Origin: Phytohabitans houttuyneae
GTDB taxonomy: Bacteria; Actinomycetota; Actinomycetes; Mycobacteriales; Micromonosporaceae
Direction of reading: 5' to 3'
Assembly (NCBI RefSeq): GCF_011764425.1
Contig: NZ_BLPF01000003.1
Coordinates: 868,001 to 932,000, forward strand
DNA: 64,000 nt
Positions 1 to 64,000 of the stretch are shown in pieces (the first letter of the stretch is position 1; the number at the start of each line of letters is the position of its first letter). The notes under the pieces were generated by a model. That model did not search any database. It was not told where the DNA came from and was given only the letters and a program-made list of their open reading frames with translations. Made by a program: the position numbers and the translations under genes.

Positions 1-541
1 TGTCGAGGATCTGCACGGGGTAGGGGACCGGGACGCCCGCCTCGTACAGCCGGCAGAGGGTGGCGAACTCGGCGTCGGCCCACTGCGCGGCGACCACCTG
101 CCGGCCGAACGCGGTGCGGTTGGCCATCGCCCGGTTGGTGCGGGACTCCTTGACCCGGCGCCCTTCCAGGTAGCCGGCGTCGCGGTGGAACAGGCGGTGC
201 TCGGCGCTGCGGTAGCGTTTGGCCGCCAGCAGGCAGGACTCGCCGGTGCCGGGCACGCCTCGCCGCAGCAGGAAGACGTCGGCTTCCTTGCCGGTCTTCA
301 GCACGCCCATTTCGGTGTCGACCGCGGCGAGCGCCGTCACCAACCAGTCGGGGTGTGGCTGTGGCCCGCGCTGTCCGGCGGTCGACTGGTCCCACGTGGA
401 CCAGCGGTCGCCTTCGGGCAGCCCGTCGACGGCGTCGTACGCGTTTTCGGCGGACAGGCGCAGGCGGCTGGGGCTGCGCTCGAAGTGTGTGTCGTCGTCA
501 AAGCGCCGTTTGCTACGGCGTCGCGGCTCGAAGTCGCGCAA
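1..541 (-). CDS. RIO-type serine protein kinase, 5' part (runs off left edge)
   Basis: Reading the minus strand from a TTG at 541 gives about 180 residues of a RIO1-like atypical kinase. A charged N-terminal tail of about 70 residues is followed by DTEMGVLKTGKEADVFLL, the glycine-poor nucleotide loop of RIO kinases. Next comes CLLAAKRYR with the ATP-anchoring lysine, then RTNRAMANRTAFGRQ and the helix AQWADAEFATLCRLYEAG. The catalytic loop and metal-binding Asp lie beyond base 1, so the gene is cut by the window. The TTG start is chosen because GAGGAG lies nine bases upstream and no ATG is available upstream in this frame. Bacterial RIO-like kinases phosphorylate serine in unknown partners; the function here is family inference. 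It is divergent from the membrane protein at 870. Confidence 0.8.
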   Translation of the reverse strand, partial: MRDFEPRRRSKRRFDDDTHFERSPSRLRLSAENAYDAVDGLPEGDRWSTWDQSTAGQRGPQPHPDWLVTALAAVDTEMGVLKTGKEADVFLLRRGVPGTGESCLLAAKRYRSAEHRLFHRDAGYLEGRRVKESRTNRAMANRTAFGRQVVAAQWADAEFATLCRLYEAGVPVPYPVQILD

Positions 542-869
542 GGGAGGTGCTCCTCGGGATGAAAGCGGAAAGGGCAGGCGGCATCGCGCCCACGGCGGGC
601 TTCAACACGCGGCTCGCCTCCTTCCGCTCGGCCGGCACGCGGCCGGCTCCCGATCGACGTCGCCCAGCTTCACAGGCAAGACCGAAGGACGCAACGCATT
701 TTGGGTACGCACGCCGCAGACGGGGCCGCACCTCCCCGGCATCGACGCGGGGATGTGGTCAGCGTTGGTCGATGGCTGCGACGATGTGCAATTGGTGGCA
801 GCGTGCGGGCGTCCCCGTAGGCGTGGAGTGTCGCCTGGCTCAAGACGTAGATCCACAGAGGAGATGCGG
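542..869. other. Intergenic region between divergent genes
   Basis: This stretch of about 330 bases separates the RIO-type kinase (minus) from the one-TM protein (plus), so it should carry both promoters. Open frames crossing it have poor actinobacterial codon use and no recognisable protein. I see no clear repeat, RNA or operator. Confidence 0.5.
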
Positions 870-1589
870 GTGCCTTCGATCGAGCCGCAGGTTGAGCGTC
901 CTCGTGTGTTTTCGCGCGATTGGTGGGCGTCCTGGTCCGGAGTAGCGACCGTGCTCGGAACGGTCGGGACCATAGCTGGCCTTGTTGTCGCCGTCATCCT
1001 GGCGAATCAGCCTTCGCCGCAACCGGTACCTCCGGATCGTTCGGGTGCCCGCGCTCGTACGCCGTGGTTGGGGATCGAGTTCTTCCAGGATGACAAGCGG
1101 CTGCCGCTGTACGAGACGGACGTCGCCGACGCGGGAGGGTCAGCTAGCGGGCATGGAGTCATGGAGGTTGACGTCGGCAGCCAGCCGTTCGAGGTCCGTG
1201 CGCCGCTGCCGGCCGGCGACAGCGACGCTGCGATCAAGATTTGCGCATGGGTGGATGCCTCCGTCTTCGGCGCGGTACGGGAAGGCGAGCCCATCGACGA
1301 GGTGTCACCGTTCACGCCGGGCAAGGGCATGGCAGACACCGCTGCCGGTAGCGGTGCGCTGTATCTCGACAAGGAAGCGTTCAACTACCTCGGGGACACC
1401 CGAGTGTCGATCAGCGGCAAGCAGATGGTGGCGTTCGTGTCGGAGTTCGAGGCAACCGACGGACCTCAGCCGGCTCCGTCGGACCCGATCTACCTGCTGA
1501 TCTACGTCGAGTCGGGCGACGACGGCGACGGGTTCGGCAAGGCCGCGATCAGCAACAAGGAGTACGACCTGGTCGTGGTGACCCGATAA
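870..1589 (+). CDS. Single-pass membrane protein of unknown function
   Basis: The frame encodes a protein of about 239 residues. A short cytoplasmic N-terminus with DWWASWSG leads into one transmembrane helix (about residues 17-41, VATVLGTVGTIAGLVVAVIL). A Pro-rich spacer (QPSPQPVPP) and an extracytoplasmic domain of about 190 residues rich in beta-type sequence follow. GTG at 870 is preferred over ATG at 864: the strong AGAGGAG at 857-863 directly abuts the ATG but sits six bases before the GTG. The frame is open much further upstream, but that part lacks a ribosome site and looks non-coding. I do not recognise the domain. It is transcribed towards the LacI gene, whose stop lies 22 bases away. 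Confidence 0.75.
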   Translation: MPSIEPQVERPRVFSRDWWASWSGVATVLGTVGTIAGLVVAVILANQPSPQPVPPDRSGARARTPWLGIEFFQDDKRLPLYETDVADAGGSASGHGVMEVDVGSQPFEVRAPLPAGDSDAAIKICAWVDASVFGAVREGEPIDEVSPFTPGKGMADTAAGSGALYLDKEAFNYLGDTRVSISGKQMVAFVSEFEATDGPQPAPSDPIYLLIYVESGDDGDGFGKAAISNKEYDLVVVTR

Positions 1590-1611
1590 CGGGTGCCGCC
1601 CGGTCGAGGGG

Positions 1612-2625
1612 TTATGCGGAGTCGCGGCGTACCAGTCTTGTGGGGAGGATGAGCGAGGCGGTTTCGCGGCCCGCGATGAGTTCGATCAGCACCCGGGTCA
1701 TTTCTTTCCCCAGGGACTGGATCGACTGGTGAACCGTCGTCAGGGGCGGATCGGTGTGTTGGGCTATTCCCAGGTTGTCGAAGCCGACGACGGCGACGTC
1801 CGCTGGCACGGATCGGCCGGCCTCTTTCAGTACGCGTAGGGCTCCGGCGGCCATGTTGTCGCTGGCGGCGAACACGGCGTCGAGGTCTGGATGGGTGTCG
1901 AGCAGTGTGGTCATGGCCGCGGCGCCGCTGGCCTCGGTGTAGTCGCCTTCGGCCATGGCGTACGGGGTGAGACCCGCCATGATCATTGCTTCGCGGTAGC
2001 CACGGTGGCGGGCTACGCCGGCCTCGCTGGTCAGCTCGCCTGTGATGGTGACGATGCGGGTCCGGCCGAGGCTGATGAGGTGCTCGGTGGCCAGCCGCGC
2101 GCCGCCGAGGTTGTCGGAGTCGACGTACCACTGCGGCTGGAAGTGCAAGGGTCGGCCGCCGTAGACGGCCGGTAGGCCGGCTCGCTGCACGATGTGGGTC
2201 AGCGGGTCGTCTCCGTGCAGTGCCATCAGCATGATGCCGTCGACGCCGCGCGTGTTCAGCAGGTTGGTGAGCCTTGATCGGCCGCGGCCGGAGCTGGCCA
2301 GGCACAGCAGCAGGTGCAGGTCGGTTTCCTCGAGTGCTGAGGAGACGCCGACGATGACCTGGCCGAAGAACGGATCGGCGAACAACTCGGGATCGTCGTG
2401 GGAGATCGCGAGGGCGACGATCCCGGTCTGCTGGGTGGCCAGGGCGCGCGCGGTGCGGTTGGGCAGGTATCCCAACTCCTTGATGGCCCTCTCGACCGCG
2501 TCGCGGGTGGCGCGACTGACGTGCGGTGCCTTGTTGAGGACCCGGGACGCGGCAGAGCGTGACACCCCGGCGCGGGCGGCCACCTCGTCGAGGGTGGGCT
2601 GGTGCCGGCTGGTGTCTGTTTCCAT
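1612..2625 (-). CDS. LacI-family transcriptional regulator, probably of cellulase and sugar genes
   Basis: The 337-residue protein has a LacI DNA-binding helix-turn-helix at residues 10-57 (TLDEVAARAGVSRSAASRVL, then the hinge helix RTARALATQQ). A periplasmic-binding-protein-like effector domain follows, containing VDGIMLMAL, VAVVGFDN and the terminal dimer region. The length is normal for the family. The gene is divergent from a secreted GH6 cellulase, with two copies of TGGAAGCGCTTCCA between them. That sequence resembles the CebR cellobiose operator TGGGAGCGCTCCCA known from Streptomyces. I infer a repressor released by a cello-oligosaccharide that controls the cellulase, itself and possibly the sugar dehydrogenase at 13.5-14.7 kb. 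The ATG at 2625 is preceded by AGGAAGGA. Confidence 0.9.
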   Translation of the reverse strand: METDTSRHQPTLDEVAARAGVSRSAASRVLNKAPHVSRATRDAVERAIKELGYLPNRTARALATQQTGIVALAISHDDPELFADPFFGQVIVGVSSALEETDLHLLLCLASSGRGRSRLTNLLNTRGVDGIMLMALHGDDPLTHIVQRAGLPAVYGGRPLHFQPQWYVDSDNLGGARLATEHLISLGRTRIVTITGELTSEAGVARHRGYREAMIMAGLTPYAMAEGDYTEASGAAAMTTLLDTHPDLDAVFAASDNMAAGALRVLKEAGRSVPADVAVVGFDNLGIAQHTDPPLTTVHQSIQSLGKEMTRVLIELIAGRETASLILPTRLVRRDSA

Positions 2626-2806
2626 GTGGGTGCCGCGTCCTTCCTGGCTGACGTCGGGACAGGCCGGCGAGCGGGGACACCCGGCGCGGCTTGGTCGGCG
2701 CCGACTCGGCTACCGGCGCGAAGGCCGCCGATAGATGGTATCGGCCTGCCACGGCAGGGTCGACACGGTCGATGCGAGGTACGACCCGCATGATCGCGCC
2801 TCAGCC

Positions 2807-2820
2807 TGGAAGCGCTTCCA
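2807..2820. promoter_or_regulatory. Palindromic LacI-type operator, copy 1
   Basis: The perfect palindrome TGGAAGCGCTTCCA extends to 16 bases with the flanking C and G. The central CG and the 14-base core match the architecture of LacI-family operators and differ from the CebR box by one base per half-site. It lies 182 bases upstream of the LacI start, in the shared intergenic region. Confidence 0.75.
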
Positions 2821-2930
2821 GTTCTGCGGCGCCAGAGAGGGCTCGTCCTGACCGAGGACTTGGGGGAGCGGCCTTGACTTCTGCCCGTAACGTGCCCAAC
2901 ATTAGATCGACGTCATCGGATGGGAGCTGC

Positions 2931-2944
2931 TGGAAGCGCTTCCA
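2931..2944. promoter_or_regulatory. Palindromic LacI-type operator, copy 2
   Basis: This is a second identical copy of TGGAAGCGCTTCCA, here an 18-base perfect palindrome from 2929 to 2946. Its centre is 124 bases from the first copy, close to twelve helical turns, so the two sites may be bridged by one tetramer. It is the copy nearer the cellulase. Confidence 0.75.
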
Positions 2945-3325
2945 GCTTTGCCGAGATTCGGCCGTTGACGGGACCACCTGCTTCCACCCCGCGCTCAGGA
3001 GGCATCCGGTGTTCGTGTCGGTATCGCTCACGGCACGAAGACGAGCGGAACGTTAACGCGAACAAATTGGACGTCAACGGCACATTCACCTCTGGCCGCA
3101 CCACGGCGGGAGGCAGTCACTGATAGACGCTGCGATTGCCAGAGTCACCTTGATGGACTCGGCTGACGCATAGGGAGCCTACGCGAGTGCGCCTCGCCAA
3201 GGGCGTGTGGGTTGGCGCGAGCCAGCCCACGCGGCGAGGCACTCGACATCGACATGCTCGCCATCCGGGCCGGCGAGCAACCCGTCAGGCGCGTGTGCGC
3301 CCGCGACGAAACTAGGAGAACAGTA

Positions 3326-5119
3326 GTGAGACTCGTGTCGAGTCGTACCCGGAAACAGCGCCTCGCCATTGGTGCGGTCGCTGTGCTTGGCTTGGGCGGC
3401 CTGTCGGTGATCCAGGCTTTGCCAGCCAGCGCCGCCGCGGGTTGCAGCGTGACCTACTCGGTCACCGGTTCATGGAACAACGGCTTCCAGGGCAACATTG
3501 TCATCCGCAACGTGGGTGACGCGTGGACGTCGTGGAACCTGACGTTCTCGTTCGCCAACGGCCAGCGTGTGTCGCAGGGCTGGGGCGGTCGCTTCACGCA
3601 GAGCGGCACGCAGGTGACGGTGGCCAACGAGTCGTGGAACGGCTCGGTTGCCAACGGCGCCAGCGTCAACCCGGGCTTCATCGGCAGCCACAGCGGCACG
3701 AACACCAACCCGACCTCGTTCGCGGTCAACGGGGTGGCGTGCACCGGCTCGCCCGTGACGAGCAACCCGACCTCGGCGCCGCCGACCAGCCGGCCGCCGA
3801 CCTCGGCGCCGCCGACCAGCCAGCCGCCGACCAGCCAGCCGCCGACCTCGAACCCGCCGACCACCGGCCCGCCCGGACAGCGCGTCGACAACCCGTACGC
3901 GGGTGGGCGTGGCTACGTGAACCCGGAGTGGAAGGCCAAGGTGGAGGGTGTCTCCGGCGGTAGCCGGATCTCCAGCAACCCGACCGCGGTCTGGATCGAC
4001 CGGATCGCCGCGATCGAGGGTACGGCCGGCAGCCAGTCCAACGGCCCGATGGGCGTGGAGGACCACCTGCTGGAGGCGGTGCGCCAGGGCGCGTCGTACA
4101 TCCAGTTCGTGATCTACAACCTGCCTGGCCGGGACTGCTCGGCGCTGGCCTCCAACGGTGAGCTCGGCCCGACCGAGATCGACCGTTACAAGACGGCGTA
4201 CATCGACCCGATCTCCGTGTACCAGAACGATGCCCGGTTCCGCAGCGTGCGGATCATCAACATCGTGGAGATCGACTCGCTGCCGAACCTGATCACGAAC
4301 GTGTCCGGCCGCCCGTCCGCGAAGCCGATGTGCGACACGATGAAGGCCAACGGCAACTACCAGGCCGGCATCGCGTACGCCCTGCAAAAGCTCGGCGCGA
4401 TCCCGAACGTCTACAACTACATCGACGCCGGGCACCACGGCTGGCTCGGCTGGGATGACAACTTCCGCCCGACCGCACAGCTGATCGCCGACACGGTCCG
4501 CCTGTCGGGCAGCGTCAACAACGTGCACGGCTTCATCAGCAACACGGCCAACTACGGGGCGCTGGTTGAGCCGTACATCACGGTGAACGACACGACCCGC
4601 CCGTCGAAGTGGATCGACTGGAACCGGTACAACGACGAGACCAGCTTCGTCCAGGCCTTCCGCCAGGAAATGGTCACGCAGGGCATGCCCTCGAACATCG
4701 GCATGCTGATCGACACCTCCCGCAACGGGTGGGGCGGCGCCGCCCGGCCGACCGGTCCAGTCACCACCGGCACCCTCGACGAGCAGATCAACGGCTCAAA
4801 GGTCGACCGGCGGCTGCACAAGGGCAACTGGTGCAACCAGTCCGGAGCCGGCATCGGCGAGCGTCCGCGGGCCAACCCCGGACCGAGCGGCATCGACGCC
4901 TACGTGTGGATCAAGCCGCCGGGCGAGTCGGACGGATCCAGCCGGCTGATCGATAACCCGGACGGCAAGGGCTTCGACCGGATGTGTGACCCCACGTACA
5001 CCGGCAACGTCCTCAACGGCAACAACCTGTCCGGAGCTCTTCCCGACGCACCGATCTCCGGCGCGTTCTTCCCGGCGCAGGTCACCCAACTGATGCAGAA
5101 CGCCTACCCAGCCCTGTAG
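3326..5119 (+). CDS. Secreted GH6 cellulase (cellobiohydrolase type) with CBM2
   Basis: The 597-residue exported enzyme has a signal peptide at 1-37 (RTRKQR, hydrophobic core, ALPASAAA). A family 2 cellulose-binding module spans about 39-141 (GCSVTYSVTGSWNNGFQ, conserved aromatic residues). A Pro/Thr linker of repeated PPTS units covers 142-186, and a glycoside hydrolase family 6 catalytic domain covers 187-597. The signature YNLPGRDCSALASNGEL carries the catalytic Asp270. The long-loop motifs DAGHHGWLGWDDNF, DTSRNGWGG and DAYVWIKPPGESDG are those of Cel6B-like exoglucanases, so it should release cellobiose from the non-reducing end. GTG 3326 is chosen because AGGAG lies seven bases before it and the signal peptide starts there. 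Control by the divergent LacI protein is likely. Confidence 0.93.
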   Translation: MRLVSSRTRKQRLAIGAVAVLGLGGLSVIQALPASAAAGCSVTYSVTGSWNNGFQGNIVIRNVGDAWTSWNLTFSFANGQRVSQGWGGRFTQSGTQVTVANESWNGSVANGASVNPGFIGSHSGTNTNPTSFAVNGVACTGSPVTSNPTSAPPTSRPPTSAPPTSQPPTSQPPTSNPPTTGPPGQRVDNPYAGGRGYVNPEWKAKVEGVSGGSRISSNPTAVWIDRIAAIEGTAGSQSNGPMGVEDHLLEAVRQGASYIQFVIYNLPGRDCSALASNGELGPTEIDRYKTAYIDPISVYQNDARFRSVRIINIVEIDSLPNLITNVSGRPSAKPMCDTMKANGNYQAGIAYALQKLGAIPNVYNYIDAGHHGWLGWDDNFRPTAQLIADTVRLSGSVNNVHGFISNTANYGALVEPYITVNDTTRPSKWIDWNRYNDETSFVQAFRQEMVTQGMPSNIGMLIDTSRNGWGGAARPTGPVTTGTLDEQINGSKVDRRLHKGNWCNQSGAGIGERPRANPGPSGIDAYVWIKPPGESDGSSRLIDNPDGKGFDRMCDPTYTGNVLNGNNLSGALPDAPISGAFFPAQVTQLMQNAYPAL

Positions 5120-5128
5120 GCACGAGCT

Positions 5129-5171
5129 GGCGGTGGGGCCTGTCTGGTCGCGCGGCGCGGGCCCCACCGCC
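5129..5171 (+). terminator. Hairpin terminator after cellulase
   Basis: GGCGGTGGGGCC at 5129-5140 pairs perfectly with 5160-5171, giving a 12-base-pair GC-rich stem ten bases after the cellulase stop. Only a weak T tract follows, as is usual in high-GC actinomycetes. Confidence 0.7.
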
Positions 5172-5210
5172 TTGACAGCTCACACCAAGTGGATCGATGT
5201 TTCAAGCGCC

Positions 5211-5241
5211 GCAGCCGGGTCGGCTTCGCCGACCCGGCTGC
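5211..5241. terminator. Second strong hairpin after cellulase
   Basis: A perfect 14-base-pair stem (5211-5224 with 5228-5241) closes a TTC loop. There is no T tract. It is either a back-up terminator or an mRNA 3' stabiliser for the cellulase transcript. Confidence 0.5.
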
Positions 5242-5394
5242 GCGGTTCAGCCCGGTGTTTCCCGCGCGATCACGCACCCCGCGGGCCGCTGCGTGAACAC
5301 GCAGCCTTGGACACGAATCGGCAAAGCCCCGTGACGGCGCCGTCGATGCTTGGTTGCATGCAGTTGACCGCGCGTGTAACGGGGAGGCGTCGCG

Positions 5395-5934
5395 ATGGCT
5401 GGTTTCTACCGCACCGGGCTGGCAGTGCTCGGGGCGACCGCGCTCGTCCTCACGCTCGCCGCGCCCGCCTCGGCCGACAGGACGCCGCCGCCGGATTGGT
5501 CACCGGCCCCCTGCGCCACCGGGGCGATCACCGACGTCCGCCCTGACGTGGACGGGCTGAACAACCCGACGCTTTGGATATCCGGCTGGATCCAGCCGTG
5601 CGCCGGCAACGAGCTCACCGACGGGTTCGCCATCGTCCGGTACTACCCCGAGGGCGGTTTCCGCAGCCGGCTCGTGCCGTACGAGTCACTGGCCGCGCCG
5701 ACGTCGTTCACCTTCCACGTCGGCGGTCTTCGCCGCGTCCTGCTGCCCACCATGACGGCTCTGTGCGTCGCACACTCCTACGACGGCCGCGCGGCGTGTG
5801 TCGGGATCGACGTGGGCGACCCGGGGGAGCAGCCTGTCGTCGGCCCCATCTCCACCGACGACCGGCGAGTCCTGATTGGAGTGAGGCGGGGAGCGGTGGA
5901 CCCGGACGGCCCGACCTGCGGGACCTGCGTGTGA
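5395..5934 (+). CDS. Small secreted protein of unknown function
   Basis: This 179-residue protein has a clear signal peptide at 1-27 (MAGFYRTGLAVLGATALVL, then APASA). The mature part of about 150 residues contains five cysteines and no recognisable domain. CATGAITDV, WISGWIQPC and a beta-rich pattern suggest a compact extracellular fold, and similar short proteins are common in actinomycetes. ATG 5395 follows GGGGAGG with a seven-base spacer. It is separated from the cellulase by two hairpins, so it is probably transcribed alone. Confidence 0.7.
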   Translation: MAGFYRTGLAVLGATALVLTLAAPASADRTPPPDWSPAPCATGAITDVRPDVDGLNNPTLWISGWIQPCAGNELTDGFAIVRYYPEGGFRSRLVPYESLAAPTSFTFHVGGLRRVLLPTMTALCVAHSYDGRAACVGIDVGDPGEQPVVGPISTDDRRVLIGVRRGAVDPDGPTCGTCV

Positions 5935-6072
5935 CAGCGCGGGCCACCGTAGGGCTGTCGTTGAATAGTCGGCTGCGGGAGCCGCCTGCGCTCCGCTAGG
6001 CTCCCAGCCGCTGGACCGGGGCGGGAAACCGCGTCGGGGCGGCAGCGTTGGTCAGCGATCGGGGGATGTGCG

Positions 6073-6879
6073 GTGACCTGTCAACTGTTCGCGATCTGCT
6101 TCGATGCGCGCCAACCGCTGGGCCTAGCGCGTTTCTGGGCTGGACTGCTCGGCCGGGAGGTCGTCGAGGAGGCTGGGGGCGCGCTGTTGCCCGGCGACGA
6201 CACCCAGGTCGGCCTCAGGTTCGTCACGAGCCGGGCGGAGAAGCTGCGGCCGGAGTACCTGCACCTGCACCTGACCAGCACGAGCCTCGCCGACCAGCAG
6301 CACACGGTGACGAAGGCTCTGGAGCTCGGCGCCAGCCATCTCGACGTCGGGCAGCTGCCCGAGGAGGGGCACGTCGTGCTGGCCGATCCCGAGGGCTACG
6401 CGTTCGACGTGATCGAGCCGGACAACAACTTCCTCGCCGGGTGCGGCTTTCTGGGGGAGGTCGCCTGCGACGGCACCCGCGAGGTCGGCCATTTCTGGAG
6501 CGAAGCGCTCGGCTGGCCGCTGGTGTGGGACCAGGACGAGGAGACCGCGATCCAGTCACCGCACGGTGGTACGAAGGTCGCTTGGGGCGGACCACCGCTG
6601 CACCCCAAGGAGGCAAGGAACCGGCAGCGCTTCGATCTCGCTGTGCCCGTCCACGGTGACCTGCAGGCCGAGGTCGACCGGCTTGTCGCTCTGGGCGCTA
6701 CGCGACTCGAAGGCGGCGAGGGTGGCGCGGTCGCGCTGGCCGATCCCGACGGCAACGAGTTCCGGGTGTTGCCGCCCCGATGGCACCGTGTTCAGATCCG
6801 GCGGCGGCGCCCGGTTCAGTGGCAGGACTCGCGGAGTTACCGCGGTGGCCGCCGGCTGGCGGTGACCCCCCTGGCGTAG
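6073..6879 (+). CDS. Two-domain VOC (glyoxalase-like) family protein
   Basis: The 268-residue protein has two vicinal-oxygen-chelate modules. The first (about 5-120) starts with FDARQPLGLARFWAGLLG and ends in VVLADPEGYAFDVIEPDN. The second (about 125-235) has EVGHFWSEALGWPL and ends in VALADPDGNEFRVLPP. This is the Glyoxalase_6 arrangement common in actinomycetes, where such proteins act as small-molecule binding or resistance proteins or unassigned enzymes. The usual metal His/Glu pattern is incomplete, so catalysis is uncertain. The start is GTG 6073. The basic C-terminal tail (IRRRRPVQW) is unusual and may be an added end. Confidence 0.8.
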   Translation: MTCQLFAICFDARQPLGLARFWAGLLGREVVEEAGGALLPGDDTQVGLRFVTSRAEKLRPEYLHLHLTSTSLADQQHTVTKALELGASHLDVGQLPEEGHVVLADPEGYAFDVIEPDNNFLAGCGFLGEVACDGTREVGHFWSEALGWPLVWDQDEETAIQSPHGGTKVAWGGPPLHPKEARNRQRFDLAVPVHGDLQAEVDRLVALGATRLEGGEGGAVALADPDGNEFRVLPPRWHRVQIRRRRPVQWQDSRSYRGGRRLAVTPLA

Positions 6880-6966
6880 GCGGGCATCGCGTTCTATCAA
6901 CTGGCCACAGGCCCATTCGGCAACGGCTCCACCTGCAGAGGCGCCGATGAGCGATCGCCTGCGGGC

Positions 6967-7144
6967 GTGACGACGCGATTTCAGCAGGCGATGCGGTTGA
7001 TGCGCCGTCGCGATCCACAGGCTCGCGAGGACGGCCTCCACCTTCTGCTACCGGACGCCGCCGCGAGCGTAGACGAGTTGATCGCGGAGTTCACGGCTGA
7101 GCAAGACGATCACGGCTTGCGGTGTTGGCTCTTGGAGCTGCCGC
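6967..7144 (+). pseudogene. HEAT-repeat protein, 5' fragment
   Basis: The first 59 codons encode FQQAMRLMRRRDPQAREDGL and then a span containing HGLRCWLLEL, which resembles the N-terminus of a HEAT-repeat protein common in actinomycetes. Similarity stops abruptly near 7140 and the frame runs into transposase-like sequence. The intact family is considerably longer. I read this as a gene truncated by insertion and later deletion. Confidence 0.5.
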
Positions 7145-7522
7145 CGAGTGGGTGGCGGCGCTCGACGGCGACGGGAGCCTGCGTGACGGCGCGGAACTGG
7201 CCGAGCTCACCGACCATCTCGAGCCGGGCGTGCTGGCCGCGTTCCCGGCCGGCTGGCGTACGCGATCTGCGACGGCACGCTGATCCCGATCGACCGCGTC
7301 GCCGATCAGAAGCCGTACTACACCGGAAAACACCACCGTCACGGCATGAACGTCAGGTCATCGCCGAACCGGCCGGCCGCCTCGTCTGGGCGTCGGCAGC
7401 CTTGCCCGGCTCGGCACACGACCTGACCGCCGCCCGCGCCCACGGCATCACGCCCGTCCCGGACCACCGCGATCGTGCTGGCCATCCTCGCCCTGCACGA
7501 CGTCGAGAACCCGATCTACTGA
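7143..7522 (+). pseudogene. Transposase remnants (IS5-type DDE and possibly IS1380-type)
   Basis: From 7143 one frame reads AEWVAALDGDGSLRDGAELA, weakly like part of an IS1380-type transposase. From about 7253 another frame reads YAICDGTLIPIDRVADQKPYY followed by TGKHHRHGMNV, typical of IS5-group DDE transposases with the first catalytic Asp. After a one-base shift near 7351 it continues as QVIAEPAGRLVWASAALPGS and HDLTAARAHGI. The middle of the catalytic domain is missing, and a further shift leads to a short tail ending at the TGA near 7522. There are no intact ends or terminal repeats, so the element is dead. Confidence 0.65.
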
Positions 7523-7817
7523 GGATGGAAAACGGCTCACTGATCAACTGGATCCGCTAGGGGATCGTGTCAGGAGCTTTAACGGTCGTCTCAGATTCGC
7601 TTGGTACGAAGTCGGCGTCAGATGAGCGAGGCAACTCCTGTGTAGGAGGTTTCGATGCTTGTCACTGTAACGCCGTCAGGGAAGCGCCGCCCGGGCGGTT
7701 GAGATTCGGGGTGGGCGCCATGGCTCTGGTGACGGCGACGAAGGGTCGAACTGAAGCATCTCGCAGACGGATGCCGTACGGATACCACACCACACAAACA
7801 CCTGAAGAGAGATTGAC

Positions 7818-8954
7818 ATGAAGTCCATGGGACGCCGCGGCTTTCTAGCCGCTGCCACAGCACTTGGCGCTGGTGCCGGCTTGTCCACGTATGCCGCTGT
7901 TTCGGCAGCGGACGGGAACAAGACTCCGGACAAGACTCCGGACATTGCATCGCGAGACCGGGACCTGCCCTTCATCGGCACGGAGGAGACCTTTACGACT
8001 CCCACGTTGTTGAAGCTGAACTCCATCAATAAGGATCACATAGCGTTCCTTGAGGAAATTGGTCTTTCGGATCTAGGCGAACGCCGCATCGGCGATATGG
8101 ATGCGGGGGGACTCAACGTTCAAATCCTCTCTGCTCATACGCCGTCCGTACAAAATGTCCCTGAGAAAAGGGGCATCGACCTTGCCTATCGCCTTAACCG
8201 GCAACTTGTAGACGGGCCAATCGCCAAATATCCGGGCCGCTTCCAGGCTTTCGCCACCTTGCCTTTGCAGAGCCCGGAGGCGGCGGCGGACGAACTGGAA
8301 CGCTCGGTTAAGGAAGATGGCTTCTTGGGCGCACTGACCAACGGACACATCGCGAAGAAGTACCTCGATCATCCCGATTTCGAGCCTGTGCTGGCACGTG
8401 CCCAAGCTCTCGATGTGCCGATCTACCTGCATCCCGGCTATCCAGCTGACGAAGTCTTCCAGATCTACTACAGCACCACACGGTCTAAATACACGGAAGA
8501 GTTCCAAGACTACATTTTCAGTGGGTCTGGATATGGCTGGCACCAGGAGGTGCTGACCCAATGCATTCGGATGATCGCGTACGGGGTTTTCGACAGATTC
8601 CCCAAACTGAAAATCATCATCGGTCACATGGGCGAAGGTCTTCCCTTCTACTACAAGCGGATCATCGAAGACATGGGCGAGCCCACCGAAAACTCGCTCG
8701 AGAAGCCCTTCGGGCAATACTTCCAGGACAACTTCTGGATCACAACCAGCGCATTCCCCCAGACCGAACTGCTCGATCTCCTGCTCAAGTTCATAAGCGT
8801 GGACCGAGTGATGTTCGCAACCGACTACCCGTTCGCGGACATAAAGGCGCAGACCGACTGGTTCCGCGGAGTCGATTTGCCACGCGAAGACAAGGAAAAG
8901 ATCGCGTTCCGAAATGCAGAGAAACTGTTTCGAATGAAAGTGCCCGTGAAGTGA
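7818..8954 (+). CDS. Tat-exported amidohydrolase 2 family protein (benzoate-decarboxylase-like)
   Basis: The 378-residue protein has a twin-arginine signal (GRRGFLAAATALGAGAGL) before a TIM-barrel domain of the ACMSD / gamma-resorcylate decarboxylase family. Expected metal positions are visible: Glu56 in TEETF, His205 in YLHPGY, His270 in IIGHMGEGLP and Asp336 in ATDYPF. The usual second N-terminal ligand is Thr58 instead of His, a variation also seen as Ala in fungal 2,3-dihydroxybenzoate decarboxylases. It should act on a hydroxylated aromatic acid or related compound, but the substrate is unknown. Codon use is clearly less GC-rich than its neighbours (many AAA, GAA, TTG, ATT), and it follows transposase debris. 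Both facts suggest horizontal acquisition. Confidence 0.82.
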   Translation: MKSMGRRGFLAAATALGAGAGLSTYAAVSAADGNKTPDKTPDIASRDRDLPFIGTEETFTTPTLLKLNSINKDHIAFLEEIGLSDLGERRIGDMDAGGLNVQILSAHTPSVQNVPEKRGIDLAYRLNRQLVDGPIAKYPGRFQAFATLPLQSPEAAADELERSVKEDGFLGALTNGHIAKKYLDHPDFEPVLARAQALDVPIYLHPGYPADEVFQIYYSTTRSKYTEEFQDYIFSGSGYGWHQEVLTQCIRMIAYGVFDRFPKLKIIIGHMGEGLPFYYKRIIEDMGEPTENSLEKPFGQYFQDNFWITTSAFPQTELLDLLLKFISVDRVMFATDYPFADIKAQTDWFRGVDLPREDKEKIAFRNAEKLFRMKVPVK

Positions 8955-9109
8955 CGCGCCAGCGTCGGCCGGAGTGAAAGAATGCTTTGCTGTAAGGCGG
9001 CCGGAGACCTGCTTGCCGTCCCGGCGGCAGCTCGCGCGAGCCGGGGGTGGACGACAGGTGACGGGGGTCACGTCCGTGGGTGTAACGGATCGTGGGGCTG
9101 CCTTGTCCC

Positions 9110-10029
9110 ATGGCCATGAACGAGATGAAGAGCCAGACAGTCATCGTGGCCGGGGCTAGTGGGGTCCTTGGCCGGCACATCCGCGAGGCGCTCAACGGTG
9201 CCGGGCACACGGTGCTCGGTCTGGGGCGCGGCGAGGGCAATGAGATCCGCGCCGACCTGCTTGACCGGGACGGGTTGTTGCGGGCGTTCGACGGGGTTCA
9301 AGCCGACGTCGTGGTGCACGCGGCGACCGCGTTGCGGAAGCCGCCGATGTCGCACAAGGGGATGTTCGGTACCGATGATCTGCGGGTTGCGGGGACGGCG
9401 AACCTGATCGAGGCGGCCAAGCTCGCGGGTGTGCGCCGCTTCATCGGCGAAAACGTCGCCGTCGGCTACGGCTACCGCGACTTCGGCGACCGGGTGCTGA
9501 CCGAGGCCGACGAGTTCGGGGTGCCGGTGAGCGACCCGAACATCAACCGGCACCTGGAGGGGATGCGGGAGAAGGAGCGCCTGGCCCTGGAGTCGGGATT
9601 GGAGGCGATCTCGCTGCGGTACGGGTTCTTCTACGGCCCGGGCGGCACCGACGCGATGGTGCACATGCTGCGGAAGCGGCAGATGCCGGCCTTCAACGAC
9701 CACGGTCACGTCTCGCCGTGGACGCACCTGACGGACGCGGCGGCCGCCGTCGTCGCGGCGGTCGAACGTGGCCGGCCGGGGAGGCCTACAACATCGTCGA
9801 CGACCACATGGGCTTCGGGCAGCTGATCCGGACGATAGCGGCGACGTTCGGCACGCCCAAGCCGTTCACCGTGCCGCGGTGGGTGCTGGCGGTCGCGCCC
9901 TACATGCACCTGATGATCGGCGTCACCATGCGGGTCTCGAGCGACAAGGCCCGCCGCGAGCTGGGGTGGCAGCCGGTGTACCCGACGGTGCTGGAGGGGC
10001 TGCGGGCCCAGGCGTCCGCGCAGGTCTAG
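9110..10029 (+). pseudogene. NAD-dependent epimerase/dehydratase, single-base frameshift
   Basis: An extended SDR protein has the nucleotide motif GASGVLGRHI near the N-terminus, then RRFIGENVAVGYGYRDFGD and LRYGFFYGPGGT. The frame breaks at the G run 9778-9781. One extra G would give GRPGEAYNIVDDHMGF and continue to the stop at 10029. The restored protein would be 306 residues, normal for the family. Either the strain has lost the gene or the base call is wrong; the intact remainder favours the latter. ATG 9110 or 9116 is the likely start. It lies ten bases before a sigma-factor gene, a common pairing, and is probably co-transcribed with it. Confidence 0.8.
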
Positions 10030-10038
10030 CCTGTTTCC

Positions 10039-10898
10039 ATGATCGATAGCCAGGTCTTCGCCGAGCATCGGCGGCTGCTCTTCGACGTCGCGTACCGGAT
10101 GACGGGGAGCGTCGCCGATACCGAGGACATCCTGCAGGAGGCCTGGCTGCGGTGCCGCGACGTCGACGGCGGCCAGGTCGCCAACCCCGGGCGTACCTGG
10201 TCAAGACCGTCACCAACCTCTCGCTCAACCAACTCACCTCGGCCCGCGCGCGCCGCGAGACCTATGTCGGGCCGTGGCTGCCCGAGCCGGTGCTCACCGC
10301 GCCCGACGCGGGTCAGGAGGTCGAGATGGCCGAGTCGATCTCGATGGCGATGCTCGTCATCCTGGAGACGCTCACCCCCGCCGAACGCGCGATCTTCCTG
10401 CTCCACGACGTTTTCGGCTACAACCACGGCGAGATCGCGTCCATTCTGGACAAGCCCGAGGGCACCGTGCGGCAGACCGCGGCCCGGGCGCGCGCGCATG
10501 TCGCGGCCCGCCGGCCTCGCTTCGACGTCGACCAAGGGCTACGCCGAGAAGCGGTGGACCGGTTCCGCAAGGCCTGTGCCGGGGGCGACCTGAACGCGAT
10601 GATGGAGCTCCTGGCCCCCGAGGTGGTCTGCTGGTCCGACGGCGGCGGCAAGGTGACCGCGGCCCGCCGGCCACTGGAAGGCGCCGACAACGTCGCCCGC
10701 TGGCTGCTCGGCGTCTTCGCCAAGCCGCAGACGCAGGGCACGGTGCTCGTGATCACCGACATCAACGGCGGGCCGGCCATCCTCGGCCTGGTCGACGGGC
10801 AACCGGCCGGCGCGATCTGCCTGGACTTCGACGGCGAGCGGATCACCGGGGTACGCATGCAGGGCAACCCGGACAAGCTCCGAGGTCTCACGCGCTGA
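10039..10898 (+). pseudogene. SigJ-like ECF sigma factor, single-base frameshift
   Basis: The N-terminal frame reads RLLFDVAYRMTGSVADTEDI (region 2) up to DGGQVANP. The other frame continues RAYLVKTVTNLSLNQL, then region 4 (LTPAERAIFLLHDVFGYNHG, EGTVRQTAARARAH) and a C-terminal SnoaL-like domain. The shift lies in CCCCGGG at 10185-10191, and one added base restores a 286-residue protein of normal length. The C-terminal SnoaL-like domain is characteristic of SigJ/ECF41 factors, which lack a separate anti-sigma factor. The gene follows the epimerase by ten bases. A real defect or a sequencing error are both possible. Confidence 0.82.
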
Positions 10899-10915
10899 GC
10901 CACCCCGGTTTCCGC

Positions 10916-10937
10916 ACTGTCAGTGCATATTGACAGT
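10916..10937. promoter_or_regulatory. Inverted repeat upstream of secreted hydrolase
   Basis: ACTGTCA and TGACAGT form a perfect 7-8-7 inverted repeat, 59 bases before the hydrolase start and 18 bases after the preceding stop. The size and spacing fit a dimeric regulator operator. No TetR/MarR-type gene is adjacent, so the regulator is unknown. Confidence 0.45.
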
Positions 10938-10995
10938 CGTCGGCGCCGGGCCTACCGTCGCGTTACCCCCGTCTCCCTCGCGGAGGATCACGACG

Positions 10996-12369
10996 ATGCG
11001 CAGTGCTTTCGTGTTCCGTACCCTCGTGTCTTCTGTGGTCACGGCTCTCGTGGTGACGGCCGCGCCCGTCCCGGCGGCGGCCGGCCACGACGGCGGGCGT
11101 GGCACCGGCACGCCCGGTGACCAGCCGCTTCCCGGCTTCACCGTGAGCAACCCACCGCTGGCGCCGGCGCTGGTCGGCGGCGTGCCGACCCGGGTGCGCC
11201 AGGGCATCCACGCGCACGCCGCCTACATCATCGAGGTGCCACCGAGCTGGAACGGCGAGCTCCTCATGTGGGCGCACGGCTACCGCGGCCAGGGCACGGT
11301 CCTGACGACCGAGCCGCCCGGCTTCGGCCTGCGCCAACACCTGCTCGACCAGGGGTACGCGTGGGCGGCGTCCTCCTACTACGCCAACGGCTTCGACATC
11401 CGCGCCGGCGTGCTGAGCACCAAGGCGCTCACCGAACTGTTCGGCAGGCTGGAGCGGCGCCCGCACCGCACCTATGTGGCCGGCGCGTCGATGGGCGGTT
11501 ACGTCGTCGGCCGGTCGCTGGAGGAGTACCCGAGTCTCTATGCCGGCGGCCTGCCGTTCTGCGGCGTGATGGGCGACCAACGTCTGATCGACTACTTCCT
11601 GGACTTCCAGGTCACCGCGCAGGCGCTGTCCGGCATCCGCTCCTACCCGCCGGGCTCGGACTACCTGACCTCGGTCGTGCCGAGGATCCAGGGCACGCTC
11701 GGCATCGCGACGATCAACCCGCTGGCGCCCGAGCCCACCAACGCGCTGGGCCGCCAGTTCCGCGACATCGTGGTCAACCTGACCGGTGGGCCACGGCCGG
11801 GCGCCGCCGCCGCGTTCGCGCAGTGGAAGGACTTCGTGTTCGGCCTGGGCGCGCCGGCCGCCGCGTCGGACACCGTCGCCCACGACCCGGGGCTGATCGC
11901 GACAAACCTCTTTACGGTGTACTCCCCGAACGCCCCGGTCAACGTCAACCGGACTGTGCAGCGGGTGGCGCCGGACCGCGTCGCCGAGCGGCTCTCGAGC
12001 CGCCTCACCCAGGTCCCGAGGATCGAGGGCAGGCCGCGCGTGCCCGTGCTGTCGTTGCACAACATCGGCGACCTGTTCGTGCCGTTCTCGATGGAGCAGC
12101 AGTACCGCGCCGACGTCGACCGGCACGGCCGCGGCGCGCTGCTCGTGCAGCGGGCGATCCGGGCCACCGGGCACTGCGAGTTCGCGCCCGCCGAGGCGGC
12201 CACCGCGTGGAACGACCTCGTCGACTGGGTCGAGCACCGCGACAGGCCCGCCGGCGACCGCGTCGACCGCCGTTCGGTGGCCGCCGCGGACTACGGCTGC
12301 CGGTTCAGCGACCCGGCCGCGTACGCCGCGGGGGTCGGCTCGCGCCGGCTGTTCGCCGCCTGCCCCTGA
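10996..12369 (+). CDS. Secreted alpha/beta hydrolase
   Basis: The 457-residue protein starts at an ATG nine bases after GGAGG. A signal peptide occupies about 1-32 (LVSSVVTALVVTAAPVPAAA). The body is an alpha/beta-hydrolase fold: the oxyanion segment LLMWAHGYRGQG, the nucleophile elbow GASMGGY with Ser at about 168, an acidic segment in HNIGDLFVPFS and the catalytic His in ATGHCEF. It resembles secreted esterases or peptidase-like hydrolases of actinomycetes, and the substrate cannot be told. The insert between elbow and acid is large (about 190 residues), probably a lid. It appears monocistronic with the inverted repeat at 10916 as a possible operator. Confidence 0.82.
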   Translation: MRSAFVFRTLVSSVVTALVVTAAPVPAAAGHDGGRGTGTPGDQPLPGFTVSNPPLAPALVGGVPTRVRQGIHAHAAYIIEVPPSWNGELLMWAHGYRGQGTVLTTEPPGFGLRQHLLDQGYAWAASSYYANGFDIRAGVLSTKALTELFGRLERRPHRTYVAGASMGGYVVGRSLEEYPSLYAGGLPFCGVMGDQRLIDYFLDFQVTAQALSGIRSYPPGSDYLTSVVPRIQGTLGIATINPLAPEPTNALGRQFRDIVVNLTGGPRPGAAAAFAQWKDFVFGLGAPAAASDTVAHDPGLIATNLFTVYSPNAPVNVNRTVQRVAPDRVAERLSSRLTQVPRIEGRPRVPVLSLHNIGDLFVPFSMEQQYRADVDRHGRGALLVQRAIRATGHCEFAPAEAATAWNDLVDWVEHRDRPAGDRVDRRSVAAADYGCRFSDPAAYAAGVGSRRLFAACP

Positions 12370-12421
12370 CCGGCTGACGCGTTGGTCGGCTGCCGTGAGG
12401 GCGGTGGGTGACCCGCGGTGC

Positions 12422-12622
12422 TCAGCGGATCTTGCGGCGCATGCGAAGTGAGACCGCTACCGCGACAAGTGCGCCGAGGACCGCTGTCGCGAGCGGCAGG
12501 AATTTGATGCCGCCCGGTTCGCCGCCGGTCGCCACGCCGCCCACGCCGATGACCACGTCGAGCATGAGCCCGGCGACGAACCCGGCCACACCGCCCACCC
12601 CCGCCGCCGCTGCTGTTCGCAT
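12422..12622 (-). CDS. Small two-helix membrane protein
   Basis: The 66-residue protein has two hydrophobic segments, about 7-30 (AGVGGVAGFVAGLMLDVVIGVGG) and 40-58 (FLPLATAVLGALVAVAVSL), and ends in the basic tail RMRRKIR. A GAGAGGGG ribosome site precedes the ATG at 12622. Small glycine-rich membrane proteins like this are often unannotated and the function is unknown. It converges on the hydrolase gene. Confidence 0.55.
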   Translation of the reverse strand: MRTAAAAGVGGVAGFVAGLMLDVVIGVGGVATGGEPGGIKFLPLATAVLGALVAVAVSLRMRRKIR

Positions 12623-12805
12623 CTCGCACCCCTCTCACGACAATTAAGTACCCACCATACATGTTGCGTGTCTACCTATGCGAGCGATGGCGTGTGCGTG
12701 CGAGGTGGCCAGGCCCGTCGGTCCCCGCCCACCGGGAAACCCGTTGCACGTCGCCGGCATCGGAGGTCGGCTGGTGGGGGCACAACACGAGAGGGAACGA
12801 CGCGC

Positions 12806-13468
12806 ATGGTGCTGGCCACCCCCACGCTGCACGCCGCTCGCCTTCGGCTGCGTCCCTTCGGCGACGCCGACGAGGATGACCTCTTCGCGCTGCACAGCAA
12901 CGCCCACGTCCTGCGTTTCTGGGACGCGCCACCGTGGACCGGGCGCGCGCGTGCCAAACGGTTCGTCACGGCCTGCCGGCAGATGGCGGAGGACGGCACC
13001 GGGGCGCGGGTGGCCGTGGATCGTGTCGCCGACGGAGCGTTCATCGGGTGGTGCGGCCTGAGCCGCTGGAATGCCGACTACCGCAGTGCGTCGCTGGGTT
13101 ACTGCTTCGACGATGCGGTGTGGGGTCAGGGCTACGCGACGGAGGCCGCGGGCGCCCTGCTGCTGTGGGCATTCGACACGCTGGACCTGAATCGGGTCCA
13201 GGCGGAGACCGATACGCGAAACATGGCCTCGGCCCGCGTGCTGGAAAAGCTCGGCTTCGTGCGTGAGGGGACGCTGCGGGAAGACTGCGTCGTCAACGGC
13301 GACGTCTCCGACTCGTGGGTCTACGGACTGCTGAGGCGGGAGTGGCAGGCTACCGTTCGCGAAGGGACGGCCGCCAAGAGGCGGCCGTCCCTTTGGTGCG
13401 GCCGCCAACCATGGCCGGCTTCGCCGGCACGGGTGACCAGCGGCCGAAGGCCGCCGGTCACCCGGTGA
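12806..13468 (+). CDS. GNAT acetyltransferase (RimJ/RimL type) with abnormal 3' end
   Basis: The acetyltransferase domain covers residues 1-178: LRLRPFGDADEDDLFALH, the acetyl-CoA loop WGQGYATEA and the terminal motif NMASARVLEKLGFVREG. It probably N-acetylates a ribosomal protein N-terminus or a small amine. The family normally ends near YGLLRREW, but this frame runs 42 residues further, straight through a perfect terminator hairpin and a second hairpin at its stop. The tail is therefore probably read-through translation of sequence that should be 3' untranslated, and a stop codon may have been lost. ATG 12806 follows GAGAGGGA by about ten bases. Confidence 0.82.
   Translation: MVLATPTLHAARLRLRPFGDADEDDLFALHSNAHVLRFWDAPPWTGRARAKRFVTACRQMAEDGTGARVAVDRVADGAFIGWCGLSRWNADYRSASLGYCFDDAVWGQGYATEAAGALLLWAFDTLDLNRVQAETDTRNMASARVLEKLGFVREGTLREDCVVNGDVSDSWVYGLLRREWQATVREGTAAKRRPSLWCGRQPWPASPARVTSGRRPPVTR
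13362..13394 (+). terminator. Intrinsic terminator lying inside the GNAT reading frame
   Basis: AAGGGACGGCCGCC (13362-13375) pairs perfectly with 13380-13393 across an AAGA loop and is followed by TTT. It is a textbook stem, yet the acetyltransferase frame is open through it. Confidence 0.8.
13430..13464. terminator. Bidirectional hairpin between convergent genes
   Basis: CGGGTGACCAGCGGC pairs with 13450-13464 with one mismatch over 15 bases. It lies between the acetyltransferase and the convergent sugar dehydrogenase and could stop transcription from both sides. Confidence 0.55.
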
Positions 13469-13495
13469 AGGTTGGTGGCCACCGCACCAGGCAGC

Positions 13496-14716
13496 TCAGC
13501 GGGCCGGCTGGACCAGCCCGAACCGTACCTTGCTCATGAAGCCCGGGAGGTCACTGAGCACGTACAGCTCGCCGTGCACGTCGGCGTCGATCGCGGTCGG
13601 CTGGGTGGGGAAGTTGCCGATCGTGGCGGACTCGTATGCGCCCGTGGACGTGGGGCGCACGACGAACGCGAGGGTCGAGCAGTAGTCGCTGGCGATGTAG
13701 GTGCCCCGCGCCTCCGGGGTGACAGACCCTCGGTAGACCACGCCGCCGGTCACCGAGCAGCTCTCGGTCATGAAGTGTGGGTACTCGAAGACCGGGTCGG
13801 TGTACCGCACGCCCGGCCGGCACTGCTCCTGGTCGAAGACCGGGGTGCCCTCGCGGCAGGACCAACCGAGGTTTGCCCCGCGCTGCCACGGGCGGATGTG
13901 GTTGACCTCCTCGATCAGGCCCTGGCCGACGTCGCCGATCCACAGCGAGTTGTCGACGTCGATGGAGAACCGCCACGGGTTGCGCAGGCCGTACACCCAG
14001 ATCTCCGGCCGCGCGCCGCGGGTGCGGACGAACGGGTTGTCGGCGGGCACGCAGTAGGGCCTGGCGCCGCACGTGCGGTTGACGTCGATCCGCACGATCT
14101 TGCCGAGCAGTGTGCCGAGGTTCTGGCCGGCCTTGAACGGGTCGTTCGCGTGGCCGCCGTCGCCGAGGGACCAGTAGAGGTAGCCGTCGCGGCCGAACGC
14201 CACCTGTCCGCCGTTGTGGTTGCCGTACTCGGCGTGCTCCTGGGTGAGCAGCACCTGCAGCCGCGCGGGAGCGCCGAGGGGCACGCGCGCCAGGGTGAGC
14301 GCGCCGGCCGGCAGGCTCGTGTAGGCCACGTAGAGGATCCCGGTGCGCGCGAAGTTCGGCGCGGGCGTGATGCCGAGCAGGCCGCGCTCGTTGTCCGACG
14401 TGTCGATCCGGGCGCGCAGGTCGAGCACCGGCTCGGCCGCCAACCCGGTATCGGGGTGGTAGGCGCGGACGGTGCCGTCCTTCTCCGCGATCAGCATCCG
14501 GCCGTCCGGCAGCCCGGTCAGCGCGATCGGGCGCTGCAGCCCGAATGCCACCTGTTCGAATGACACGGTCAGCTCCGTGAGCGGCACCGCGCTGGTGGGG
14601 GACGGGCCGGCCGCGGCGGTGCCGGCGTTCGACGCCGGTGGCAGCAGGAACGTGGACAGGGCCAGAACGAGCAGGCCGACCAGAACGGTGGCCGGGCGAC
14701 GACGCCTTGGCGACAT
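13496..14716 (-). CDS. Secreted PQQ-dependent sugar dehydrogenase (GSDH/YliI type)
   Basis: The 406-residue exported protein has a signal peptide at 1-31 (ATVLVGLLVLALSTFLLPPASNA). A six-bladed propeller of the soluble aldose dehydrogenase family follows: VAFGLQRPIALTGLPDGRML, NERGLLGITPAPNF, HNGGQVAFGRDGYLYWSLGD, EIWVYGLRNPWRFSID and IGDVGQGLIEEVN. These include the Ca/PQQ-site histidine and arginine regions. The usual reaction is oxidation of aldoses to lactones with a PQQ cofactor outside the membrane. ATG 14716 is chosen because GAGGAG lies eight bases before it. A CebR-like inverted repeat at 14753-14766 upstream links it tentatively to the LacI regulator at 1.6-2.6 kb and to plant-polymer sugar metabolism. 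Confidence 0.87.
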   Translation of the reverse strand: MSPRRRRPATVLVGLLVLALSTFLLPPASNAGTAAAGPSPTSAVPLTELTVSFEQVAFGLQRPIALTGLPDGRMLIAEKDGTVRAYHPDTGLAAEPVLDLRARIDTSDNERGLLGITPAPNFARTGILYVAYTSLPAGALTLARVPLGAPARLQVLLTQEHAEYGNHNGGQVAFGRDGYLYWSLGDGGHANDPFKAGQNLGTLLGKIVRIDVNRTCGARPYCVPADNPFVRTRGARPEIWVYGLRNPWRFSIDVDNSLWIGDVGQGLIEEVNHIRPWQRGANLGWSCREGTPVFDQEQCRPGVRYTDPVFEYPHFMTESCSVTGGVVYRGSVTPEARGTYIASDYCSTLAFVVRPTSTGAYESATIGNFPTQPTAIDADVHGELYVLSDLPGFMSKVRFGLVQPAR

Positions 14717-14752
14717 GTTTTTGGCTCCTCGAGCAGTGTGGAGGACGCAATC

Positions 14753-14766
14753 TGGGAGCCCTCCCA
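14753..14766. promoter_or_regulatory. CebR-like operator before sugar dehydrogenase
   Basis: TGGGAGCCCTCCCA has six-base inverted arms identical to the Streptomyces CebR box (TGGGAGCGCTCCCA), differing only at one central base. It lies 37-50 bases upstream of the sugar dehydrogenase start. The DUF429 gene begins about 70 bases away on the other side. Confidence 0.6.
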
Positions 14767-14837
14767 ACATACATCGATTGCCACCAATATCCAACCTGTC
14801 GGGTGGGATGGTGACCGCGCGTCGATACCCTGTTCAG

Positions 14838-15528
14838 GTGGCGGCACGGGTGCTCGGCGTGGACGCCTGCAAGGCGGGCTGGGTCGGCGTCGTCCTGGGC
14901 GATGGCGCCACTGCCGTGCATGTCGCCACGACGGTCGCCGCGCTTGTCGCCGCTGTGGAGCTGGATGGCGACCTCGCCGTCGTCGGCATCGACATCCCCG
15001 ATCGGCCTTCCTGACACCGGGCGGCGCACGGCCGACGTGCTCGCGTACAAGCTGGTGGGGCCCCGACGGGCATCGGTCTTCATGACGCCGGTCCGCGCGG
15101 CGCTGGAGGCCGGCAGCCACGCCGCGGCCGTGGAGGTGAACAGGGCGCGGGCCGGCGAAGGGTTCTCCGCGCAGATGTACGGGCTGCGGTCGAAGATCCT
15201 CGAGGTCGACGCCTGGGCCCGCGACGCCGGCCGGCGGGTGGTGGAGGTACATCCGGAGGTGTCGTTCGCGCGGCTGGCCGACTCACCGCTGCCGGACGGC
15301 AAGCGCACGTGGGCGGGAGTGCACCATCGCCGGCGGCTGCTCGCCGACGCCGGAGTGGAGATTGCCGACGACCTCGGCGAAGCGGGACGCCAGGCGGCCG
15401 TCGACGACGTGCTCGACGCCGGCGCCGCGGCGTGGACGGCCGCCCGGGTCGCCGAAGGCACGGCGACGCCGCTGCCGGATCCACCCGTCGTGTACTCCGA
15501 TGGCTGGCCCACAGCGATCTGGGTGTAG
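14838..15528 (+). pseudogene. DUF429 family protein, single-base frameshift
   Basis: The N-terminal frame gives RVLGVDACKAGWVGVVLGDG up to VVGIDI, the RNase-H-like first Asp of DUF429. The other frame then gives PIGLPDTGRRTADVLAYK and continues with VFMTPVRAAL, AQMYGLRSKI and VVEVHPEVSFARLA. The run CCCC at 14996-14999 has one C too many; removing it restores a 229-residue protein. DUF429 proteins are predicted nuclease-like enzymes of unknown role. GTG 14838 gives a start matching the family; ATG 14808 is possible. It is followed by a small HTH gene. Confidence 0.8.
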
Positions 15529-15552
15529 GCCGAGCGGCCCGTAGCATGGCCG

Positions 15553-15942
15553 ATGAGTGCGCCGCCGGCCTTTGACGTGCAGCTGGCCCGGCTGATCGAG
15601 GCGCGCGGCGTCGATGCCGGCTCGCTGGCCCGGCGGGCAGAGGTCGCCGAAACAGCGGTCACGTCGGTGCTCGGCGGCGGCGAGCCTGAGCCGCTACTGC
15701 TGCGCCGGCTAGCGCCCGCCCTCGGCCTGCACCGCAGCGACCTGTTCATCATCGCCGACCGGCCGGTGCCGGACGACCTCACCCTGCAGGACCCGGCCGA
15801 GGCCGCCGCCCTGATCTGGGACGCCCGCCGGCTGACCGCCGACCAGCTGCGACAGGTCTACGACCGGGCCCACGCCATCCGGCATGAACGCGCCGACGAG
15901 CTCGAGCCCGCCCTGCGGTGCGGCTGCCCCGGGCCTGCCTGA
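15553..15942 (+). CDS. Small helix-turn-helix protein
   Basis: The 129-residue protein has an Xre-like helix-turn-helix at about 8-58 (FDVQLARLIEARGVDAGSLA, RRAEVAETAVTSVLGGGEPE, LLRRLAPALGLHRSDLF). A helical C-terminal part (AEAAALIWDARRLTADQLRQ) follows. The recognition helix is degenerate compared with phage repressors, so DNA binding is likely but not certain. It starts 24 bases after the DUF429 stop and may be its co-transcribed partner. The C-terminus ends in Cys-rich CGCPGPA. Confidence 0.65.
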   Translation: MSAPPAFDVQLARLIEARGVDAGSLARRAEVAETAVTSVLGGGEPEPLLLRRLAPALGLHRSDLFIIADRPVPDDLTLQDPAEAAALIWDARRLTADQLRQVYDRAHAIRHERADELEPALRCGCPGPA

Positions 15943-15984
15943 GGCCGGGTCACCGACCGTCGACGGCGAGGGCTACGAAACCGG

Positions 15985-16275
15985 TCAGGCGCAGTCGCGG
16001 CAGACGTCGACGCCGGCGGCGGCCCGCTGGCTGCGGTGGTGTACCAGAAAACAGCGTGAGCAACGGAACTCGTCGGCCTGCATCGGGATCACCGCGACCG
16101 ACAGCTCTTCATCGAGTTGATCGGCGCCGGGTAGCTCGAACGCCTCCGCCAGCTCGGCCTCGTCCACATCGACCGCGCCGGAGCGCGGAGCCGCGCGCCT
16201 GGCCTGGAGTTCCTCCAGGCTGTCCTCGTCGTCGGTGGGGGAGGTGCGTGGGGCGTCGTAGTCAGTCTTTGCCAT
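15985..16275 (-). CDS. DUF4193 family zinc-ribbon protein
   Basis: The 96-residue protein begins MAKTDYDAPRTSPTDDEDSL and contains the acidic segment VDVDEAELAEAFELPGADQL. It ends in a four-cysteine zinc ribbon, CSRCFLVHH and VCRDC. This is the conserved actinobacterial DUF4193 layout, and these proteins are linked to basal transcription or RNA polymerase function in some actinobacteria. ATG 16275 follows GAGGAG on the minus strand. It is expected to be well expressed and conserved, and it helps place the organism in Actinomycetota. Confidence 0.9.
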   Translation of the reverse strand: MAKTDYDAPRTSPTDDEDSLEELQARRAAPRSGAVDVDEAELAEAFELPGADQLDEELSVAVIPMQADEFRCSRCFLVHHRSQRAAAGVDVCRDCA

Positions 16276-16516
16276 GTGCTCATCTCCTCTAGGCGGTAGG
16301 GCAACATCCGCCCGGCCAGGTCTATTCCGCTGCCAGCGAGTCGCCGACAGCGAACCCGCCGGCGCTCGTCCACCTGGACGTCGAGACCACGGACGCCGAT
16401 CGCCGCGAACCATACCCCGCTGGCGCTGCCGCGCCCCGTCAATCCGTAAAAGTGGCGACCAGTGGCGACAGGCCCGCTGAGGTCGCGGTCGGGTCGTGAC
16501 GGGCATACGGTGAGGT

Positions 16517-17725
16517 GTGTCGCAGACTTTGCCGGTAGGGGTGACCGGCGTGATCCGGTCGCTGCGGACGGCCGTCGCTGAGGTCGGGCCGGACGCGCTG
16601 CCCGCCCTGGTGAGTCGGGCCGCCGCGGCGGTCGGTGCTGTCGACGTCGTGATCTACCTGGCCGACTACCCCCAGGTGTGCCTGGTGCCGCTGCCCGCCG
16701 GGTCGGGCGCGGCCGTGCCGATCGAGGCGACGATGGCCGGCCGGGCGTACATGAGCCTGGAGGTCCAGCACGCGCCGGATCAACCGGACCGGCTGTGGGT
16801 GCCGCTGGTCGACGGATGCGACCGGCTCGGCGTGGTGGAGTTCGTCTCCCCGGCGGTGGTCAACGACGAGGTGGAGGCGGCCTGCGGCGAGGTGGCCGGG
16901 TACATCGCCCAGCTGGTCAAGAACCGGCGGCCGTACGGCGACGCCGTGGAGCGGGCCCGCCGCCGGATGCCGATGCACATCGCCGCCGAGGTCGTGTGGG
17001 GGCTGCTGCCGCCGCTGACGTTCGGCACCAACGACGTGGTGATCACCGCGATCCTGGAGCCCTGTTACGACGTGGGCGGCGACGTGTTCGACTACGCCCT
17101 CAACGGTGACGTGCTCAGCTTCGCGCTCTTCGACACCTGCGGCCACGGGATCACCGCCAGCACGCTGGCCGCCCTGACCATCAACGCGTACCGCAACGCC
17201 CGCCGAAGCGGCCTGGACCTGGTCGGCATCGCCGGCACGATCGACACCTGGCTGCGGGCGCAGCACCCGAACAAGTTCGCCACCGCGGTCCTCGCCGAGC
17301 TCGACCACATCACCGGCACCCTGCGCACGATCAACGCCGGCCATCCCGGAGTCCAGCTGCTGCGCGACGGCAGAGCGGTCAAGGAGCTGCCCGGACCCAC
17401 CGCCCTGCCGCTCGGTCTGCACCACCTGACCGGGCGGGAGCCGACGGTACACGAGGAAAACCTGCAACCCGCCGACCGGCTGCTCGTCTACACCGACGGC
17501 GTCACCGACGCCTACAACGAGGCCGGCGAGCGTTTCGGCCTCGGCCGCCTCCTCGACCTCGTGCAGCGGGCCCTCAACGACGAGCTGCCGGCGCCGGAAA
17601 GCATGCGCCGGCTGGTGCGTGCCGTCGTGGAGCACCAGTTCGAGGAGTTGGAGGACGACGCCACCGCGGTCCTGGTGCAGTGGCAGCCGCCCGGCTACGT
17701 CCTACCGCCCGGCCTGCGGCCCTGA
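16517..17725 (+). CDS. PP2C-type (SpoIIE/RsbU) serine phosphatase with N-terminal sensor
   Basis: The 402-residue protein has an N-terminal GAF-like sensor of about 135 residues (VDVVIYLADYPQVCLVPLP, LWVPLVDGCDRLGVVEFVS). A SpoIIE-class PP2C domain follows. Metal-binding acidic residues are visible in YDVGGDVFD (Asp185, Asp189), ALFDTCGHG, YTDGVTDAY and DDATAVLV. Enzymes of this class dephosphorylate anti-anti-sigma factors in partner-switching stress control. No anti-sigma or STAS gene is adjacent, so the partner lies elsewhere. The start is GTG 16517. No membrane segment is present, so it is cytosolic. Confidence 0.88.
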   Translation: MSQTLPVGVTGVIRSLRTAVAEVGPDALPALVSRAAAAVGAVDVVIYLADYPQVCLVPLPAGSGAAVPIEATMAGRAYMSLEVQHAPDQPDRLWVPLVDGCDRLGVVEFVSPAVVNDEVEAACGEVAGYIAQLVKNRRPYGDAVERARRRMPMHIAAEVVWGLLPPLTFGTNDVVITAILEPCYDVGGDVFDYALNGDVLSFALFDTCGHGITASTLAALTINAYRNARRSGLDLVGIAGTIDTWLRAQHPNKFATAVLAELDHITGTLRTINAGHPGVQLLRDGRAVKELPGPTALPLGLHHLTGREPTVHEENLQPADRLLVYTDGVTDAYNEAGERFGLGRLLDLVQRALNDELPAPESMRRLVRAVVEHQFEELEDDATAVLVQWQPPGYVLPPGLRP

Positions 17726-17735
17726 CAACGCCGGT

Positions 17736-18668
17736 TCAGGGGATCAGTGCGATCTTCCCGCCGGGGTGCCCGGTGCGGACCAGTTCGAGAGCCTCGCGGG
17801 CCTGCTCGAGCGGGAAGGTGCGGGCGACCGGGACGACGAGCTTGCCCTGCGCGGCCAAGGCCAGCAGCCGGGGCCGGACGGCGTCCCGGAACGCCGCGCT
17901 GTCCGGCAGCGCGCCCGCGATCGCGGTGACGCCGGCCGCACGGGTGCGCTCCGACGCCGCGATGGTGACCGCGCGGCCCAGGTCGGGCAGCAGCTCCACC
18001 GTGGAGTCGAGGGCCTCGTCGGTGCCGACGGTGTCGATGACCGCGGTGACGCCCCGCGGCGCGGCGGCGCGCACGCGGTCGACAAGGCCCGGCCCGTAGG
18101 TCACCGGCTCCGCGCCGAAGCCGCGCACCACGGCGAAGTTGTGCTCGCTCGCGGTACCGACCACGGTGGCGCCGATGAGCCGCGCCTGCTGCAGCACGCT
18201 GACGCCGACCGCGCCGGAGGCGCCGTGCACGAGGACCGTGTCGCCGGCCCGTACCCCGGTGACGTGCAGCGCCTCGGCGGCGGTGGTGCCGGCCAGCAGC
18301 AGGTTGGCGGCGGCCGGGTAGTCCAGCGTGTCGGGCTTGGCGAAGACGTCTTTGGCCGGCACGGTCACCCGCGAGGCGTAGCCGCCGCTGATCCGGAACG
18401 CCACGACCGTGTCGCCGATCAGGCCGCCGCCGGACCCGATCGTGGTGTCCGGCCCGACCGCGCTGATCACGCCGGCGACCTCGTACCCGATGCTCAGCGG
18501 CAGCGGCCGGTCGGGGCCGCGCGCGGCGGCAAGGTGCTTGTAGTCGGCCGGGTTGACGCCCGCGGCGCGTACGTCGATGGTCACCTCACCCGCGGCGGGC
18601 GACCGAACCTCGTCCTCGACCAGGGTGAGCACTTCCGGCCCGCCGAACGCGGGCGCTATCCACTTCAC
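17736..18668 (-). CDS. Zinc-less quinone oxidoreductase-like NADP-dependent dehydrogenase
   Basis: The 310-residue medium-chain dehydrogenase/reductase has an N-terminal GroES-like fold (FGGPEVLTLVEDEVRSPAAG, GVNPADYKHLAA, SIGYEVAGVISAVG). The Rossmann motif VLVHGASGAVGVSVLQQARL binds NADP. No structural-zinc cysteine cluster is seen, which fits the quinone oxidoreductase branch. GTG 18668 follows GGGAGG at good spacing. The gene converges on the phosphatase gene, 10 bases from its stop, and is divergent from the riboswitch-controlled gene. The substrate is unknown. Confidence 0.87.
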   Translation of the reverse strand: MKWIAPAFGGPEVLTLVEDEVRSPAAGEVTIDVRAAGVNPADYKHLAAARGPDRPLPLSIGYEVAGVISAVGPDTTIGSGGGLIGDTVVAFRISGGYASRVTVPAKDVFAKPDTLDYPAAANLLLAGTTAAEALHVTGVRAGDTVLVHGASGAVGVSVLQQARLIGATVVGTASEHNFAVVRGFGAEPVTYGPGLVDRVRAAAPRGVTAVIDTVGTDEALDSTVELLPDLGRAVTIAASERTRAAGVTAIAGALPDSAAFRDAVRPRLLALAAQGKLVVPVARTFPLEQAREALELVRTGHPGGKIALIP

Positions 18669-18696
18669 CGGTCGATCCTCCCGCACCGCGGTCTTG

Positions 18697-18702
18697 TATG
18701 AT
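18697..18702 (+). promoter_or_regulatory. Probable -10 element for the riboswitch transcript
   Basis: TATGAT lies seven bases before the first base of the riboswitch stem, where a SigA-type -10 box would place the transcription start. Confidence 0.5.
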
Positions 18703-18708
18703 CGCGAA

Positions 18709-18820
18709 AGGTCAAGAGTGCCAGCGCCAAGCCCCGGCTCGCTGGCCGGCAACCCTCGTGTTCACGGTGGGGTGCCCCGGGTGACGACCAGACCCTCGGC
18801 CGAGCCGCGCCGCGGGTAAG
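18709..18820 (+). ncRNA. SAM-IV type riboswitch
   Basis: The leader shows the conserved core of the actinobacterial SAM-IV / SAM-I-IV class. GGTC opens the basal stem, followed by GAGTGCCAGCG, CAAGCCCCGGCTC, GCTGGCCGGCAACCCTC, GGTGGGGTGCCCCGGGTGA, and GACC closes the stem at 18786-18789. The GC-rich segment after it probably forms the extra 3' stem and pseudoknot of SAM-IV and the expression platform before the ATG at 18844. S-adenosylmethionine binding should turn off the downstream cysteine desulfurase-like gene. The match is made by eye to the known consensus. Confidence 0.85.
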
Positions 18821-18843
18821 CGTGAGCCTCGGAGGTCACCCCC

Positions 18844-20106
18844 ATGACGCTGGACATCGTCGGCGCCGACCTGCCCGTGCGGCTGCGGTCGGGCGCCACC
18901 GTCCGCTTCGCCCACCTCGACTACGCCGCCTCCGCGCCGTGCGCCCGCGCCGCCGCCGACGCGGTACAGCGACTCCTGCCCTGGTACGGCAGCGTGCACC
19001 GCGGCGCCGGCGCGCGGTCGGCACGGTCCACATTGGAGTACGAGCGGGCCCGGCAGGCGGTCGCCGACTTCACCGGCGCACGATCGGACGACACGGTGGT
19101 GTTCACCCGCAACACCACCGACGCGCTCAACCTGCTCGCCCACGCGCTGCCCGCCGGCACCACCACGGTCGTGTTCGACGGTGAGCACCACGCCAACCTG
19201 CTGCCGTGGCCGAACGCGGTACGCCTCCCCACGCCACCCGACCCGGACACGGCGGTCGCACTGCTCGACCGGGCACTCGCCGGAATCGCCGGGCCGGCGC
19301 TCTTCGCGGTCACCGGCGCCAGCAACGTGACCGGCGAACTCTGGCCGGTACGCCGCCTGGCCGCCGTGGCCCACTCCCACGGCGCCCGCGTGGCCGTCGA
19401 CGCCGCGCAGCTCGCCCCGCACCGGCCCGTCGACCTCGACGCGCTGGGCGCCGACTACCTCGCCTTCTCCGGGCACAAGCTGTACGCCCCGTTCGGCGCC
19501 GGCGCGCTGGTAGGCCGCGCCGACTGGCTGGACGCCGCCGAGCCCTACCTGCGCGGCGGCGGCGCGAGCGCGGCCGTGGGCGACCACGCCGGCGACGTGA
19601 CCTGGGCGACCGGCCCGGCACGCCACGAGGGCGGCACCCCGAACCTGCTCGGCGCCGTGTCCCTCGCCGCGGTCTGTGAGGCCCTCGCCGCCGCCGACCG
19701 GAACGCCCTCCACGCCCGCGAGCAGCAGCTGCTGGCACGGTTGCAGGCCGGCCTGGCGGACGTACCGGCCGCCGTGCCCGTCAGCCTTTTCAGCGACACC
19801 CACCCGCGGGTCGGCATCGTCTCCCTCGCGCTGCCCGACCACGACGCCGCCACGGTCGCCGACCGGCTCGGCGCGGATCACGGCGTGGGGGTGCGCGCCG
19901 GGCAGTTCTGCGCACACCCGCTCGCCCGCCGCCTGACCGGCGCCACGCGGCCGGGCGGCTGCGCCACGGGTCCGGCCGCCCTGCTGCGGATCAGCTTCGG
20001 CCTGGGCACCACGGACAGCGACATCGACCGCGTCGTGGCCGCGCTGTCCGCCGAGACCGGGTCGGTGGCCAGCAATGAGGGATTGGCGCTGCTCACAGCG
20101 AGATAG
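18844..20106 (+). CDS. Class-V aminotransferase / cysteine desulfurase-like PLP enzyme under SAM riboswitch
   Basis: The 420-residue fold-type I PLP enzyme shows HLDYAASAPCARAAADAVQR at the N-terminus and FTRNTTDALNLLAHAL for the phosphate-binding region. DGEHHANLLPW holds the histidine that stacks on PLP, VAVDAAQLAPH the PLP-ring Asp, and AFSGHKLYAPFGAGAL the Schiff-base lysine. A C-terminal RAGQFCAHP cysteine segment corresponds to the desulfurase active-site loop. It should mobilise sulfur from cysteine or a related amino acid. The SAM-IV riboswitch directly upstream supports a sulfur-metabolism role. GGAGG precedes the ATG. No SufU or NifU gene is adjacent. Confidence 0.87.
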   Translation: MTLDIVGADLPVRLRSGATVRFAHLDYAASAPCARAAADAVQRLLPWYGSVHRGAGARSARSTLEYERARQAVADFTGARSDDTVVFTRNTTDALNLLAHALPAGTTTVVFDGEHHANLLPWPNAVRLPTPPDPDTAVALLDRALAGIAGPALFAVTGASNVTGELWPVRRLAAVAHSHGARVAVDAAQLAPHRPVDLDALGADYLAFSGHKLYAPFGAGALVGRADWLDAAEPYLRGGGASAAVGDHAGDVTWATGPARHEGGTPNLLGAVSLAAVCEALAAADRNALHAREQQLLARLQAGLADVPAAVPVSLFSDTHPRVGIVSLALPDHDAATVADRLGADHGVGVRAGQFCAHPLARRLTGATRPGGCATGPAALLRISFGLGTTDSDIDRVVAALSAETGSVASNEGLALLTAR

Positions 20107-20466
20107 CCCGACGATATTGCGAGCTACCGCGATGTCCGCGGTGGTCCGGACCGTTGCTCCCGCGGCCTCACCCTCCGCGGTTGCCGGCCAACCCCCGGAC
20201 CGCGCGGCGTTGGAGGGACGGCCCTTCACCAGGTACGGCCAGCCGCGTATGGGGCCACGGATCGGTTCCTGGGCGCATCGGTGCGCCCAGGTTGAGATGC
20301 ACCCGCGGCGCGGCTGCCGGGCTCCGACCAGTTGTGGGCGAGCTACTGGTCTTCGACGATGGGCTCGGCCCACGCCGCGTTGTCGAACCTCGATGTCCAG
20401 GTGATGCCGCGTCGGCGCCGCTGTCGTAGGTGCAGACCAGCGGTACGCGTGCCTGGATTTGCATGG
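20107..20466. other. Intergenic region with repeat fragment and a possible broken small gene
   Basis: This 360-base stretch contains a copy of a dispersed repeat (20143-20181). Near its end on the minus strand (20464 down to about 20330) is a possible small coding remnant. One frame starts MQIQARVPLVCTYDSGADA and another ends ITWTSRFDNAAWAEPIVEDQ before a stop, so a single indel would join them. Nothing else is recognisable. Confidence 0.35.
20143..20181 (+). repeat. Dispersed repeat, copy 1
   Basis: GGTCCGGACCGTTGCTCC, then a C and GCGGCCTCACCCTCCGCGGT, matches the segment starting at 62110 with only a few differences. Here the left arm of the palindrome found in the other copy is missing. 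Confidence 0.5.
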
Positions 20467-21657
20467 CTAGCCGCGCTCCTGTCGGGGCAGCACCACCTCG
20501 CGGACGATGAGCTGGACGGCGGCGACCGCGGGGATGGCGATCAGCGCGCCGACCACGCCGAGCAGGGCGATGCCGAGCAGAGCGGCGAGGATCGCGGCCA
20601 GGTCGCTGACCTTGACCGCGCGCCGCATCACCTTGGGGTAGATGACGAAGTTTTCGAGCTGCTGGTAGACGATGAAGAACACGACGCAGGCGATGCCGAC
20701 GCTGACGCTGCTGGTGGCGAACGCGACGGCGCTGACCACCACGGCGCCGAGGGTGGCGCCGACCTGGGGGATGAGGTCGCAGACGGCGACGACCACGGCG
20801 AGGGCGAACGGGTACGTCACGCCGACGATCATCAGGAACACCCAGGTGGACACGCCGGCGATCAGCGCGATGGCGAGCGCGCCGGCCATGAACGCGCCCA
20901 CCTTGGCCAGGATCTCGTCGCCGATCGCCTGCACCCGGGGGCGGCGGGAGGCGGGCACGAGCTTGTAGGCGCCGAGCCGCAGGCGGTCGAAGGCGGACAG
21001 GAAGTAGATGGTCAGTACGACCACGGTGAGGATGTTGAAGACGGCTCCGAAGACCACCTGGGCGCCGCCGAGCACGCCGCCGGCCGCCTTGGTCATGTTG
21101 GAGGCGGTGGCGGCGGACTGGAGCCGGTCGATGATCTGGTACTGCTCGTTCAGCTCACGGAGGGTCTCGCTGCGGCGCATCTGGTCGATGTAGTCGGGCA
21201 GGTTTTCCACCAGCGCGCCGGTCTGGGTGACCACCGGCGGTACGAGCGCGAGCGCGCCAACGGCCAGCAGCGCCAGGACGCCGAGCCCGACCGCGGCGAC
21301 GGCGAGGCCGCGGGGCAGGCCCCAGCGCTGCAGCCGGACCACGGCCGGGTTGAGGCCGATCGCCAGGAACAGCGCGATGAAGATGAGGATGAGGATCGAG
21401 GCGGCGTCCTGGATGAGCAGAAACATCGTGTACGCCAGGAGCAGGCCCAGCCCCGCCGTGAACCCGATGACGAACGGTGACCGCGACAGCGGCGCCCCCG
21501 GCTTGCCGAACCGGCCCGGCCCGGACGTGTCGAAGGTCGCGTCGCCGGCCGGTTGATCCGGCGAGGAGTCCGCCTCGGCCTGCCGCGGCGCGGGGACGGG
21601 ATCGGCGGCCGGCGGGCTGTCCGGCCCGGGCGTGATGGTCGGCGCCTGCTCGGACAC
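20467..21657 (-). CDS. AI-2E family transporter (PerM-like permease)
   Basis: The 396-residue membrane protein has a Pro/Asp-rich cytosolic N-terminus of about 55 residues followed by about eight transmembrane helices. Recognisable family segments are the LLIQDAASILILIFIALFLA pair of helices, LNPAVVRLQRWGLPRGLAVA, VLTIYFLSAFDRL and the signature region FVIYPKVMRRAVKVSDL near the C-terminus. Members export autoinducer-like or other small molecules or act as Na+/H+ antiporters, and the substrate here is unknown. GTG 21657 is chosen because GGAGG lies eight bases upstream, and upstream codons lack protein character. It is next to an SDR gene on the same strand, 104 bases away. Confidence 0.87.
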   Translation of the reverse strand: MSEQAPTITPGPDSPPAADPVPAPRQAEADSSPDQPAGDATFDTSGPGRFGKPGAPLSRSPFVIGFTAGLGLLLAYTMFLLIQDAASILILIFIALFLAIGLNPAVVRLQRWGLPRGLAVAAVGLGVLALLAVGALALVPPVVTQTGALVENLPDYIDQMRRSETLRELNEQYQIIDRLQSAATASNMTKAAGGVLGGAQVVFGAVFNILTVVVLTIYFLSAFDRLRLGAYKLVPASRRPRVQAIGDEILAKVGAFMAGALAIALIAGVSTWVFLMIVGVTYPFALAVVVAVCDLIPQVGATLGAVVVSAVAFATSSVSVGIACVVFFIVYQQLENFVIYPKVMRRAVKVSDLAAILAALLGIALLGVVGALIAIPAVAAVQLIVREVVLPRQERG

Positions 21658-21761
21658 CCTGGGTACCTCCGCGTTCGCTCGGTGGGCGGCGGTCCCGCCG
21701 CTGTTCGGCAGGGTAGTGAACCGGCGCACCGGTCGGGGTGCGGCCACACCGGGCTAGACGG

Positions 21762-22490
21762 TCAGCGGGCCACGTAGCCGCCGTCCACGCTGAGGATCGT
21801 GCCGGTGATGCCGGCGGACTCGGGCGCGGCCAGGAAGGCGATCGCCCGCGCCACCTCGTCGGCGGTCGACATGCGGCCGATCGGGTGGTTGCCCAGGGTG
21901 ACGGCGAGGCTGGCGGCGGGGTCGGCGTCGGCCGCCCGGGCCTCGGCCATGAACTCGGTGTCGACGGCGCCCGGCGCGACCGCGTTGACCCGCACGCCGC
22001 GGCCCGCGTACTCGATCGCGAGCTGGCGGGTCAGCTGGACGATCGCGCCCTTGGTCATCGCGTAGACGCTCTGGTTGGCGATGCCGACCAGGCCCGAGAT
22101 CGAGGCGACGTTGACGATGCAGCCGGCGGTGCCGGTCAGGTGGGGCAGTGCGGCGCGGGCGAACCGGAAGGCGGGCCGGACGTTGACGGCGAAGAGGTTG
22201 TCGAAGTCGGCGTCGGTGGTGTCGAGGATCGGCCGCCGCAGAAAGCGGGCGGCGTTGTTGACCAGCAGGTCGAGCCGGCCGAACGCCTCGACCGCGCGGT
22301 CGACCGCGGCCTGTGGCGCCTCGGCTGCCGACACGTCGGCTTGCAGCGGCACGATCCCGTCCGCGGCCAGCTCGGCCACGGAAGGCGAGATGTCGACCGC
22401 GACCACGCGGTAGCCGGCCTCGCGCAGTCGGGTCACCACGCTGCGGCCGATGCCCCGGGCGGCGCCGGTCACGACAGCGGTCAGGTCCAT
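21762..22490 (-). CDS. Short-chain dehydrogenase/reductase
   Basis: The 242-residue classical SDR has TGAARGIG for the cofactor loop near the N-terminus, NNAARF after strand beta-4 and catalytic Ser in VNVASISGLVG. The catalytic Tyr/Lys is in SVYAMTKGA, followed by VNAVAPGAVDTEFM and VDGGYVAR at the C-terminus. Asp in VAVDIS after beta-2 favours NAD. The substrate is unknown. It ends the minus-strand block before the catabolic island, whose IclR gene starts 243 bases away on the other strand; a link to that island is possible but unproven. Confidence 0.87.
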   Translation of the reverse strand: MDLTAVVTGAARGIGRSVVTRLREAGYRVVAVDISPSVAELAADGIVPLQADVSAAEAPQAAVDRAVEAFGRLDLLVNNAARFLRRPILDTTDADFDNLFAVNVRPAFRFARAALPHLTGTAGCIVNVASISGLVGIANQSVYAMTKGAIVQLTRQLAIEYAGRGVRVNAVAPGAVDTEFMAEARAADADPAASLAVTLGNHPIGRMSTADEVARAIAFLAAPESAGITGTILSVDGGYVAR

Positions 22491-22630
22491 GCGATATCCC
22501 GTCTGCCGGGGTGGGCATCCTGCTATCCAGGATGAGCAGCGAGGCTAGGCCCCTGCGGCCGGCCCGTCAAGGTGCTGCCTTGCCCAAGATCTAACTTCTG
22601 CGAAATCCGACGGAAATCTTGTTCAAGGCC

Positions 22631-22661
22631 TTGACAGGCCTCCGGCGTGATCACCTAGATT
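22631..22661 (+). promoter_or_regulatory. Candidate promoter of the IclR/ABC operon
   Basis: TTGACA at 22631-22636 and TAGATT at 22656-22661 resemble SigA -35 and -10 boxes. The 19-base spacing is longer than ideal. The sequence lies 73-103 bases before the IclR start. Confidence 0.4.
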
Positions 22662-22733
22662 CGCCGTACCGGATAGCTGGATGGTCGCCCCGCAATGCGG
22701 GACGGCGCCCGAGGTGACGAGGAAGGGAAACCG

Positions 22734-23513
22734 ATGGCCAACACGTCCCGCGGTCCACGGCCCGTCGCCGACGGCCTGGAGATCGCCAGTGGGGACATCC
22801 AGGTGGTCTCGCGCGTCGTCCAGTTGCTGCGGCTACTGGCGTCCAACGGGACCATCGACCTGGTGTCGGCCGCGGAGGAGTTGGGCGTGGGTAAGTCCAC
22901 CGCCCACCGGTACCTGGCGTCAATGGAAAACCACAGCCTGCTGCAGCGGCGGGACCGAAACCGGTACGAGTTCGGCGTGCTGCTGGCCGAACTGGGGACC
23001 ATGGCGCTGTCCCGGCTCGGGGTCACCGACCTGGCCGGGCCGGTGATGGAAGAGATCAGCGTCCGGATGCGCCAGACGGTCGTGCTCAGCGTGTGGAACG
23101 GCCAGTCTCCGGTCGTGGCGCGGGTGCACGAGGACAGCAGCCGGACGGCGCACGTGTCGATCAAGGTCGGGAGTCGGCTCGGCCCCAGCACGGCCCAGGC
23201 GGTCGTCTTCTGGGCCTTCCGGGGCGAGTCGCTGTACCGGTTCGGCGCGGGCGCGGCGGACGCGACAGAAGAAGAGTTGGCGGAGGTTCGCCGGACCGGG
23301 ATCTCGTTCCGGGCGAGCCGTACCGAGGGTGTCAGCGCGGTGGCCACGCCGGTCCGGGATCCGGCCGGCCGGGTCGTCGCCACGCTGGCCATTGTGGGCA
23401 TCGCACAGTTCGTGCCCGAGGGGAGCGACAGCCCGATGGCGCGTGCGCTGCTCGCGGGCGCGGAAACGATCAGCCGGCGGTTGAGCAATCCGCTCGAAGG
23501 CGCGGCGGACTGA
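22734..23513 (+). CDS. IclR-family transcriptional regulator
   Basis: The 259-residue protein has an N-terminal winged helix (about 18-75: VVSRVVQLLRLLASNGTIDL, VGKSTAHRYLASMENHSLLQ). An IclR effector domain follows (VVLSVWNGQSPVVARVHEDS, TGISFRASRTEGVSAVATPV, AAIVGIAQF-like core). ATG 22734 follows GAGGAAGG. IclR proteins commonly control catabolic operons for aromatic or organic acids and sense a pathway metabolite. It precedes the ABC importer and hydrolase genes on the same strand, so it is the likely first regulator of this island, working beside the GntR protein at 35.1-35.8 kb. Confidence 0.88.
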   Translation: MANTSRGPRPVADGLEIASGDIQVVSRVVQLLRLLASNGTIDLVSAAEELGVGKSTAHRYLASMENHSLLQRRDRNRYEFGVLLAELGTMALSRLGVTDLAGPVMEEISVRMRQTVVLSVWNGQSPVVARVHEDSSRTAHVSIKVGSRLGPSTAQAVVFWAFRGESLYRFGAGAADATEEELAEVRRTGISFRASRTEGVSAVATPVRDPAGRVVATLAIVGIAQFVPEGSDSPMARALLAGAETISRRLSNPLEGAAD

Positions 23514-23625
23514 CACCGCGGCCGGCGCCGGCAATCAATACGCACTGACCGGGAAGTCGCCGGCCCAGAGGGTTATCCGTGAGCGGGAACGCGCGGCGGT
23601 TCCCGATCGAGAAAAGGCGAAATAA

Positions 23626-24681
23626 ATGAGGACGTTTCGTTTCGTCACAGTGGTTGCGGTGAGTGCTCTATTGGTGACCGCCTGTGGTGCGGGTGGTGAC
23701 AGCGGCGACAGCGGCACGGGCGAGCAGAAGCTCACCTGGGCGAGCACCGGAGGCCAGTTCCAGGAGGACGAGAAGAAGGCCCTGCAGGAACCGTTCACCG
23801 CCCAGACCGGCACCCAGTTCACAAACGTCACGCCCGCCGAGATCGCCCAGGTCCGGACCATGGTCAAGGCGGGCAAGACGATCTGGGACCTGGCCAACAT
23901 GAGCTGGATCTACGCCGGCGCCTACTGCGGCGAGCTGTTCGAAAAGCTCGACGACCCGGGCCTGGACCGCAGCAAGTTTCCGCCGGGCACGACAGGTGAC
24001 TGCTTCGTGCCGACGTACCGCTACGCCAACATCTTCAGCTACAACGCCGACCTGTTCCCCGGCGAGAAGCCGACGAAGATCGAAGACTTCTTCGACGTCA
24101 AACGCTTCCCCGGCAAGCGGATCGTCTACGACTACCCGAAGGCCGGACTGCTCGAAGCCGCGCTGGTCGCCGACGGGGTACCGCCGGAGAAGGTGTACCC
24201 GATCGACCTCGAACGGGCGCTCAAGAAGATCGACACGATCAAGAGCTCGATGGTCTTCGCACCCAGTTACGGCGCCATCCAGCAACAGCTCGTGGACCGC
24301 CAGGCCAGCATGGTGCTCACCGTGACGGCGCGGTCGATCGTCTCGGCGCAGACCGGTGCCAACCTCGTGCCGGTCTGGGACTTCAACACCACCGACATCG
24401 GCGCCCTGGTGATCCCCAAGGGCACCCCGAACAAGCAGCTCGCCCAGGAGATGCTCGTCTTCGTCACCGAACCGGCACAGGCCACCGCGTACGCGAAGCT
24501 GACCGGCACGGCGCCCGCCCGCAGTGAGGTCGACGTCACGTCGATCGGCTACACCGAGCAGCAGAAGGCGTTCAACGCGTTCCTGCCCGACCGCGGCCGG
24601 CTCGTCGAGCAGGACAAGCAGTGGTGGATCGACAACACCGACGCGGTCGTCAAGCGCTGGACCGCCTGGAAGGTCGGCTGA
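23626..24681 (+). CDS. ABC transporter substrate-binding lipoprotein (polyamine/organic-solute type)
   Basis: The 351-residue lipoprotein has a signal peptide ending in the lipobox LVTAC (Cys about 20) and a Gly/Ser/Asp spacer. An extracellular solute-binding fold of the PotD/AfuA class follows (LTWASTGGQFQEDEKKAL, GKTIWDLANMSWIYAGAYC, YRYANIFSYNADLFPG, PSYGAIQQQLVDRQASM). It should capture the island's growth substrate outside the cell. The polyamine-class fold binds many organic cations and acids, so the ligand cannot be named. It is followed at five bases by the permease gene. Confidence 0.87.
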   Translation: MRTFRFVTVVAVSALLVTACGAGGDSGDSGTGEQKLTWASTGGQFQEDEKKALQEPFTAQTGTQFTNVTPAEIAQVRTMVKAGKTIWDLANMSWIYAGAYCGELFEKLDDPGLDRSKFPPGTTGDCFVPTYRYANIFSYNADLFPGEKPTKIEDFFDVKRFPGKRIVYDYPKAGLLEAALVADGVPPEKVYPIDLERALKKIDTIKSSMVFAPSYGAIQQQLVDRQASMVLTVTARSIVSAQTGANLVPVWDFNTTDIGALVIPKGTPNKQLAQEMLVFVTEPAQATAYAKLTGTAPARSEVDVTSIGYTEQQKAFNAFLPDRGRLVEQDKQWWIDNTDAVVKRWTAWKVG

Positions 24682-24686
24682 CGCGG

Positions 24687-26396
24687 ATGGCTGTCGACAC
24701 AGCCACGGCCGGGGCGCCCTCCACGGGGCGCCTCGCGCCGGCCCGCGCCGGCCGGGGGCGGGCCAGCGGTTGGCTGCTCCTGCTGCCGGCACTGGTCGCA
24801 CTGACCGTCTTCTTCGTACTGCCCCTGCTCAGCGTCGTCGTGGACAGCGTCACCGAGCCGCAGACGGGCCTGGGCAACTACGCCTCGCTGTTCACCGACG
24901 GGTACACGCTGCGGGTGCTGGGCCGCACGCTGCTGGTCGCGCTGGTCGTCTCGCTCGTCGGCGTGCTGCTGGCCTACCCGTACGCGTACGCCATGACGCT
25001 TGTCGGTCCGACGATGCGCGCGGTGCTGGTGACGATCGTGCTCGTTCCATTTTGGACAAGCATGCTGGCGCGCAACTTCGCCTGGATGATCCTGATGCAG
25101 GACGAGGGCGTGATCCAGCGGATGCTCCGGCCGTTCGGGTTCGGCGACGTCACGCTGCTCGGCTCCACCCTGGCCGTCGGAATCTCGATGACCCAGGTGC
25201 TCCTGCCGTTTCTGGTGCTGCCCATGTACAGCGCGATGGACCAGATCGACCGGCGGCTGCTGGCCGCCGCGCAGAGCCTCGGCGCACCGCGCGCACGCGC
25301 CTTCCGCCGGGTCTACCTGCCGCTGTCCATGCCGGGCGTCATCGCCGGCGTGTCCCTTGTCTTCGTGCTGGCACTGGGCTTCTACGTCACGCCCGCCCTG
25401 CTCGGCTCGACCCGCAACGCGATGATCGCGCAGGTCATCAACGTGCGCGCCAAGGAGCTGCTCGACTTCGGCGGCGCCGGCGCGATGGGCGTGTTCCTGC
25501 TGGCTGTCACGCTCGCCGTGCTCGGCCTGAGCCGCCGCCTGGCCGGACAGCGCCTTGCCGCCGTCGCCCCCGGCTACCAGCCGGCCCGGTCGCACGGCAA
25601 GGAGGGCCAGCCGGCGCAGGTACGGCCCTGGCTCAAGGTGCACACGGTGCTCGTGGCGATCCTGCTTGTCGCGCCGACGCTCGTGGTCATCCCGATGAGC
25701 TTCTCCTCAGGCAGCACCTTCCAGTTTCCGCCGGACGGCTGGTCGCTGCGCTGGTACGAGCGGCTGTTCACCTCACCGCAGTGGACCGCCGCCATCTTCA
25801 ACTCCATCCAGGCGGGGCTTTTCACCGCGGTCCTCGCGACCGTCCTCGGCACCACCGCCGCGCTCGGCGTACAGCGGCTGGCCCCCCGCTGGCGCGGCGC
25901 GGTCACCGGCTTCCTGCTCGCGCCGATGATCGTCCCGCACATCCTGGTCGGCCTGGTGGTCTTCGCCGCGTTCCTGCAGGCGGGCCTCAACGGCACCCTC
26001 CTGGGCATCATCCTGGCCCACACCGCGATGGCCGTGCCGTTCGTGGTGATCGCGGTGACCGCCCGGCTGCAGGGGATGGACGCGCGCCTGCCCGGCGTCG
26101 CGGCGAGCCTCGGCGCAAGCCCGCTTTCCGCGTTCCGCCGGGTCACCTTCCCGCTGCTGCTGCCCGGCATCCTGTCCGGCGCGGTGCTGGCGTTCGTGAC
26201 GTCGCTGGACGAGGTCGTGATCGCCCTGTTCCTGCAGGCGCCCGGAGCGATCACCCTCCCGGTCCAGATGTTCAACAGCGTCACCATCCAGATCGATCCG
26301 ACGATCTCCGCCGCGTCGAGCCTGATCGTCGTCCTCGTGAGCGTCCCCATCCTGCTGGCCCAGGTCATCAGCGCGCGGCGCGGAAAAGGTAGGTAG
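24687..26396 (+). CDS. ABC transporter permease, two PotB/PotC-like permeases fused in one chain
   Basis: The 569-residue protein contains two complete binding-protein-dependent permease domains in tandem. The first half (about 25-285) has the EAA loop in AAAQSLGAPRARAFRRVYLP, and the second half (about 315-569) has GVAASLGASPLSAFRRVTFP. About six transmembrane helices occur in each half, joined by a charged cytosolic linker (AGQRLAAVAPGYQPARSHGK). Polyamine-type systems normally encode these as two genes, so the fusion gives a single-chain channel for the importer. It lies between the binding protein and the ATPase. No frameshift is needed for the fusion. Confidence 0.88.
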   Translation: MAVDTATAGAPSTGRLAPARAGRGRASGWLLLLPALVALTVFFVLPLLSVVVDSVTEPQTGLGNYASLFTDGYTLRVLGRTLLVALVVSLVGVLLAYPYAYAMTLVGPTMRAVLVTIVLVPFWTSMLARNFAWMILMQDEGVIQRMLRPFGFGDVTLLGSTLAVGISMTQVLLPFLVLPMYSAMDQIDRRLLAAAQSLGAPRARAFRRVYLPLSMPGVIAGVSLVFVLALGFYVTPALLGSTRNAMIAQVINVRAKELLDFGGAGAMGVFLLAVTLAVLGLSRRLAGQRLAAVAPGYQPARSHGKEGQPAQVRPWLKVHTVLVAILLVAPTLVVIPMSFSSGSTFQFPPDGWSLRWYERLFTSPQWTAAIFNSIQAGLFTAVLATVLGTTAALGVQRLAPRWRGAVTGFLLAPMIVPHILVGLVVFAAFLQAGLNGTLLGIILAHTAMAVPFVVIAVTARLQGMDARLPGVAASLGASPLSAFRRVTFPLLLPGILSGAVLAFVTSLDEVVIALFLQAPGAITLPVQMFNSVTIQIDPTISAASSLIVVLVSVPILLAQVISARRGKGR

Positions 26397-26398
26397 CC

Positions 26399-27519
26399 GT
26401 GAGAACCCGGATGGAGCAGCGAGCGGTGGCGCCGGCGCCCGCGGTGGCGGCCAGCAGCGGGGGCCGCATCGAGCTGGTGGACCTGTGCAAACGGTACGGG
26501 GCCAACGAGCCGCCGGCCGTCGACCACGTCAACATCGACATCGAACCGGGGGAGTTCATCACCCTGCTGGGCCCAGCGGCTCGGGAAAGACCACGACGCT
26601 CAACATGATCGTCGGGTTCACCACACCGACCTCGGGTGGCATCCGCCTCAACGGCCGGGACATCTCCGGGCTCCCGCCGCACAAGCGGAACTTCGGCATG
26701 GTGTTCCAGAACTACGCGCTCTTCCCGCACCTGTCCGTCGCCGACAACGTGGCCTTTCCGCTGCGCGAGCGCAGGACGCCGCGGGAGGAGATCACCAGGC
26801 GGGTCGGCGAGGCACTGGAGCTCGTCGACCTCGCCGGCATGGACAAGCGCCGCCCGCACGAGCTGTCCGGCGGGCAGCAGCAACGCGTGGCGCTGGCCCG
26901 CGCCGTGGTCTTCTCGCCGAGTGTGCTGCTGCTCGACGAACCGCTCAGCGCGCTGGACCGCAAGCTGCGGCAGTCGCTGCAGCGCGAGGTCAAGCGCCTG
27001 CACCGCGAGCTGAAGCTCACCTTCGTGTTCGTCACGCACGACCAGGACGAGGCGATGACGCTGTCGGACCGCATCGCCATCTTCTACCGCGGGCGGATCG
27101 ACTCCATCGGCACCCCCGCCGACCTCTACCACCGGCCGACGACCCAGTTCGCGGCCCGGTTCCTGGGGGAGTCGAACGTCTTCGCCGGCCGCTACGTCCC
27201 CGGTGGCGCCTACGAGTGGCTCGATCGCACGTGGACGGTCCGCGAGCCGGACGGAGGCGGCGAGCGGGTCCTGATCGTGCGGCCCGAGCGCATCCGCCTG
27301 GCCGTGGTGGGCGAGCCGGTGCCGTCCGGATCCAACGCCGCCGAGGCGACGGTCACCGACGTCTCCTTCTACGGCACGTTCAACCGGGTCGAGCTGACCT
27401 ACGGCGACGGCTCCGTCGGCTGCGCCGCACTACCCGTCGGCATCCCGGCGGCAGTCCACCCGGGCGACCGGGTCGTCGCCCACTGGCGGCCCGAAGACCA
27501 GGTCCTGGTGACCCCGTGA
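26399..27519 (+). pseudogene. ABC transporter ATP-binding protein (PotA type), single-base frameshift
   Basis: The N-terminal frame reads RIELVDLCKRYGANEPPAVD then EPGEFITLLGP. The other frame continues PSGSGKTTTLNMIVGF (Walker A), VFQNYALFPHLSVADNVAFP, LSGGQQQRVALARAVVFSPS (signature), VLLLDEPLSALDRKLRQSLQ (Walker B) and VTHDQDEAM. A C-terminal TOBE domain (ESNVFAGRYVPGG, VRPERIRL) follows. The shift is inside GGGCCC at 26569-26574; one added base restores 373 residues, a normal PotA length. The rest is fully conserved, so a base-calling error is more likely than loss. It belongs to the importer with the two genes upstream. Confidence 0.88.
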
Positions 27520-27538
27520 AGCACAGTAAGGAAGCCAC

Positions 27539-28480
27539 ATGATCGCAGAGCTCTCGCTGTTGGACGCCGAGCTGGACGCGGACCGCCGGCTCCCCGACGA
27601 GGAGGCGGACCGCCTCATGGTCGGCGCGGTCGACCTGCACCAGCACCCCGGACCGAGCCCGTTTCCGCGGCGGATGAGCATCCTTGACGCCGCGCGCGAC
27701 GCGGCCGGGGCGGGCTTCCGCGCGATCGTGGCCAAGTCGCACCACCACAGCATGGTCACCGACATCCTGGCGCTGCGCTCGGCGGGCCTGGCCGACCTGC
27801 CGATCGAGGTCTTCGGCGGGATCGCCCTGAACTGGACGGTCGGCGGGCTCAACCCGTACGCCGTCGAGCTGGCCCTGCGGATGGGTGGCCGCATGGTGTG
27901 GTTTCCCACGCTCTCCTCCGCCGCCCACGTCCGGCACCACGAGGACCACGACACCGGCTTTCCCACCTCGGAGGTGGAGCTGCGCCCCCAGCCGATCCTG
28001 TCGATCCTCGACGACAACGGCCGGGTCCTGCCGGAGGTCCGGGACATCCTGTCGGTGATCGCGGCCGAGGAGGCGGTGCTGACCTGCGGCCACCTCGGCG
28101 TCACCGAGTCGCAGCGGCTCATCGACGCCGCGCTGGAGGCCGGCGTCCAGCGCATTGTCGTCAACCACCCCTGCTTCGTCGTCGGCGCCTCGATCGAACA
28201 GGCGGCCGCGTGGGCGCGCCAGGGCGTCTACATCGAACACTGCGCGGTCATGTACTTCGGCCGCCCGGAGCGCCGGCGCGACTTCGGTGAGCTGCTGGCG
28301 TTCATCGAGGCGGTCGGCGCCGGGCAGACCGTCATCTCCTCGGACTCGGGGCAGAAGGCCAACCCGCTGCCGGTCACCCTCTACCGCAGGGCCATCCGGG
28401 GGCTGCTGGACGCGGGCGTCCCCGAGCAGCAGACGCGGCAGCTGGTCGGTACCAACGCGGCACAGCTGCTGCTGCCATGA
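27539..28480 (+). CDS. DUF6282 family metal-dependent hydrolase, first copy
   Basis: The 313-residue predicted TIM-barrel enzyme of the amidohydrolase-like class has metal-type motifs in order: VDLHQHPGPS (His34, His36), AKSHHH (68-70), LTCGHLGVTES (His about 185), VVNHPCF (His210) and SSDSGQ near 270. The family is annotated only as DUF6282. The His pattern argues for a hydrolase acting on a C-N or C-O bond, or a decarboxylase. It begins 20 bases after the ATPase gene. A paralogue with the same role lies at 40.5-41.5 kb. The stop overlaps the next ATG by four bases, showing tight coupling with the MBL enzyme. Confidence 0.82.
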   Translation: MIAELSLLDAELDADRRLPDEEADRLMVGAVDLHQHPGPSPFPRRMSILDAARDAAGAGFRAIVAKSHHHSMVTDILALRSAGLADLPIEVFGGIALNWTVGGLNPYAVELALRMGGRMVWFPTLSSAAHVRHHEDHDTGFPTSEVELRPQPILSILDDNGRVLPEVRDILSVIAAEEAVLTCGHLGVTESQRLIDAALEAGVQRIVVNHPCFVVGASIEQAAAWARQGVYIEHCAVMYFGRPERRRDFGELLAFIEAVGAGQTVISSDSGQKANPLPVTLYRRAIRGLLDAGVPEQQTRQLVGTNAAQLLLP

Positions 28481-29247
28481 GCGAGGTCCTCGCGGTGCGG
28501 TACGGCACCCGCACCACCCGCAGGAGCGAGGTCTTCCTGCACTTCGACACGTACGGCGAGCCGGACACCGGCATCGTCATGGACTACTACTTCTGGGTCG
28601 TACGGCACGGCGGGCACACCACCGTCGTCGACTGCGGCTTCAACGAGGCGAGCGGCGCGCGCCGCGGGCGCACCATGCTCTGCCCGCCGGCGCGGGCCCT
28701 GGACCGGCTCGGCGTCGACCCGGCCGCGGTCACCACGGTCGTGCTGACCCACGGCCACTACGACCACATCGGCAACCTGGGGGCCTTTCCCGCCGCCACG
28801 TTCGTGATGTCGCGGCGCGAGTACGACTTCTGGGCCGGCCCGATGGGGCGCAAGCCGCTGTTCGCCGGCTCCGCCGAACCCGAGGACGTCGCCGCCCTGC
28901 GCGTGGCGCACGCCGCCGGCCGGCTCACCCTCGTGGACGCGCGCACCACCCTGCCCGGCGGCGTCGAGCTCGTCGAGGTCGGCGGCCACACGCCCGGCCA
29001 GCTCATCGTGCTGGTCGGGGACGTCGTGCTCGCCTCCGACGCCCTGCACTACTACGAGGAGCTCGACCGGGACCGCCCGTTCGCCCACGTCGCCGACCTG
29101 CCGGCGATGTACGGGGCGTTCCAGCTGCTGCGCGACCTGGCCGGCACGCGCCGCCTTGTCGCGGGGCACGACCCGGACGTGATGCGGCGCTTTCCCGCGA
29201 CCGGCGACGACGGGCTCGCCGTGCGGATCAGCGTGGACGGGAGGTAG
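28477..29247 (+). CDS. MBL-fold hydrolase, N-acyl homoserine lactonase-like, first copy
   Basis: The 256-residue metallo-beta-lactamase-fold protein has HGHYDHIGN (His92, His94, Asp96, His97), a third His in EVGGHTPGQ and Asp in LASDALHYY, the dinuclear zinc site of AHL-lactonase-like enzymes. MDYYFWVVRHGG near the N-terminus is also typical. Despite the family name, many members hydrolyse other lactones. In this island it may open a lactone made by the Baeyer-Villiger-type oxygenase. The ATGA overlap joins it to the DUF6282 gene. The second MBL enzyme of the island is at 39.1-40.0 kb. Confidence 0.85.
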   Translation: MSEVLAVRYGTRTTRRSEVFLHFDTYGEPDTGIVMDYYFWVVRHGGHTTVVDCGFNEASGARRGRTMLCPPARALDRLGVDPAAVTTVVLTHGHYDHIGNLGAFPAATFVMSRREYDFWAGPMGRKPLFAGSAEPEDVAALRVAHAAGRLTLVDARTTLPGGVELVEVGGHTPGQLIVLVGDVVLASDALHYYEELDRDRPFAHVADLPAMYGAFQLLRDLAGTRRLVAGHDPDVMRRFPATGDDGLAVRISVDGR

Positions 29248-29250
29248 CCG

Positions 29251-30075
29251 ATGCGCGGGCTCGCGGGCAAGGTCGCGGTGGTCACCGGTGCGGCCGGCGG
29301 CATCGGGGCGGCCACCGTGCGGCGGCTGGTCGAGGCGGGAGCGCAGGTCGTCGCGGTGGACACCGCCGTCGCGCAGCCGCCGCCGGCCGGCGCGGCCGCC
29401 TGGGTGCGCGCCGACGTGTCCACCGAGGACGGTGTCGAGGCGTACATGAGCGCCGCCGTCGAGCGGTTCGGCCGGGTCGACCTGCATCACCTCAACGCCG
29501 GCATCTCCGGCTCGTTCGCCACGCTGCCAGAGCTGACCGCCGCCGAGTTCGACCGGGTGATGGCGGTGAACGTGCGCGGCGTCTTCCTCGGCGTCCGGGC
29601 CGCGTTCCGCCAGTACGAAGCGCAGGACGGCACCGGCGGCATCGTCATCACCGGGTCGATCGGGAGCCTGCGCGGCAGCGCGGACCTGCTGGCCTACCAG
29701 ACCTCCAAGCACGCGGTGCTCGGCATCCTGCACGGCGCCGCGATGTACGGCGGGCCGCTGGGCGTGCGGGTGAACGCGGTCGCGCCCGGCATCGTGCCCA
29801 CCGACCTGTTCGCCGCGACGCCGGACGCGGTCGGCGGCAAGGACGACATGGCGCGCCGGGCCAGCAGCACGCCACTGCGGCGGGCCGGCACCGGCGAGGA
29901 CGTCGCCGCCGTGGTCGCGTTCCTGCTCAGCGACGAGGCCGCGTACATGACCGGCGAGGTCGTCTCCGTCGACGGCGGCGCCAGCATCGTCAGCACCGTG
30001 CGGCCGTCCGGCGGCGCGGGCGCCTGGGACTTCGCCGGTTATGACCGCGCGCTGTACGGAAGGGACCTGCGATGA
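29251..30075 (+). CDS. Short-chain dehydrogenase/reductase in catabolic operon
   Basis: The 274-residue classical SDR has TGAAGGIGAATV for NAD(P), VAVDTA with Asp suggesting NAD, LNAGISGS, Ser in VITGSIGSLRG and Tyr/Lys in LAYQTSKHAV. VNAVAPGIVPTDLF and VVSVDGGASIV follow. The C-terminus carries an added tail of about 25 residues (SGGAGAWDFAGYDRALYG). It is expected to oxidise a hydroxy intermediate of the pathway. It begins four bases after the MBL gene and overlaps the next gene by four bases (ATGA). Confidence 0.87.
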   Translation: MRGLAGKVAVVTGAAGGIGAATVRRLVEAGAQVVAVDTAVAQPPPAGAAAWVRADVSTEDGVEAYMSAAVERFGRVDLHHLNAGISGSFATLPELTAAEFDRVMAVNVRGVFLGVRAAFRQYEAQDGTGGIVITGSIGSLRGSADLLAYQTSKHAVLGILHGAAMYGGPLGVRVNAVAPGIVPTDLFAATPDAVGGKDDMARRASSTPLRRAGTGEDVAAVVAFLLSDEAAYMTGEVVSVDGGASIVSTVRPSGGAGAWDFAGYDRALYGRDLR

Positions 30076-30965
30076 GGGTCGGGTTCATCGGGTTGGGCAA
30101 CATGGGCGGCCGGATGACCCGCCGGCTCGTCGACGCCGGTACCCCGGTATTGGGCTTCGACACCGATCCCGGCCGGGCCCCGGCGGTGGGCGCCACCCCG
30201 GCCGGCGGCGTGCGGGCGGTCGTCGAGGGCAGCGACGTGGTCCTGCTGTCCCTGCCGGACAGCGCGGTGGTCGAGGCGGTCGTCCTCGGGCCGGGCGGCG
30301 TCCTTGCCTCCGGCCGGGCCGGACAGGTGGTGGTCGACCTCAGCACCGCCGCACCGGCCTCGACCGTCCGCATCCACGCGGCGCTGGCGGGCATCGGCGT
30401 GGACTACCTCGACGCGGGCATCTCCGGCGGCGCGGCGGCGGCCGAACGCGGCACCCTCACCATCATGGTCGGCGGCTCGCCTCGGGCACTGTCCACCGTG
30501 GAGCCCGTGCTGGCCGCCTTCGCCAGCAAGGTGGTCCACATGGGAGGGTCGGGTGCCGGCCACACGACGAAGGTGCTCAACAACTTTCTCAACGCGGTCA
30601 GCCTCGCCGCGACCGCCGAGGTGATGGTCGCGGCGAAACGGGCCGGCCTCGACCTGGCCCAGGTGCTGGACGTCTTCAACGCCAGCAGCGGGGTCAACTT
30701 CGCCACGCTCAACCGCTTTCCGCACATCATCCGGGGCGACTATCTGGAGGGCGGGCTCACCAGCGCGCTGATGACCAAGGACGTCGCGCTCTACGTCGAC
30801 AGCCTCGGCCAGCTCGGCGTGCCCTCGCTGTCCGCGGCCGGCCCGCTCGCCGCGTTCGGCCTCGCCAACAACCTCGGGTACGCCGACAAGATCAGCAACC
30901 GGGTCGTCGACGCGATCGGTGACGTCGCCGGCGGGACCCGGCTGTACGCGACGGAGGAGCACTGA
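30072..30965 (+). CDS. Beta-hydroxyacid dehydrogenase (3-hydroxyisobutyrate dehydrogenase family), first copy
   Basis: The 297-residue protein starts VGFIGLGNMGGRMTRRLVDA (NAD(P) loop). It has the substrate motif DAGISGGAAAAERGTLTIMV, a variant of the usual DAPVSGG, and the catalytic lysine Lys167 in HTTKVLNNFLN. The fold is Rossmann plus an all-helical dimer domain. The family oxidises beta-hydroxy acids such as 3-hydroxyisobutyrate, tartronate semialdehyde or gamma-hydroxybutyrate. The changed substrate loop suggests a different specificity from the copy at 31.3 kb. Its stop overlaps the cupin start by a single base. Confidence 0.88.
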   Translation: MRVGFIGLGNMGGRMTRRLVDAGTPVLGFDTDPGRAPAVGATPAGGVRAVVEGSDVVLLSLPDSAVVEAVVLGPGGVLASGRAGQVVVDLSTAAPASTVRIHAALAGIGVDYLDAGISGGAAAAERGTLTIMVGGSPRALSTVEPVLAAFASKVVHMGGSGAGHTTKVLNNFLNAVSLAATAEVMVAAKRAGLDLAQVLDVFNASSGVNFATLNRFPHIIRGDYLEGGLTSALMTKDVALYVDSLGQLGVPSLSAAGPLAAFGLANNLGYADKISNRVVDAIGDVAGGTRLYATEEH

Positions 30966-31348
30966 TGGAGATCGTCCGCGGGCACGCCGACCGGCTGCCG
31001 TCCGAGCAGCGCACCGCCACCTTCACCGGCACCGTGTTCGCCGACCCGCTGCGGTCCGGCCCGGACGTCACCATGGCGAGCGTCTTCTTCGCGCCCGGCG
31101 CCCGCACCTTCTGGCACAGCCACGAGAAGGGCCAGATCCTCCTCGTCACCGCCGGCGGCGGGCTGGTCTGCTCGGCCGGCGGCGTGCCGCAGGTCCTGCA
31201 CCCCGGCGACACGGTGTGGGTGCCGCCGGGGGAGGCGCACTGGCACGGCGGCGGCCCGGAAACCTACCTGGTGCACCTGGCGATCTCGCTGGGCAGGACC
31301 GAGTGGCGCGAGCCGGTCGCGGACGACGACTACCTGGCCCGGCCATGA
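30965..31348 (+). CDS. Small cupin protein
   Basis: The 127-residue single cupin barrel has metal ligands visible in HSHEKGQILLVTAGGG (His, His, Glu/Gln) and in GEAHWHGG. The layout WHSHEKGQ-15-VLHPGDTVWVPPGEAHWHG is the two-motif signature. Such small cupins act as isomerases, lyases or dioxygenases, or as sensors. Its place between two beta-hydroxyacid dehydrogenases suggests an isomerase or decarboxylase step. The start codon overlaps the preceding stop, and its stop overlaps the next ATG by four bases. Confidence 0.82.
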   Translation: MEIVRGHADRLPSEQRTATFTGTVFADPLRSGPDVTMASVFFAPGARTFWHSHEKGQILLVTAGGGLVCSAGGVPQVLHPGDTVWVPPGEAHWHGGGPETYLVHLAISLGRTEWREPVADDDYLARP

Positions 31349-32235
31349 TCGGCTTCGTCGGGCTGGGCAACATGGGCGGGCCGATGGCGGACCGGCTGAT
31401 CGAGGCCGGACACGAGCTGTGCGTGTACGACGTGGTGCCGGCCGCCCGGGAGCGCTTCGCCGGCAGCGCGGCGCTCGCCGCCACGGTCACCGGCGTGTCC
31501 ACAGCGGACACCGTGCTGCTCATGCTGCCCGACTCCGCGGTCGTCGAGCGGGTCCTGCTCACCGACGGGCTGCTCGGCCGGCTCAAGCCGGGCACCCTGC
31601 TGGTCGACATGAGCTCCTCCGACCCGGCCCGCACCCGCCAGCTGGCCGGCGTCGCCGCGCGGCACGCCGTCACGCTCGTGGACGCGCCGGTTTCGGGCGG
31701 CGTCGCCGGTGCCCGCGCGGGGACGCTGACCGTGATGGTGGGCGGCCCGGCCACCGCGTTCGCCACCTTGCGGCCGATCCTGGACGTGCTCGGCTCGCGC
31801 GTGGTGCACGCCGGCGAGGTGGTCGGCGCCGGCCACGCGATCAAGGCGCTGAACAACCTGATGTCCGCCGCGCACCTCATGGTGACCTCGGAGGCGCTGC
31901 TGGCCGGGCGCGCGTTCGGCCTCGACCCGCGGGTGATGCTCGACATCGTCAACGCCTCCAGCGGCCGCAGCGGCTCGACCGAGACCAAGTGGCCGAAGTT
32001 CGTGCTGCCGGGCACGTACGACTCCGGCTTCGGCCTGCGCCTGATGGTCAAGGACATGGGCATCGCGCTGGGGCTGCAGGAGGCCACCGGGACACCGGCC
32101 GCTGTCTCCGCGGCGGCGCTGGCGGCCTGGGCGGAGGCGGCCGGGGCGCTGCCCGCCGACGCCGACCACACGCAGGTCGCCGCCTGGTTGATGTCCCGGA
32201 TGGCATCCGACGAACAAGGGAGTGGTACGTGCTGA
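31345..32235 (+). CDS. Beta-hydroxyacid dehydrogenase (3-hydroxyisobutyrate dehydrogenase family), second copy
   Basis: The 296-residue paralogue of the gene at 30.07 kb has IGFVGLGNMGGPMADRLIEA, the canonical substrate signature DAPVSGGVAGARAGTLTVMV and Lys167 in HAIKALNNLMS. With the canonical DAPVSGG loop it is closer to typical 3-hydroxyisobutyrate dehydrogenases than its neighbour. Two related but diverged copies in one operon suggest two consecutive or branched hydroxyacid oxidations. The ATGA overlap with the cupin fixes the start, and the end overlaps the next gene by seven bases. Confidence 0.88.
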   Translation: MIGFVGLGNMGGPMADRLIEAGHELCVYDVVPAARERFAGSAALAATVTGVSTADTVLLMLPDSAVVERVLLTDGLLGRLKPGTLLVDMSSSDPARTRQLAGVAARHAVTLVDAPVSGGVAGARAGTLTVMVGGPATAFATLRPILDVLGSRVVHAGEVVGAGHAIKALNNLMSAAHLMVTSEALLAGRAFGLDPRVMLDIVNASSGRSGSTETKWPKFVLPGTYDSGFGLRLMVKDMGIALGLQEATGTPAAVSAAALAAWAEAAGALPADADHTQVAAWLMSRMASDEQGSGTC

Positions 32236-32984
32236 CCGCCGAGCAGCAGCAGATCAAGGACGAGTTCATCGCGGTCCGCTCCACGTGGAGCGACACCTGG
32301 GAGCGGATCCTGGAGCTCGACCCCGCCTTCCTGCGCGCCTACCTGAACTGGTCGGCCGTGCCGTGGCGCAAGAACCACCTCGAGCCGAAGGTCAAGGAGT
32401 TCATGTACATCGCGGTCGACGCGGCCGCCACCCACCTGTACGAGCCCGGCATCCGCCAGCACATCCGTGCCGCGCTGGCCTTCGGCGCCACCGCGGACGA
32501 GGTGATGGAGGTGCTGGAGCTGACCAGCACGCTGGGCATCCACGCCTGCAACATCGGCATCCCGCTGCTGGTCGAGGTGCTGGAGGAGGAGGGCAGGCGC
32601 ACCGGCCCGGCACCGCTGTCCGAGCGGCAGGAGCAGCTCAAGGCCGAGTTCACCGCCAACCGCGGCTACTGGCACGAGTTCTGGGACGGCCTGCTGGAGC
32701 TGGACCCGGAGCTGTTCGAGGCGTACGTCGAGTTCTCCTCGGTCCCGTGGAAGACCGGTGTCCTGGAGCCGAAGGTGAAGGAGTTCGTCTACATCGCGTT
32801 CGACGCCGCGGCGACCCACCTGTACGTGCCGGGGCTGAAGCTGCACATGCGCAACGCGGTCCGGCTCGGCGCCACCACCGAGGAGATCGTCGAGGTGCTG
32901 GAGATCGCCAGCGTGATCGGCATCCACGCCGCGACGACCGCGGTGCCGATCCTGGCCGAGGAGCTGGCCCGCGATGTCAGCTGA
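32229..32984 (+). CDS. Carboxymuconolactone decarboxylase family protein, internal duplication
   Basis: The 251-residue protein is built of two similar halves. Each contains LEPKVKEF(M/V)YIA and DAAATHLY followed by H(I/M)RxA, GATxxE and a VLE(L/I)xS helix (about 50-115 and 175-240). This is the AhpD/CMD helical fold duplicated in one chain. The CxxC of AhpD peroxidases is absent, so a redox role is unlikely. The conserved Glu/His pattern fits a decarboxylase, isomerase or unassigned CMD enzyme. GTG 32229 overlaps the previous stop. It is the last gene of the plus-strand operon and overlaps the convergent TPP-enzyme gene by a few bases. Confidence 0.83.
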   Translation: MLTAEQQQIKDEFIAVRSTWSDTWERILELDPAFLRAYLNWSAVPWRKNHLEPKVKEFMYIAVDAAATHLYEPGIRQHIRAALAFGATADEVMEVLELTSTLGIHACNIGIPLLVEVLEEEGRRTGPAPLSERQEQLKAEFTANRGYWHEFWDGLLELDPELFEAYVEFSSVPWKTGVLEPKVKEFVYIAFDAAATHLYVPGLKLHMRNAVRLGATTEEIVEVLEIASVIGIHAATTAVPILAEELARDVS

Positions 32985-34655
32985 CCGGTGGGGGAGCGGC
33001 CACGCCGATGTCGGTGTGTACGTCCACCACCACCGGCCGGCCGGCCGACAGCGCCCGGTCCAGCGCCCCGGCCAGGTCGCCCGGCCGGTCGACCCGGATG
33101 CCCAGCGCGCCCATCTGCTCGGCGATCCGGGCGAAGTCGACGTCCCGGTATGTCCACAGCTCACTGGCCTTGTCGGTGGCCTGCCCGCCGTACGCCCGGT
33201 CGAACCCGCGCCTGCTCTGGTTTCCGCCGTGGTTGTTGTTGACGACGGTGACGAGGTTGACCCCGCGGCGGACGGCGGTCTCGATCTCGCCGAGGTGGTA
33301 GTAGAGGCCGGCGTCGCCGGTGAAGGCCACGACCGGGCGGTCGGGGCGGCGCACTTGGCGCCCACGCCGGCGCTGAACGCCCAGCCGAGGTGCCCCGCGC
33401 TGCGCAGGTAGCCCTGGCCCGGCGCGGTGACGTCGTGAAACTGCGCCATCCACATGCCGGCGTGGCCGGTGTCGACCACGAGGACGGCGTCGGCGGGCAG
33501 GGCGGCGGTCAGCTCGGCGGCGATCCGCTCGGGCCGGATCGGCACCGCGTCGCTGGTCAGCACCTCGCGGTAACGTGCCCGCCAGGCCGCCTTGGCACCG
33601 TCCACCTCGGACAGCCAGGCCGTGCGGTCCGGTTGTCCACCGTGGATGGTCAGGGCCAGCATACGGGTGAGCGTGGCCTTCGCGTCGGCGGCGACGGAGG
33701 CGCGCAGCGGGTAGTTGCGGCCGAGGCGGGCCGGCTCGATGTCGATCTGGACGGTCGGCGTGCCGATCGGCGGTACGGCCCAGTGGTGGGTGGTCATGCC
33801 GCCGGTGGCGGTGCCGACGAAGCAGACGAGGTCGGCGCGGGCGACGACCTGGTTGGCGCACTCGCGGGAGTACGAGCCGACCACCCCGACCGACAGCGGG
33901 TGGGTGCCGGGGATGGTGTCCTTGCCGTTGGCCGAGGTGGCGACCGGGATGCCCAGCGCCTCGGCCAGCGCGACGAGCTCGGCGCCGGCGCGGGACGCGC
34001 GGACACCGCCGCCGGCCACGATGACGGGGCGCCGCGCCTCGGCCAGCAGCCGCAGCACGGCCGCGACGCTCTGCTCGTCGGGTGCCGGGCGGACCGGTGG
34101 CACCTGGGCGAAGGCCGGCTCCACCAGCGGCTCGGCGCTGGCGTGCGCGGTGTCGAGCTGGCCCTCGTTGCCCTGGATCTGCAGGTGGACCGGGCCGGGC
34201 GCGCCGGTGGTCGCCACCCGGAACGCGTGCCGCAGCATGTCCGGAAACCGGTCGGCGTCGTCGATCGTGCCGTTGAACTTCGTCACCGGCTCGAAGGCGG
34301 GCAGGTCGTCGATCTCCTGGTACACGTGCCGGAACTTGGTGGCCGGGGACCGGCCGCCGGTCAGCGCGATCACCGGGGAGCCGGCAAGAAACGGCTCGCG
34401 GAGGCCGGCGGCGAGGTTGAGCGCGCCGACCACCTGTGCCGCCGCGATGCCCGGGCGGCCGCTGGCGCGGGCGTAGCCGTCGGCCATGTAGGCGGCGGCC
34501 TTCTCGCCGTGCGTCACGACCCGGTGGATGTGCGGGTGGTGCAGCTCGAGCTCGGCGAGGGTGCGGCGCAGGATCGCCGGTACCAGGAAGACGTGTGTCA
34601 CCCCGTAGCCGTCGAGCATGTCCGCGACGACGCGGGCGCCGGTGCGGCCGCTCAT
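32977..34655 (-). pseudogene. Thiamine-diphosphate enzyme (acetolactate-synthase-like), single-base frameshift
   Basis: The N-terminal frame has THVFLVPAILRRTLAELE, VVTHGEKAAAYMADGYARAS with the catalytic Glu, PGPVHLQIQGNEGQ and a central domain with VIVAGGGVRASRAG. It stays open to GVGAKCA. The other frame continues PDRPVVAFTGDAGLYYHLGE then LVTVVNNNHG, the TPP/Mg motif (GDA..NN), and ends APPPVS. The shift is in the four-base run 33343-33346; one added base gives 559 residues, normal for the family. It likely decarboxylates or condenses a 2-oxo acid of the pathway. It is followed by a CMD gene with a four-base overlap. Confidence 0.87.
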
Positions 34656-35050
34656 GTGGTGAGGCTTTCCTGCCGCAGCTGCTCGATGACCTGCTGGGCG
34701 AGGCGGAACGCTTCGAGCGCGGCCGGTGCGCCGCAGTACGCCGCGGTCTGCAGCAGGACCTCCTGGATGTCCTGCTGGGTGCAGCCGTTGCGCAGCGCGC
34801 CGCGTACGTGCACCGAGAACTCGTGCGGCCGGTTCAGCGCGGTGAGCATTGCGAGGTTGAGCAGGCTGCGGGTGCGCCGGTCGAGCCCGGGTCGGGACCA
34901 GACGTCGCCCCAGCAGGTCGCCGTCACGTACTCCTGCACCACCCGGGTGAAGTCGGTGGCCTGCGCCAGCGAGCGTTCGACGTGCGCGTCGCCGAGCACC
35001 TCCCGCCGGATGTCGAGGCCGCGCGCGAACCGGCTTTCGTCAACACTCAT
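34652..35050 (-). CDS. Carboxymuconolactone decarboxylase (PcaC-like) protein
   Basis: The 132-residue protein shows FTRVVQEYVTATCWGDVWSR, then LDRRTRSLLNLAMLTALNRP, EFSVHVRGALRNGCTQQDIQ and EVLLQTAAYCGAPAALEAF, the full PcaC-like CMD domain. The PcaC enzyme decarboxylates 4-carboxymuconolactone in the protocatechuate branch, but the rest of that pathway is not present here, so a different substrate is likely. ATG 35050 follows GGGAG. The 18-base operator-like motif at 35076-35093 sits just upstream, so the GntR protein probably controls this gene and the coupled TPP enzyme. Confidence 0.88.
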   Translation of the reverse strand: MSVDESRFARGLDIRREVLGDAHVERSLAQATDFTRVVQEYVTATCWGDVWSRPGLDRRTRSLLNLAMLTALNRPHEFSVHVRGALRNGCTQQDIQEVLLQTAAYCGAPAALEAFRLAQQVIEQLRQESLTT

Positions 35051-35075
35051 GGACCGCTCCCTGCCGCTGGCAAAT

Positions 35076-35093
35076 GTGGGATCATCATACAAT
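35076..35093. promoter_or_regulatory. Putative GntR operator A
   Basis: GTGGGATCATCATACAAT lies 26-43 bases upstream of the CMD gene start. It aligns without gaps to the motifs at 35920 and 41484, with the shared 3' part TACAAT and a common GAT-rich core. This copy is the least symmetric of the three. Confidence 0.6.
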
Positions 35094-35135
35094 CCTGCGA
35101 CCCGTGCGGAAGGGCCTGGCGAACGGGGATCGGGC

Positions 35136-35810
35136 CTAGGCGTCCTGCTCGGCGAGGGCGACAAGGCCGGCGCGACCGGCCTCCTCGACGTGCCGGGCGC
35201 AGGCCGCGGCGGCGGCGTCGGCGTCACCGGCGAGGACGGCGTCGACGATCGCGCGCAGCTCCTTGGTGCTGTGCTCGACCCGGCCGGGGACCGACAGCGA
35301 CAGCGACCGCAGCACGGTGACCCGGGCGTGCAGGCCGCCGGCGACCGACCGCAGCGCGTCGTTGCCACCGCCCTCGAACAGCACGTCGTAGAAGGCGTCC
35401 TTCGCGGCCAGCACCGGCGCGCCCTTAGCGGTCAACCGCTCGATCTTCTCCAGCGCGCGGACGAGCGCCTTGCGCTGGGCGGCGCCGGCGTGCTCGACGA
35501 ACAGGCGCCCGGCCAGCGCCTCCAGGACCGCGCGCACCTGGTAGAGCTGGCGTGCCTCCTCGGCGCTGACGCTGGTGACGACCATGCCCTTGTTGGGGAT
35601 CGCGGTGACCAGCCCTTCGGCCGAGAGCTCGCGCAGCGCCTCGCGGACGCTGGTGCGGGACGCGCCGGTGAGCTCGACGAGCTCGCGCTCGATCAGGCGC
35701 TGCCCGGGTGCGAGCCGCCGGTCGAGGATCGCCTGCCGCAGGTTGGCCACCACCTGCGAGCGGATCAGAGCCGGGTTGCGCTCAACCCGCAGCGGGTTGG
35801 CTCCGGTCAC
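35136..35810 (-). CDS. GntR-family (FadR/FCD) transcriptional regulator
   Basis: The 224-residue protein has an N-terminal winged helix (about 15-80: VVANLRQAILDRRLAPGQRL, VELTGASRTSVREALRELSA, GLVTAIPNKGMVVTSV) and an all-helical FCD domain. The FCD domain shows YQVRAVLEALAGRLFVEHAG, FYDVLFEGGGN, HARVTVLRSLSL and HSTKELRAIVDAVLAGDADA, where Asp/His residues usually bind a metal and the effector. This subgroup typically represses pathways for organic acids. It stands between the divergent CMD/TPP and aldolase operons, both of which carry the candidate operator. Confidence 0.88.
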   Translation of the reverse strand: MTGANPLRVERNPALIRSQVVANLRQAILDRRLAPGQRLIERELVELTGASRTSVREALRELSAEGLVTAIPNKGMVVTSVSAEEARQLYQVRAVLEALAGRLFVEHAGAAQRKALVRALEKIERLTAKGAPVLAAKDAFYDVLFEGGGNDALRSVAGGLHARVTVLRSLSLSVPGRVEHSTKELRAIVDAVLAGDADAAAAACARHVEEAGRAGLVALAEQDA

Positions 35811-35919
35811 CGCCGTCCTCCTCGTCCGCGCTCGGTTGAGCTGTCGTGCCTGACATCGTACTCAGACGAAGTGTGCTGGTGGGGAGGCGTATCGGCGCGT
35901 CCCACCGCTGTTCAGGATC

Positions 35920-35937
35920 GTATGACGATGATACAAT
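35920..35937. promoter_or_regulatory. Putative GntR operator B
   Basis: GTATGACGATGATACAAT lies 33-50 bases upstream of the aldolase ATG. Its flanked core T(C/T)GTAT, seven bases, ATACAA is nearly a perfect inverted repeat, typical of FadR-type GntR sites. It shares TACAAT with sites A and C. Confidence 0.65.
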
Positions 35938-35969
35938 TTCTCGCACCAAAACCCCTCGTGAGGAGCGCC

Positions 35970-37667
35970 ATGACTGCGGTGGAAAACCGGCAGGGGTTCG
36001 CCCGGCGACTGGCGTCGACCACGCGGTGCCTGGTGGGCACCTGGGTCAAGATCCCGGCCGTGGAGCCGGTGGAGATCCTGGCCGACGCCGGCTTCGACTT
36101 CATCGTCATCGACCAGGAGCACGCGCCACTGACGCTCGAGTTCGCATATCAGGCCACGGTCGTGGCGCAGGGCGCCGGCATGTCCGTCCTCGTCCGCGTC
36201 CCCGACCGCAGCGGCGGCTACCTGCAGCGGCTGCTCGACACCGGCGTCGACGGCATCCTCGTGCCGAGGGTGACCTCCGTCGCGGAGGCGAGCGCGGCGG
36301 TGCGGCAGATGCTCTTCTCGCCCGGCGGAGACCGCGGCATCGGCATCACGTCCCGGGCCGGGCGGTGGGGCGGCCTCGCCCGCGAGGAGTACCTGCGCTT
36401 CGGCGACCAGGAGGTCATGCGCGCCGTGCAGCTGGAGGAGCGGGCGGCGATCGAGGCGGTGGACGACATCCTCGCCGTCCCCGGGCTCAACGGGGTCTTC
36501 CTCGGCATGGGTGACCTGCAGCTCTCATCCGGCCTGCCGCAGTCCGACCCGTCGATCCAGAAGCTCGTCGACAAGCTGCTGTCCGCCGCGGCGGCGCGCG
36601 GCGTGCCCGCCGGCACCGCGGTGCAGACCGCCGAGCAGGCCGCGGCGGCGGCCGACCGGGGATACCGGTACGTGATGGTCAGCAACGACACCAGCGTGCT
36701 GAGGAGCGCCGCGGCGGCCGTCGTCGCCGACGTTCGCAGCCGACTCTCCGAGGGGACAACGATGGCGTATGACGCCAGCGACCTGCGCTCGACCCTGCCC
36801 GCGGCCACCACGGCGGTGCCGGAGCGGTTCTCCGGGTCCGAGCACGTGCGGTTCCGCGACCTGGCGCCGGTGGAAAAGACCGAAGGCGCCGCGACCTGGT
36901 ACGCGCGCGGGCAGAACTTCGTCGTCGGCTACTCCGAAGTGGACGGTACGGTCTCGTTCGCCCGCACCGGGCAGCCCGACGAGTACGTGGTGCTGCTGGC
37001 CGACGACGCGCTGACCGCCCAGGTGCGCACACCCGGCGAGCAGGTCGCGGCGGCCGGCCGCACCATGCTCGTCGTGCCGCCGGGAGACAGCACCGTGACC
37101 GTCACCGGGCAGGGGCGGGTGCTGCGCCTGCTGACCACCCGCTCGGCCGACGTCGCCTCGCTGGCCGCCAACGCCGGCTCCTACACCGAGCCGCACGAGA
37201 ACATCCCGCCGTTCCAGCCGTGGCCCGAGCCGGTGGGCGGGTACCGGGTGCGCGCCTACGACCTCACCGTCACGCCGCTGTCCAACCCGCCGTTCCGGCT
37301 GTACCGGTGCACCACCTTCATGGTCAACTTCATCGACCCGAAGCAGGGCCCGCGCGACCCGGCCAAGCTCTCCCCGCACAAGCACGACGACTTCGAGCAG
37401 TGTTCCATCGTCCTGGCCGGGCAGTACGTGCACCACATCCGCTGGCCATGGACGACCAACCGGGCCAACTGGCGCGAGGACGAGCACGAGGTGACCGAGG
37501 CGCCGTCCGTCACGGTGATCCCGCCGCCGTCCCTGCACACCAGCGAGGCGATCGGCGCCGGCGAAAACCACCTCATCGACGTCTTCTGCCCGCCGCGGTT
37601 CGACTTCTCGGCGATGGAGGGCTGGGTGTTCAACGCCGCCGACTACCCGGCACCGCCCGGCCGATGA
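35970..37667 (+). CDS. HpcH/HpaI aldolase joined in frame to a cupin-like protein
   Basis: As read, a single frame of 565 residues is present. Residues 1-262 are a class II pyruvate aldolase of the HpcH/HpaI family: VGTWVKIPAVEPVEILADAG, FIVIDQEHAPLTLE (metal/pyruvate region), VLVRVPDRSGGYLQRLLDTG, GVDGILVPRVTSVAEA and GVFLGMGDLQLSSGLP. It would split a 4-hydroxy-2-oxo acid to pyruvate and an aldehyde. Residues 265-565 are the cupin-like protein described separately. An extra G in the run 36752-36755 would end the aldolase at 36772, overlapping an ATG with its own ribosome site. The fusion may therefore be a sequence error like the others in this window. Operator B lies upstream. Confidence 0.8.
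   Translation: MTAVENRQGFARRLASTTRCLVGTWVKIPAVEPVEILADAGFDFIVIDQEHAPLTLEFAYQATVVAQGAGMSVLVRVPDRSGGYLQRLLDTGVDGILVPRVTSVAEASAAVRQMLFSPGGDRGIGITSRAGRWGGLAREEYLRFGDQEVMRAVQLEERAAIEAVDDILAVPGLNGVFLGMGDLQLSSGLPQSDPSIQKLVDKLLSAAAARGVPAGTAVQTAEQAAAAADRGYRYVMVSNDTSVLRSAAAAVVADVRSRLSEGTTMAYDASDLRSTLPAATTAVPERFSGSEHVRFRDLAPVEKTEGAATWYARGQNFVVGYSEVDGTVSFARTGQPDEYVVLLADDALTAQVRTPGEQVAAAGRTMLVVPPGDSTVTVTGQGRVLRLLTTRSADVASLAANAGSYTEPHENIPPFQPWPEPVGGYRVRAYDLTVTPLSNPPFRLYRCTTFMVNFIDPKQGPRDPAKLSPHKHDDFEQCSIVLAGQYVHHIRWPWTTNRANWREDEHEVTEAPSVTVIPPPSLHTSEAIGAGENHLIDVFCPPRFDFSAMEGWVFNAADYPAPPGR
36762..37667 (+). other. Cupin-like second half of the aldolase frame, possibly a separate gene
   Basis: From ATG 36762, preceded by GAGGGG, 301 residues form a protein with two beta-barrel-like parts. 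One is around SGSEHVRFRDLAPVEKTEGA. The other carries metal-type histidines: LSPHKHDDFEQCSIVLAGQY and PPPSLHTSEAIGAG. Comparable stand-alone proteins exist in catabolic operons, but I cannot name the reaction. Whether it is a domain or its own protein depends on one base (see the finding). Its end overlaps the monooxygenase start by four bases. Confidence 0.65.
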
Positions 37668-39127
37668 GCCGCCACCACACGCCGCTGCGGGTCGCCGTCA
37701 TCGGCGCCGGGCTCGGCGGCATCGCCGCCGCGGTCAAGCTGCGCCGCCGGACCTCGGCCACCGTCGTCATCTTCGAGCAGTCCGCGGGCGTCGGCGGCAC
37801 CTGGTACGACAACCGGTACCCCGGCTGCGAGGTCGACGTGCACTCGCACGCCTACTCCTTCTCCTTCCTCAAGTACGACTGGCCGCGCACCCACGCCACC
37901 CAGCCGGAGCTGCTCGCGTACGCCGAGCACGTGGTCGACCGCTTCGGCCTGCGGCCGCACCTGCGCCTGAACACCCGGGTCACCGACCTGGTGTGGGAGG
38001 AGTCGACAAGCCGGTACACGCTGTCCACCGAGCACGGCGACAGCGAGGAGTTCGACGTCGTCATCTCCGCGCTCGGGCTGCTCAACGTGCCGCGCTATCC
38101 CGAGTGGCCCGGACTGGACACCTTCGCCGGCCCGTGCTTCCACACCTCGCGCTGGGAGGACCACGACCTCACCGGAAAGTCGGTGGCGGTGGTCGGCACC
38201 GGCTCGACCGCGGTACAGATCGTCCCGGCGATCGCGTCGACGGCCGGCCGCGTCCACGTCTTCCAGCGCGAGCCCGGCTGGATCGAGCCCAAGCACGAGC
38301 GCGAGTTCAGCGCCCGCGAGCGGTGGTGGTACCGGAACGTGCCCCTGGCCCAGCGCGCCAGCCGGGCCTGGATCTTCCACGAGGGCAACCGCCGGTTCAA
38401 GGGCTACGACGCCGGCTCCCGCCGCCAGCGGCGCATGCGCGAGGTCTGCCACCGCTTCATCGCGCGGGCCATCGACGACCCGGCGACCAGGGCGGCGGTG
38501 ACACCCGACTACCCCTGGGGCTGCAAGCGGCCGGTCATCTCCTCCACGTTCTACCCGGCGCTCAACCGCGACAACGTCGAGCTCGTTCCGCACGCGGTGA
38601 GCCGGGTGACGCCCACCGGCGTCGTCGACGCGACCGGCACCATCCGCGACGTCGACGTGCTGATCCTCAGCACCGGCTTCCAGCCGACGAGGTTTCTGGC
38701 CAGCATCGACGTCAAAGGCCGCGACGGGCGCGGCATCCACGACGCCTGGCGCGAGCGGGCCAGCGCGTTCATGGGCATCACCGTGCCCGGCTTCCCGAAC
38801 TTCTTCATCCTCTACGGACCGAACACCAACGGCGGCGTGTCGATCATCGCCCAACTCGAACGCCAGGCCGAGGTCGTCGTCGGCGCCGTGCGCCGCCTGG
38901 CCCGCCGCCGGCGGCGCAGCATCGACACCTCACCGGCCGCGGCACGGCGCTTCGTCACCTGGATCGACCGGCGGCTGGCCACCCGCGCGTCAGCGATGGA
39001 ATCCGGCTGCCACAACTACTACCACGACCCGGCCGGGCACAACGTGACCCAATGGCCCGGCGGTCACCTCGCGTACGCCCTCGCCACCCGCCTGCTCGCC
39101 CGCTGGGGCCTGCGCACGCGCCGCTAG
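37664..39127 (+). CDS. Flavin-containing monooxygenase, Baeyer-Villiger type
   Basis: The 487-residue FAD/NADPH enzyme has a first Rossmann motif GAGLGG at 14-19, then GGTWYDNRYPGCEVDVHSHA. The Baeyer-Villiger-like fingerprint FAGPCFHTSRW is at 154-164 (FxGxxxHxxxW, followed by Glu rather than Pro/Asp). A second Rossmann motif GTGSTAVQI begins at 178, and DVLILSTGFQPTRFL and FFILYGPNTNGG follow. Such enzymes insert oxygen next to a ketone to make an ester or lactone. This fits the two lactonase-like MBL enzymes in the same island. The ATGA overlap with the cupin-like frame fixes the start. Confidence 0.9.
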   Translation: MSRHHTPLRVAVIGAGLGGIAAAVKLRRRTSATVVIFEQSAGVGGTWYDNRYPGCEVDVHSHAYSFSFLKYDWPRTHATQPELLAYAEHVVDRFGLRPHLRLNTRVTDLVWEESTSRYTLSTEHGDSEEFDVVISALGLLNVPRYPEWPGLDTFAGPCFHTSRWEDHDLTGKSVAVVGTGSTAVQIVPAIASTAGRVHVFQREPGWIEPKHEREFSARERWWYRNVPLAQRASRAWIFHEGNRRFKGYDAGSRRQRRMREVCHRFIARAIDDPATRAAVTPDYPWGCKRPVISSTFYPALNRDNVELVPHAVSRVTPTGVVDATGTIRDVDVLILSTGFQPTRFLASIDVKGRDGRGIHDAWRERASAFMGITVPGFPNFFILYGPNTNGGVSIIAQLERQAEVVVGAVRRLARRRRRSIDTSPAAARRFVTWIDRRLATRASAMESGCHNYYHDPAGHNVTQWPGGHLAYALATRLLARWGLRTRR

Positions 39128-39966
39128 ACGAGGCTGGCATGGCCGGCGGCGAGCGAGACCTCCGCGACGTGCATACCACCGTCCACTGTGGCCGTGGGGA
39201 AGCGGTCCCACACCGCCGCGTCGTGGAAGGGCAGGACGCGCCGGCTGTCCCGCCCCACGCTGTCCAGCATGGCGTCGGCGACGTCGAGCCAGGTGGTGGC
39301 GCTGCCGGTGCTCATCGCGATCGGCACCAGGACGCCGTCGCCGCGCAGGCCCTCGATGTTCTCGTAGCTGTACACGTTGTCGCCGGCGAAGACCCACGGC
39401 CCGTCCGCGTCGTTGGTGACCGCGACAAGCTGCGAGCCGGCGGTGTGGGTGTCGTGGGCCGGCCGCAGCTCGATGCCCGGCGCGACCTCGGCGGCGCCGT
39501 CGACGAGCGTCGCCGCGCCGCTGGCCAGGCGCTGCGGCAGGTCGGCCTGGCAGAACCGGGTCAGGAACTCGAACCGCGCCGGCCGGGCGGCCGCGGCCAG
39601 GTACGAGTCGATCTCCCGTCGCTGGATGTGGACGTGCGCGGCGGGAAACTCCTCGACGCAGCCGGCGTGGTCGAAGTGGTTGTGCGTGAGCAGGATCGTG
39701 TCGACCTGCTCGGCCGCGACGCCGACGTCGGCGAGCACGTCGACCGGCCGCCGCCACGCGGTGCGCCCGTACTTGGCGGTGAGCCGGTCGTACACCGCCT
39801 GGTCGACGAAGCCGGTGTCCACCAGCACGCAGCGGTCGGCCGAGCGGACCAGCCCGAAGCAGTACGGCATCGGCCGGTACCCCTCGTTGGGCTGCCCGGC
39901 GAACAGGTTGCTGGCCGGAAAGCGTTCGACGAAGCCGTACTCGAGGATCCAGATCGAGTAGTTCAC
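39124..39966 (-). CDS. MBL-fold hydrolase, N-acyl homoserine lactonase-like, second copy
   Basis: The 280-residue metallo-beta-lactamase-fold protein has THNHFDHAGC (His95, His97, Asp99, His100), a His in PAHDTHTAGSQL and Asp in FAGDNVYSYEN, a full dinuclear zinc site. YSIWILEYGFVERFPASNLF is typical of the lactonase-like branch. It is only distantly similar to the MBL enzyme at 28.5 kb, so the two probably hydrolyse different esters or lactones. GTG 39966 overlaps the stop of the upstream CMD gene (GTGA). It ends a three-gene minus operon headed by operator C and converges on the monooxygenase. Confidence 0.87.
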   Translation of the reverse strand: MNYSIWILEYGFVERFPASNLFAGQPNEGYRPMPYCFGLVRSADRCVLVDTGFVDQAVYDRLTAKYGRTAWRRPVDVLADVGVAAEQVDTILLTHNHFDHAGCVEEFPAAHVHIQRREIDSYLAAAARPARFEFLTRFCQADLPQRLASGAATLVDGAAEVAPGIELRPAHDTHTAGSQLVAVTNDADGPWVFAGDNVYSYENIEGLRGDGVLVPIAMSTGSATTWLDVADAMLDSVGRDSRRVLPFHDAAVWDRFPTATVDGGMHVAEVSLAAGHASLV

Positions 39967-40532
39967 GGCGCGTCCGGTGGCTGGACGTCGAAGACGGCGA
40001 GCTGCATGGCCACCATTGTGTAGTAGCCGACGATCGTGACCAGCTCGAAGAGCCCGGCCTCGCCGAGCACGCCGGCCGCGTCGTGAAACTCGCCGTCCGC
40101 CAGCGTGCCGCGTTCGAGGATCCGCAGCGTGGTCCGGAAGACGCACGCCTCCACATCGGACATCGTGGCCGGCTCGCGCGCGGCGGCCAGTGCCGCCAGG
40201 TCTTCCTCGGTCAGGCCGGCGGCGATCCCGGCGCGCCGGTGCGCGTACAGCTCGAACGGGCTGCGGTGCCGGTGGCCGACGAGCAGGATCGCGATCTCGC
40301 ACGCCCGCGCGGGAAGCTGCGAGCCGAAGCGCACGGCCGCGCCGATCTGCTGCAGCGCCTGCCCGAACGTGGGGCTGAGGATCCACACCGCGGGCGGTCC
40401 CTGCAGCCGCCCGTCGGCGTCGACGAGCAGGAACGGGTTGTCCGGCGTCGCCCGCGGCCCGCTGGCGTACCGGTCGTAGATCGCGCGTTGGGCCTCGCTC
40501 ATGCGCGCGGGGTCGACGCCGTCGACTCTCAT
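39963..40532 (-). CDS. Carboxymuconolactone decarboxylase family protein (third in island)
   Basis: The 189-residue protein has the CMD core VRFGSQLPARACEIAILLVG, HRHRSPFELYAHRRAGIAAG and LTEEDLAAL, and a C-terminal half with LRILERGTLADGEFHDAAGV and FELVTIVGYYTMVAMQLAVF. The catalytic CxxC is replaced (HRHRSPFE), so it is not an AhpD peroxidase. It begins with an ATGA overlap to the DUF6282 gene and ends with a GTGA overlap to the MBL gene, so the three are translationally coupled. The same trio of families occurs in the first half of the island. Confidence 0.85.
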   Translation of the reverse strand: MRVDGVDPARMSEAQRAIYDRYASGPRATPDNPFLLVDADGRLQGPPAVWILSPTFGQALQQIGAAVRFGSQLPARACEIAILLVGHRHRSPFELYAHRRAGIAAGLTEEDLAALAAAREPATMSDVEACVFRTTLRILERGTLADGEFHDAAGVLGEAGLFELVTIVGYYTMVAMQLAVFDVQPPDAP

Positions 40533-41464
40533 GCCGGTACCCCCAGGAAGGCGCGTGGGTTGGTGGCCACCATCGTGGCGATCTGCTCGGCCGTCCAACC
40601 GAGGTAGGCGAGCTGTTCGACGAACATACGCAGGCACTCCGGCTCGGGCGGCACCCAGCGGGAGAAGACGTCCGTGGTGAGGATGGCCCGCTCCGGCCCG
40701 ACCGTGGCCAGCGCCTCGTGCACGTCCCGGACGCTCAGGTGCCCGTCGGGGTGTACCAGCGGCGCGTTGCAGAACTCGACGTACGCGCCCATGTCGACGA
40801 GCTCGCGCAGCCGCGCGGGGTCCTTCGTGTAGTGCAGCGGATGGGTGACCAGCAGCCGCTGCCCGATCCCGGCGCAGTACGCCGCGACCGCGCGGCTCTC
40901 CTCGGCGGACGCGTGACCGGTGGCCAGCGCGAGCCCGAGCCCGTGGCAGGCGTCGACGACCGCGCGCGCCCGGCCGGAGAGGGTGCCGCCGGCCTCGCAC
41001 AGCGCGATGGCGGTCCGGGCGTTGTACTCGCCGAAGGACGGCGAGATCCGCCGCAGCAGCGCCGAGATGTACCCGTCGCGGGCGATGTCGGCGGCGGCAC
41101 CCCAGGTCGGCAGAAACACCACCCGCGCGCCGTGCGCGGCCGCGAGCTCGACGACCGCGGGCTCCAGGCCGCCGACCGGAGGGTTGAGGGTGACGCTGCC
41201 GTACACGGTGAAGCCGGTGCCGGCCATCTCCCGCTCGATGGCACGGGCCCGGTCCATGGTGGCCCACAGGTGGGACTTGAGCACCCACCCGGACATCCCG
41301 TACGCGTGCGCCAGCCGCGCCACGTCGGGGTCCGCGCCGCGGTTGCGCAGCGCCGACGACAGGTCGGGCTGGCCGTGCACGTGTACGTCGATGGCACCGC
41401 GCAGCAGGCGGTCGAAGCCTTCCGGTTGCGCGGCCGGGAGCAGGTCGGGCCTCGGATCGGTCAT
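40529..41464 (-). CDS. DUF6282 family metal-dependent hydrolase, second copy
   Basis: The 311-residue paralogue of the protein at 27.5 kb has IDVHVHGQPD (His28, His30), VLKSHLWATMDRA, YGSVTLNPPVGGLEPAVVEL, LATGHASAEES, VTHPLHYTKDP and ILTTDVFSRWVPPE. The same metal-type positions recur, with HVH in place of HQH and KSHLW in place of KSHHH. ATG 41464 follows a GAGG at five bases; GTG 41470 is an alternative. Operator C lies 21-38 bases upstream. It leads the coupled DUF6282-CMD-MBL operon. Confidence 0.83.
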   Translation of the reverse strand: MTDPRPDLLPAAQPEGFDRLLRGAIDVHVHGQPDLSSALRNRGADPDVARLAHAYGMSGWVLKSHLWATMDRARAIEREMAGTGFTVYGSVTLNPPVGGLEPAVVELAAAHGARVVFLPTWGAAADIARDGYISALLRRISPSFGEYNARTAIALCEAGGTLSGRARAVVDACHGLGLALATGHASAEESRAVAAYCAGIGQRLLVTHPLHYTKDPARLRELVDMGAYVEFCNAPLVHPDGHLSVRDVHEALATVGPERAILTTDVFSRWVPPEPECLRMFVEQLAYLGWTAEQIATMVATNPRAFLGVPA

Positions 41465-41483
41465 CGCCACCTCGTCTCCAGTC

Positions 41484-41501
41484 GTATGATCATCCTACAA
41501 T
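41484..41501. promoter_or_regulatory. Putative GntR operator C
   Basis: GTATGATCATCCTACAAT lies just upstream of the second DUF6282 operon. It contains the palindrome ATGATCAT and aligns without gaps to sites A and B. No other copy was noticed by eye in the window. Confidence 0.65.
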
Positions 41502-41597
41502 CGGTCGCCGGCCGGAGGCCAACGTCGAGGTGCGGCGACCAGTTTTCGGCGCCGCCGGTGTCCACCCATGTAGAGGACGAACGGAGAAGGAGTCCGC

Positions 41598-42629
41598 ATG
41601 GGTGGGGATCCGCCGGCAGGCGAGCTGCTGGCGCTGGCCAGGTCCGGCGACGGCGAGGCGTTCCGCCGGCTCGTCGAGCCGTACCGGCGCGAGCTGCAGG
41701 TGCACTGCTACCGCATTCTCGGCTCCGTGCAGGACGCCGAGGACCTGCTGCAGGACACGCTGCTGGCGGCGTGGCGGGGGATCGGCGGCTACGAGGAGCG
41801 CGCCTCGATCCGCACCTGGCTGTACCGGATCGCGACCAACCACTGCCTGAACGCGCTGCGTTCCGCGTCCCGCCGCCCGCACGAGTACCCGGCGTACCGA
41901 CCGGAGGTTCCGTTGCCCGAGCCGTCGCACCAGCGAGCCGAGCCGAGCTGGCTGGAGCCGTACCCCGACATGCTGCTGGAGCAGATCGCCGACCGCGAGC
42001 CCGGACCGGAAGCCCGGTACGAGCTGCGCGAGTCGGTGTCGCTCGCCTTCCTGGCGGCACTGCAGCAGCTGCCGGCCAAGCAGCGGGCGGTCCTGGTGCT
42101 GCGGGACGTGCTCGGCTTCCGCGCGGCCGAGGCGGCCGGCATCCTCGAGCTCACCGAGGACGCGGTCAACGCCGCGCTCCGGCGCGCCCGCGCCACGCTG
42201 GCCGGCGAGCTGTCCGGCCGGGACTGGAAGAGCGCGCCGCTGCCGGACTCCCCGCAGGAGCGGCGGGTCGTGGAGGACTTCGCCCGCGCGTTCGAGGCCG
42301 GCGACGTCGAAGCGGTCGTGGCGATGCTGGCCGCCGACGCCTCGCTGAGCATGCCGCCGCTGCCGCTGGAGTACCGGGGCCTGGACGCCATCGGCAACTT
42401 CCTGGCCACCGTGGCGCTGCGCAGCGGCGTACGGCACGTGCTGGTGCCGACCCGCGCCAACGGCCAGCCGGCGTTCGGCTGCTACCTGCGCGACCCACGT
42501 ACGCCGATCCTGCACGCGCACGGCGTGCTCGTGCTGACCCTGACCGGCAGCCGGATCAGCGGGATCACCCGCTTCGTGGACAACTCGCTCCTGCCGATCT
42601 TCGGCCTGCCGCGGTCGCTGCGGCACTGA
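41598..42629 (+). CDS. ECF RNA polymerase sigma factor with C-terminal SnoaL-like domain
   Basis: The 343-residue protein has region 2 in RLVEPYRRELQVHCYRILGS, then QDAEDLLQDTLLAAWRGIGG. Region 4 is in LQQLPAKQRAVLVLRDVLGF, then AAEAAGILELTEDAVNAALR. A C-terminal SnoaL/NTF2-like domain (about 215-343: FARAFEAGDVEAVVAMLAAD, LDAIGNFLATVALRSG) follows. The C-terminal extension takes the place of an anti-sigma factor in ECF41 and ECF-SigX5-like groups. GGAGAAGGAG precedes ATG 41598. It lies 27 bases before the DHA2 exporter gene and may control it. Confidence 0.88.
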   Translation: MGGDPPAGELLALARSGDGEAFRRLVEPYRRELQVHCYRILGSVQDAEDLLQDTLLAAWRGIGGYEERASIRTWLYRIATNHCLNALRSASRRPHEYPAYRPEVPLPEPSHQRAEPSWLEPYPDMLLEQIADREPGPEARYELRESVSLAFLAALQQLPAKQRAVLVLRDVLGFRAAEAAGILELTEDAVNAALRRARATLAGELSGRDWKSAPLPDSPQERRVVEDFARAFEAGDVEAVVAMLAADASLSMPPLPLEYRGLDAIGNFLATVALRSGVRHVLVPTRANGQPAFGCYLRDPRTPILHAHGVLVLTLTGSRISGITRFVDNSLLPIFGLPRSLRH

Positions 42630-42656
42630 GAACCAGCGAGCAACGAAGGAGAAAGC

Positions 42657-44099
42657 GTGAGTACCGACAGTGGTCGGATGACGTCCAAACAGGCCTGGGT
42701 GTTGGGGCTCGCCTCGCTGGCCTCGTTCATGATGGCCCTGGACAGCCTGGTCGTGACCACGGCCTTGAGCACGATCCGGCAGGACCTGGCCGCGACGGTC
42801 GAGTCACTGGAGTGGACCGTCAACGCCTACAACCTGACCTTCGCGGTGCTGCTGCTGACCGGCGCGGCACTCGGGGACAGGTTCGGCCGCCGCCGGATGT
42901 TCACCGCCGGCCTCGCGCTCTTCACCGTGGCCTCGGTGGCGTGCGCGCTGGCACCGGACATCGGCACGCTGATCGCGGCCCGGGCGCTGCAGGGTGCCGG
43001 CGCCGCGATGGTGCTGCCGCTGTCGCTGACGCTGATCACGGCCGCGTTCGCGCCGCAGCAGCGAGGCAAGGCGATGGGGCTGTACCTGGGGCTGACCGGC
43101 CTCGCCACGTTCAGCGGCCCGTTCATCGGCGGCGCCATCGCCGAAGGGCTCGCCTGGCAGTGGATCTTCTGGCTCAACCTGCCGATCGGCGTCGTCGCGA
43201 TCCTGCTGACCGCCCGGCGGGTCGAGGAGAGCGTCGGCCCCAACAACCGGCTCGACCTCGCCGGCGTCGTGCTCGTCACGGCCGGCGCGTTCGGCATCGT
43301 GTGGGCCCTGGTCCGCGGCAACGCGGCGGGCTGGAGCAGTGCCGAGGTGCTGGGCACGCTCGCCGCCGGCGTCCTGCTCGTGCTCGCGTTCGTGGCCTGG
43401 GAACGGCGCACTCCCGCCCCGATGCTGCCGATGCGGTTCTTCAGGCTGCGCGCCTTCGCCACCGCCAACGTCGCCAACGCGCTGGTGTTCGCCTCGCTGT
43501 ACGGCACCCTGTTCTTCCTCGCGCAGTACTTCCAGACGGTCTCCGGCGAGGGCCCGCTCGGCGCCGGCCTGCGGCTGATGCCGTGGACCGCGACGCTGAT
43601 GGTGTGCGCGCCGATCGCCGGCCGGCTGGCCGACAAGGTCGGCGAGCGCCGCTTCGTGGTCGGCGGGCTGGCGCTGCAGACCATCGGCTCGGGCTGGATC
43701 GCGCTCATGGCCGGCACCGGCACCGGGTACCTGGAAATGCTGCCGGCGCTGGTCATCGGCGGCGCCGGCCTGACCATGGCGATGCCCGCCGCGCAGAAGG
43801 CGGTCGTCGGCGCGGTGCGGCCGCAGGAGATCGGCCAGGCGTCCGGCGCGTTCATGACCCTGCGGATCTTCGGCGGGGTGTTCGGCGTCGCGGTCGCGGT
43901 CGCCGTCTTCGCCGGGGTGGGCGGCTACGCTTCGCCCGAAGAGTTCAGCGAGGGCTTCAAAGCGGCGATGACCGCGGTCGCCGCGTTCGCCTTCGGCGGC
44001 GTGCTGATCGCCCTGGGCATGCCCGGCCGCAAGCCCGCGGCGGCGCCCGCCGCGCCGCCGGTGCCGGCCACCGCCATCCGTGAGGGAGTACCGTCATGA
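42657..44099 (+). CDS. DHA2 family multidrug efflux MFS transporter (14 TM)
   Basis: The 480-residue major facilitator protein begins with a helix containing LASLASFMMALDSLVVTTAL, the DHA2 motif with the membrane Asp. The motif A loop LGDRFGRRRMF is near 74-84, and motif C is in LTGLATFSGPFIGGAIAEGL. About 14 helices are expected, with a Pro/Ala-rich tail. It should export drugs or dyes in exchange for protons. GTG 42657 follows GAAGGAG. It follows a sigma-factor gene and overlaps the next gene by four bases (ATGA), so the three may form one operon. Confidence 0.88.
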   Translation: MSTDSGRMTSKQAWVLGLASLASFMMALDSLVVTTALSTIRQDLAATVESLEWTVNAYNLTFAVLLLTGAALGDRFGRRRMFTAGLALFTVASVACALAPDIGTLIAARALQGAGAAMVLPLSLTLITAAFAPQQRGKAMGLYLGLTGLATFSGPFIGGAIAEGLAWQWIFWLNLPIGVVAILLTARRVEESVGPNNRLDLAGVVLVTAGAFGIVWALVRGNAAGWSSAEVLGTLAAGVLLVLAFVAWERRTPAPMLPMRFFRLRAFATANVANALVFASLYGTLFFLAQYFQTVSGEGPLGAGLRLMPWTATLMVCAPIAGRLADKVGERRFVVGGLALQTIGSGWIALMAGTGTGYLEMLPALVIGGAGLTMAMPAAQKAVVGAVRPQEIGQASGAFMTLRIFGGVFGVAVAVAVFAGVGGYASPEEFSEGFKAAMTAVAAFAFGGVLIALGMPGRKPAAAPAAPPVPATAIREGVPS

Positions 44100-44847
44100 C
44101 CGACCTGAAGGCGCACGCCGAGCGGCTCCGCGAGCTCCACAGTGGAGAGATGCTCGTCCTGCCGAACGTGTGGGACGCCGCCAGCGCGACCGTCGTGGCC
44201 GACGCGGGCTTCCCCGTCGTGGCCACCGCCAGCGCCGCGGTCTCCGCGGCCCTCGGCTACCCCGACGGTCAAGGGGCGCCGTGGCAGGAGATGTTCGCCG
44301 CGGCCGGCCGGATCGCCCGGGTAGTCGAGGTGCCGGTGACCGTCGACGCCGAGGCCGGATACGGGATGCGGCCACGCGAGCTGGTGGAGCGGCTGCTCGC
44401 GATCGGCGCGGTCGGCTGCAACCTCGAGGACACCGACCACGAGGCGGGCGGCCTGGTCGAGGCAGGCGCGCAGGCGGAGTGGCTGGCCGAGGTCCGCGCC
44501 GCCGCGGACGACGCCGGCGTGCCGATCGTCGTCAACGCCCGCGTCGACGTCTTCCTGCCCACCAGCGGCATATCGGAGCCCGCGTGGCTCACCGAGACGG
44601 TGCGCCGGGGCGGCTCTACCGCGAGGCCGGCGCCGACTGCGTCTACCCGATCGGCGTACGCCGCCGGCACGACATCGCCACCCTCGTCGCCGAGCTGCCC
44701 GGCCCGATCAACGGCAACACCGGCGAACACCTGGACCTGGCCACCCTGCGCGAGGTGGGTGTGGCCCGCGTGTCGTACGGTCCGCGCTTCCACCGCGCGG
44801 CCATGGCCGACCTGGCAGCCAGCGTCCGCGGCCTGCTCGATCGTTAG
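44096..44847 (+). pseudogene. Isocitrate lyase/PEP mutase family protein, single-base frameshift
   Basis: The first frame reads GEMLVLPNVWDAASATVVAD, FPVVATASAAVSAALGYPDG, VPVTVDAEAGYGM (metal Asp), GCNLEDTDHEAGGL and VVNARVDVFLPT. It then breaks at GGGG 44607-44610. One added G gives RRGRLYREAGADCVYPIG, and the other frame runs to the stop at 44847; the restored length is 250 residues. It is a class I PEP mutase/oxaloacetate hydrolase-like C-C bond enzyme, often annotated as a 2-methylisocitrate lyase relative. The conserved remainder makes a sequence error likely. Confidence 0.85.
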
Positions 44848-44879
44848 CGCCTCGGCCGCCCGCTGCTCGTGCACCCTGT

Positions 44880-45665
44880 TTACGCTCGCGGGGGCACGCG
44901 GCGGGCGGCCAGCCAGCCCACCGCGAACTCGACCAGCGCCCGCAGCGGCATCAGCCGGCACTCGGCGCCACCCACCGTCCCGGTCCGCGTCACACCCGTG
45001 GCGTCGAACGCGGCACCCAGCTCCCCGAAGTCACCCTCGTCGGTGGCGACATCCTCCCAGCGGGCCCACATCTGGCCGTCGCCCGCGCGCACCGACGACC
45101 CCTCCCACCGCCGCGGCGGATCCGGCAACCGGTACTCGGCCAGGTGCAGCGACGTGTTGCGGCCATGTCCCACCCCGAGCAGCAGCACGTCACCGTCCAG
45201 GCGGTGGACGGCGCCCAGCGGCGAGGCCTCGCCCAGCATGTCGTCGAGCCGGTGGCCCGCCACGACCGCGCCGGCGGCCGCGCCGACCGCGGCGAACGAG
45301 ACCTGCGGGTGGTCGCTGCGCCGCGCGCCCGGCCAGGTGCGGACCGTCTCGGCGACCACACCCATCCACCGGCTGGGCGTCACCGCCGGGTCGAACGGGG
45401 GCGTGCGCTCCCGGATCACCGGCCACCACGATTCGGGTACCGGCGGATGCTGCCAGCCGGCCGGATCGGTGTTGTCCGGCGTGTGCGTCGGCACCACCAG
45501 CGTCCCGTCCGGCCCGAGCGCGTCGAGCAGCGCCCACACCACCGCGACGGGCCCGCCCGCGACGAAGCCGAGCGCCGACAACGACGAGTGCACCAGCAGC
45601 ACCGACCCGCGCCGCACCCCGAGCGCCGCCAGTTCCTCGGCGAGCCCTTCACGCGTGTACGGCAT
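44880..45665 (-). CDS. Aminoglycoside N(3)-acetyltransferase family protein
   Basis: The 261-residue AAC(3)-family antibiotic acetyltransferase shows RGSVLLVHSSLSALGFVAGG, WALLDALGPDGTLVVPTHTP, SDHPQVSFAAVGAAAGAV, SPLGAVHRLDGDVLLLGVGH and NTSLHLAEYRLP. These cover the acetyl-CoA and active-site regions, with the catalytic His in SLHLAEY. It could acetylate aminoglycosides or a related amino compound. Chromosomal relatives are widespread in actinomycetes and not all give resistance. ATG 45665 starts the protein. It is divergent from the epimerase gene 71 bases away. Confidence 0.87.
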   Translation of the reverse strand: MPYTREGLAEELAALGVRRGSVLLVHSSLSALGFVAGGPVAVVWALLDALGPDGTLVVPTHTPDNTDPAGWQHPPVPESWWPVIRERTPPFDPAVTPSRWMGVVAETVRTWPGARRSDHPQVSFAAVGAAAGAVVAGHRLDDMLGEASPLGAVHRLDGDVLLLGVGHGRNTSLHLAEYRLPDPPRRWEGSSVRAGDGQMWARWEDVATDEGDFGELGAAFDATGVTRTGTVGGAECRLMPLRALVEFAVGWLAARRVPPRA

Positions 45666-45736
45666 GTCGGCGGTGATGAGGCGACCTTACCGGTTCACTC
45701 TTGAGCCATAGCGGCGCGAGAGGCGGGGGACAAGGG

Positions 45737-46534
45737 TTGAGGATCGCGGTGACCGGCGCGGCCGGCCGGGTGGGGCGGGCGGTAGTGGACCTGGCACGGT
45801 CCACCGGCCACGAGGTGGTCGCGATAGACCGGCCGGAGGTCGACGCCACCGTGTACGACGAGGTGGCCACCGCGATCGACGGCTGCGACGCGCTCGTGCA
45901 CCTGGCCGCGCTGCCCGGCCCGCAGGTCGCCCCCGCACACGAGGTACACCGCAACAACGTGGTCGCCAGCTACAACGCGCTGCATGCCGCCGCCGAGCTG
46001 GGCATCGACCGGGTGTGCCTCGCCTCCAGCGTCAACGCCCTCGGCGGCGGCTTCTCCCGGCGCCCGCGCTTCGACTACTTCCCGATCGACGAGGACCACC
46101 CGACCTACAACGAGGACCCCTACAGCCTCTCCAAGTGGATCGCCGAGGCCCAGGCCGACAGCATCGCCCGCCGCTACGAGCGGATGTCCATCGCCAGCCT
46201 GCGCCTGCACTGGGTACGCGCCGACCGCCCCGCCGGCTACCCGGCGGACGACCCCGACCAGGACGGCTTCGCCATCCGCGACCTGTGGGGCTACGTGCTG
46301 TTTCCCGCCGTCGCGCGGGCCTGCCTGCTCGCCCTGACCGCCGACTTCGCCGGCCACGAGGTCTTCTACATCGTCTCGCCGCGCACCATCGTGGACACCC
46401 CGACCGAGCAGCTGTGCCGCACCTACTACCCGGACGTGCCGCTGCGCCACCCGCTGCCCGGCCACACCGCCCTGTTCGACAGCGCCAAGGCCGCACGCGT
46501 CCTGGGCTGGCGTCACGACGGCGACCACGCCTGA
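45737..46534 (+). CDS. NAD-dependent epimerase/dehydratase (uronate-dehydrogenase-like)
   Basis: The protein of about 265 residues has a TGAAGRVGRAVVDLA cofactor loop, VVAIDRPEVD with Asp for NAD, LVHLAALPGP, CLASSVNALGGGF with catalytic Ser and the YSLSKWIAEA Tyr/Lys pair. LRLHWVRADRPAGYP follows. This set is close to uronate dehydrogenases and related sugar-acid enzymes. TTG 45737 is preferred because the nucleotide-binding strand LRIAVTG begins there after a purine-rich GGGGGACAAGGG; GTG 45701 is the alternative. It is 15 bases upstream of a GDPD gene, probably an operon. Confidence 0.8.
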   Translation: MRIAVTGAAGRVGRAVVDLARSTGHEVVAIDRPEVDATVYDEVATAIDGCDALVHLAALPGPQVAPAHEVHRNNVVASYNALHAAAELGIDRVCLASSVNALGGGFSRRPRFDYFPIDEDHPTYNEDPYSLSKWIAEAQADSIARRYERMSIASLRLHWVRADRPAGYPADDPDQDGFAIRDLWGYVLFPAVARACLLALTADFAGHEVFYIVSPRTIVDTPTEQLCRTYYPDVPLRHPLPGHTALFDSAKAARVLGWRHDGDHA

Positions 46535-46548
46535 GGGACAATCTGCGG

Positions 46549-47313
46549 ATGCGAGCTTTGGATCAATGGCTGACCGAGGTGCCGATCGCGCACCGCGGGC
46601 TCTACGACCAAGCACGGGGCATCCCGGAAAACTCGCTGCCCGCCTTCGAGGCCGCGGCCGTCGCCGGCTACCCGTGCGAGCTCGACGTCCAGCTGACCGA
46701 GGACGGTGAGCTGGTGGTCGTACACGACTACGAGCTGCGCGCCCTCGCCGGCGAGCCGCTGCACACCGCCCAGCTGACCGCGCCGCTGCGCCGCAGCCTT
46801 TCCCTGCCCGGCACCGACGAGCACATCCCGACGCTGGACCAGGTGCTCGCCTGCGTCGCCGGGCGGGTACCGCTGCTGGTCGAGCTGAAGCGGCCGCGGC
46901 CCGCGTTCGACAAGAGCCTCGTGCGCGCCGTCCTGACCGCGATGCGCGCGTACCGCGGCCCCTACGCCATCGCCTCCTTCGACCCGCTGCTCGTCCTCGA
47001 CCTGCGCCGCGCCGACGTCGAAGTCCCCGTCGGACAGATCTCGGGCCTGCTCAGGTCGGCGCCGGCAGTAAGCCGGCTGCTCGGGCGGAGCATGGTCGCC
47101 AACGTGCTGTCCCGCCCCGACTTCATCGCCTACGAGCTGGCCGGGCTCCCGTCCCGCGCCGCGTCGTGGTGGCGCCGGCGCGGCCGCCCGGTGATCGCCT
47201 GGCCGGTCACCTCCGCCGCCGACGAGGCACGCGCCGCCACACTCGCCGACAACATCATCTTCTCAGGTTTCCGGCCCCAGGCCGCCCCCCGCCCGGAGGA
47301 GCCCACACCATGA
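46549..47313 (+). CDS. Glycerophosphodiester phosphodiesterase
   Basis: The 254-residue GDPD TIM-barrel protein shows PIAHRGLYDQARGIPENSLP (catalytic His, Arg, Glu), CELDVQLTEDGELVVVHDYE (Glu/Asp metal ligands and second catalytic His), VPLLVELKRPRPAFD and AIASFDPLLVLDL. It should release sn-glycerol 3-phosphate from deacylated phospholipids or teichoic acids. No signal peptide is present, so it is cytosolic. Its end overlaps the DUF4231 gene by four bases (ATGA), so the two are coupled. The Pro-rich C-terminal tail is probably disordered. Confidence 0.9.
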   Translation: MRALDQWLTEVPIAHRGLYDQARGIPENSLPAFEAAAVAGYPCELDVQLTEDGELVVVHDYELRALAGEPLHTAQLTAPLRRSLSLPGTDEHIPTLDQVLACVAGRVPLLVELKRPRPAFDKSLVRAVLTAMRAYRGPYAIASFDPLLVLDLRRADVEVPVGQISGLLRSAPAVSRLLGRSMVANVLSRPDFIAYELAGLPSRAASWWRRRGRPVIAWPVTSAADEARAATLADNIIFSGFRPQAAPRPEEPTP

Positions 47314-47816
47314 CCAGCACGACGTCGATACCGTCGCAACCCGTGCCGGCGGGCACGCTCGACGACTACCGCAAGCTGGCTCACGACTGCGTCAAGCAGC
47401 TGCAGGAGAAGTACCACTGGCGGGCGAACTGGCACCGCCGGATCTTCCGCACCAGCGGCATCCTCATCATCCTGGTCAGCTCCGGGCTGCCGCTGCTGGC
47501 CGCCTTCAGCTACCCGCGCAAGGACCTGGTGGTCGCGATCGCCGGCGTGGTCATCGCCGCCATCACCGCCCTGCGCACGTTCTACCGCTGGGACGAGGTG
47601 TGGGCGGTGCTGCGGCGCACCCATTTCGACCTCACCCACGCGCACAACCTCTGGCAGGTCGACTTCCGCCGCGCCGAGTCCGAACCCGACCCGGCCGAAC
47701 GCGAGCGCCTGGCCTACGAGGCCACAAGGGCCCTGATCGAACGCGCCGACAAGATCCGCGGCGACGAGTCCGAACGCTACTTCGGCTCCCTCAGCTTCCC
47801 ACCCCAGGCGGTCTAG
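47310..47816 (+). CDS. DUF4231 family membrane protein
   Basis: The 168-residue protein has two adjacent transmembrane helices (about 51-68, SGILIILVSSGLPLLAAF, and 73-90, DLVVAIAGVVIAAITALR). Cytosolic helical flanks carry QLQEKYHWRANWHRRIFRTS before them and FYRWDEVWAVLRRTHFDLTH after. This arrangement matches DUF4231, related to SLATT-type membrane proteins found near nucleotide-signalling effectors in some bacteria. No cyclase or effector gene is adjacent, so such a role is not supported here. An AGGAG and the ATGA overlap fix the start. Confidence 0.8.
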   Translation: MTSTTSIPSQPVPAGTLDDYRKLAHDCVKQLQEKYHWRANWHRRIFRTSGILIILVSSGLPLLAAFSYPRKDLVVAIAGVVIAAITALRTFYRWDEVWAVLRRTHFDLTHAHNLWQVDFRRAESEPDPAERERLAYEATRALIERADKIRGDESERYFGSLSFPPQAV

Positions 47817-47826
47817 CAATGCCGTG

Positions 47827-49055
47827 TCACCGCTCAGGTGTGCGGAGGGCGGCGGCGCGCAGGGTGAGGTACCGCCGCTCCGGCTCGCTGGCGGTGATCC
47901 GCGCCGCCTCCAGGTAGGCGGCCCGGGCGGCGGCGGGTTCGCCCGCGCGTTCCAGCAGGTGGCCGCGGACGGCCTCGAGCCGGTGGGTGTGTGCCATCCG
48001 CTCGTCGGCGTCGAGGGTGCCGGCCACGGCCAGCCCGGCGCGCGGCCCGTGGACCATCGCGACCGCGACCGCGCGGCTGAGGGTGACGAGCGGGCCGGGC
48101 GATACGTGGGCGAGCACGTCGTAGAGGGCGAGGATCTGCGGCCAGTCGGTCTGCGCGGCGGTGGGTGCCTCGTCGTGCACGGCGGCGATCGCGGCCTGCA
48201 GTTGGTACGGCCCGACCGGCCCGCCCCGAGGACGGCGGTGAGCAGGCCGACTCCCTCCCGGATGGCGGCCGCGTCCCACCGGGAGCGGTCCTGTTCGTCG
48301 AGGGGCACCAGGGCGCCGTCGGCGTCGGTGCGGGCGGCCCGGCGGGCGTCGGTGAGCAGCATCAGGGCGAGCAGTCCAGCCACCTCACCGTCGCCGGGCA
48401 GGAGGCGGTGCAGCAGTCGCGTGAGCCAGATGGCCTCAGCGGTGAGGTCGGGGCGGTACAGGCCGGGGCCGGCGCTGGCCGTGTATCCCTCGTTGAACAT
48501 CAGGTACAGCACGTGCAGCACGACGGCCAGGCGGGCGCCGCGCTGCGGGTCGGGCGGCGGTGTGAACCGGGCGCCGGCTTCCTGAATCTGTCGCTTCGCG
48601 CGGGTGATCCGCTTGGCCATCGTCGCTTCCGGCACCAGGAAGGCGGCCGCGATCTGGGCGGTGCTCAGACCGCCGACCGCGCGAAGGGTGAGCGCGAGCT
48701 GGGAGGGCGGCGACAGGGCGGGGTGGCAGCAGAGAAAGAGCAGCGTGAGCGTGTCATCGGCTTCGGCGTGCGCGGGCGGCCGAAGCGCGGGGTCGGTGGC
48801 GACGGCCAGTTCCCGGTCGCGGCGAGCGCTGTCCGTGCGCCAACCGTCGACCAGGGCGCGGCTGGCGACGGTCAGCAGCCAGGCGCGCGGCCGGTCGGGC
48901 AGGCCCTCGGCCGGCCACTGTCGGGCGGCGGCGAGCAGCGCCTCCTGCACGGCGTCCTCGCACGCGTCGAACTGGCCGTGCCGGCGCGCGAGCGTGCCGA
49001 GAACCCGCGGCGCGAGCTCACGCAGCAGATCCTCGACACCGGGCCCGCCGGTCAC
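47827..49055 (-). pseudogene. ECF sigma factor with DUF6596, single-base frameshift
   Basis: The N-terminal frame has LAPRVLGTLARRHGQFDACE, DAVQEALLAAARQWPAEGLP and PRAWLLTVASRALVDGWR (region 2). Region 4 follows in LTLRAVGGLSTAQIAAAFLV and PEATMAKRITRAKRQIQEAG, then the DUF6596 segment VLYLMFNEGYTASAGP. It breaks after LLTAVLG. The other frame continues GPVGPYQLQAAIAAVHDEAP with TPR-like helices to RTPER. The run CCCC (plus strand) at 48224-48227 is one base short; repair gives 409 residues. GTG 49055 overlaps the stop of the YCII gene, its usual partner. Confidence 0.87.
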
Positions 49056-49399
49056 CCTTCCATGATCCGTCGGACCTCCATCGGGTACTCGGTGTAGGCC
49101 ACCACCCGTGACGCGATCTGCAGCGCCCGCTCCTCGGTCGCCTCGACGATCCAATACCCGGCCAGCGACTCCTTGATCTCCGCGAACGGCCCGTCGGTCG
49201 GCGCCGGCACCCCGTTGGCGAAGCGGACGGTGGTGGCGCGGCTGGGATCCATCAGCTTGTGCGAGGCGACGACCTCACCGGCCTCCTTCAGCTCGGTGTC
49301 CATCGCCACCATCAGCTCGTGCAGGCCCTTGACCCATTCCGGCGAACGCCCCTCCAGCGACGCCCCGAGCCCACCGAACATCATGATCATGTACTTCAT
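49052..49399 (-). CDS. YCII-related (DGPF) protein
   Basis: The 115-residue ferredoxin-like YCII/DGPF-domain protein shows MKYMIMMFGGLGASLEGRSP, ELKEAGEVVASHKLMDPSRA, TTVRFANGVPAPTDGPFAEI (the DGPF motif) and AGYWIVEATEERALQIA. Such genes almost always precede an ECF sigma factor with DUF6596, as here, with a four-base GTGA overlap. The domain is thought to act in small-molecule sensing or as a dehydratase-like enzyme. ATG 49399 follows GGGAG; open sequence upstream is not protein-like. Confidence 0.9.
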   Translation of the reverse strand: MKYMIMMFGGLGASLEGRSPEWVKGLHELMVAMDTELKEAGEVVASHKLMDPSRATTVRFANGVPAPTDGPFAEIKESLAGYWIVEATEERALQIASRVVAYTEYPMEVRRIMEG

Positions 49400-49581
49400 C
49401 GCGTCTCCCTGGCTCCCGGCGCCCGGGCGGGCGCGCGCCCGTTGGTCGGAGCCGCCGCCCTCATTCTGGACATCCCCACCACCGCGGCTTTCAGCCCTCG
49501 CACGCCCCAATGGTTGTCACGATAAGAACCGCCCTCGTCGCCGGCGCTGAAAGGCCGCAGCCTCTTGCCGCGTGCGTGCCC

Positions 49582-51201
49582 TCACTTGGTGATCTCGGCG
49601 CGGTCCGGGCGTGCGGTGACCGGTGGGTGGCCGGGCGAGACCGGGGCTTCGGCGGGCTTTTCGATCGGGAAGAAGAAGCCGCGGATCGCGGGGCCGAGCG
49701 CGCCGAGCCGGTTCATCTTCTTCGGCACCACCCAGCCCGCGTAGTCCAGGCTGCCGTGGCCGTGCTCGTCGACTGGCGCGAGCGGTTGGTGTACCTCGAT
49801 GAAGCGTCCGTCCGGCAGCCGGCGGATGATGCCGGTCTCGACGCCGTGTGCGAGGACCTCGCGGTCGTGCTGTTGCAGGCCAAGGCAGATCCGGTAGGTG
49901 ATGTAGTAGGCCAGTGGTGGCGCGATCAGCAGGCCGATGCGGCCGGCCCAGGTCATCGCGTTGAGGCTGATGTGGAACTTGTCGGCGATCACGTCGTTGC
50001 CGCCGGACAGCGTCAGGACGAGCCAGAACGCGATCGCCATCGCGCCGAGCGCGGTGCGGGCGGGCACGTCACGCGGGCGCTGCAGCAGGTTGTGCGCCCG
50101 GTGGTCTTTGGTCAGCCTGGCCTCGATGAACGGATAGGCGAGCGGCAGCATCGTCAAGATGCCAAAGAGCACCACCGCGGGCCAGAACATCGACGGGATG
50201 GTATAGCCGTCGCCCCAGCCCCACAGGTCGAAACGTATCTCCCACGCCGGGAACAGACGGATTGCTCCATCCAGGAACATCACGTACCAGTCCGGCTGGC
50301 TCGCGGACGAGACCACCTGGGCCTCGTATGGGCCGAAGAGCCAGATCGGGTTGATCTGGAACAGACCGCCCATCAGCGCGATGACGCCGAAGACGATCAT
50401 GAAGAAGCCGCCCTGCTTGATGGTGTATCGCGGCACGAAGCGTTCGCCGACCACGTTGTGCTCGGTGCGGCCGGGGCCGGGCCACTGGGTGTGCTTCTGT
50501 TTGAAGACCAGGCCGAGGTGGACGCTGATCAGCGCGAGTAGCGCGCCCGGGATGAGTAGCACGTGGGCGATGTAGAAGCGGCCCATGATGACGGTGCCGG
50601 GGAACTCGCCGTCGAAGATCGACGTGGTTACCCAGGAGCCGATGACCGGGATCGACAGCATGATCGCTGAGGCGATCCGCAGGCCGGTGCCGGAGAGCGC
50701 GTCGTCGGGGAGGGAGTAGCCGGTGAAGCCGGCCAGGAAGCCGACCCAGAACAGCAGCGAGCCGATGATCCAGTTTGTCTCACGGGGCTTGCGGAACGCG
50801 CCGGTGAAGAAGATCCGGAACATGTGCACCACGATCGCCGACATGAATGTCAGCGCCGCCCAGTGGTGCATCTGCCGCATGATCAGGCCGCCGCGCACGT
50901 CGAAGGAGAGGTTGAGGCTCGACGCGTACGCCTGTGACATGTGCACGCCCCGCAGCGGCGCGTAGCTGCCGTCGTAGGTGGTCGTGCTCAGCGAGGGGTC
51001 GTAGAAGAACGTCAGGAACGTACCGGTCAGCAGCAGGACGATGAACGAGAACAGCGCGATCTCGCCCAGCAGGAACGACCAGTGGTCAGGAAAGACCTTG
51101 TTGAGGATGTTGCGCAGCGGTGTGGCCGCCTGGAACCTCTCGTCCAGACCACCGGCCACCTTGGCCGGGACTGCCGCGACGTCCACCTTCCGGCGCTTCA
51201 T
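49582..51201 (-). CDS. qcrB: Cytochrome bc1 complex cytochrome b subunit, orphan copy
   Basis: The 539-residue actinobacterial QcrB has four-helix haem-b ligands visible as His112 or 113 (RQMHHWAAL) with His126 (VVHMFRIF) and His213 (YIAHVLLIP) with His228 (ISVHLGLVF). The quinol-site motif SQPDWYVMF replaces PEWY as usual in actinobacteria, and the long C-terminal extension is present. The protein oxidises menaquinol in the respiratory chain. The typical qcrC-qcrA-qcrB cluster is absent: on one side is a YCII gene and on the other decayed sequence, so this is probably an extra copy. The ATG forms an ATGA overlap with the end of an upstream frame. Confidence 0.9.
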
Positions 51202-51519
51202 GGCTGGGACACCAGCTTGGTGCTGTCGGCTCGCGTGCTACCCAACATTGTTGGCTCCAGGAATACGTCTTCCAGTTCGCCGCTCATGGTCCAGACGGAC
51301 GGCGGCCCTCTCGATCGGATTCGCCGCCACCCGCCGCCGATCGGCAATGGCCCATCGACACTCGACTGTCTTCGATCTACATTACTACGGCATGTAGTAG
51401 TTGTCGAGGAAGGAGGGTGGCCAGTCTCCGGGTCGCCCAGCGCTACCTCCACCAGGCGAGCTGCGGCGGATCGCCGCGCCAGCAGCAGCGCACGACGGCG
51501 GCGGCGAAGAACGCGGCGA

Positions 51520-51610
51520 AGAACGCACATAGCCCAGTCGCGCCCGGCCAGCAGGCGCGCGGTGTGCAGGCCGGCCGGACCGGCGCCGACGACGAGCACA
51601 TGCACAGTCC
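51520..51610 (-). pseudogene. Possible flavoprotein oxidoreductase N-terminal remnant
   Basis: The minus strand encodes HVLVVGAGPAGLHTARLLAG, the FAD-binding loop of thioredoxin-reductase-like or other flavoproteins. After about 30 residues it dissolves into Arg-rich sequence without family features. The frame stays open to the qcrB start, but nothing else is recognisable. A decayed fragment is the simplest reading. Confidence 0.4.
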
Positions 51611-51729
51611 GCAGACCCGGGACGGTAGGTGCCGCCACCCCGCGCGCGACACTCCACACACAACCCGCCCACGACCTTCACGGCCGCCACACCGCGGTGC
51701 GGGGCCCCGGGCGCGCGCCGGGGTGAGCG

Positions 51730-51989
51730 GTGACGGACAAGGTCGACTTCAGGAAGAGCCCGACCTGTTCGCCGACGCCGTGGCGCGGGCCGCCGCCAAG
51801 GGCCAGCCGGCGCGCCTTGACGCCGTCGGCCTGGAGGCGCTCTCCGAAGGGCGGTGCGTGCAGACCCCGCACGTCGGTTCCATCGACGACGAGGCCCGCA
51901 TGGTGGGGCGGCATCACGAGATCTACCTCAGCGACAGCCGCCGGTCCGCCCCCGACAAGCTGCGCACGATCTTCTCGGCGGGGGTGTAA
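51730..51989 (+). pseudogene. GyrI-like domain protein, internally deleted remnant
   Basis: The start GTG 51730 gives MTDKVDFRK, the usual opening of actinobacterial GyrI-like small-molecule-binding proteins. After a frame change the next sequence is EEPDLFADAVARAAAKGQPA, then LDAVGLEALSEGRCVQTPHV, and the C-terminus contains HHEIYLSDSRRSAPDKLRTI. Intact relatives have about 200 residues; here most of the first half and a short piece after DDEAR are missing. It ends at the TAA at 51989. This clear gene corpse lies beside the orphan qcrB. Confidence 0.7.
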
Positions 51990-52409
51990 CGCGTTCGCGC
52001 CTTCGGACGCTTATCCAGCGGAGAGCAGCACGCCCACACGTTCATAAATAAAGCTTTTGCTCGATGAATTGAAAGACTGCATACCCCAAGCAAAAGTTCA
52101 GGCGAACGGGTATTTAGTTTTGAGAAACGGTGCGGTAGCTTCCTAGACACAAGAACGCCGAGGGGCTCCGTTGGCACCGCCCCCCAGGCTCGGCAGCGCG
52201 AGGGTGTGGCACCCCTTCCGCGACATAACCCACCCCCTCCGGCGGCATCTTCGGCGAGGCCGCGTGTCCGACGTCCCGCGCCGCCACGCGGCGCGCGCGT
52301 CCTGACCCATTCGCCGTACTCGCAGCTCGCCGACGCGCACCAGCGCGACCGGACGGCTCCAGCTGCCCCGAAGGCGGGCCCGGCCGGTCCGGGCCCGTGA
52401 AGGAGCCCG
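51990..52409. other. Intergenic region, partly AT-rich
   Basis: This stretch of about 420 bases lies before the secreted ThuA protein. The part at 52040-52140 is strikingly AT-rich for this genome (runs such as TAAATAAAG and TTTAGTTTTGAG), which could mark a promoter or foreign DNA. The remainder is GC-rich without a gene. No hairpin or operator was identified. Confidence 0.5.
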
Positions 52410-55400
52410 ATGCGCACGACCTCCCCCAGACGCAGGGTCTCGGCTGCCGCCGGTGCCCTCGCGCTAGCCGCCGCCACCCTGGTCGGCGGCGCCTCCAGTA
52501 GCCCGGCTCAGGCCGAGCCGGCGCCGGTGAGCACCGGCAACCAGTTCAAGGTGCTGGTCTTCACCAAGAGCGAGGGCGCCCCGCCCCCGTCCACCGCGGC
52601 CGGCGTGGCCGCCATCCTGAAGCTCGGCAACGCCCAGCGCTTCGCCGTGCAGGTCACCGACGACCCCCGCAAGTTCGACCGGGCGCACCTCCAGCAGTAC
52701 CGCGTGGTGGTCTTCCTGAACACCGCCGGCGACGTGCTGACCGACGCCCAGCAGGCCGCGTTCGAGGAGTATTACCGCGATGGCGGCGGCTTCGTCGGCA
52801 TCCACTCCGCGATCGAGGCGGAGCCCGGCTGGTCGTTCCTCACGAACGTGCTCGGCGCGCGGGCCAACGGCGCCTCCGCCGTCACGCCGGCCACCGTCAA
52901 GGTCGCCGACCGCGTGCACCCGGCCTCGGAGACGCTGCCGGAGCGGTGGAACCGCACCGACCGGTGGTACAACTTCGCGGCCAACGTGCGGGGCGTCTCG
53001 CACGTACTGGCCACAGTGGACGAGAACACGTACACCGGCGGCACGATGGGCGCCGACCACCCCATCACCTGGTGCAAGGACTACCAGGGTGGCCGCTCGT
53101 TCTACACCGGGCTGGGCGGCACCGCTGCCAGCTTCGGCACCGGCGACCTCTCCGCGCACCTCGGCGGCGCGATCCGCTGGGCGGCCGGCGTGACCGACGG
53201 CGACTGCGGCGCGACCGTGCTGGCCAACTACCAGATGACGGTCGTCGGCGCGCAGCCGAACGTCAACGAGCCGATCGGCTTCGACGTGCTGCCCGACGGC
53301 CGGGTCATCCAGACCGACCGCCGCGGCGGGGTGCGCCTGCACAACCCGGCCACCAACAGCACCACCGTGCTGGCCCAGATCCCGGTCTACACGCACAGCG
53401 AGGACGGCATGTACGGGCCGGCCGTGGACCGGGACTTCGCCACCAACAAGTGGGTGTACCTGTACTACGCGCCGCCGCTGGACACCCCCGCCGGCGCCGC
53501 GCCCACCACGAGCACCAACCCGGCGACCTGGGACGTGTGGAAGGGGTACTTCCAGCTGTCCCGCTTCAAGTTCGTCGACGGGCCGACGCCGTCGCTCGAC
53601 GTGGCCTCCGAGCAGCAGATCATGCGGGTACCGGTGGACCGGGGCGCCTGCTGCCACGTGGCCGGCGACATCGCGTTCGACTCGCACAACAACCTGTGGC
53701 TGGTCACCGGCGACGACACGCCGGCCGGCTCCGGCGGCTCCGGCGGGTTCTCGCCGCACAACGACTCGGTCAGCGCGGCCGGCGTGTACCAGGCGCCGTT
53801 CGCGGACGCCCGCCGCTCCTCCGCCAACACCAACGACCTGCGCGGCAAGATCCTGCGGATCTCCGTGCAGCCGGACGGCTCGTACACGGTCCCGGCCGGC
53901 AACCTCTTCCCCGAGTCCGCGGACCCGGGTGACAAGACCCGCCCCGAGATCTACGCGATGGGCTTCCGCAACCCGTTCCGGATCACCGTGGACAAGAACG
54001 ACGTCGCGTTCATCACCGACTACTCGCCGGACTCCTCCACGCCGCAGGTCGGGCGCGGGCCGGCCGGCACCGGCCGGATGATGGTCGTGGACGCGCCGGC
54101 GAACTACGGCTGGCCGCTGTGCGTGCAGCCGAACCTGCCGTACATCGAGATGAACTGGACCACCAGCCCCATCTCGCCGGTCGCGCCCTTCGACTGCGCG
54201 GCGCCGCGCAACACCTCTCGCCACAACACCGGCCTCACCGCGCTTCCGGCGGTCAAGAAGTCGGAGCTGTGGTACTCGTTCCAGGCGCCGACGCCCTGCC
54301 CGGAGTCGTACCTGTCGACGCCGACCCAGACCTGCCCCGTGCTTTGGCCGGAGCTCGGCACCGGCGGCGTGGGTCCGCACGGCGCGGCGAAGTACGACTA
54401 CGACCCGGACCTCGCCTCGGAGACCAAGTTCCCGGAGTACTACGACGGGGCGATCTTCTTCGGCGAGTTCACGCGGGACACGCTCAAGGAGATCCGGCTC
54501 GACGCGCAGGGCGACATCCTGAAGATCAACAACTTGTTGAACTGCGGGCAGGCGCCCACCACGCCGGCACAGCCGTTCCTGTGCGACAACCCCATGGACA
54601 TGAAGTGGGGCCCGGACGGCAACTTCTACCTGCTCACGTACGGCGACGGGTTCTTCAACGTCAACCCCGACGCCGCGATGCTGAAGTTCAGCTACGTCAA
54701 GGGCCTGCGCGCGCCGAACGCGGTACTCAAGGCCACGCCGACCAACGGGCTGGCGCCGCTGACCGTGGCGTTCTCCAGCGACGGCTCGAACGACCCCGAC
54801 CCGGCCGACTCGATCTCCTTCGCGTGGGACTTCAACGGCGACGGCACCACCGACTCGATCGACCCCAACCCGTCGTACACGTACACCACCAACGGCGTTT
54901 ACACGGCGCGGCTGACCGTGACCGACTCCAGCGGCAAGACGGCGTCGGCCAACACCACGATCACGGTGGGCAACACCGCGCCGTCGGTGACGGTGAACCT
55001 GCCGATCGAGGGTGGGTTCTTCAGCTGGGGCGACAACATCCCGTGGTCGGTGGCCGTCACCGACCCCGAGGACGGTCCGATCGACTGCTCGCGGGTCGAG
55101 GTCACGTTCGTGCTCGGCCACGACGAGCACGGGCACGGCGAGGCCAACCAGTTCGGCTGCTCCGGCGTCCTGCCGACGCTCGCCGACGACGCGTCGCATG
55201 GCGGGTACATCTTCGGCGCGATCAGCGCCCGGTACACCGACAACGGCGCTAACGGCCAGCCGGCACTGACCACAGTGGACCAGCAGGTGATACAGGACAA
55301 GCTACAGCAGGTCGAGTTCGCCGCCTCGCAGTCCGGCACGACGGTCGGCAACTCCGCCGACACCGGCGGCGGGCAGCAGCGCGGCAGCCTCGACCCGGGC

Positions 55401-55733
55401 GACTGGATCGCCGTCAACAACACGGTCAACTTCCAGAACATGACCGCGGTGACCCTGCGCACCTCGGGCGGCAGCGCGGCCACGGCCGGGCAGCCCCGGT
55501 TCGCCGTACAGCTGCGGCTCGACGCGGTGGACGGTCCGCTCCTCGCCACCGCGACGGTCAACGCGACCACCGGCAACAACGCCTTCACCAGCACCACCGT
55601 CCCGATCACCGATCCGGGCGGCACGCACAAGCTCTACCTGGTGTTCCAGCCCGTGAGCGGCGGCCCGACGAGCGGGTTCGGCAACCTCAACTGGGTCCAG
55701 TTCACCGGCGCGGGCATCGGCGTCGCCCCCTAG
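52410..55733 (+). CDS. Secreted multidomain ThuA / PQQ-type sugar dehydrogenase / PKD protein
   Basis: The 1107-residue exported protein has a signal peptide at 1-35 (AAGALALAAATLVGGASSSP, AQA). A ThuA-like domain spans about 45-265 (FKVLVFTKSEGAPPPSTAAG, YYRDGGGFVGIHSAIEAEPG, PITWCKDYQGGRSFYTGLGG). A sugar-dehydrogenase beta-propeller spans about 268-765 (IGFDVLPDGRVIQTDRRGGV, DLRGKILRISV, EIYAMGFRNPFRITVDKNDV). A PKD domain spans about 775-860 (ISFAWDFNGDGTTDS), and a C-terminal jelly-roll-like carbohydrate-binding domain from about 950. It likely binds and oxidises or modifies polysaccharide-derived sugars outside the cell. GAAGGAG precedes the ATG. It is followed by a strong terminator and a Tat-exported isomerase-like gene. 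Confidence 0.9.
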   Translation: MRTTSPRRRVSAAAGALALAAATLVGGASSSPAQAEPAPVSTGNQFKVLVFTKSEGAPPPSTAAGVAAILKLGNAQRFAVQVTDDPRKFDRAHLQQYRVVVFLNTAGDVLTDAQQAAFEEYYRDGGGFVGIHSAIEAEPGWSFLTNVLGARANGASAVTPATVKVADRVHPASETLPERWNRTDRWYNFAANVRGVSHVLATVDENTYTGGTMGADHPITWCKDYQGGRSFYTGLGGTAASFGTGDLSAHLGGAIRWAAGVTDGDCGATVLANYQMTVVGAQPNVNEPIGFDVLPDGRVIQTDRRGGVRLHNPATNSTTVLAQIPVYTHSEDGMYGPAVDRDFATNKWVYLYYAPPLDTPAGAAPTTSTNPATWDVWKGYFQLSRFKFVDGPTPSLDVASEQQIMRVPVDRGACCHVAGDIAFDSHNNLWLVTGDDTPAGSGGSGGFSPHNDSVSAAGVYQAPFADARRSSANTNDLRGKILRISVQPDGSYTVPAGNLFPESADPGDKTRPEIYAMGFRNPFRITVDKNDVAFITDYSPDSSTPQVGRGPAGTGRMMVVDAPANYGWPLCVQPNLPYIEMNWTTSPISPVAPFDCAAPRNTSRHNTGLTALPAVKKSELWYSFQAPTPCPESYLSTPTQTCPVLWPELGTGGVGPHGAAKYDYDPDLASETKFPEYYDGAIFFGEFTRDTLKEIRLDAQGDILKINNLLNCGQAPTTPAQPFLCDNPMDMKWGPDGNFYLLTYGDGFFNVNPDAAMLKFSYVKGLRAPNAVLKATPTNGLAPLTVAFSSDGSNDPDPADSISFAWDFNGDGTTDSIDPNPSYTYTTNGVYTARLTVTDSSGKTASANTTITVGNTAPSVTVNLPIEGGFFSWGDNIPWSVAVTDPEDGPIDCSRVEVTFVLGHDEHGHGEANQFGCSGVLPTLADDASHGGYIFGAISARYTDNGANGQPALTTVDQQVIQDKLQQVEFAASQSGTTVGNSADTGGGQQRGSLDPGDWIAVNNTVNFQNMTAVTLRTSGGSAATAGQPRFAVQLRLDAVDGPLLATATVNATTGNNAFTSTTVPITDPGGTHKLYLVFQPVSGGPTSGFGNLNWVQFTGAGIGVAP

Positions 55734-55745
55734 GCACCACTCCCC

Positions 55746-55778
55746 GGGGCGCCCCCAACCGGGAATTGGGGGCGCCCC
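55746..55778 (+). terminator. Hairpin terminator after ThuA multidomain gene
   Basis: GGGGCGCCCCCAA pairs perfectly with 55766-55778 in a 13-base-pair stem closing a seven-base loop, 13 bases after the stop. It may terminate or attenuate transcription into the isomerase-like gene 49 bases further. Confidence 0.75.
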
Positions 55779-55826
55779 ACTCCTTCGACCACACAGCAGT
55801 CACCCATCGATGGAAGGCAGTGCGAC

Positions 55827-56918
55827 ATGAACGACAACCACGGGTTGAGCCGGCGCCGGTTCCTCGGTGCCACGGCCGGCGCGGCCGCCGGCGCCGCGGC
55901 GCTGGGCATCGCCGGCTGGCCGGGCGCGGCCTCGGCCGCCAACGGGGTGCTGGTGCCGCCCGGCAAGCGGGGCATCATCCTGTACACCGTCCGCGACGCG
56001 ATCAGCCGCGACCCGCTGACCACCCCGCAGCCCTCCGGCTTCCGCCGGGTGCTGGAGGAGCTGGCCCGCCTCGGCTACAAGCAGATCGAGTTCGCCGGGT
56101 ACAACCAGCACGCCAACTCCGAGGGCGGCGCGAGCCTCGGCAACCCGGCCGGCGCGGCGCTGCTGCGCGGGTGGCTGGACGACAACGGGCTGGAGGCCGA
56201 GGGCAACCACGCCTCCATCCCGTCGACGCTCAACGACACCACGCTCGGCCAGTTCGACCTGGCCTGCGAGCTCGCGGCGATCCTCGGCCTCGGGCACATC
56301 GGCACCGGCAGCGACCCGACCAACAGCAACTTCAAGGCCGACTGGGACGCCGCCGCGGAGCGGTGGAACATCCTCGGCGAGCGGGCGATGACCAAGTTCG
56401 GGCTCAAGCTGTACACGCACAACCACGACGCGGCGTACAACTTCCTGCTCGACAGCGGACCGCTCGACCCGCTCGGCCGCCCCACCCGGTCCTCCGGCGT
56501 CCGCAAGCTGGAGTACTTCCTGACCCAGACCAACCCCGACTACGTCTTCCTGGAGATGGACATCTACTGGGCGCACGTGGCCCAGCACCGGTTCATCAGC
56601 TACACCAACCCGGACGGCGTGGCGACGCCGGACACCTTCGACCCGCTCGCGCTCGTACAGGCCCAGCCGATCCGCTTCCCGCTCTTCCACGCCAAGGACG
56701 GCGCGCGCACCGCCGACGCGCCCGGCGTGGGGTCGGGGTACGTGATGGTCCCGCTCGGCACCGGCAACATCGACTACGGCACGTTCTTCGCGAACATGGG
56801 CGCGAAGGGCTACCACAACCCGATGTACGAGCAGGACAACGCGCCGTCCTACACCGGCGGCGGCTCCCTGGGCGCGGCCGCGGTCAGCTACGAGAACATG
56901 GCCAGCCTGCGCGGCTGA
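55827..56918 (+). CDS. Tat-exported sugar phosphate isomerase/epimerase-like protein
   Basis: The 363-residue protein has a twin-arginine signal at 1-39 (LSRRRFLGATAGAAAGAAAL, then AASAAN). A xylose-isomerase-like TIM barrel follows: GIILYTVRDAISRDP, LGYKQIEFAGYNQHANSEGG, LGLGHIGTGSD, KLYTHNHDAAYNFL, VFLEMDIYWAHVAQ and FPLFHAKDGAR. The Glu, Asp and His residues in these segments match the metal site of the family. Tat export implies folding with its metal in the cytosol. It probably isomerises or epimerises a sugar made by the neighbouring secreted ThuA/dehydrogenase protein. Confidence 0.87.
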   Translation: MNDNHGLSRRRFLGATAGAAAGAAALGIAGWPGAASAANGVLVPPGKRGIILYTVRDAISRDPLTTPQPSGFRRVLEELARLGYKQIEFAGYNQHANSEGGASLGNPAGAALLRGWLDDNGLEAEGNHASIPSTLNDTTLGQFDLACELAAILGLGHIGTGSDPTNSNFKADWDAAAERWNILGERAMTKFGLKLYTHNHDAAYNFLLDSGPLDPLGRPTRSSGVRKLEYFLTQTNPDYVFLEMDIYWAHVAQHRFISYTNPDGVATPDTFDPLALVQAQPIRFPLFHAKDGARTADAPGVGSGYVMVPLGTGNIDYGTFFANMGAKGYHNPMYEQDNAPSYTGGGSLGAAAVSYENMASLRG

Positions 56919-57161
56919 CCCCGATCCGCCACCGCTGGTGCGGGCTCCGTCGACGTGGGGCCCGCACCGGCTCTTTTCGCCGGCCGCCGCGAGCCGGGTA
57001 CGGTGCCGATGAGTTCGTCAGCGTGATGATGCCCGATAGCCGTAGTCCTGGCTGGGCATCGGTCTGTGTCGATCCAGGGACATGAACCCCCACGCGGGTG
57101 CCGACGTGCCACTACGGTGCCGCCCGAACCCGCCGCCGCACAGCTGCGACGGCGACATCCG

Positions 57162-57617
57162 TCAGAGGACGTCGTCAGAAACCGTCCACACGATGTCGGG
57201 CGGACGCACCCGCGCGGCCCGCGGCTCGCCCTTGCCGTCGGCCAACCCGAGCCGGCCGACGAGCGTCCCGGCGCCGTCGTGCGCCGCACGGAGCACCTGG
57301 GTCGGCACGTCGCCGAATATGAGCTTGATCCGCCTGAACATGGCGAACTCGTCACCGCTGACCGCGCCCCAGCACAGGTAGAGGAATCGCGCACCGGGGC
57401 GGCCGTGCACGTACGGCCCGCCGACGTCCAGCAGATCGTCGACCTCGCGGCTGGCGACCTCGAACTCCCACGTCACCGTCTCCGCGTCGACGGGGAAGCG
57501 GTCGACGACCTCCGCCTTGCGCTGTACGCCCACGTGCACGTTGCCGCGCCGCAGCGTCGACGCCTCGGCCCCGCCGCCTCGGCCCGGCAGGTCGTGGCCC
57601 TCGATCCGGATGCGCAC
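57162..57617 (-). CDS. DUF5990 family protein
   Basis: The 151-residue protein begins MRIRIEGHDLPGRGGG and has RGNVHVGVQRKAEVVDRFPV, VTWEFEVASREVDDLLDVGG, PYVHGRPGARFLYLCWGAVS and FAMFRRIKLIFGDV. This is the beta-rich layout of the actinobacterial DUF5990 family, which has no known function. It is convergent to nothing and lies 24 bases downstream of the STAND gene's stop on the same strand, so the two may be co-transcribed. Confidence 0.75.
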   Translation of the reverse strand: MRIRIEGHDLPGRGGGAEASTLRRGNVHVGVQRKAEVVDRFPVDAETVTWEFEVASREVDDLLDVGGPYVHGRPGARFLYLCWGAVSGDEFAMFRRIKLIFGDVPTQVLRAAHDGAGTLVGRLGLADGKGEPRAARVRPPDIVWTVSDDVL

Positions 57618-57640
57618 ACCCGCACTCTAGAAGACGCGCT

Positions 57641-59866
57641 TCACCGTTCGCGCAGCCTCGCGGCCTCGGCCGGGTCGATGTCGCGCAGCAGGGCCGCCGC
57701 CGCCTCCCACGCCTGCCCGGCGGCGGCGTGCTCCCCGGTGGCGTGGTGGGTGTCGCCGAGGCGGGCCAGCACGATCGCCTCGCGGTGCCGGTCGCCCAGC
57801 TCCTGAAACAGCCGCAGCGCGTGCCCGTAACAGGACAGCGCCTCGTCGTGCCCGCCGCGGCGGTGGTGGGCGTAGCCGAGGCCCTCCCACGTGTACGCCT
57901 CGCCGTACCGGTTGTCGAGGCGCTGAAAGACCGTCAGCGCGCGCTGGCAGGCGGCCAGTGCCTCGTCGTACTGGCCGAGCCGGGCGTGTGAGGTGCCCAG
58001 CACGTTCAGCGCGTCGGCCTTGCCGCTGTCGTCCTCGGCCTCCGGAAACAGCGCCAGGGCCCGCGACGCGTGCACGATCGCCGTGTCGTGGTCCTCGCGC
58101 TGGCCGGCGAGCTGGGCGAGGTACACGTGGGTGTGCGCCTGCCCGGCCGTGTCCCGCCCGGCCTCGTAGCCGGCGAGGGCCTGTGCGAGCTGGCCCGCCG
58201 CGTCGTCGTACCGGCGCAGGTGGGTGTAGGCCCGGCCGAGCAGGCGGTGCGCCCACGCCTGTGTGGCCGGGTCGGCCAGGCGGTCCGCGGCCCGCAGCGC
58301 GGCGGACTGGGTCGCGGCGAGGTCGTGCCAGTGGCCCTGCCACTCCAGGAACGTCCACATTGTCCACGCGAGCCGCCACGTGTACGCGTCGAGGCCGCCC
58401 GCCAGCGCCTGCTGCACCAGCGCGAGCAGGACCGGATGCTCGGCGGCGAACCACTCCAGCGCCCGCCGGTGCCCCTCCGGCGACTCCGGTGCCACGCCCG
58501 CGCACGGCGGGTCGAGCGCGATGGGGACGCGTACCGGGTTGAGCAGGCGCGCCGCCGCGTGTGCGGAGTGCAGGTAGTGGTCGAGCATGCGGCGGGTGAC
58601 GGCGGCCCGTTCGACGTCGCGGGCCCGCTCGGCGGCGTAGGAGCGGAGCAGGTCGTGAAAGCCGTACCGGCCGGGGCGGTGCTCGACGAGCAGGTGGGCG
58701 CGGGTCAGCTCGGCCAGCGCGGACCGGGCCTCCCGCCGGGGGATCGCGGCGAGGCTGGCCGCGGCGGCGGCCGAGATCTCCGGGCCCGGGTGCAGGCCCA
58801 GGCTCCGGAAGAGCCGCTCGGCCGGTGGGCTGAGCGTGCGGCTGGACCAGTCGAACAGCGCGCGCAGGTCGGTCGTCGGGTCGCCGCCGGAGAACGCGTC
58901 CAGCCGGTGCGGCAGCCCGGACAGCTCGGCCGCCAGCTCCGCCAGCGGGAAGGCGGGGTGCGTCGCGGCACGTGCCGCGACGACGGCGAGGGCCAGCGGG
59001 AGGCGGGCGCAGAGGTCGACCAGCGCCTGGAGGGCTTCGGGTTCGGCGGCGGCGCGCCCGGTACCGCACCGGAGGGCCAGCAGCCGCCGCGCGTCGCCCT
59101 CGGTGAGCAGGTCGACCGTCACCGGGTGCGCGCCCGCGGCCGCCAATCCGCCCATCTGGCTGCGGCTGGTCACCACCACCAGGCAGCGGGCGGTGCCGGG
59201 CAGCAGCGGGCGGACCTGCTCGACGCTGCGGGCGTTGTCGAGCAGCACCAGCATCCGCCGGTCGGCGAGCAGGCTGCGGTACAGGGCGGCCTGCGCGTCA
59301 AGCCCCACCGGGATGCGCTCCGGCGGCACCGCGAGCGCGTCGAGGAACCCGCGCAGCGCCTCACCGGGCTCCAGCGCCGCGCCGGAGGGGTCGAAGCCGC
59401 GCAGGTTGACGAAGAGGTGGCCGTCCGGAAACCGGTCCGCGACCCGGTGCGCCCAGTGCACGGCCAGCGCGGACTTGCCGACGCCGGCGGTGCCGCAGAG
59501 CACCACGAGGGGTACGCCCGCACCGCGGCCCCGCGCACGCGTCCCGGCGACCGCGTCCAGCGCGGCCAGCTCGGCGTCGCGGCCGGTGAACCCGTCCACG
59601 TCCAGCGGCAGCTGCCGCGGTACGGCCGCCGCCGCCCCCGCCGGAGCCGCGCCCGCCCGCCGCTGGTCGGCGAAGACCAGGACGAGGCCGAGGCCGGTGA
59701 TCGGCAACGCGAGCACGTTTGCCCAGCCGGCGGCCTCGTTGAGGTCGCCCGACGTCACCGCCCACACCGGCAGCGCGACGCAGACGATCAACACGGCCCA
59801 GCTCAGCAGGCCCCAGCCGATGCGGACACGCCATGAGGACAGTCCGTTCCCCGCGCGCACCGGCAT
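57641..59866 (-). CDS. Membrane-anchored STAND ATPase with NB-ARC and TPR domains
   Basis: The 741-residue protein has two N-terminal transmembrane helices (about 15-38 and 46-66), then the linker DVDGFTGRDAELAALDAV that introduces NB-ARC domains. Walker A is GTAGVGKS at 125-132, Walker B is RRMLVLLDNA near 204-212, and CARLPLALAVVAARAATHPA is the GLPL-type motif. A winged helix (YGFHDLLRSYAAERARDVE) and about six tetratricopeptide repeats follow from about 500 to the end. It is an AfsR-like regulator core without a DNA-binding domain. STAND proteins oligomerise on ligand binding and act in signalling or defence. ATG 59866 is 94 bases from the divergent DUF6461 gene. Confidence 0.87.
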   Translation of the reverse strand: MPVRAGNGLSSWRVRIGWGLLSWAVLIVCVALPVWAVTSGDLNEAAGWANVLALPITGLGLVLVFADQRRAGAAPAGAAAAVPRQLPLDVDGFTGRDAELAALDAVAGTRARGRGAGVPLVVLCGTAGVGKSALAVHWAHRVADRFPDGHLFVNLRGFDPSGAALEPGEALRGFLDALAVPPERIPVGLDAQAALYRSLLADRRMLVLLDNARSVEQVRPLLPGTARCLVVVTSRSQMGGLAAAGAHPVTVDLLTEGDARRLLALRCGTGRAAAEPEALQALVDLCARLPLALAVVAARAATHPAFPLAELAAELSGLPHRLDAFSGGDPTTDLRALFDWSSRTLSPPAERLFRSLGLHPGPEISAAAAASLAAIPRREARSALAELTRAHLLVEHRPGRYGFHDLLRSYAAERARDVERAAVTRRMLDHYLHSAHAAARLLNPVRVPIALDPPCAGVAPESPEGHRRALEWFAAEHPVLLALVQQALAGGLDAYTWRLAWTMWTFLEWQGHWHDLAATQSAALRAADRLADPATQAWAHRLLGRAYTHLRRYDDAAGQLAQALAGYEAGRDTAGQAHTHVYLAQLAGQREDHDTAIVHASRALALFPEAEDDSGKADALNVLGTSHARLGQYDEALAACQRALTVFQRLDNRYGEAYTWEGLGYAHHRRGGHDEALSCYGHALRLFQELGDRHREAIVLARLGDTHHATGEHAAAGQAWEAAAALLRDIDPAEAARLRER

Positions 59867-59959
59867 ACGAACATGATGGCCGATCCGTCCACACGGGAGA
59901 GTCGGCGAGCCGACCCGTCCGTATGCTTGCCCGTGGCCGATGCCTTGGGGGAGGGCTCG

Positions 59960-61792
59960 ATGGTGGACGTTTCCGGCGCCGACGTCGCGCGGCTCGCCGT
60001 CGCGGTGGGTGCGGTGCTTCCGGCGGTCGCCGCGCGGGTGCCGCCGGCCCCGGCCGCCGCGCTGGGGCGGCTCGGCGCCGCCGACGAGCCCGGCCCGCAC
60101 CCGCTTGTCGGGCGGTCGGCGGCGGTGGCCGCGTTCCGGGCCCGGATGGCACCGCGCGGGGCGCAGATGGCGGCCGGACCGGTTCGGGTACGCCCGATGC
60201 CGCCGGGCGGCACCGAGTCACCGCTGCTCGCCGCGCTGGGCGAGCTGTCGCCGCTGGTGGTGGAGCGGCTGCTGGGCGCGCTGGAGCTGGCGGTGCCCGG
60301 CCTGCGGCTGGCCGATGTGCCCGACCTGGCGGCCTACCTCGGCACCGTCCACACCGGCCGGTACGCGTTCGTGCACACCACCGTGCAAAGCGAGGCCGTC
60401 ACAGCGGCCGGCATGGTGGAGCAGCTGTGCCCCGGCGTGGCCGACCTTGTCGGTTCGCTGTGCGGGCGGCTCGTCACCCACGACCAGGTCCGGCGGCTGC
60501 TGGCGGTCGGGCCGGGCGACGAAACCTCGGTGGCCGCCGGGCACGGCGCGGCACACCTGGCGCTGGCGGTGGCCACCGCTGCCGCGGTCGTGGGCCAGGC
60601 GCCCTTACCCGACCTCGTCGACCGGCCGGCCGCCGTGGTGGGGCTCGCCGTCGGCGCGGCGGCGATGCTGCTGCGCGCCGCACCGATGCCGGCCGCGTAC
60701 GAGGCGGCGCTGCTGGACAAGGTCCGCGCCGAGTACCTGCTGCCCCGGCACACCAGCGGTACGGTGCCGGTGTCCGGCCACCGGTTCGCGCTGACCGAAG
60801 GCGAGGTGCCCGCCGGCGGCGACTTCGACGGCAACGGCCTGCTGTCCGTTGTGGACGGTGGCGTGCTGGTCCGCACCGGCGCCGGCCACGGCACCGTCCG
60901 GGTCATCGCCCGGGTGCTCGCCGAGCCGCCCGAGCTGGTGGACACGAGCGGCTGGGACGAGGTGGTGGAGGTCAGCTGGCGCGCGTCCCGGGGCAGCGCC
61001 TCGGTGGTCGGCCCGGACGGTGGCGGCGACCCTCAGCTGCGGCTGATGACACCGCCGTGGCCCGGCGACTACCGGCTGCGCGTGCACGCCCGGGGCCGCG
61101 ACGACCCGGACGAGGCGGAGGAGATCTACGAGCTGCTCGTGTGGGCCGCCCCGCCCGCCCCGCAGGTCGTCCACCTGCGCACCGACCTGCTCGGCCACCG
61201 CCTGCGCGGCGAGCCGGAGCCGGCCAGGGCACCGCGGCCCGAGGCGGCGTACCGGTGGCTGCGGCGCGGCACGCTCGCCGACGCCGCGACGATCACGGTG
61301 GTCACCGGTGCGCGGGTCGAGCAGGTCCTCGAGGCGTTCGGCGCCAATCCGGCCCGGCCCGAGCCGATGCGCGAGATCGCCCTCGACCTGGCCGCACGGG
61401 GATCGATCGATCCGTGGGTGGCGGCGCTGGACGCCGGTGACGCCGTGGTCGCGGTGGAGTACAACGGCTTTCAGGGCGCGTCCGAGAGCGTGCTGGTCCG
61501 GGCGTCCGCGCACGGCCGGGCGGCCAGCCTGTACTGGAGCGTGAACGCCGACCGCCGCCTGTCGTTCGCCGAGGGCGGCCGGCTGCTCGCCGCGTTCGAG
61601 CCGCCCGCCACCGGCGACCTGCCGCCCACCGTCGCCGCCGCCCTCACCGGCCTCGACTTCGAGGACGTCCGCGACCGCAACGCCAAAGGGCTGGTGGCGG
61701 TGCAGCGGTTCACCGGCCACGCGGTCACCGCCGACGACGTGGCCCGCATCGAGGCCGCGGGCACCGGCTTCCGGATCGCCCCGCAGGCCTGA
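59960..61792 (+). CDS. Large protein with C-terminal DUF6461 domain
   Basis: The 610-residue cytosolic protein starts at ATG 59960 after GGGGGAGGG. The first 250 residues are Ala-rich helices without a known domain. The middle (about 255-430) is beta-rich (HRFALTEGEVPAGGDFDGNG, VEVSWRASRGSASVVGPDGG, YRLRVHARGRDDPDEAEEIY). The C-terminal part (about 440-605) matches DUF6461: YRWLRRGTLADAATITVVTG, GDAVVAVEYNGFQGASESVL and SLYWSVNADRRLSFAEGGRL. The role is unknown. It is divergent from the STAND ATPase, and the shared promoter region suggests a functional pair, which is inference only. Confidence 0.75.
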   Translation: MVDVSGADVARLAVAVGAVLPAVAARVPPAPAAALGRLGAADEPGPHPLVGRSAAVAAFRARMAPRGAQMAAGPVRVRPMPPGGTESPLLAALGELSPLVVERLLGALELAVPGLRLADVPDLAAYLGTVHTGRYAFVHTTVQSEAVTAAGMVEQLCPGVADLVGSLCGRLVTHDQVRRLLAVGPGDETSVAAGHGAAHLALAVATAAAVVGQAPLPDLVDRPAAVVGLAVGAAAMLLRAAPMPAAYEAALLDKVRAEYLLPRHTSGTVPVSGHRFALTEGEVPAGGDFDGNGLLSVVDGGVLVRTGAGHGTVRVIARVLAEPPELVDTSGWDEVVEVSWRASRGSASVVGPDGGGDPQLRLMTPPWPGDYRLRVHARGRDDPDEAEEIYELLVWAAPPAPQVVHLRTDLLGHRLRGEPEPARAPRPEAAYRWLRRGTLADAATITVVTGARVEQVLEAFGANPARPEPMREIALDLAARGSIDPWVAALDAGDAVVAVEYNGFQGASESVLVRASAHGRAASLYWSVNADRRLSFAEGGRLLAAFEPPATGDLPPTVAAALTGLDFEDVRDRNAKGLVAVQRFTGHAVTADDVARIEAAGTGFRIAPQA

Positions 61793-61795
61793 CGC

Positions 61796-62020
61796 ATGGA
61801 AGACGCACCGTCCGGCTGGCGGCCGCACTTCGCGGCCGCCGCCACCCAACTGCGCACCCACGACCCGAGCCTGCTGGCCTGCGTCGGCCGCCGGCTGCGC
61901 GCGGGCTGGACCGGGTGGGACCCAGCCACCGGCCGGTGCTGTGCCCGCGGTTGCCGGCTCACTCTCCGCGGTCGCCCGGCTCAACCCAGGAGCCCGCACC
62001 AGCAGATCTTGGCAAGTTAG
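61796..62020 (+). CDS. Short reading frame after DUF6461 gene, uncertain
   Basis: The frame of 74 codons starts three bases after the previous stop: MEDAPSGWRPHFAAAATQLR, then THDPSLLACVGRRLRAGWTG. The first 48 residues look like real protein. The rest (GRCCARGCRLTLRGRPAQPR) looks like shifted frame, so a small gene broken by an indel near 61930 is possible. No domain is recognised. Confidence 0.35.
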   Translation: MEDAPSGWRPHFAAAATQLRTHDPSLLACVGRRLRAGWTGWDPATGRCCARGCRLTLRGRPAQPRSPHQQILAS

Positions 62021-62050
62021 CGACGGAATAACGCGCTAACTCACCAAGAT
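62006..62050. repeat. Long imperfect hairpin
   Basis: ATCTTGGCAAGTTAGCG at 62006-62022 pairs with 62034-62050 over 17 bases with two mismatches across an 11-base loop. Its lower GC content and position between convergent genes fit a terminator or a REP-like dispersed element. Confidence 0.6.
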
Positions 62051-62101
62051 TTCGAAGCTCACCCGGCATGCACTGATCGGCAGTCACAGACCGCGACCGC
62101 G

Positions 62102-62146
62102 GGAGCGACGGTCCGGACCGTCGCTCCGCGGCCTCGCCCTCCGCGG
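62102..62146. repeat. Palindromic dispersed repeat, copy 2
   Basis: GGAGCGACGGTCC at 62102-62114 is followed immediately by its exact reverse complement, giving a perfect 26-base palindrome. The right arm plus the next bases (GCGGCCTCGCCCTCCGCGGT) also occur near 20143-20181 with minor changes. Confidence 0.6.
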
Positions 62147-62178
62147 TGGGCGGGCTCCACTTCCAGCCGGCCGGCGGG

Positions 62179-63018
62179 CTAGAGGCGGGTGGCGGCTTGG
62201 ACCAAGCCGGCCAGGGCGAGGGAGCGGCTGTGCGGCGGCCAGGCGATCACGGTCGTCACGGGCGGGGCGTCGAGGACCGGTACGGCGGTGACGTCGTTGC
62301 GCAGGTGGGAGCGGGACGACTCGGGCAGGACCGCGACCGTGCGGCCGAGCGCCACCAGCTGGAAGAGCTGGACGTGGTCGCGGATTTGCGGACCGGGGCC
62401 GTCCGGGTATGTGCCGTCGCGGCAGGGCCAGCGGGGCAGGGGCAGGTCGGGCAGGGCGCTGATGTCGGCCATCCGAAGGTGGGTGCGGGTGGTGAGCGGG
62501 TGCCCGGCGGGCAGGACGGCGATCTGGCCCTCGGTGGACAGCTCCTCGATGTCGAACCCGGTCGTCGAGTCGAACGGGTGGTGCAGCAGCGCCACGTCGG
62601 CCCGGCCGTCGCGCAGCAGGCCCTCCTGCTCGCCGATCCCGCACAGCAGCACGTCGACGGCGACCGCGTGGGGTTCGGCGGCGTACGCGTCCAGGAGCTT
62701 GGCGACAAGCTCGTTGGCGGCGCCGGCCTTGGTCACCAGCACCAGGCCGGGGCGGCCGGATGCGGTGCGGCGGGTGCGGCGTTCGGCGGCGTCGACCGCG
62801 TCGAGTGCGGCCTGGCCCTCGCGGAGCAGGACCGCGCCGGCGTCGGTGAGGCTGACGGCGCGGCTGGTGCGTTCCAGCAGGGCGACGCCGAGCCGCCGTT
62901 CCAGCTGCCGGATTGCCCGGGACAGCGGCGGCTGCGCGATGCCGAGCCGCCGCGCGGCGCGCCCGAAGTGCAGCTCCTCGGCGACCGCGACGAAGTAGCG
63001 CAGCTCCCGCGTCTCCAT
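62179..63018 (-). CDS. LysR-family transcriptional regulator
   Basis: The 279-residue protein has an N-terminal winged helix (1-60: ELRYFVAVAEELHFGRAARR, LGIAQPPLSRAIRQLERRLG, VALLERTSRAVSLTDAG). A two-lobed substrate-binding effector domain follows (VLVTKAGAANELVAKLLDAY, GFDIEELSTEGQIAVLPAGH, LVALGRTVAVLPESSRSHL). It is divergent from an SDR gene with 113 bases between starts, the classical LysR arrangement. The inverted repeat at 63059-63077 is the likely binding site. The inducer is unknown. Confidence 0.9.
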   Translation of the reverse strand: METRELRYFVAVAEELHFGRAARRLGIAQPPLSRAIRQLERRLGVALLERTSRAVSLTDAGAVLLREGQAALDAVDAAERRTRRTASGRPGLVLVTKAGAANELVAKLLDAYAAEPHAVAVDVLLCGIGEQEGLLRDGRADVALLHHPFDSTTGFDIEELSTEGQIAVLPAGHPLTTRTHLRMADISALPDLPLPRWPCRDGTYPDGPGPQIRDHVQLFQLVALGRTVAVLPESSRSHLRNDVTAVPVLDAPPVTTVIAWPPHSRSLALAGLVQAATRL

Positions 63019-63058
63019 GTCGCCACGGTACCGGCGCCGCGGCCTATCCGGCCCGGAT

Positions 63059-63077
63059 CGATACCCCTGGAGTATCG
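63059..63077. promoter_or_regulatory. Candidate LysR binding site
   Basis: CGATAC, seven bases, GTATCG form an inverted repeat in the LysR/SDR intergenic region, with further partial symmetry in the spacer. It contains an ATAC-N7-GTAT core of the T-N11-A type recognised by LysR proteins. Confidence 0.6.
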
Positions 63078-63131
63078 CCGGCCACCCAGATGGTGTTGGA
63101 GGGGTCGCCCGCGCGTCGACAGGATCGATGC

Positions 63132-63863
63132 ATGAGCGAACGGACGATTGCGCTGGTCACCGGCGCGAACAAGGGGATCGGGTACGAGATCGCGGCCGGC
63201 CTGGGCGCGCTCGGCTGGAGCGTCGGGGTGGGGGCTCGGGACGGCGGCCGCCGGGACGCCGCGGTGGAGAAGCTGCGCGCGGACGGCGTCGACGCGTTCG
63301 GGGTACCGCTGGACGTGACCGACGACGCGAGCGTGGCCGCCGCGGCCGCGCTGGTCGAGGAGCGCGCGGGCCGCCTCGACGTGCTGGTCAACAACGCCGG
63401 CGTGACCGGCGGCGTGCCGCAGGAGCCGACGACGGTGGACGTGGCGACCGTGCGTACGGCGGTGGAGACCAACGTGATCGGCGTCATCCGGGTCACCAAC
63501 GCGATGCTGCCCCTGCTGCGCCGCTCGGCCTCGCCCCGGATCGTGAACATGTCCAGCAGCGTCGGCTCCCTCACCCGGCAGAGCAGCACCGACGACGTGC
63601 TGCGCACGGGGCCGCTGTCGGTGGCGTACACGCCGTCGAAGGCGATGCTGAACGCGGTCACGATCCAGTACGCCAAGGCGCTGCGGGACACGGACATCCT
63701 GATCAACGCGGCCTGCCCGGGCTACGTGGCGACCGACCTCAACGGCTTCCGCGGGATCCGTACCCCCGAGCAGGGCGCCGCGATCGCGATCCGCCTCGCC
63801 ACGCTGCCCGCGGGCGGGCCCAGCGGCTCGTTCTTCGAGGACGACGGCGTGGTGCCCTGGTAG
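63132..63863 (+). CDS. Short-chain dehydrogenase/reductase (LysR partner)
   Basis: The 243-residue classical SDR shows ALVTGANKGIGYEIAAGLGA (cofactor loop), VGARDGGRRDA with Arg favouring NADPH, VLVNNAGVTGG and VNMSSSVGSLTRQSS with Ser. The catalytic pair is in SVAYTPSKAMLNAVT (Tyr, Lys), followed by NAACPGYVATDLNGFRG. This is the carbonyl-reductase-like type often controlled by a divergent LysR gene. It probably reduces a reactive aldehyde or quinone. ATG 63132 is used; a frame-incompatible ATG lies four bases earlier. Confidence 0.9.
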   Translation: MSERTIALVTGANKGIGYEIAAGLGALGWSVGVGARDGGRRDAAVEKLRADGVDAFGVPLDVTDDASVAAAAALVEERAGRLDVLVNNAGVTGGVPQEPTTVDVATVRTAVETNVIGVIRVTNAMLPLLRRSASPRIVNMSSSVGSLTRQSSTDDVLRTGPLSVAYTPSKAMLNAVTIQYAKALRDTDILINAACPGYVATDLNGFRGIRTPEQGAAIAIRLATLPAGGPSGSFFEDDGVVPW

Positions 63864-63960
63864 GGGTACCTCCCGGCGTGGCTCGCCCCGAATGCCCGAA
63901 ACGCTGCTAGCTTGTCCGAAGCAGACATTTGGGGTGAGTCGACATTATGGGACGGGACCC

Positions 63961-64000
63961 GTGAAGCTGCTGAAGCGGCGTACCAGCCTCGCGCTGTTCG
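63961..64000 (+). CDS. Start of a further gene, probably exported protein (cut by right edge)
   Basis: GTG 63961 follows GGGACGGGACCC and opens a frame VKLLKRRTSLALF that runs off the window. Positive residues followed by a hydrophobic start look like a signal peptide. Only 13 codons are visible, so nothing more can be said. Confidence 0.4.
   Translation, partial: MKLLKRRTSLALF

Follow-up and report, generated by a model that had tools for sequence, protein, structure and literature searches.

Bacterial catabolic routes that share parts with the locus described here include the protocatechuate 4,5-cleavage/gallate pathway, with the LigI amidohydrolase lactonase, GalB and the CHA aldolase; cyclohexanone-type degradation, in which a Baeyer-Villiger monooxygenase (BVMO) is followed by a lactonase and then by hydroxyacid oxidation; and the D-glucarate/galactarate pathway, with the GarL aldolase and the GarR reductase. 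The lower pathway of 4-hydroxyphenylacetate (homoprotocatechuate) meta-cleavage comprises an isomerase, a hydratase, the HpaI aldolase and SSADH (PMC12718150).

Gene content of the island

In the window (the whole stretch of 64,000 nucleotides of Phytohabitans houttuyneae DNA analysed, whose coordinates are used throughout), gene calls and Pfam/NCBIfam scans placed 20 genes between positions 22695 and 41464, from IclR through DUF6282-B, at the positions and with the few-base overlaps claimed by an earlier note on this DNA. That note left out SDR0, an SDR dehydrogenase beyond its limits (21762–22490, minus strand, PF13561 7.7e-60), yet the gene is found in the islands of 15/16 close-orthologue loci of the same family (Micromonosporaceae), which served as the comparison set; with SDR0 the island has 21 genes. 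Fractions over 16 below give the presence of each gene in these loci.

The first plus-strand block includes: an IclR-family regulator (22695–23513, PF09339/PF01614, 16/16); the ABC importer, formed by an SBP_bac_8 solute-binding lipoprotein (23626–24681, 16/16), a fused two-domain permease of the polyamine/2-AEP type (24687–26396, below the cut-off of every NCBIfam model, 16/16) and a PotA-like ATPase with a TOBE domain (26485–27519, 334.2 bits against a cut-off of 355.6, 16/16); DUF6282-A, a predicted amidohydrolase-superfamily metallo-hydrolase (27539–28480); MBL-A, a lactonase-like metallo-beta-lactamase-fold hydrolase (28477–29247); the dehydrogenase SDR-A (29251–30075, 16/16); the beta-hydroxyacid dehydrogenase HIBADH-1 (30072–30965, PF03446/PF14833, 16/16); cupin-A, similar to the cupin hydroxynitrile lyase (30965–31348, 120.5 bits against a cut-off of 140, 16/16); a second beta-hydroxyacid dehydrogenase, HIBADH-2 (31345–32235, 15/16); and a tandem CMD protein (32229–32984, PF02627 in two stretches, PDB 2q0t 3.7e-101, 16/16). 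The six junctions from DUF6282-A to the tandem CMD measure, in order, -4, +3, -4, -1, -4 and -7 bases.

The minus-strand block that follows contains an acetolactate-synthase-like TPP enzyme (32977–34655), a PcaC-like CMD (34652–35050, 13/16), a near miss to the PcaC equivalog TIGR02425 (155.0 bits against 155.7), and a GntR/FCD regulator (35136–35810, PF00392/PF07729, 14/16). The TPP domains (PF02776, PF00205, PF02775) are spread over two frames by a frameshift near 33330–33342 in this assembly, the C domain being read in a different frame from the N and M domains; the gene is open over 549–631 amino acids in 13/13 relatives' copies not cut by the end of the locus. The second plus-strand block holds an HpaI/GarL-type class II aldolase (35970–36761, 14/16), the bicupin CUPB (36762–37667) and a type I BVMO homologue (37664–39127, 13/16), and the final minus-strand block MBL-B, also lactonase-like (39124–39966, 12/16), CMD3, with a single CMD domain (39963–40532, PF02627 1.7e-6, 11/16), and DUF6282-B (40529–41464, PF19799 3.9e-51, 10/16), with overlaps of 4 bases at both DUF6282-B/CMD3 and CMD3/MBL-B.

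Domain, PDB and fold matches agree with the predicted importer, BVMO homologue, lactonase-like MBL proteins and metallo-hydrolase of the earlier note. Its 'duplicated enzyme modules' were overstated: the identities between DUF6282-A and DUF6282-B (27%) and between MBL-A and MBL-B (32%) indicate old, distinct paralogues.

Conservation and the wider core

Conserved co-occurrence had been set beforehand as a check, and the gene set recurs in the 16 close-orthologue loci: 10 island genes are present in all of them and the remaining 11 in 10–15, with absences located mostly at the ends of the fetched DNA. The three genes flanking the island were found in 0/16 of these loci. The order of the blocks is shuffled between loci, and the blocks nonetheless stay together. 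The island, SDR0 included, is a genuine conserved unit.

DUF6282 proteins of clade A and CUPB co-occur in the same 27 of 354 genomes of the family. Among the best 79 of the 250 DUF6282-A relatives found, whose 10-kb flanks were inspected, CUPB and the aldolase both lie within 10 kb of the DUF6282 gene in 68/79 loci (16/21 at ≥70% identity, 6/6 at 55–70% and 46/52 at 40–55%); in control loci with a DUF6282 protein at 33–38% identity, CUPB was found in 0/19 and an aldolase in 1/19. The wider core is therefore DUF6282, the bicupin and the HpaI-type aldolase, the bicupin being the most constant partner of the other two. To our knowledge, no enzyme activity is known for either DUF6282 or CUPB, and DUF6282 was not mentioned in the literature searched. 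CUPB is distributed among soil actinomycetes and marine and soil alphaproteobacteria, usually with the same aldolase type.

Predicted enzymes

The model-predicted fold of DUF6282-A is a (beta/alpha)8 barrel, as in the amidohydrolase superfamily, whose metal motif is HxH plus downstream His, His and Asp. At the level of aligned sequence, DUF6282-A carries this motif, and H34, H36, K66, H68, H185, H210 and D269 are invariant in 27 sequences including DUF6282-B. CUPB is predicted by modelling to form two double-stranded beta-helix domains; the cupin metal motif (HxH...E/Q...H) is present in its C-terminal half only, with H206, H208, Q213 and H259 invariant and E212 nearly so across 34 sequences. 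Aldolase and bicupin form one ORF here and two ORFs in 14/14 relatives' loci holding both. The aldolase passes the general family PF03328 (79.6 against a cut-off of 25), scores below the HpaI equivalog TIGR02311 (136.9 bits against 368.8), and has PDB 1dxe as its best solved structure (2.3e-32).

Type I BVMOs carry the fingerprint FxGxxxHxxxW[PD]; the island protein reads FAGPCFHTSRW followed by E in place of P or D. It matches cyclohexanone monooxygenase in the PDB (9.5e-77) and is FMO-like. In the 10-kb flanks of the best 79 of 250 relatives, a BVMO was seen in 9/21 loci at ≥70% DUF6282 identity (where the flank limit cuts the gene off in several loci), 1/6 at 55–70% and 0/52 at 40–55%, and it was not found in the G635 island. 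The BVMO is thus a variable part, and not the step defining the wider core. Both MBL proteins belong to the fold family PF00753 and stay below the AHL-lactonase equivalog cut-offs (their best scores being 59.1 for a cut-off of 360 and 55.3 for one of 375); the PDB matches of MBL-A include 8x78 as the best (1.9e-13) and the AHL lactonase 9khq (5.3e-7).

A common operator sequence

A 19-bp palindrome, TTGTATGATNATCATACAA, lies upstream of three transcription units in the island, and a pattern derived from it, with up to two mismatches, has one further match in 11.3 Mb. Scored with a matrix built from relatives only, the putative operators are located before PcaC-TPP (35074–35092, minus strand, 27.8 bits), between GntR and the aldolase (35918–35936, plus strand, 33.5 bits) and before DUF6282-B (41482–41500, plus strand, 33.0 bits). 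The core TCGTATGACGA was found in 14/14 GntR-aldolase intergenic regions compared, the window among them. In relatives, the operator also occurs at the divergent SDR-A/IclR-importer promoter (IclR 14/16, SDR-A 13/15), and an operator-like site precedes SDR0 in 12/15 and is missing from all three Phytohabitans relatives; the matrix scan found no site in the SDR0-IclR promoter of this genus.

The operator common to these units, taken as a proxy for co-regulation, together with the conserved co-occurrence, supports well the earlier claim of one uncharacterised catabolic island. Since the block is kept together in many related bacteria and has its own operator, the island very probably breaks down one compound. 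The operator also offers a ready starting point, with a single 19-bp site and two candidate regulators, from which the substrate could be sought through induction.

Separable modules on plasmids

We would divide most of the island into module I (IclR, the ABC importer, DUF6282-A, CUPB and the HpaI-type aldolase, i.e. the wider core) and module II (GntR, PcaC-like CMD, MBL-A, SDR-A, the two HIBADH, cupin-A and tandem CMD). Module I is carried on alphaproteobacterial plasmids. The MBL-SDR-HIBADH-cupin-CMD part occurs, whole or mostly and without the rest, in three proteobacterial plasmid stretches, from Acidiphilium, Sodalis and Paraburkholderia, each with a GntR gene. This set is a separable module, and its occurrence without module I indicates that the island is composite.

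From 27 plasmid records with CUPB, 16 stretches were inspected. CUPB was accompanied by an aldolase in 15/16 and by DUF6282 in 9/16, a share biased by the choice of 5/16 for having DUF6282. Four of the seven stretches without DUF6282 carry a gene of extradiol type instead (BphC, LigB family or, in two cases, VOC); no FAH-fold protein was found on two of these four plasmids, and on the other two the nearest lies ~13 and ~41 kb from CUPB. A hydratase could come from the chromosomes behind those plasmids. From the position of the bicupin-aldolase pair beside extradiol-type ring-cleavage genes on four plasmids, we infer that the pair finishes ring-opened 2-oxo acids. Other stretches count against this reading. 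Those from Streptomyces chartreusis, Embleya and Agrobacterium have CUPB and neither DUF6282 nor a recognisable ring-cleavage dioxygenase, and the Agrobacterium stretch has no HpaI homologue. Leisingera has DUF6282 and, ~3 kb off across a LysR gene, an annotated extradiol enzyme.

Proposed pathway and alternatives

Our preferred reading, built on the observed gene content, conservation and operator sequence and on model-predicted folds, and to which we give an even chance, is that of a single-purpose, locally regulated catabolic island of separable modules, which takes up a small charged compound and breaks it down via ring-opened 2-oxo acids. The substrate class and every reaction are inferred. 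In the mechanism that we consider most likely, DUF6282-A would open the ring of a lactone, enol-lactone or cyclic amide by hydrolysis; CUPB would hydrate or tautomerise the 2-oxo-enoate so formed, yielding a 4-hydroxy-2-oxo acid and replacing the usual FAH-fold hydratase; and the aldolase would cleave this acid, releasing pyruvate and an aldehyde. Module II, with the BVMO, the TPP enzyme and DUF6282-B/CMD3/MBL-B, may prepare or finish the carbon skeleton by oxidising an alcohol to a ketone, inserting oxygen, opening a lactone, oxidising a beta-hydroxyacid and decarboxylating. The frameshifted TPP gene and, in this genus, the SDR0-IclR promoter without the operator weigh against the preferred reading. 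The reaction order in the earlier note, from oxygen insertion through lactone opening and hydroxyacid oxidation to a retro-aldol step, is a reasonable proposal, and the note's interpretation stands in part; it overlooked the constancy of the bicupin, the separable MBL-SDR-HIBADH-cupin-CMD module and the variability of the BVMO.

More tentatively, CUPB may represent a new class of 2-oxo-enoate hydratase/tautomerase, with a cupin fold, that takes over from the FAH-fold hydratases known in meta-cleavage pathways, and clade-A DUF6282 a hydrolytic ring opener in place of extradiol dioxygenases, the two forming with the HpaI-type aldolase an unrecognised lower pathway common to Actinomycetota and Alphaproteobacteria. 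If true, this would give a testable role to DUF6282, a function-unassigned family in Pfam, and to a bicupin that matches nothing in Pfam, NCBIfam or PHROG, and would add a breakdown route for a compound, possibly aromatic-derived.

The modules might instead be two or more unrelated pathways for different substrates, linked solely by neighbourhood. The plasmids with module II alone, the two regulators, and the 0/52 matches to tandem CMD and MBL-A in flanks at 40–55% identity (best 79 of 250 relatives) speak for this; we consider it rather unlikely, because DUF6282-A heads an operon with MBL-A to tandem CMD in this clade, rearranged blocks remain together, and the same operator is found before units of either module, among them the divergent SDR-A/IclR-importer promoter of relatives. 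Somewhat less probable still is a sugar-acid or cyclitol lactone pathway, in which SDR oxidation would be followed by MBL/DUF6282 lactonases, an IolB/KdgF-like bicupin isomerase, a GarL-like aldolase and HIBADH tartronate-semialdehyde reductases. Such a pathway would leave the BVMO, CMD and TPP parts without a role, Pfam scans of the island genes turned up neither a dehydratase nor a kinase domain, and bicupin-aldolase pairs adjoin aromatic ring-cleavage genes on plasmids; in its favour, the aldolase is best matched among solved structures by a 2-dehydro-3-deoxy-galactarate aldolase, HIBADH-1 scores best with the tartronate semialdehyde reductase model, though under its cut-off (169.9 against 340.75), and the tied fold matches of the bicupin include the IolB-like 2qjv, with KdgF as a weak profile match (E 0.14).

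That the host is an actinomycete, and that BVMO relatives tailor natural products (the best NCBIfam match is the pentalenolactone PtlE family, 235.5 against a cut-off of 1100), would suit a secondary-metabolism tailoring cluster instead of catabolism. This is improbable given the importer, the IclR and GntR/FCD regulators, the aldolase and the presence of module I on alphaproteobacterial plasmids; PKS, NRPS and terpene synthase domains were not found among the island genes in Pfam scans. Large actinomycete genomes are rich in enzyme families like those of the island, which would favour chance proximity of common catabolic genes; this explanation is refuted by conservation (16 loci, 27/354 genomes, controls 0/19) and by the operator.

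Comparison with known pathways

The preferred reading of one composite island shares single traits with several described pathways. As in D-glucarate/galactarate degradation, there is a GarL-like aldolase with GarR-like beta-hydroxyacid dehydrogenases; unlike there, the Pfam scans showed no dehydratase or kinase domain in the island. Cyclohexanone-type degradation is echoed by the type I BVMO homologue, the lactonase-like hydrolases and the dehydrogenases, but the island has no alpha/beta-hydrolase lactonase and a BVMO was unseen in the flanks of 69/79 loci (best 79 of 250 relatives). The PcaC-like CMD and lactonase-like enzymes resemble the protocatechuate branch of the beta-ketoadipate pathway, whereas protocatechuate 3,4-dioxygenase and alpha/beta-hydrolase domains were not found in the Pfam scans. 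The protocatechuate 4,5-cleavage/gallate pathway differs in its LigAB-type and PIG-L domains, not found in the Pfam scans of the island genes, and in its aldolase (CHA type, here HpaI); it is similar in that amidohydrolase-fold ring opening, as proposed for the island, precedes a pyruvate-forming aldolase. In Thermus oshimai, DUF6282 adjoins a PIG-L protein and a CHA-type aldolase.

Compared with the homoprotocatechuate pathway (PMC12718150), the island has the bicupin and DUF6282 instead of an extradiol dioxygenase and a FAH-fold hydratase or isomerase, the FAH-fold enzymes not being found in the Pfam results for the island genes; as in that pathway, an HpaI-type aldolase would act at the end, and the bicupin-aldolase pairs elsewhere adjoin extradiol-type enzymes.

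Gene content of the island

Gene calls and profile scans recovered 20 genes at 22695-41464 of the window (G000:C3:868001-932000, from a genome of 11.34 Mb in 5 contigs), in agreement with the gene set proposed for this interval in the earlier note, and one further SDR gene at 21762-22490 (SDR0). These 21 genes, the island, include a first module (IclR regulator; ABC importer with SBP, permease and ATPase; DUF6282-A; the bicupin CUPB, 36762-37667; HpaI-type aldolase), a second module (GntR regulator, PcaC-like CMD protein, MBL-A, SDR-A, HIBADH-1, HIBADH-2, cupin-A, tandem CMD protein), a Baeyer-Villiger monooxygenase homologue (BVMO), a TPP enzyme, and a second hydrolase set (CMD3, MBL-B, DUF6282-B). 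The tight packing previously described for the seven-gene run that opens with DUF6282-A and closes with the tandem CMD protein was confirmed (spacings of -4, +3, -4, -1, -4 and -7 bases). The duplicated enzyme modules of the same note did not stand as a recent duplication, which was excluded by paralogue identities of just 27% and 32%. The G+C content of the island is similar to that of its surroundings.

Two features of the window differ from their counterparts in related loci: the TPP enzyme gene (32977-34655) is split across two frames near 33330-33342, and the aldolase and bicupin form a single in-frame 565-aa ORF (35970-37667). Since the TPP gene is open in 13/13 uncut copies from relatives, and 14/14 relatives encode the aldolase and the bicupin in two ORFs (overlapping in some), the split may be an assembly error or a pseudogene/recent change, and the read-through may likewise reflect an assembly error or a recent change.

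Other features lie outside the island. A SAM-IV riboswitch (18710-18828, + strand; 93.7 bits, gathering 38) directly precedes the ORF at 18844-20106. The ECF sigma factor at 41598-42629, whose C-terminal domain is SnoaL-like and which we take to be ECF41-like, has 9 matches in the genome at 1e-60, itself counted. The gene at 44880-45665, encoding an aminoglycoside 3-N-acetyltransferase family protein (PF02522, 2.5e-90), overlaps an opposite-strand ORF with a PEP-mutase domain.

Conservation of the island in the family

DUF6282 matches to DUF6282-A at E ≤1e-20 were found in 86 of the 354 family genomes, 27 of them at ≥40% identity, a limit for clade A fixed after viewing the scores, which drop from 212 bits (40%) to 148 bits (39%). 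The identical 27/354 genomes hold a bicupin match at 1e-20; the family genomes G616 and G617 have neither a DUF6282 nor a CUPB match at this value. Sixteen relatives' loci, whose DUF6282-A is 76-89% identical to the window copy, were compared using per-gene presence limits chosen after the gene map had been drawn; the second locus of G647 (L067) was left out of the 16, and the partly masked L172 was left out of alignment A5.

The co-occurrence that the earlier note proposed as a check was found, each of the 21 genes being present in 10-16 of the 16 relatives: IclR, SBP, permease, ATPase, DUF6282-A, MBL-A, SDR-A, HIBADH-1, cupin-A and tandem CMD in all 16; SDR0, HIBADH-2 and TPP in 15; GntR, aldolase and bicupin in 14; PcaC and BVMO in 13; MBL-B in 12; CMD3 in 11; and DUF6282-B in 10. 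Most absences fall at the ends of the fetched DNA or contig (G303, G359, G319, G340, G344, G309), and in G303 and G359 the bicupin is present outside the fetched stretch. Absences without this explanation were SDR0 in G359, HIBADH-2 in G647, PcaC in G618 and BVMO in G635. None of three neighbouring genes outside the island (AI-2E, sigma factor, MFS) was found in the relatives' loci (0/16), ruling out the downstream SnoaL-domain sigma factor and the MFS gene as island members.

The order of blocks is not alike in Phytohabitans and other genera. Within Phytohabitans, a large part of the island is inverted in G615, and G614 (L063, L080, L087) carries, between DUF6282-A and MBL-A, an insert of ~20 kb that includes a second importer of this type. 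Retention of the gene set despite this reshuffled order is strong evidence that the genes of the island act jointly. The island does not occupy one fixed position on Phytohabitans chromosomes: the best match to the upstream AI-2E gene lies ~0.9 Mb (G614) and ~2.7 Mb (G618) from the island. MBL-B and BVMO are separated in G647 by a gene of glycosyl hydrolase family 1 (L056 912-2177).

A 19-bp operator-like site

The GntR-aldolase intergenic region contains TCGTATGACGA, part of the 19-bp palindrome TTGTATGATNATCATACAA, in 14/14 sequences compared, the window among them. Using a criterion of ≤5 mismatches of 18 within 200 bp before the gene (divergent neighbours share one site), an upstream site was detected in the relatives before GntR (14/14), aldolase (13/14), PcaC (13/13), IclR (14/16), SDR-A (13/15) and SDR0 (12/15). 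DUF6282-B has one in 3/7 relatives, the remaining 4 having 6 mismatches. Intra-operon genes have few upstream sites or none: TPP 1/14, HIBADH-2 1/14, MBL-A 3/16; SBP, DUF6282-A, HIBADH-1, ATPase, permease, tandem CMD and cupin-A 0/16 each; bicupin 0/14, BVMO 0/13, MBL-B and CMD3 0/10 each.

A matrix built from 41 relatives' sites, the window's own excluded, located three sites in the window, at 35918 (33.5 bits), 41482 (33.0 bits) and 35074 (27.8 bits), each preceding an island transcription unit. The fourth-best place in the 64 kb scored 10.8 bits; across 25 sequences generated by a first-order Markov model, the best score had a median of 9.0 and a maximum of 19.8. In the whole genome, TYGTAYGAYNATSNTACAA with ≤2 mismatches retrieved the three window places and one other (reversed-pattern control: one); the pattern and consensus were composed with the window and relatives' sites in view, so that the rarity elsewhere is the informative part. 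The operator core with 3 mismatches was found 6 times in the window alone, at chance level (5.19 expected), and the operator claim rests on the relatives-derived matrix and the whole-genome pattern search.

Both regulators are candidate readers of this site. IclR may be the alternative reader. The SDR0-IclR promoter is without a good site in Phytohabitans. The GntR/FCD protein is favoured as the predicted reader because the best-kept site sits in its own promoter.

A wider core of DUF6282, bicupin and aldolase

A contig scan found 250 DUF6282 relatives, of which the best 79 loci were kept (presence limit 60 bits, 10 kb flanks). Among these 79 of 250, the bicupin was present in 16/21 loci at ≥70% identity, 6/6 at 55-70% and 48/52 at 40-55%; the aldolase in 18/21, 6/6 and 47/52; and both together in 16/21, 6/6 and 46/52. 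The ≥70% band and the 16 relatives are not independent, because 13 of the 21 loci come from genomes common to both. In all five bicupin misses of this band (L097, L100, L102, L105, L109) the bicupin lies further out or on another contig. In the control set of 19 loci with DUF6282 at 33-38% identity (L199, the island itself, excluded), the bicupin was found in none and an aldolase-like gene in one. BVMO as the defining step of the wider core was ruled out (1/6 loci at 55-70% and 0/52 at 40-55%, best 79 of 250).

Genes for beta-keto acid cleavage (BKACE; Pfam), present in 29 of the best 79 of 250 loci, suggest that the later intermediates in other bacteria include beta-keto acids. Dihydroorotate-dehydrogenase-like matches occur in 13 of the same 79; in Sciscionella and Paracoccus (L122, L093, L212) such a gene accompanies the DUF6282-aldolase-bicupin core and might indicate a cyclic amide substrate there. 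Other neighbours of the core were an aromatic amino acid lyase gene in a Marmoricola MAG (L152 1624-3129) and hut genes in Mameliella. On a Thermus oshimai plasmid (L177), DUF6282 is accompanied by catechol 2,3-dioxygenase, a PIG-L protein and an aldolase of CHA type, and could be a pyrone hydrolase there.

Predicted structures gave an amidohydrolase-superfamily barrel for DUF6282-A (pLDDT 94.3), with D32, H34, H36, K66, H68, H185, H210, E233 and D269 invariant in 27 sequences, and a bicupin for CUPB (pLDDT 90.8), with tied fold matches (oxalate decarboxylase, YxaG, AerE, BacB, IolB-like proteins) and candidate metal ligands conserved in the second half only. The aldolase falls in the HpaI/GarL group, whose characterised members split 4-hydroxy-2-oxo acids into pyruvate plus an aldehyde.

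Relatives of CUPB at 35-57% identity were found in 27 plasmid records, including Paracoccus, Roseobacteraceae, Neorhizobium and Rhodococcus, labelled hypothetical protein wherever annotated. In the 16 records examined, five of them chosen for having DUF6282, an aldolase homologue was present in 15 and DUF6282 in 9. Extradiol-type genes lie near the CUPB-aldolase pair in 4/7 stretches without DUF6282: BphC (Rhodococcus opacus 9), LigB family (Sphingopyxis granuli) and VOC proteins (Pseudosulfitobacter SM26-46, R. opacus G13). The two VOC proteins share 60% identity, and that of SM26-46 is 23% identical to the R. opacus 9 BphC. A related alpha/beta hydrolase is on three of the four. Single-sequence queries with these extradiol-type enzymes, a weak test, matched none of the best 79 of 250 DUF6282 loci; in Leisingera, an annotated extradiol enzyme lies ~3 kb from DUF6282.

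In the known 4-hydroxyphenylacetate pathway a hydratase precedes the aldolase (PMC12718150). Because of this order, and because FAH-fold proteins are absent on two of the four extradiol-type CUPB plasmids and ~13 and ~41 kb away on the others, CUPB would be a candidate for the hydratase step ahead of the aldolase. By position, DUF6282 would take the ring-opening place.

Composite origin and comparison with known pathways

Plasmid pACRY02 of Acidiphilium cryptum carries GntR, PcaC, HIBADH-2, MFS, MBL-A, SDR-A, HIBADH-1, cupin-A and tandem CMD genes, the homologues of window genes being 42-69% identical to them; the 18.7 kb retrieved contain no match to DUF6282, the bicupin, the aldolase or BVMO. 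Most of the second module is also present in Sodalis praecaptivus (no SDR-A match; GntR at 41%) and Paraburkholderia caribensis (no MBL-A match; GntR at 43%). As this module is seen without the first in other bacteria, the island is composite, joining two modules with BVMO, TPP and the DUF6282-B set. From their families, the SDR proteins would oxidise alcohols, BVMO would insert oxygen, the MBL proteins would open lactones, the HIBADH proteins would oxidise beta-hydroxyacids, and the CMD and TPP proteins would act in decarboxylation.

DUF6282 is not named in the literature searched, which covers few subscription journals, and among the titles and abstract openings listed there for the parts of the gene set none describes their combination. 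Each of the models tested (protocatechuate, HpaI, meta-cleavage, AHL-lactonase) fails on at least one feature, the island protein failing the PcaC model narrowly. No considered pathway fits the island, as the earlier note had maintained for complete known pathways, and we rate it as catabolic, built from known superfamilies around a previously unrecognised core.
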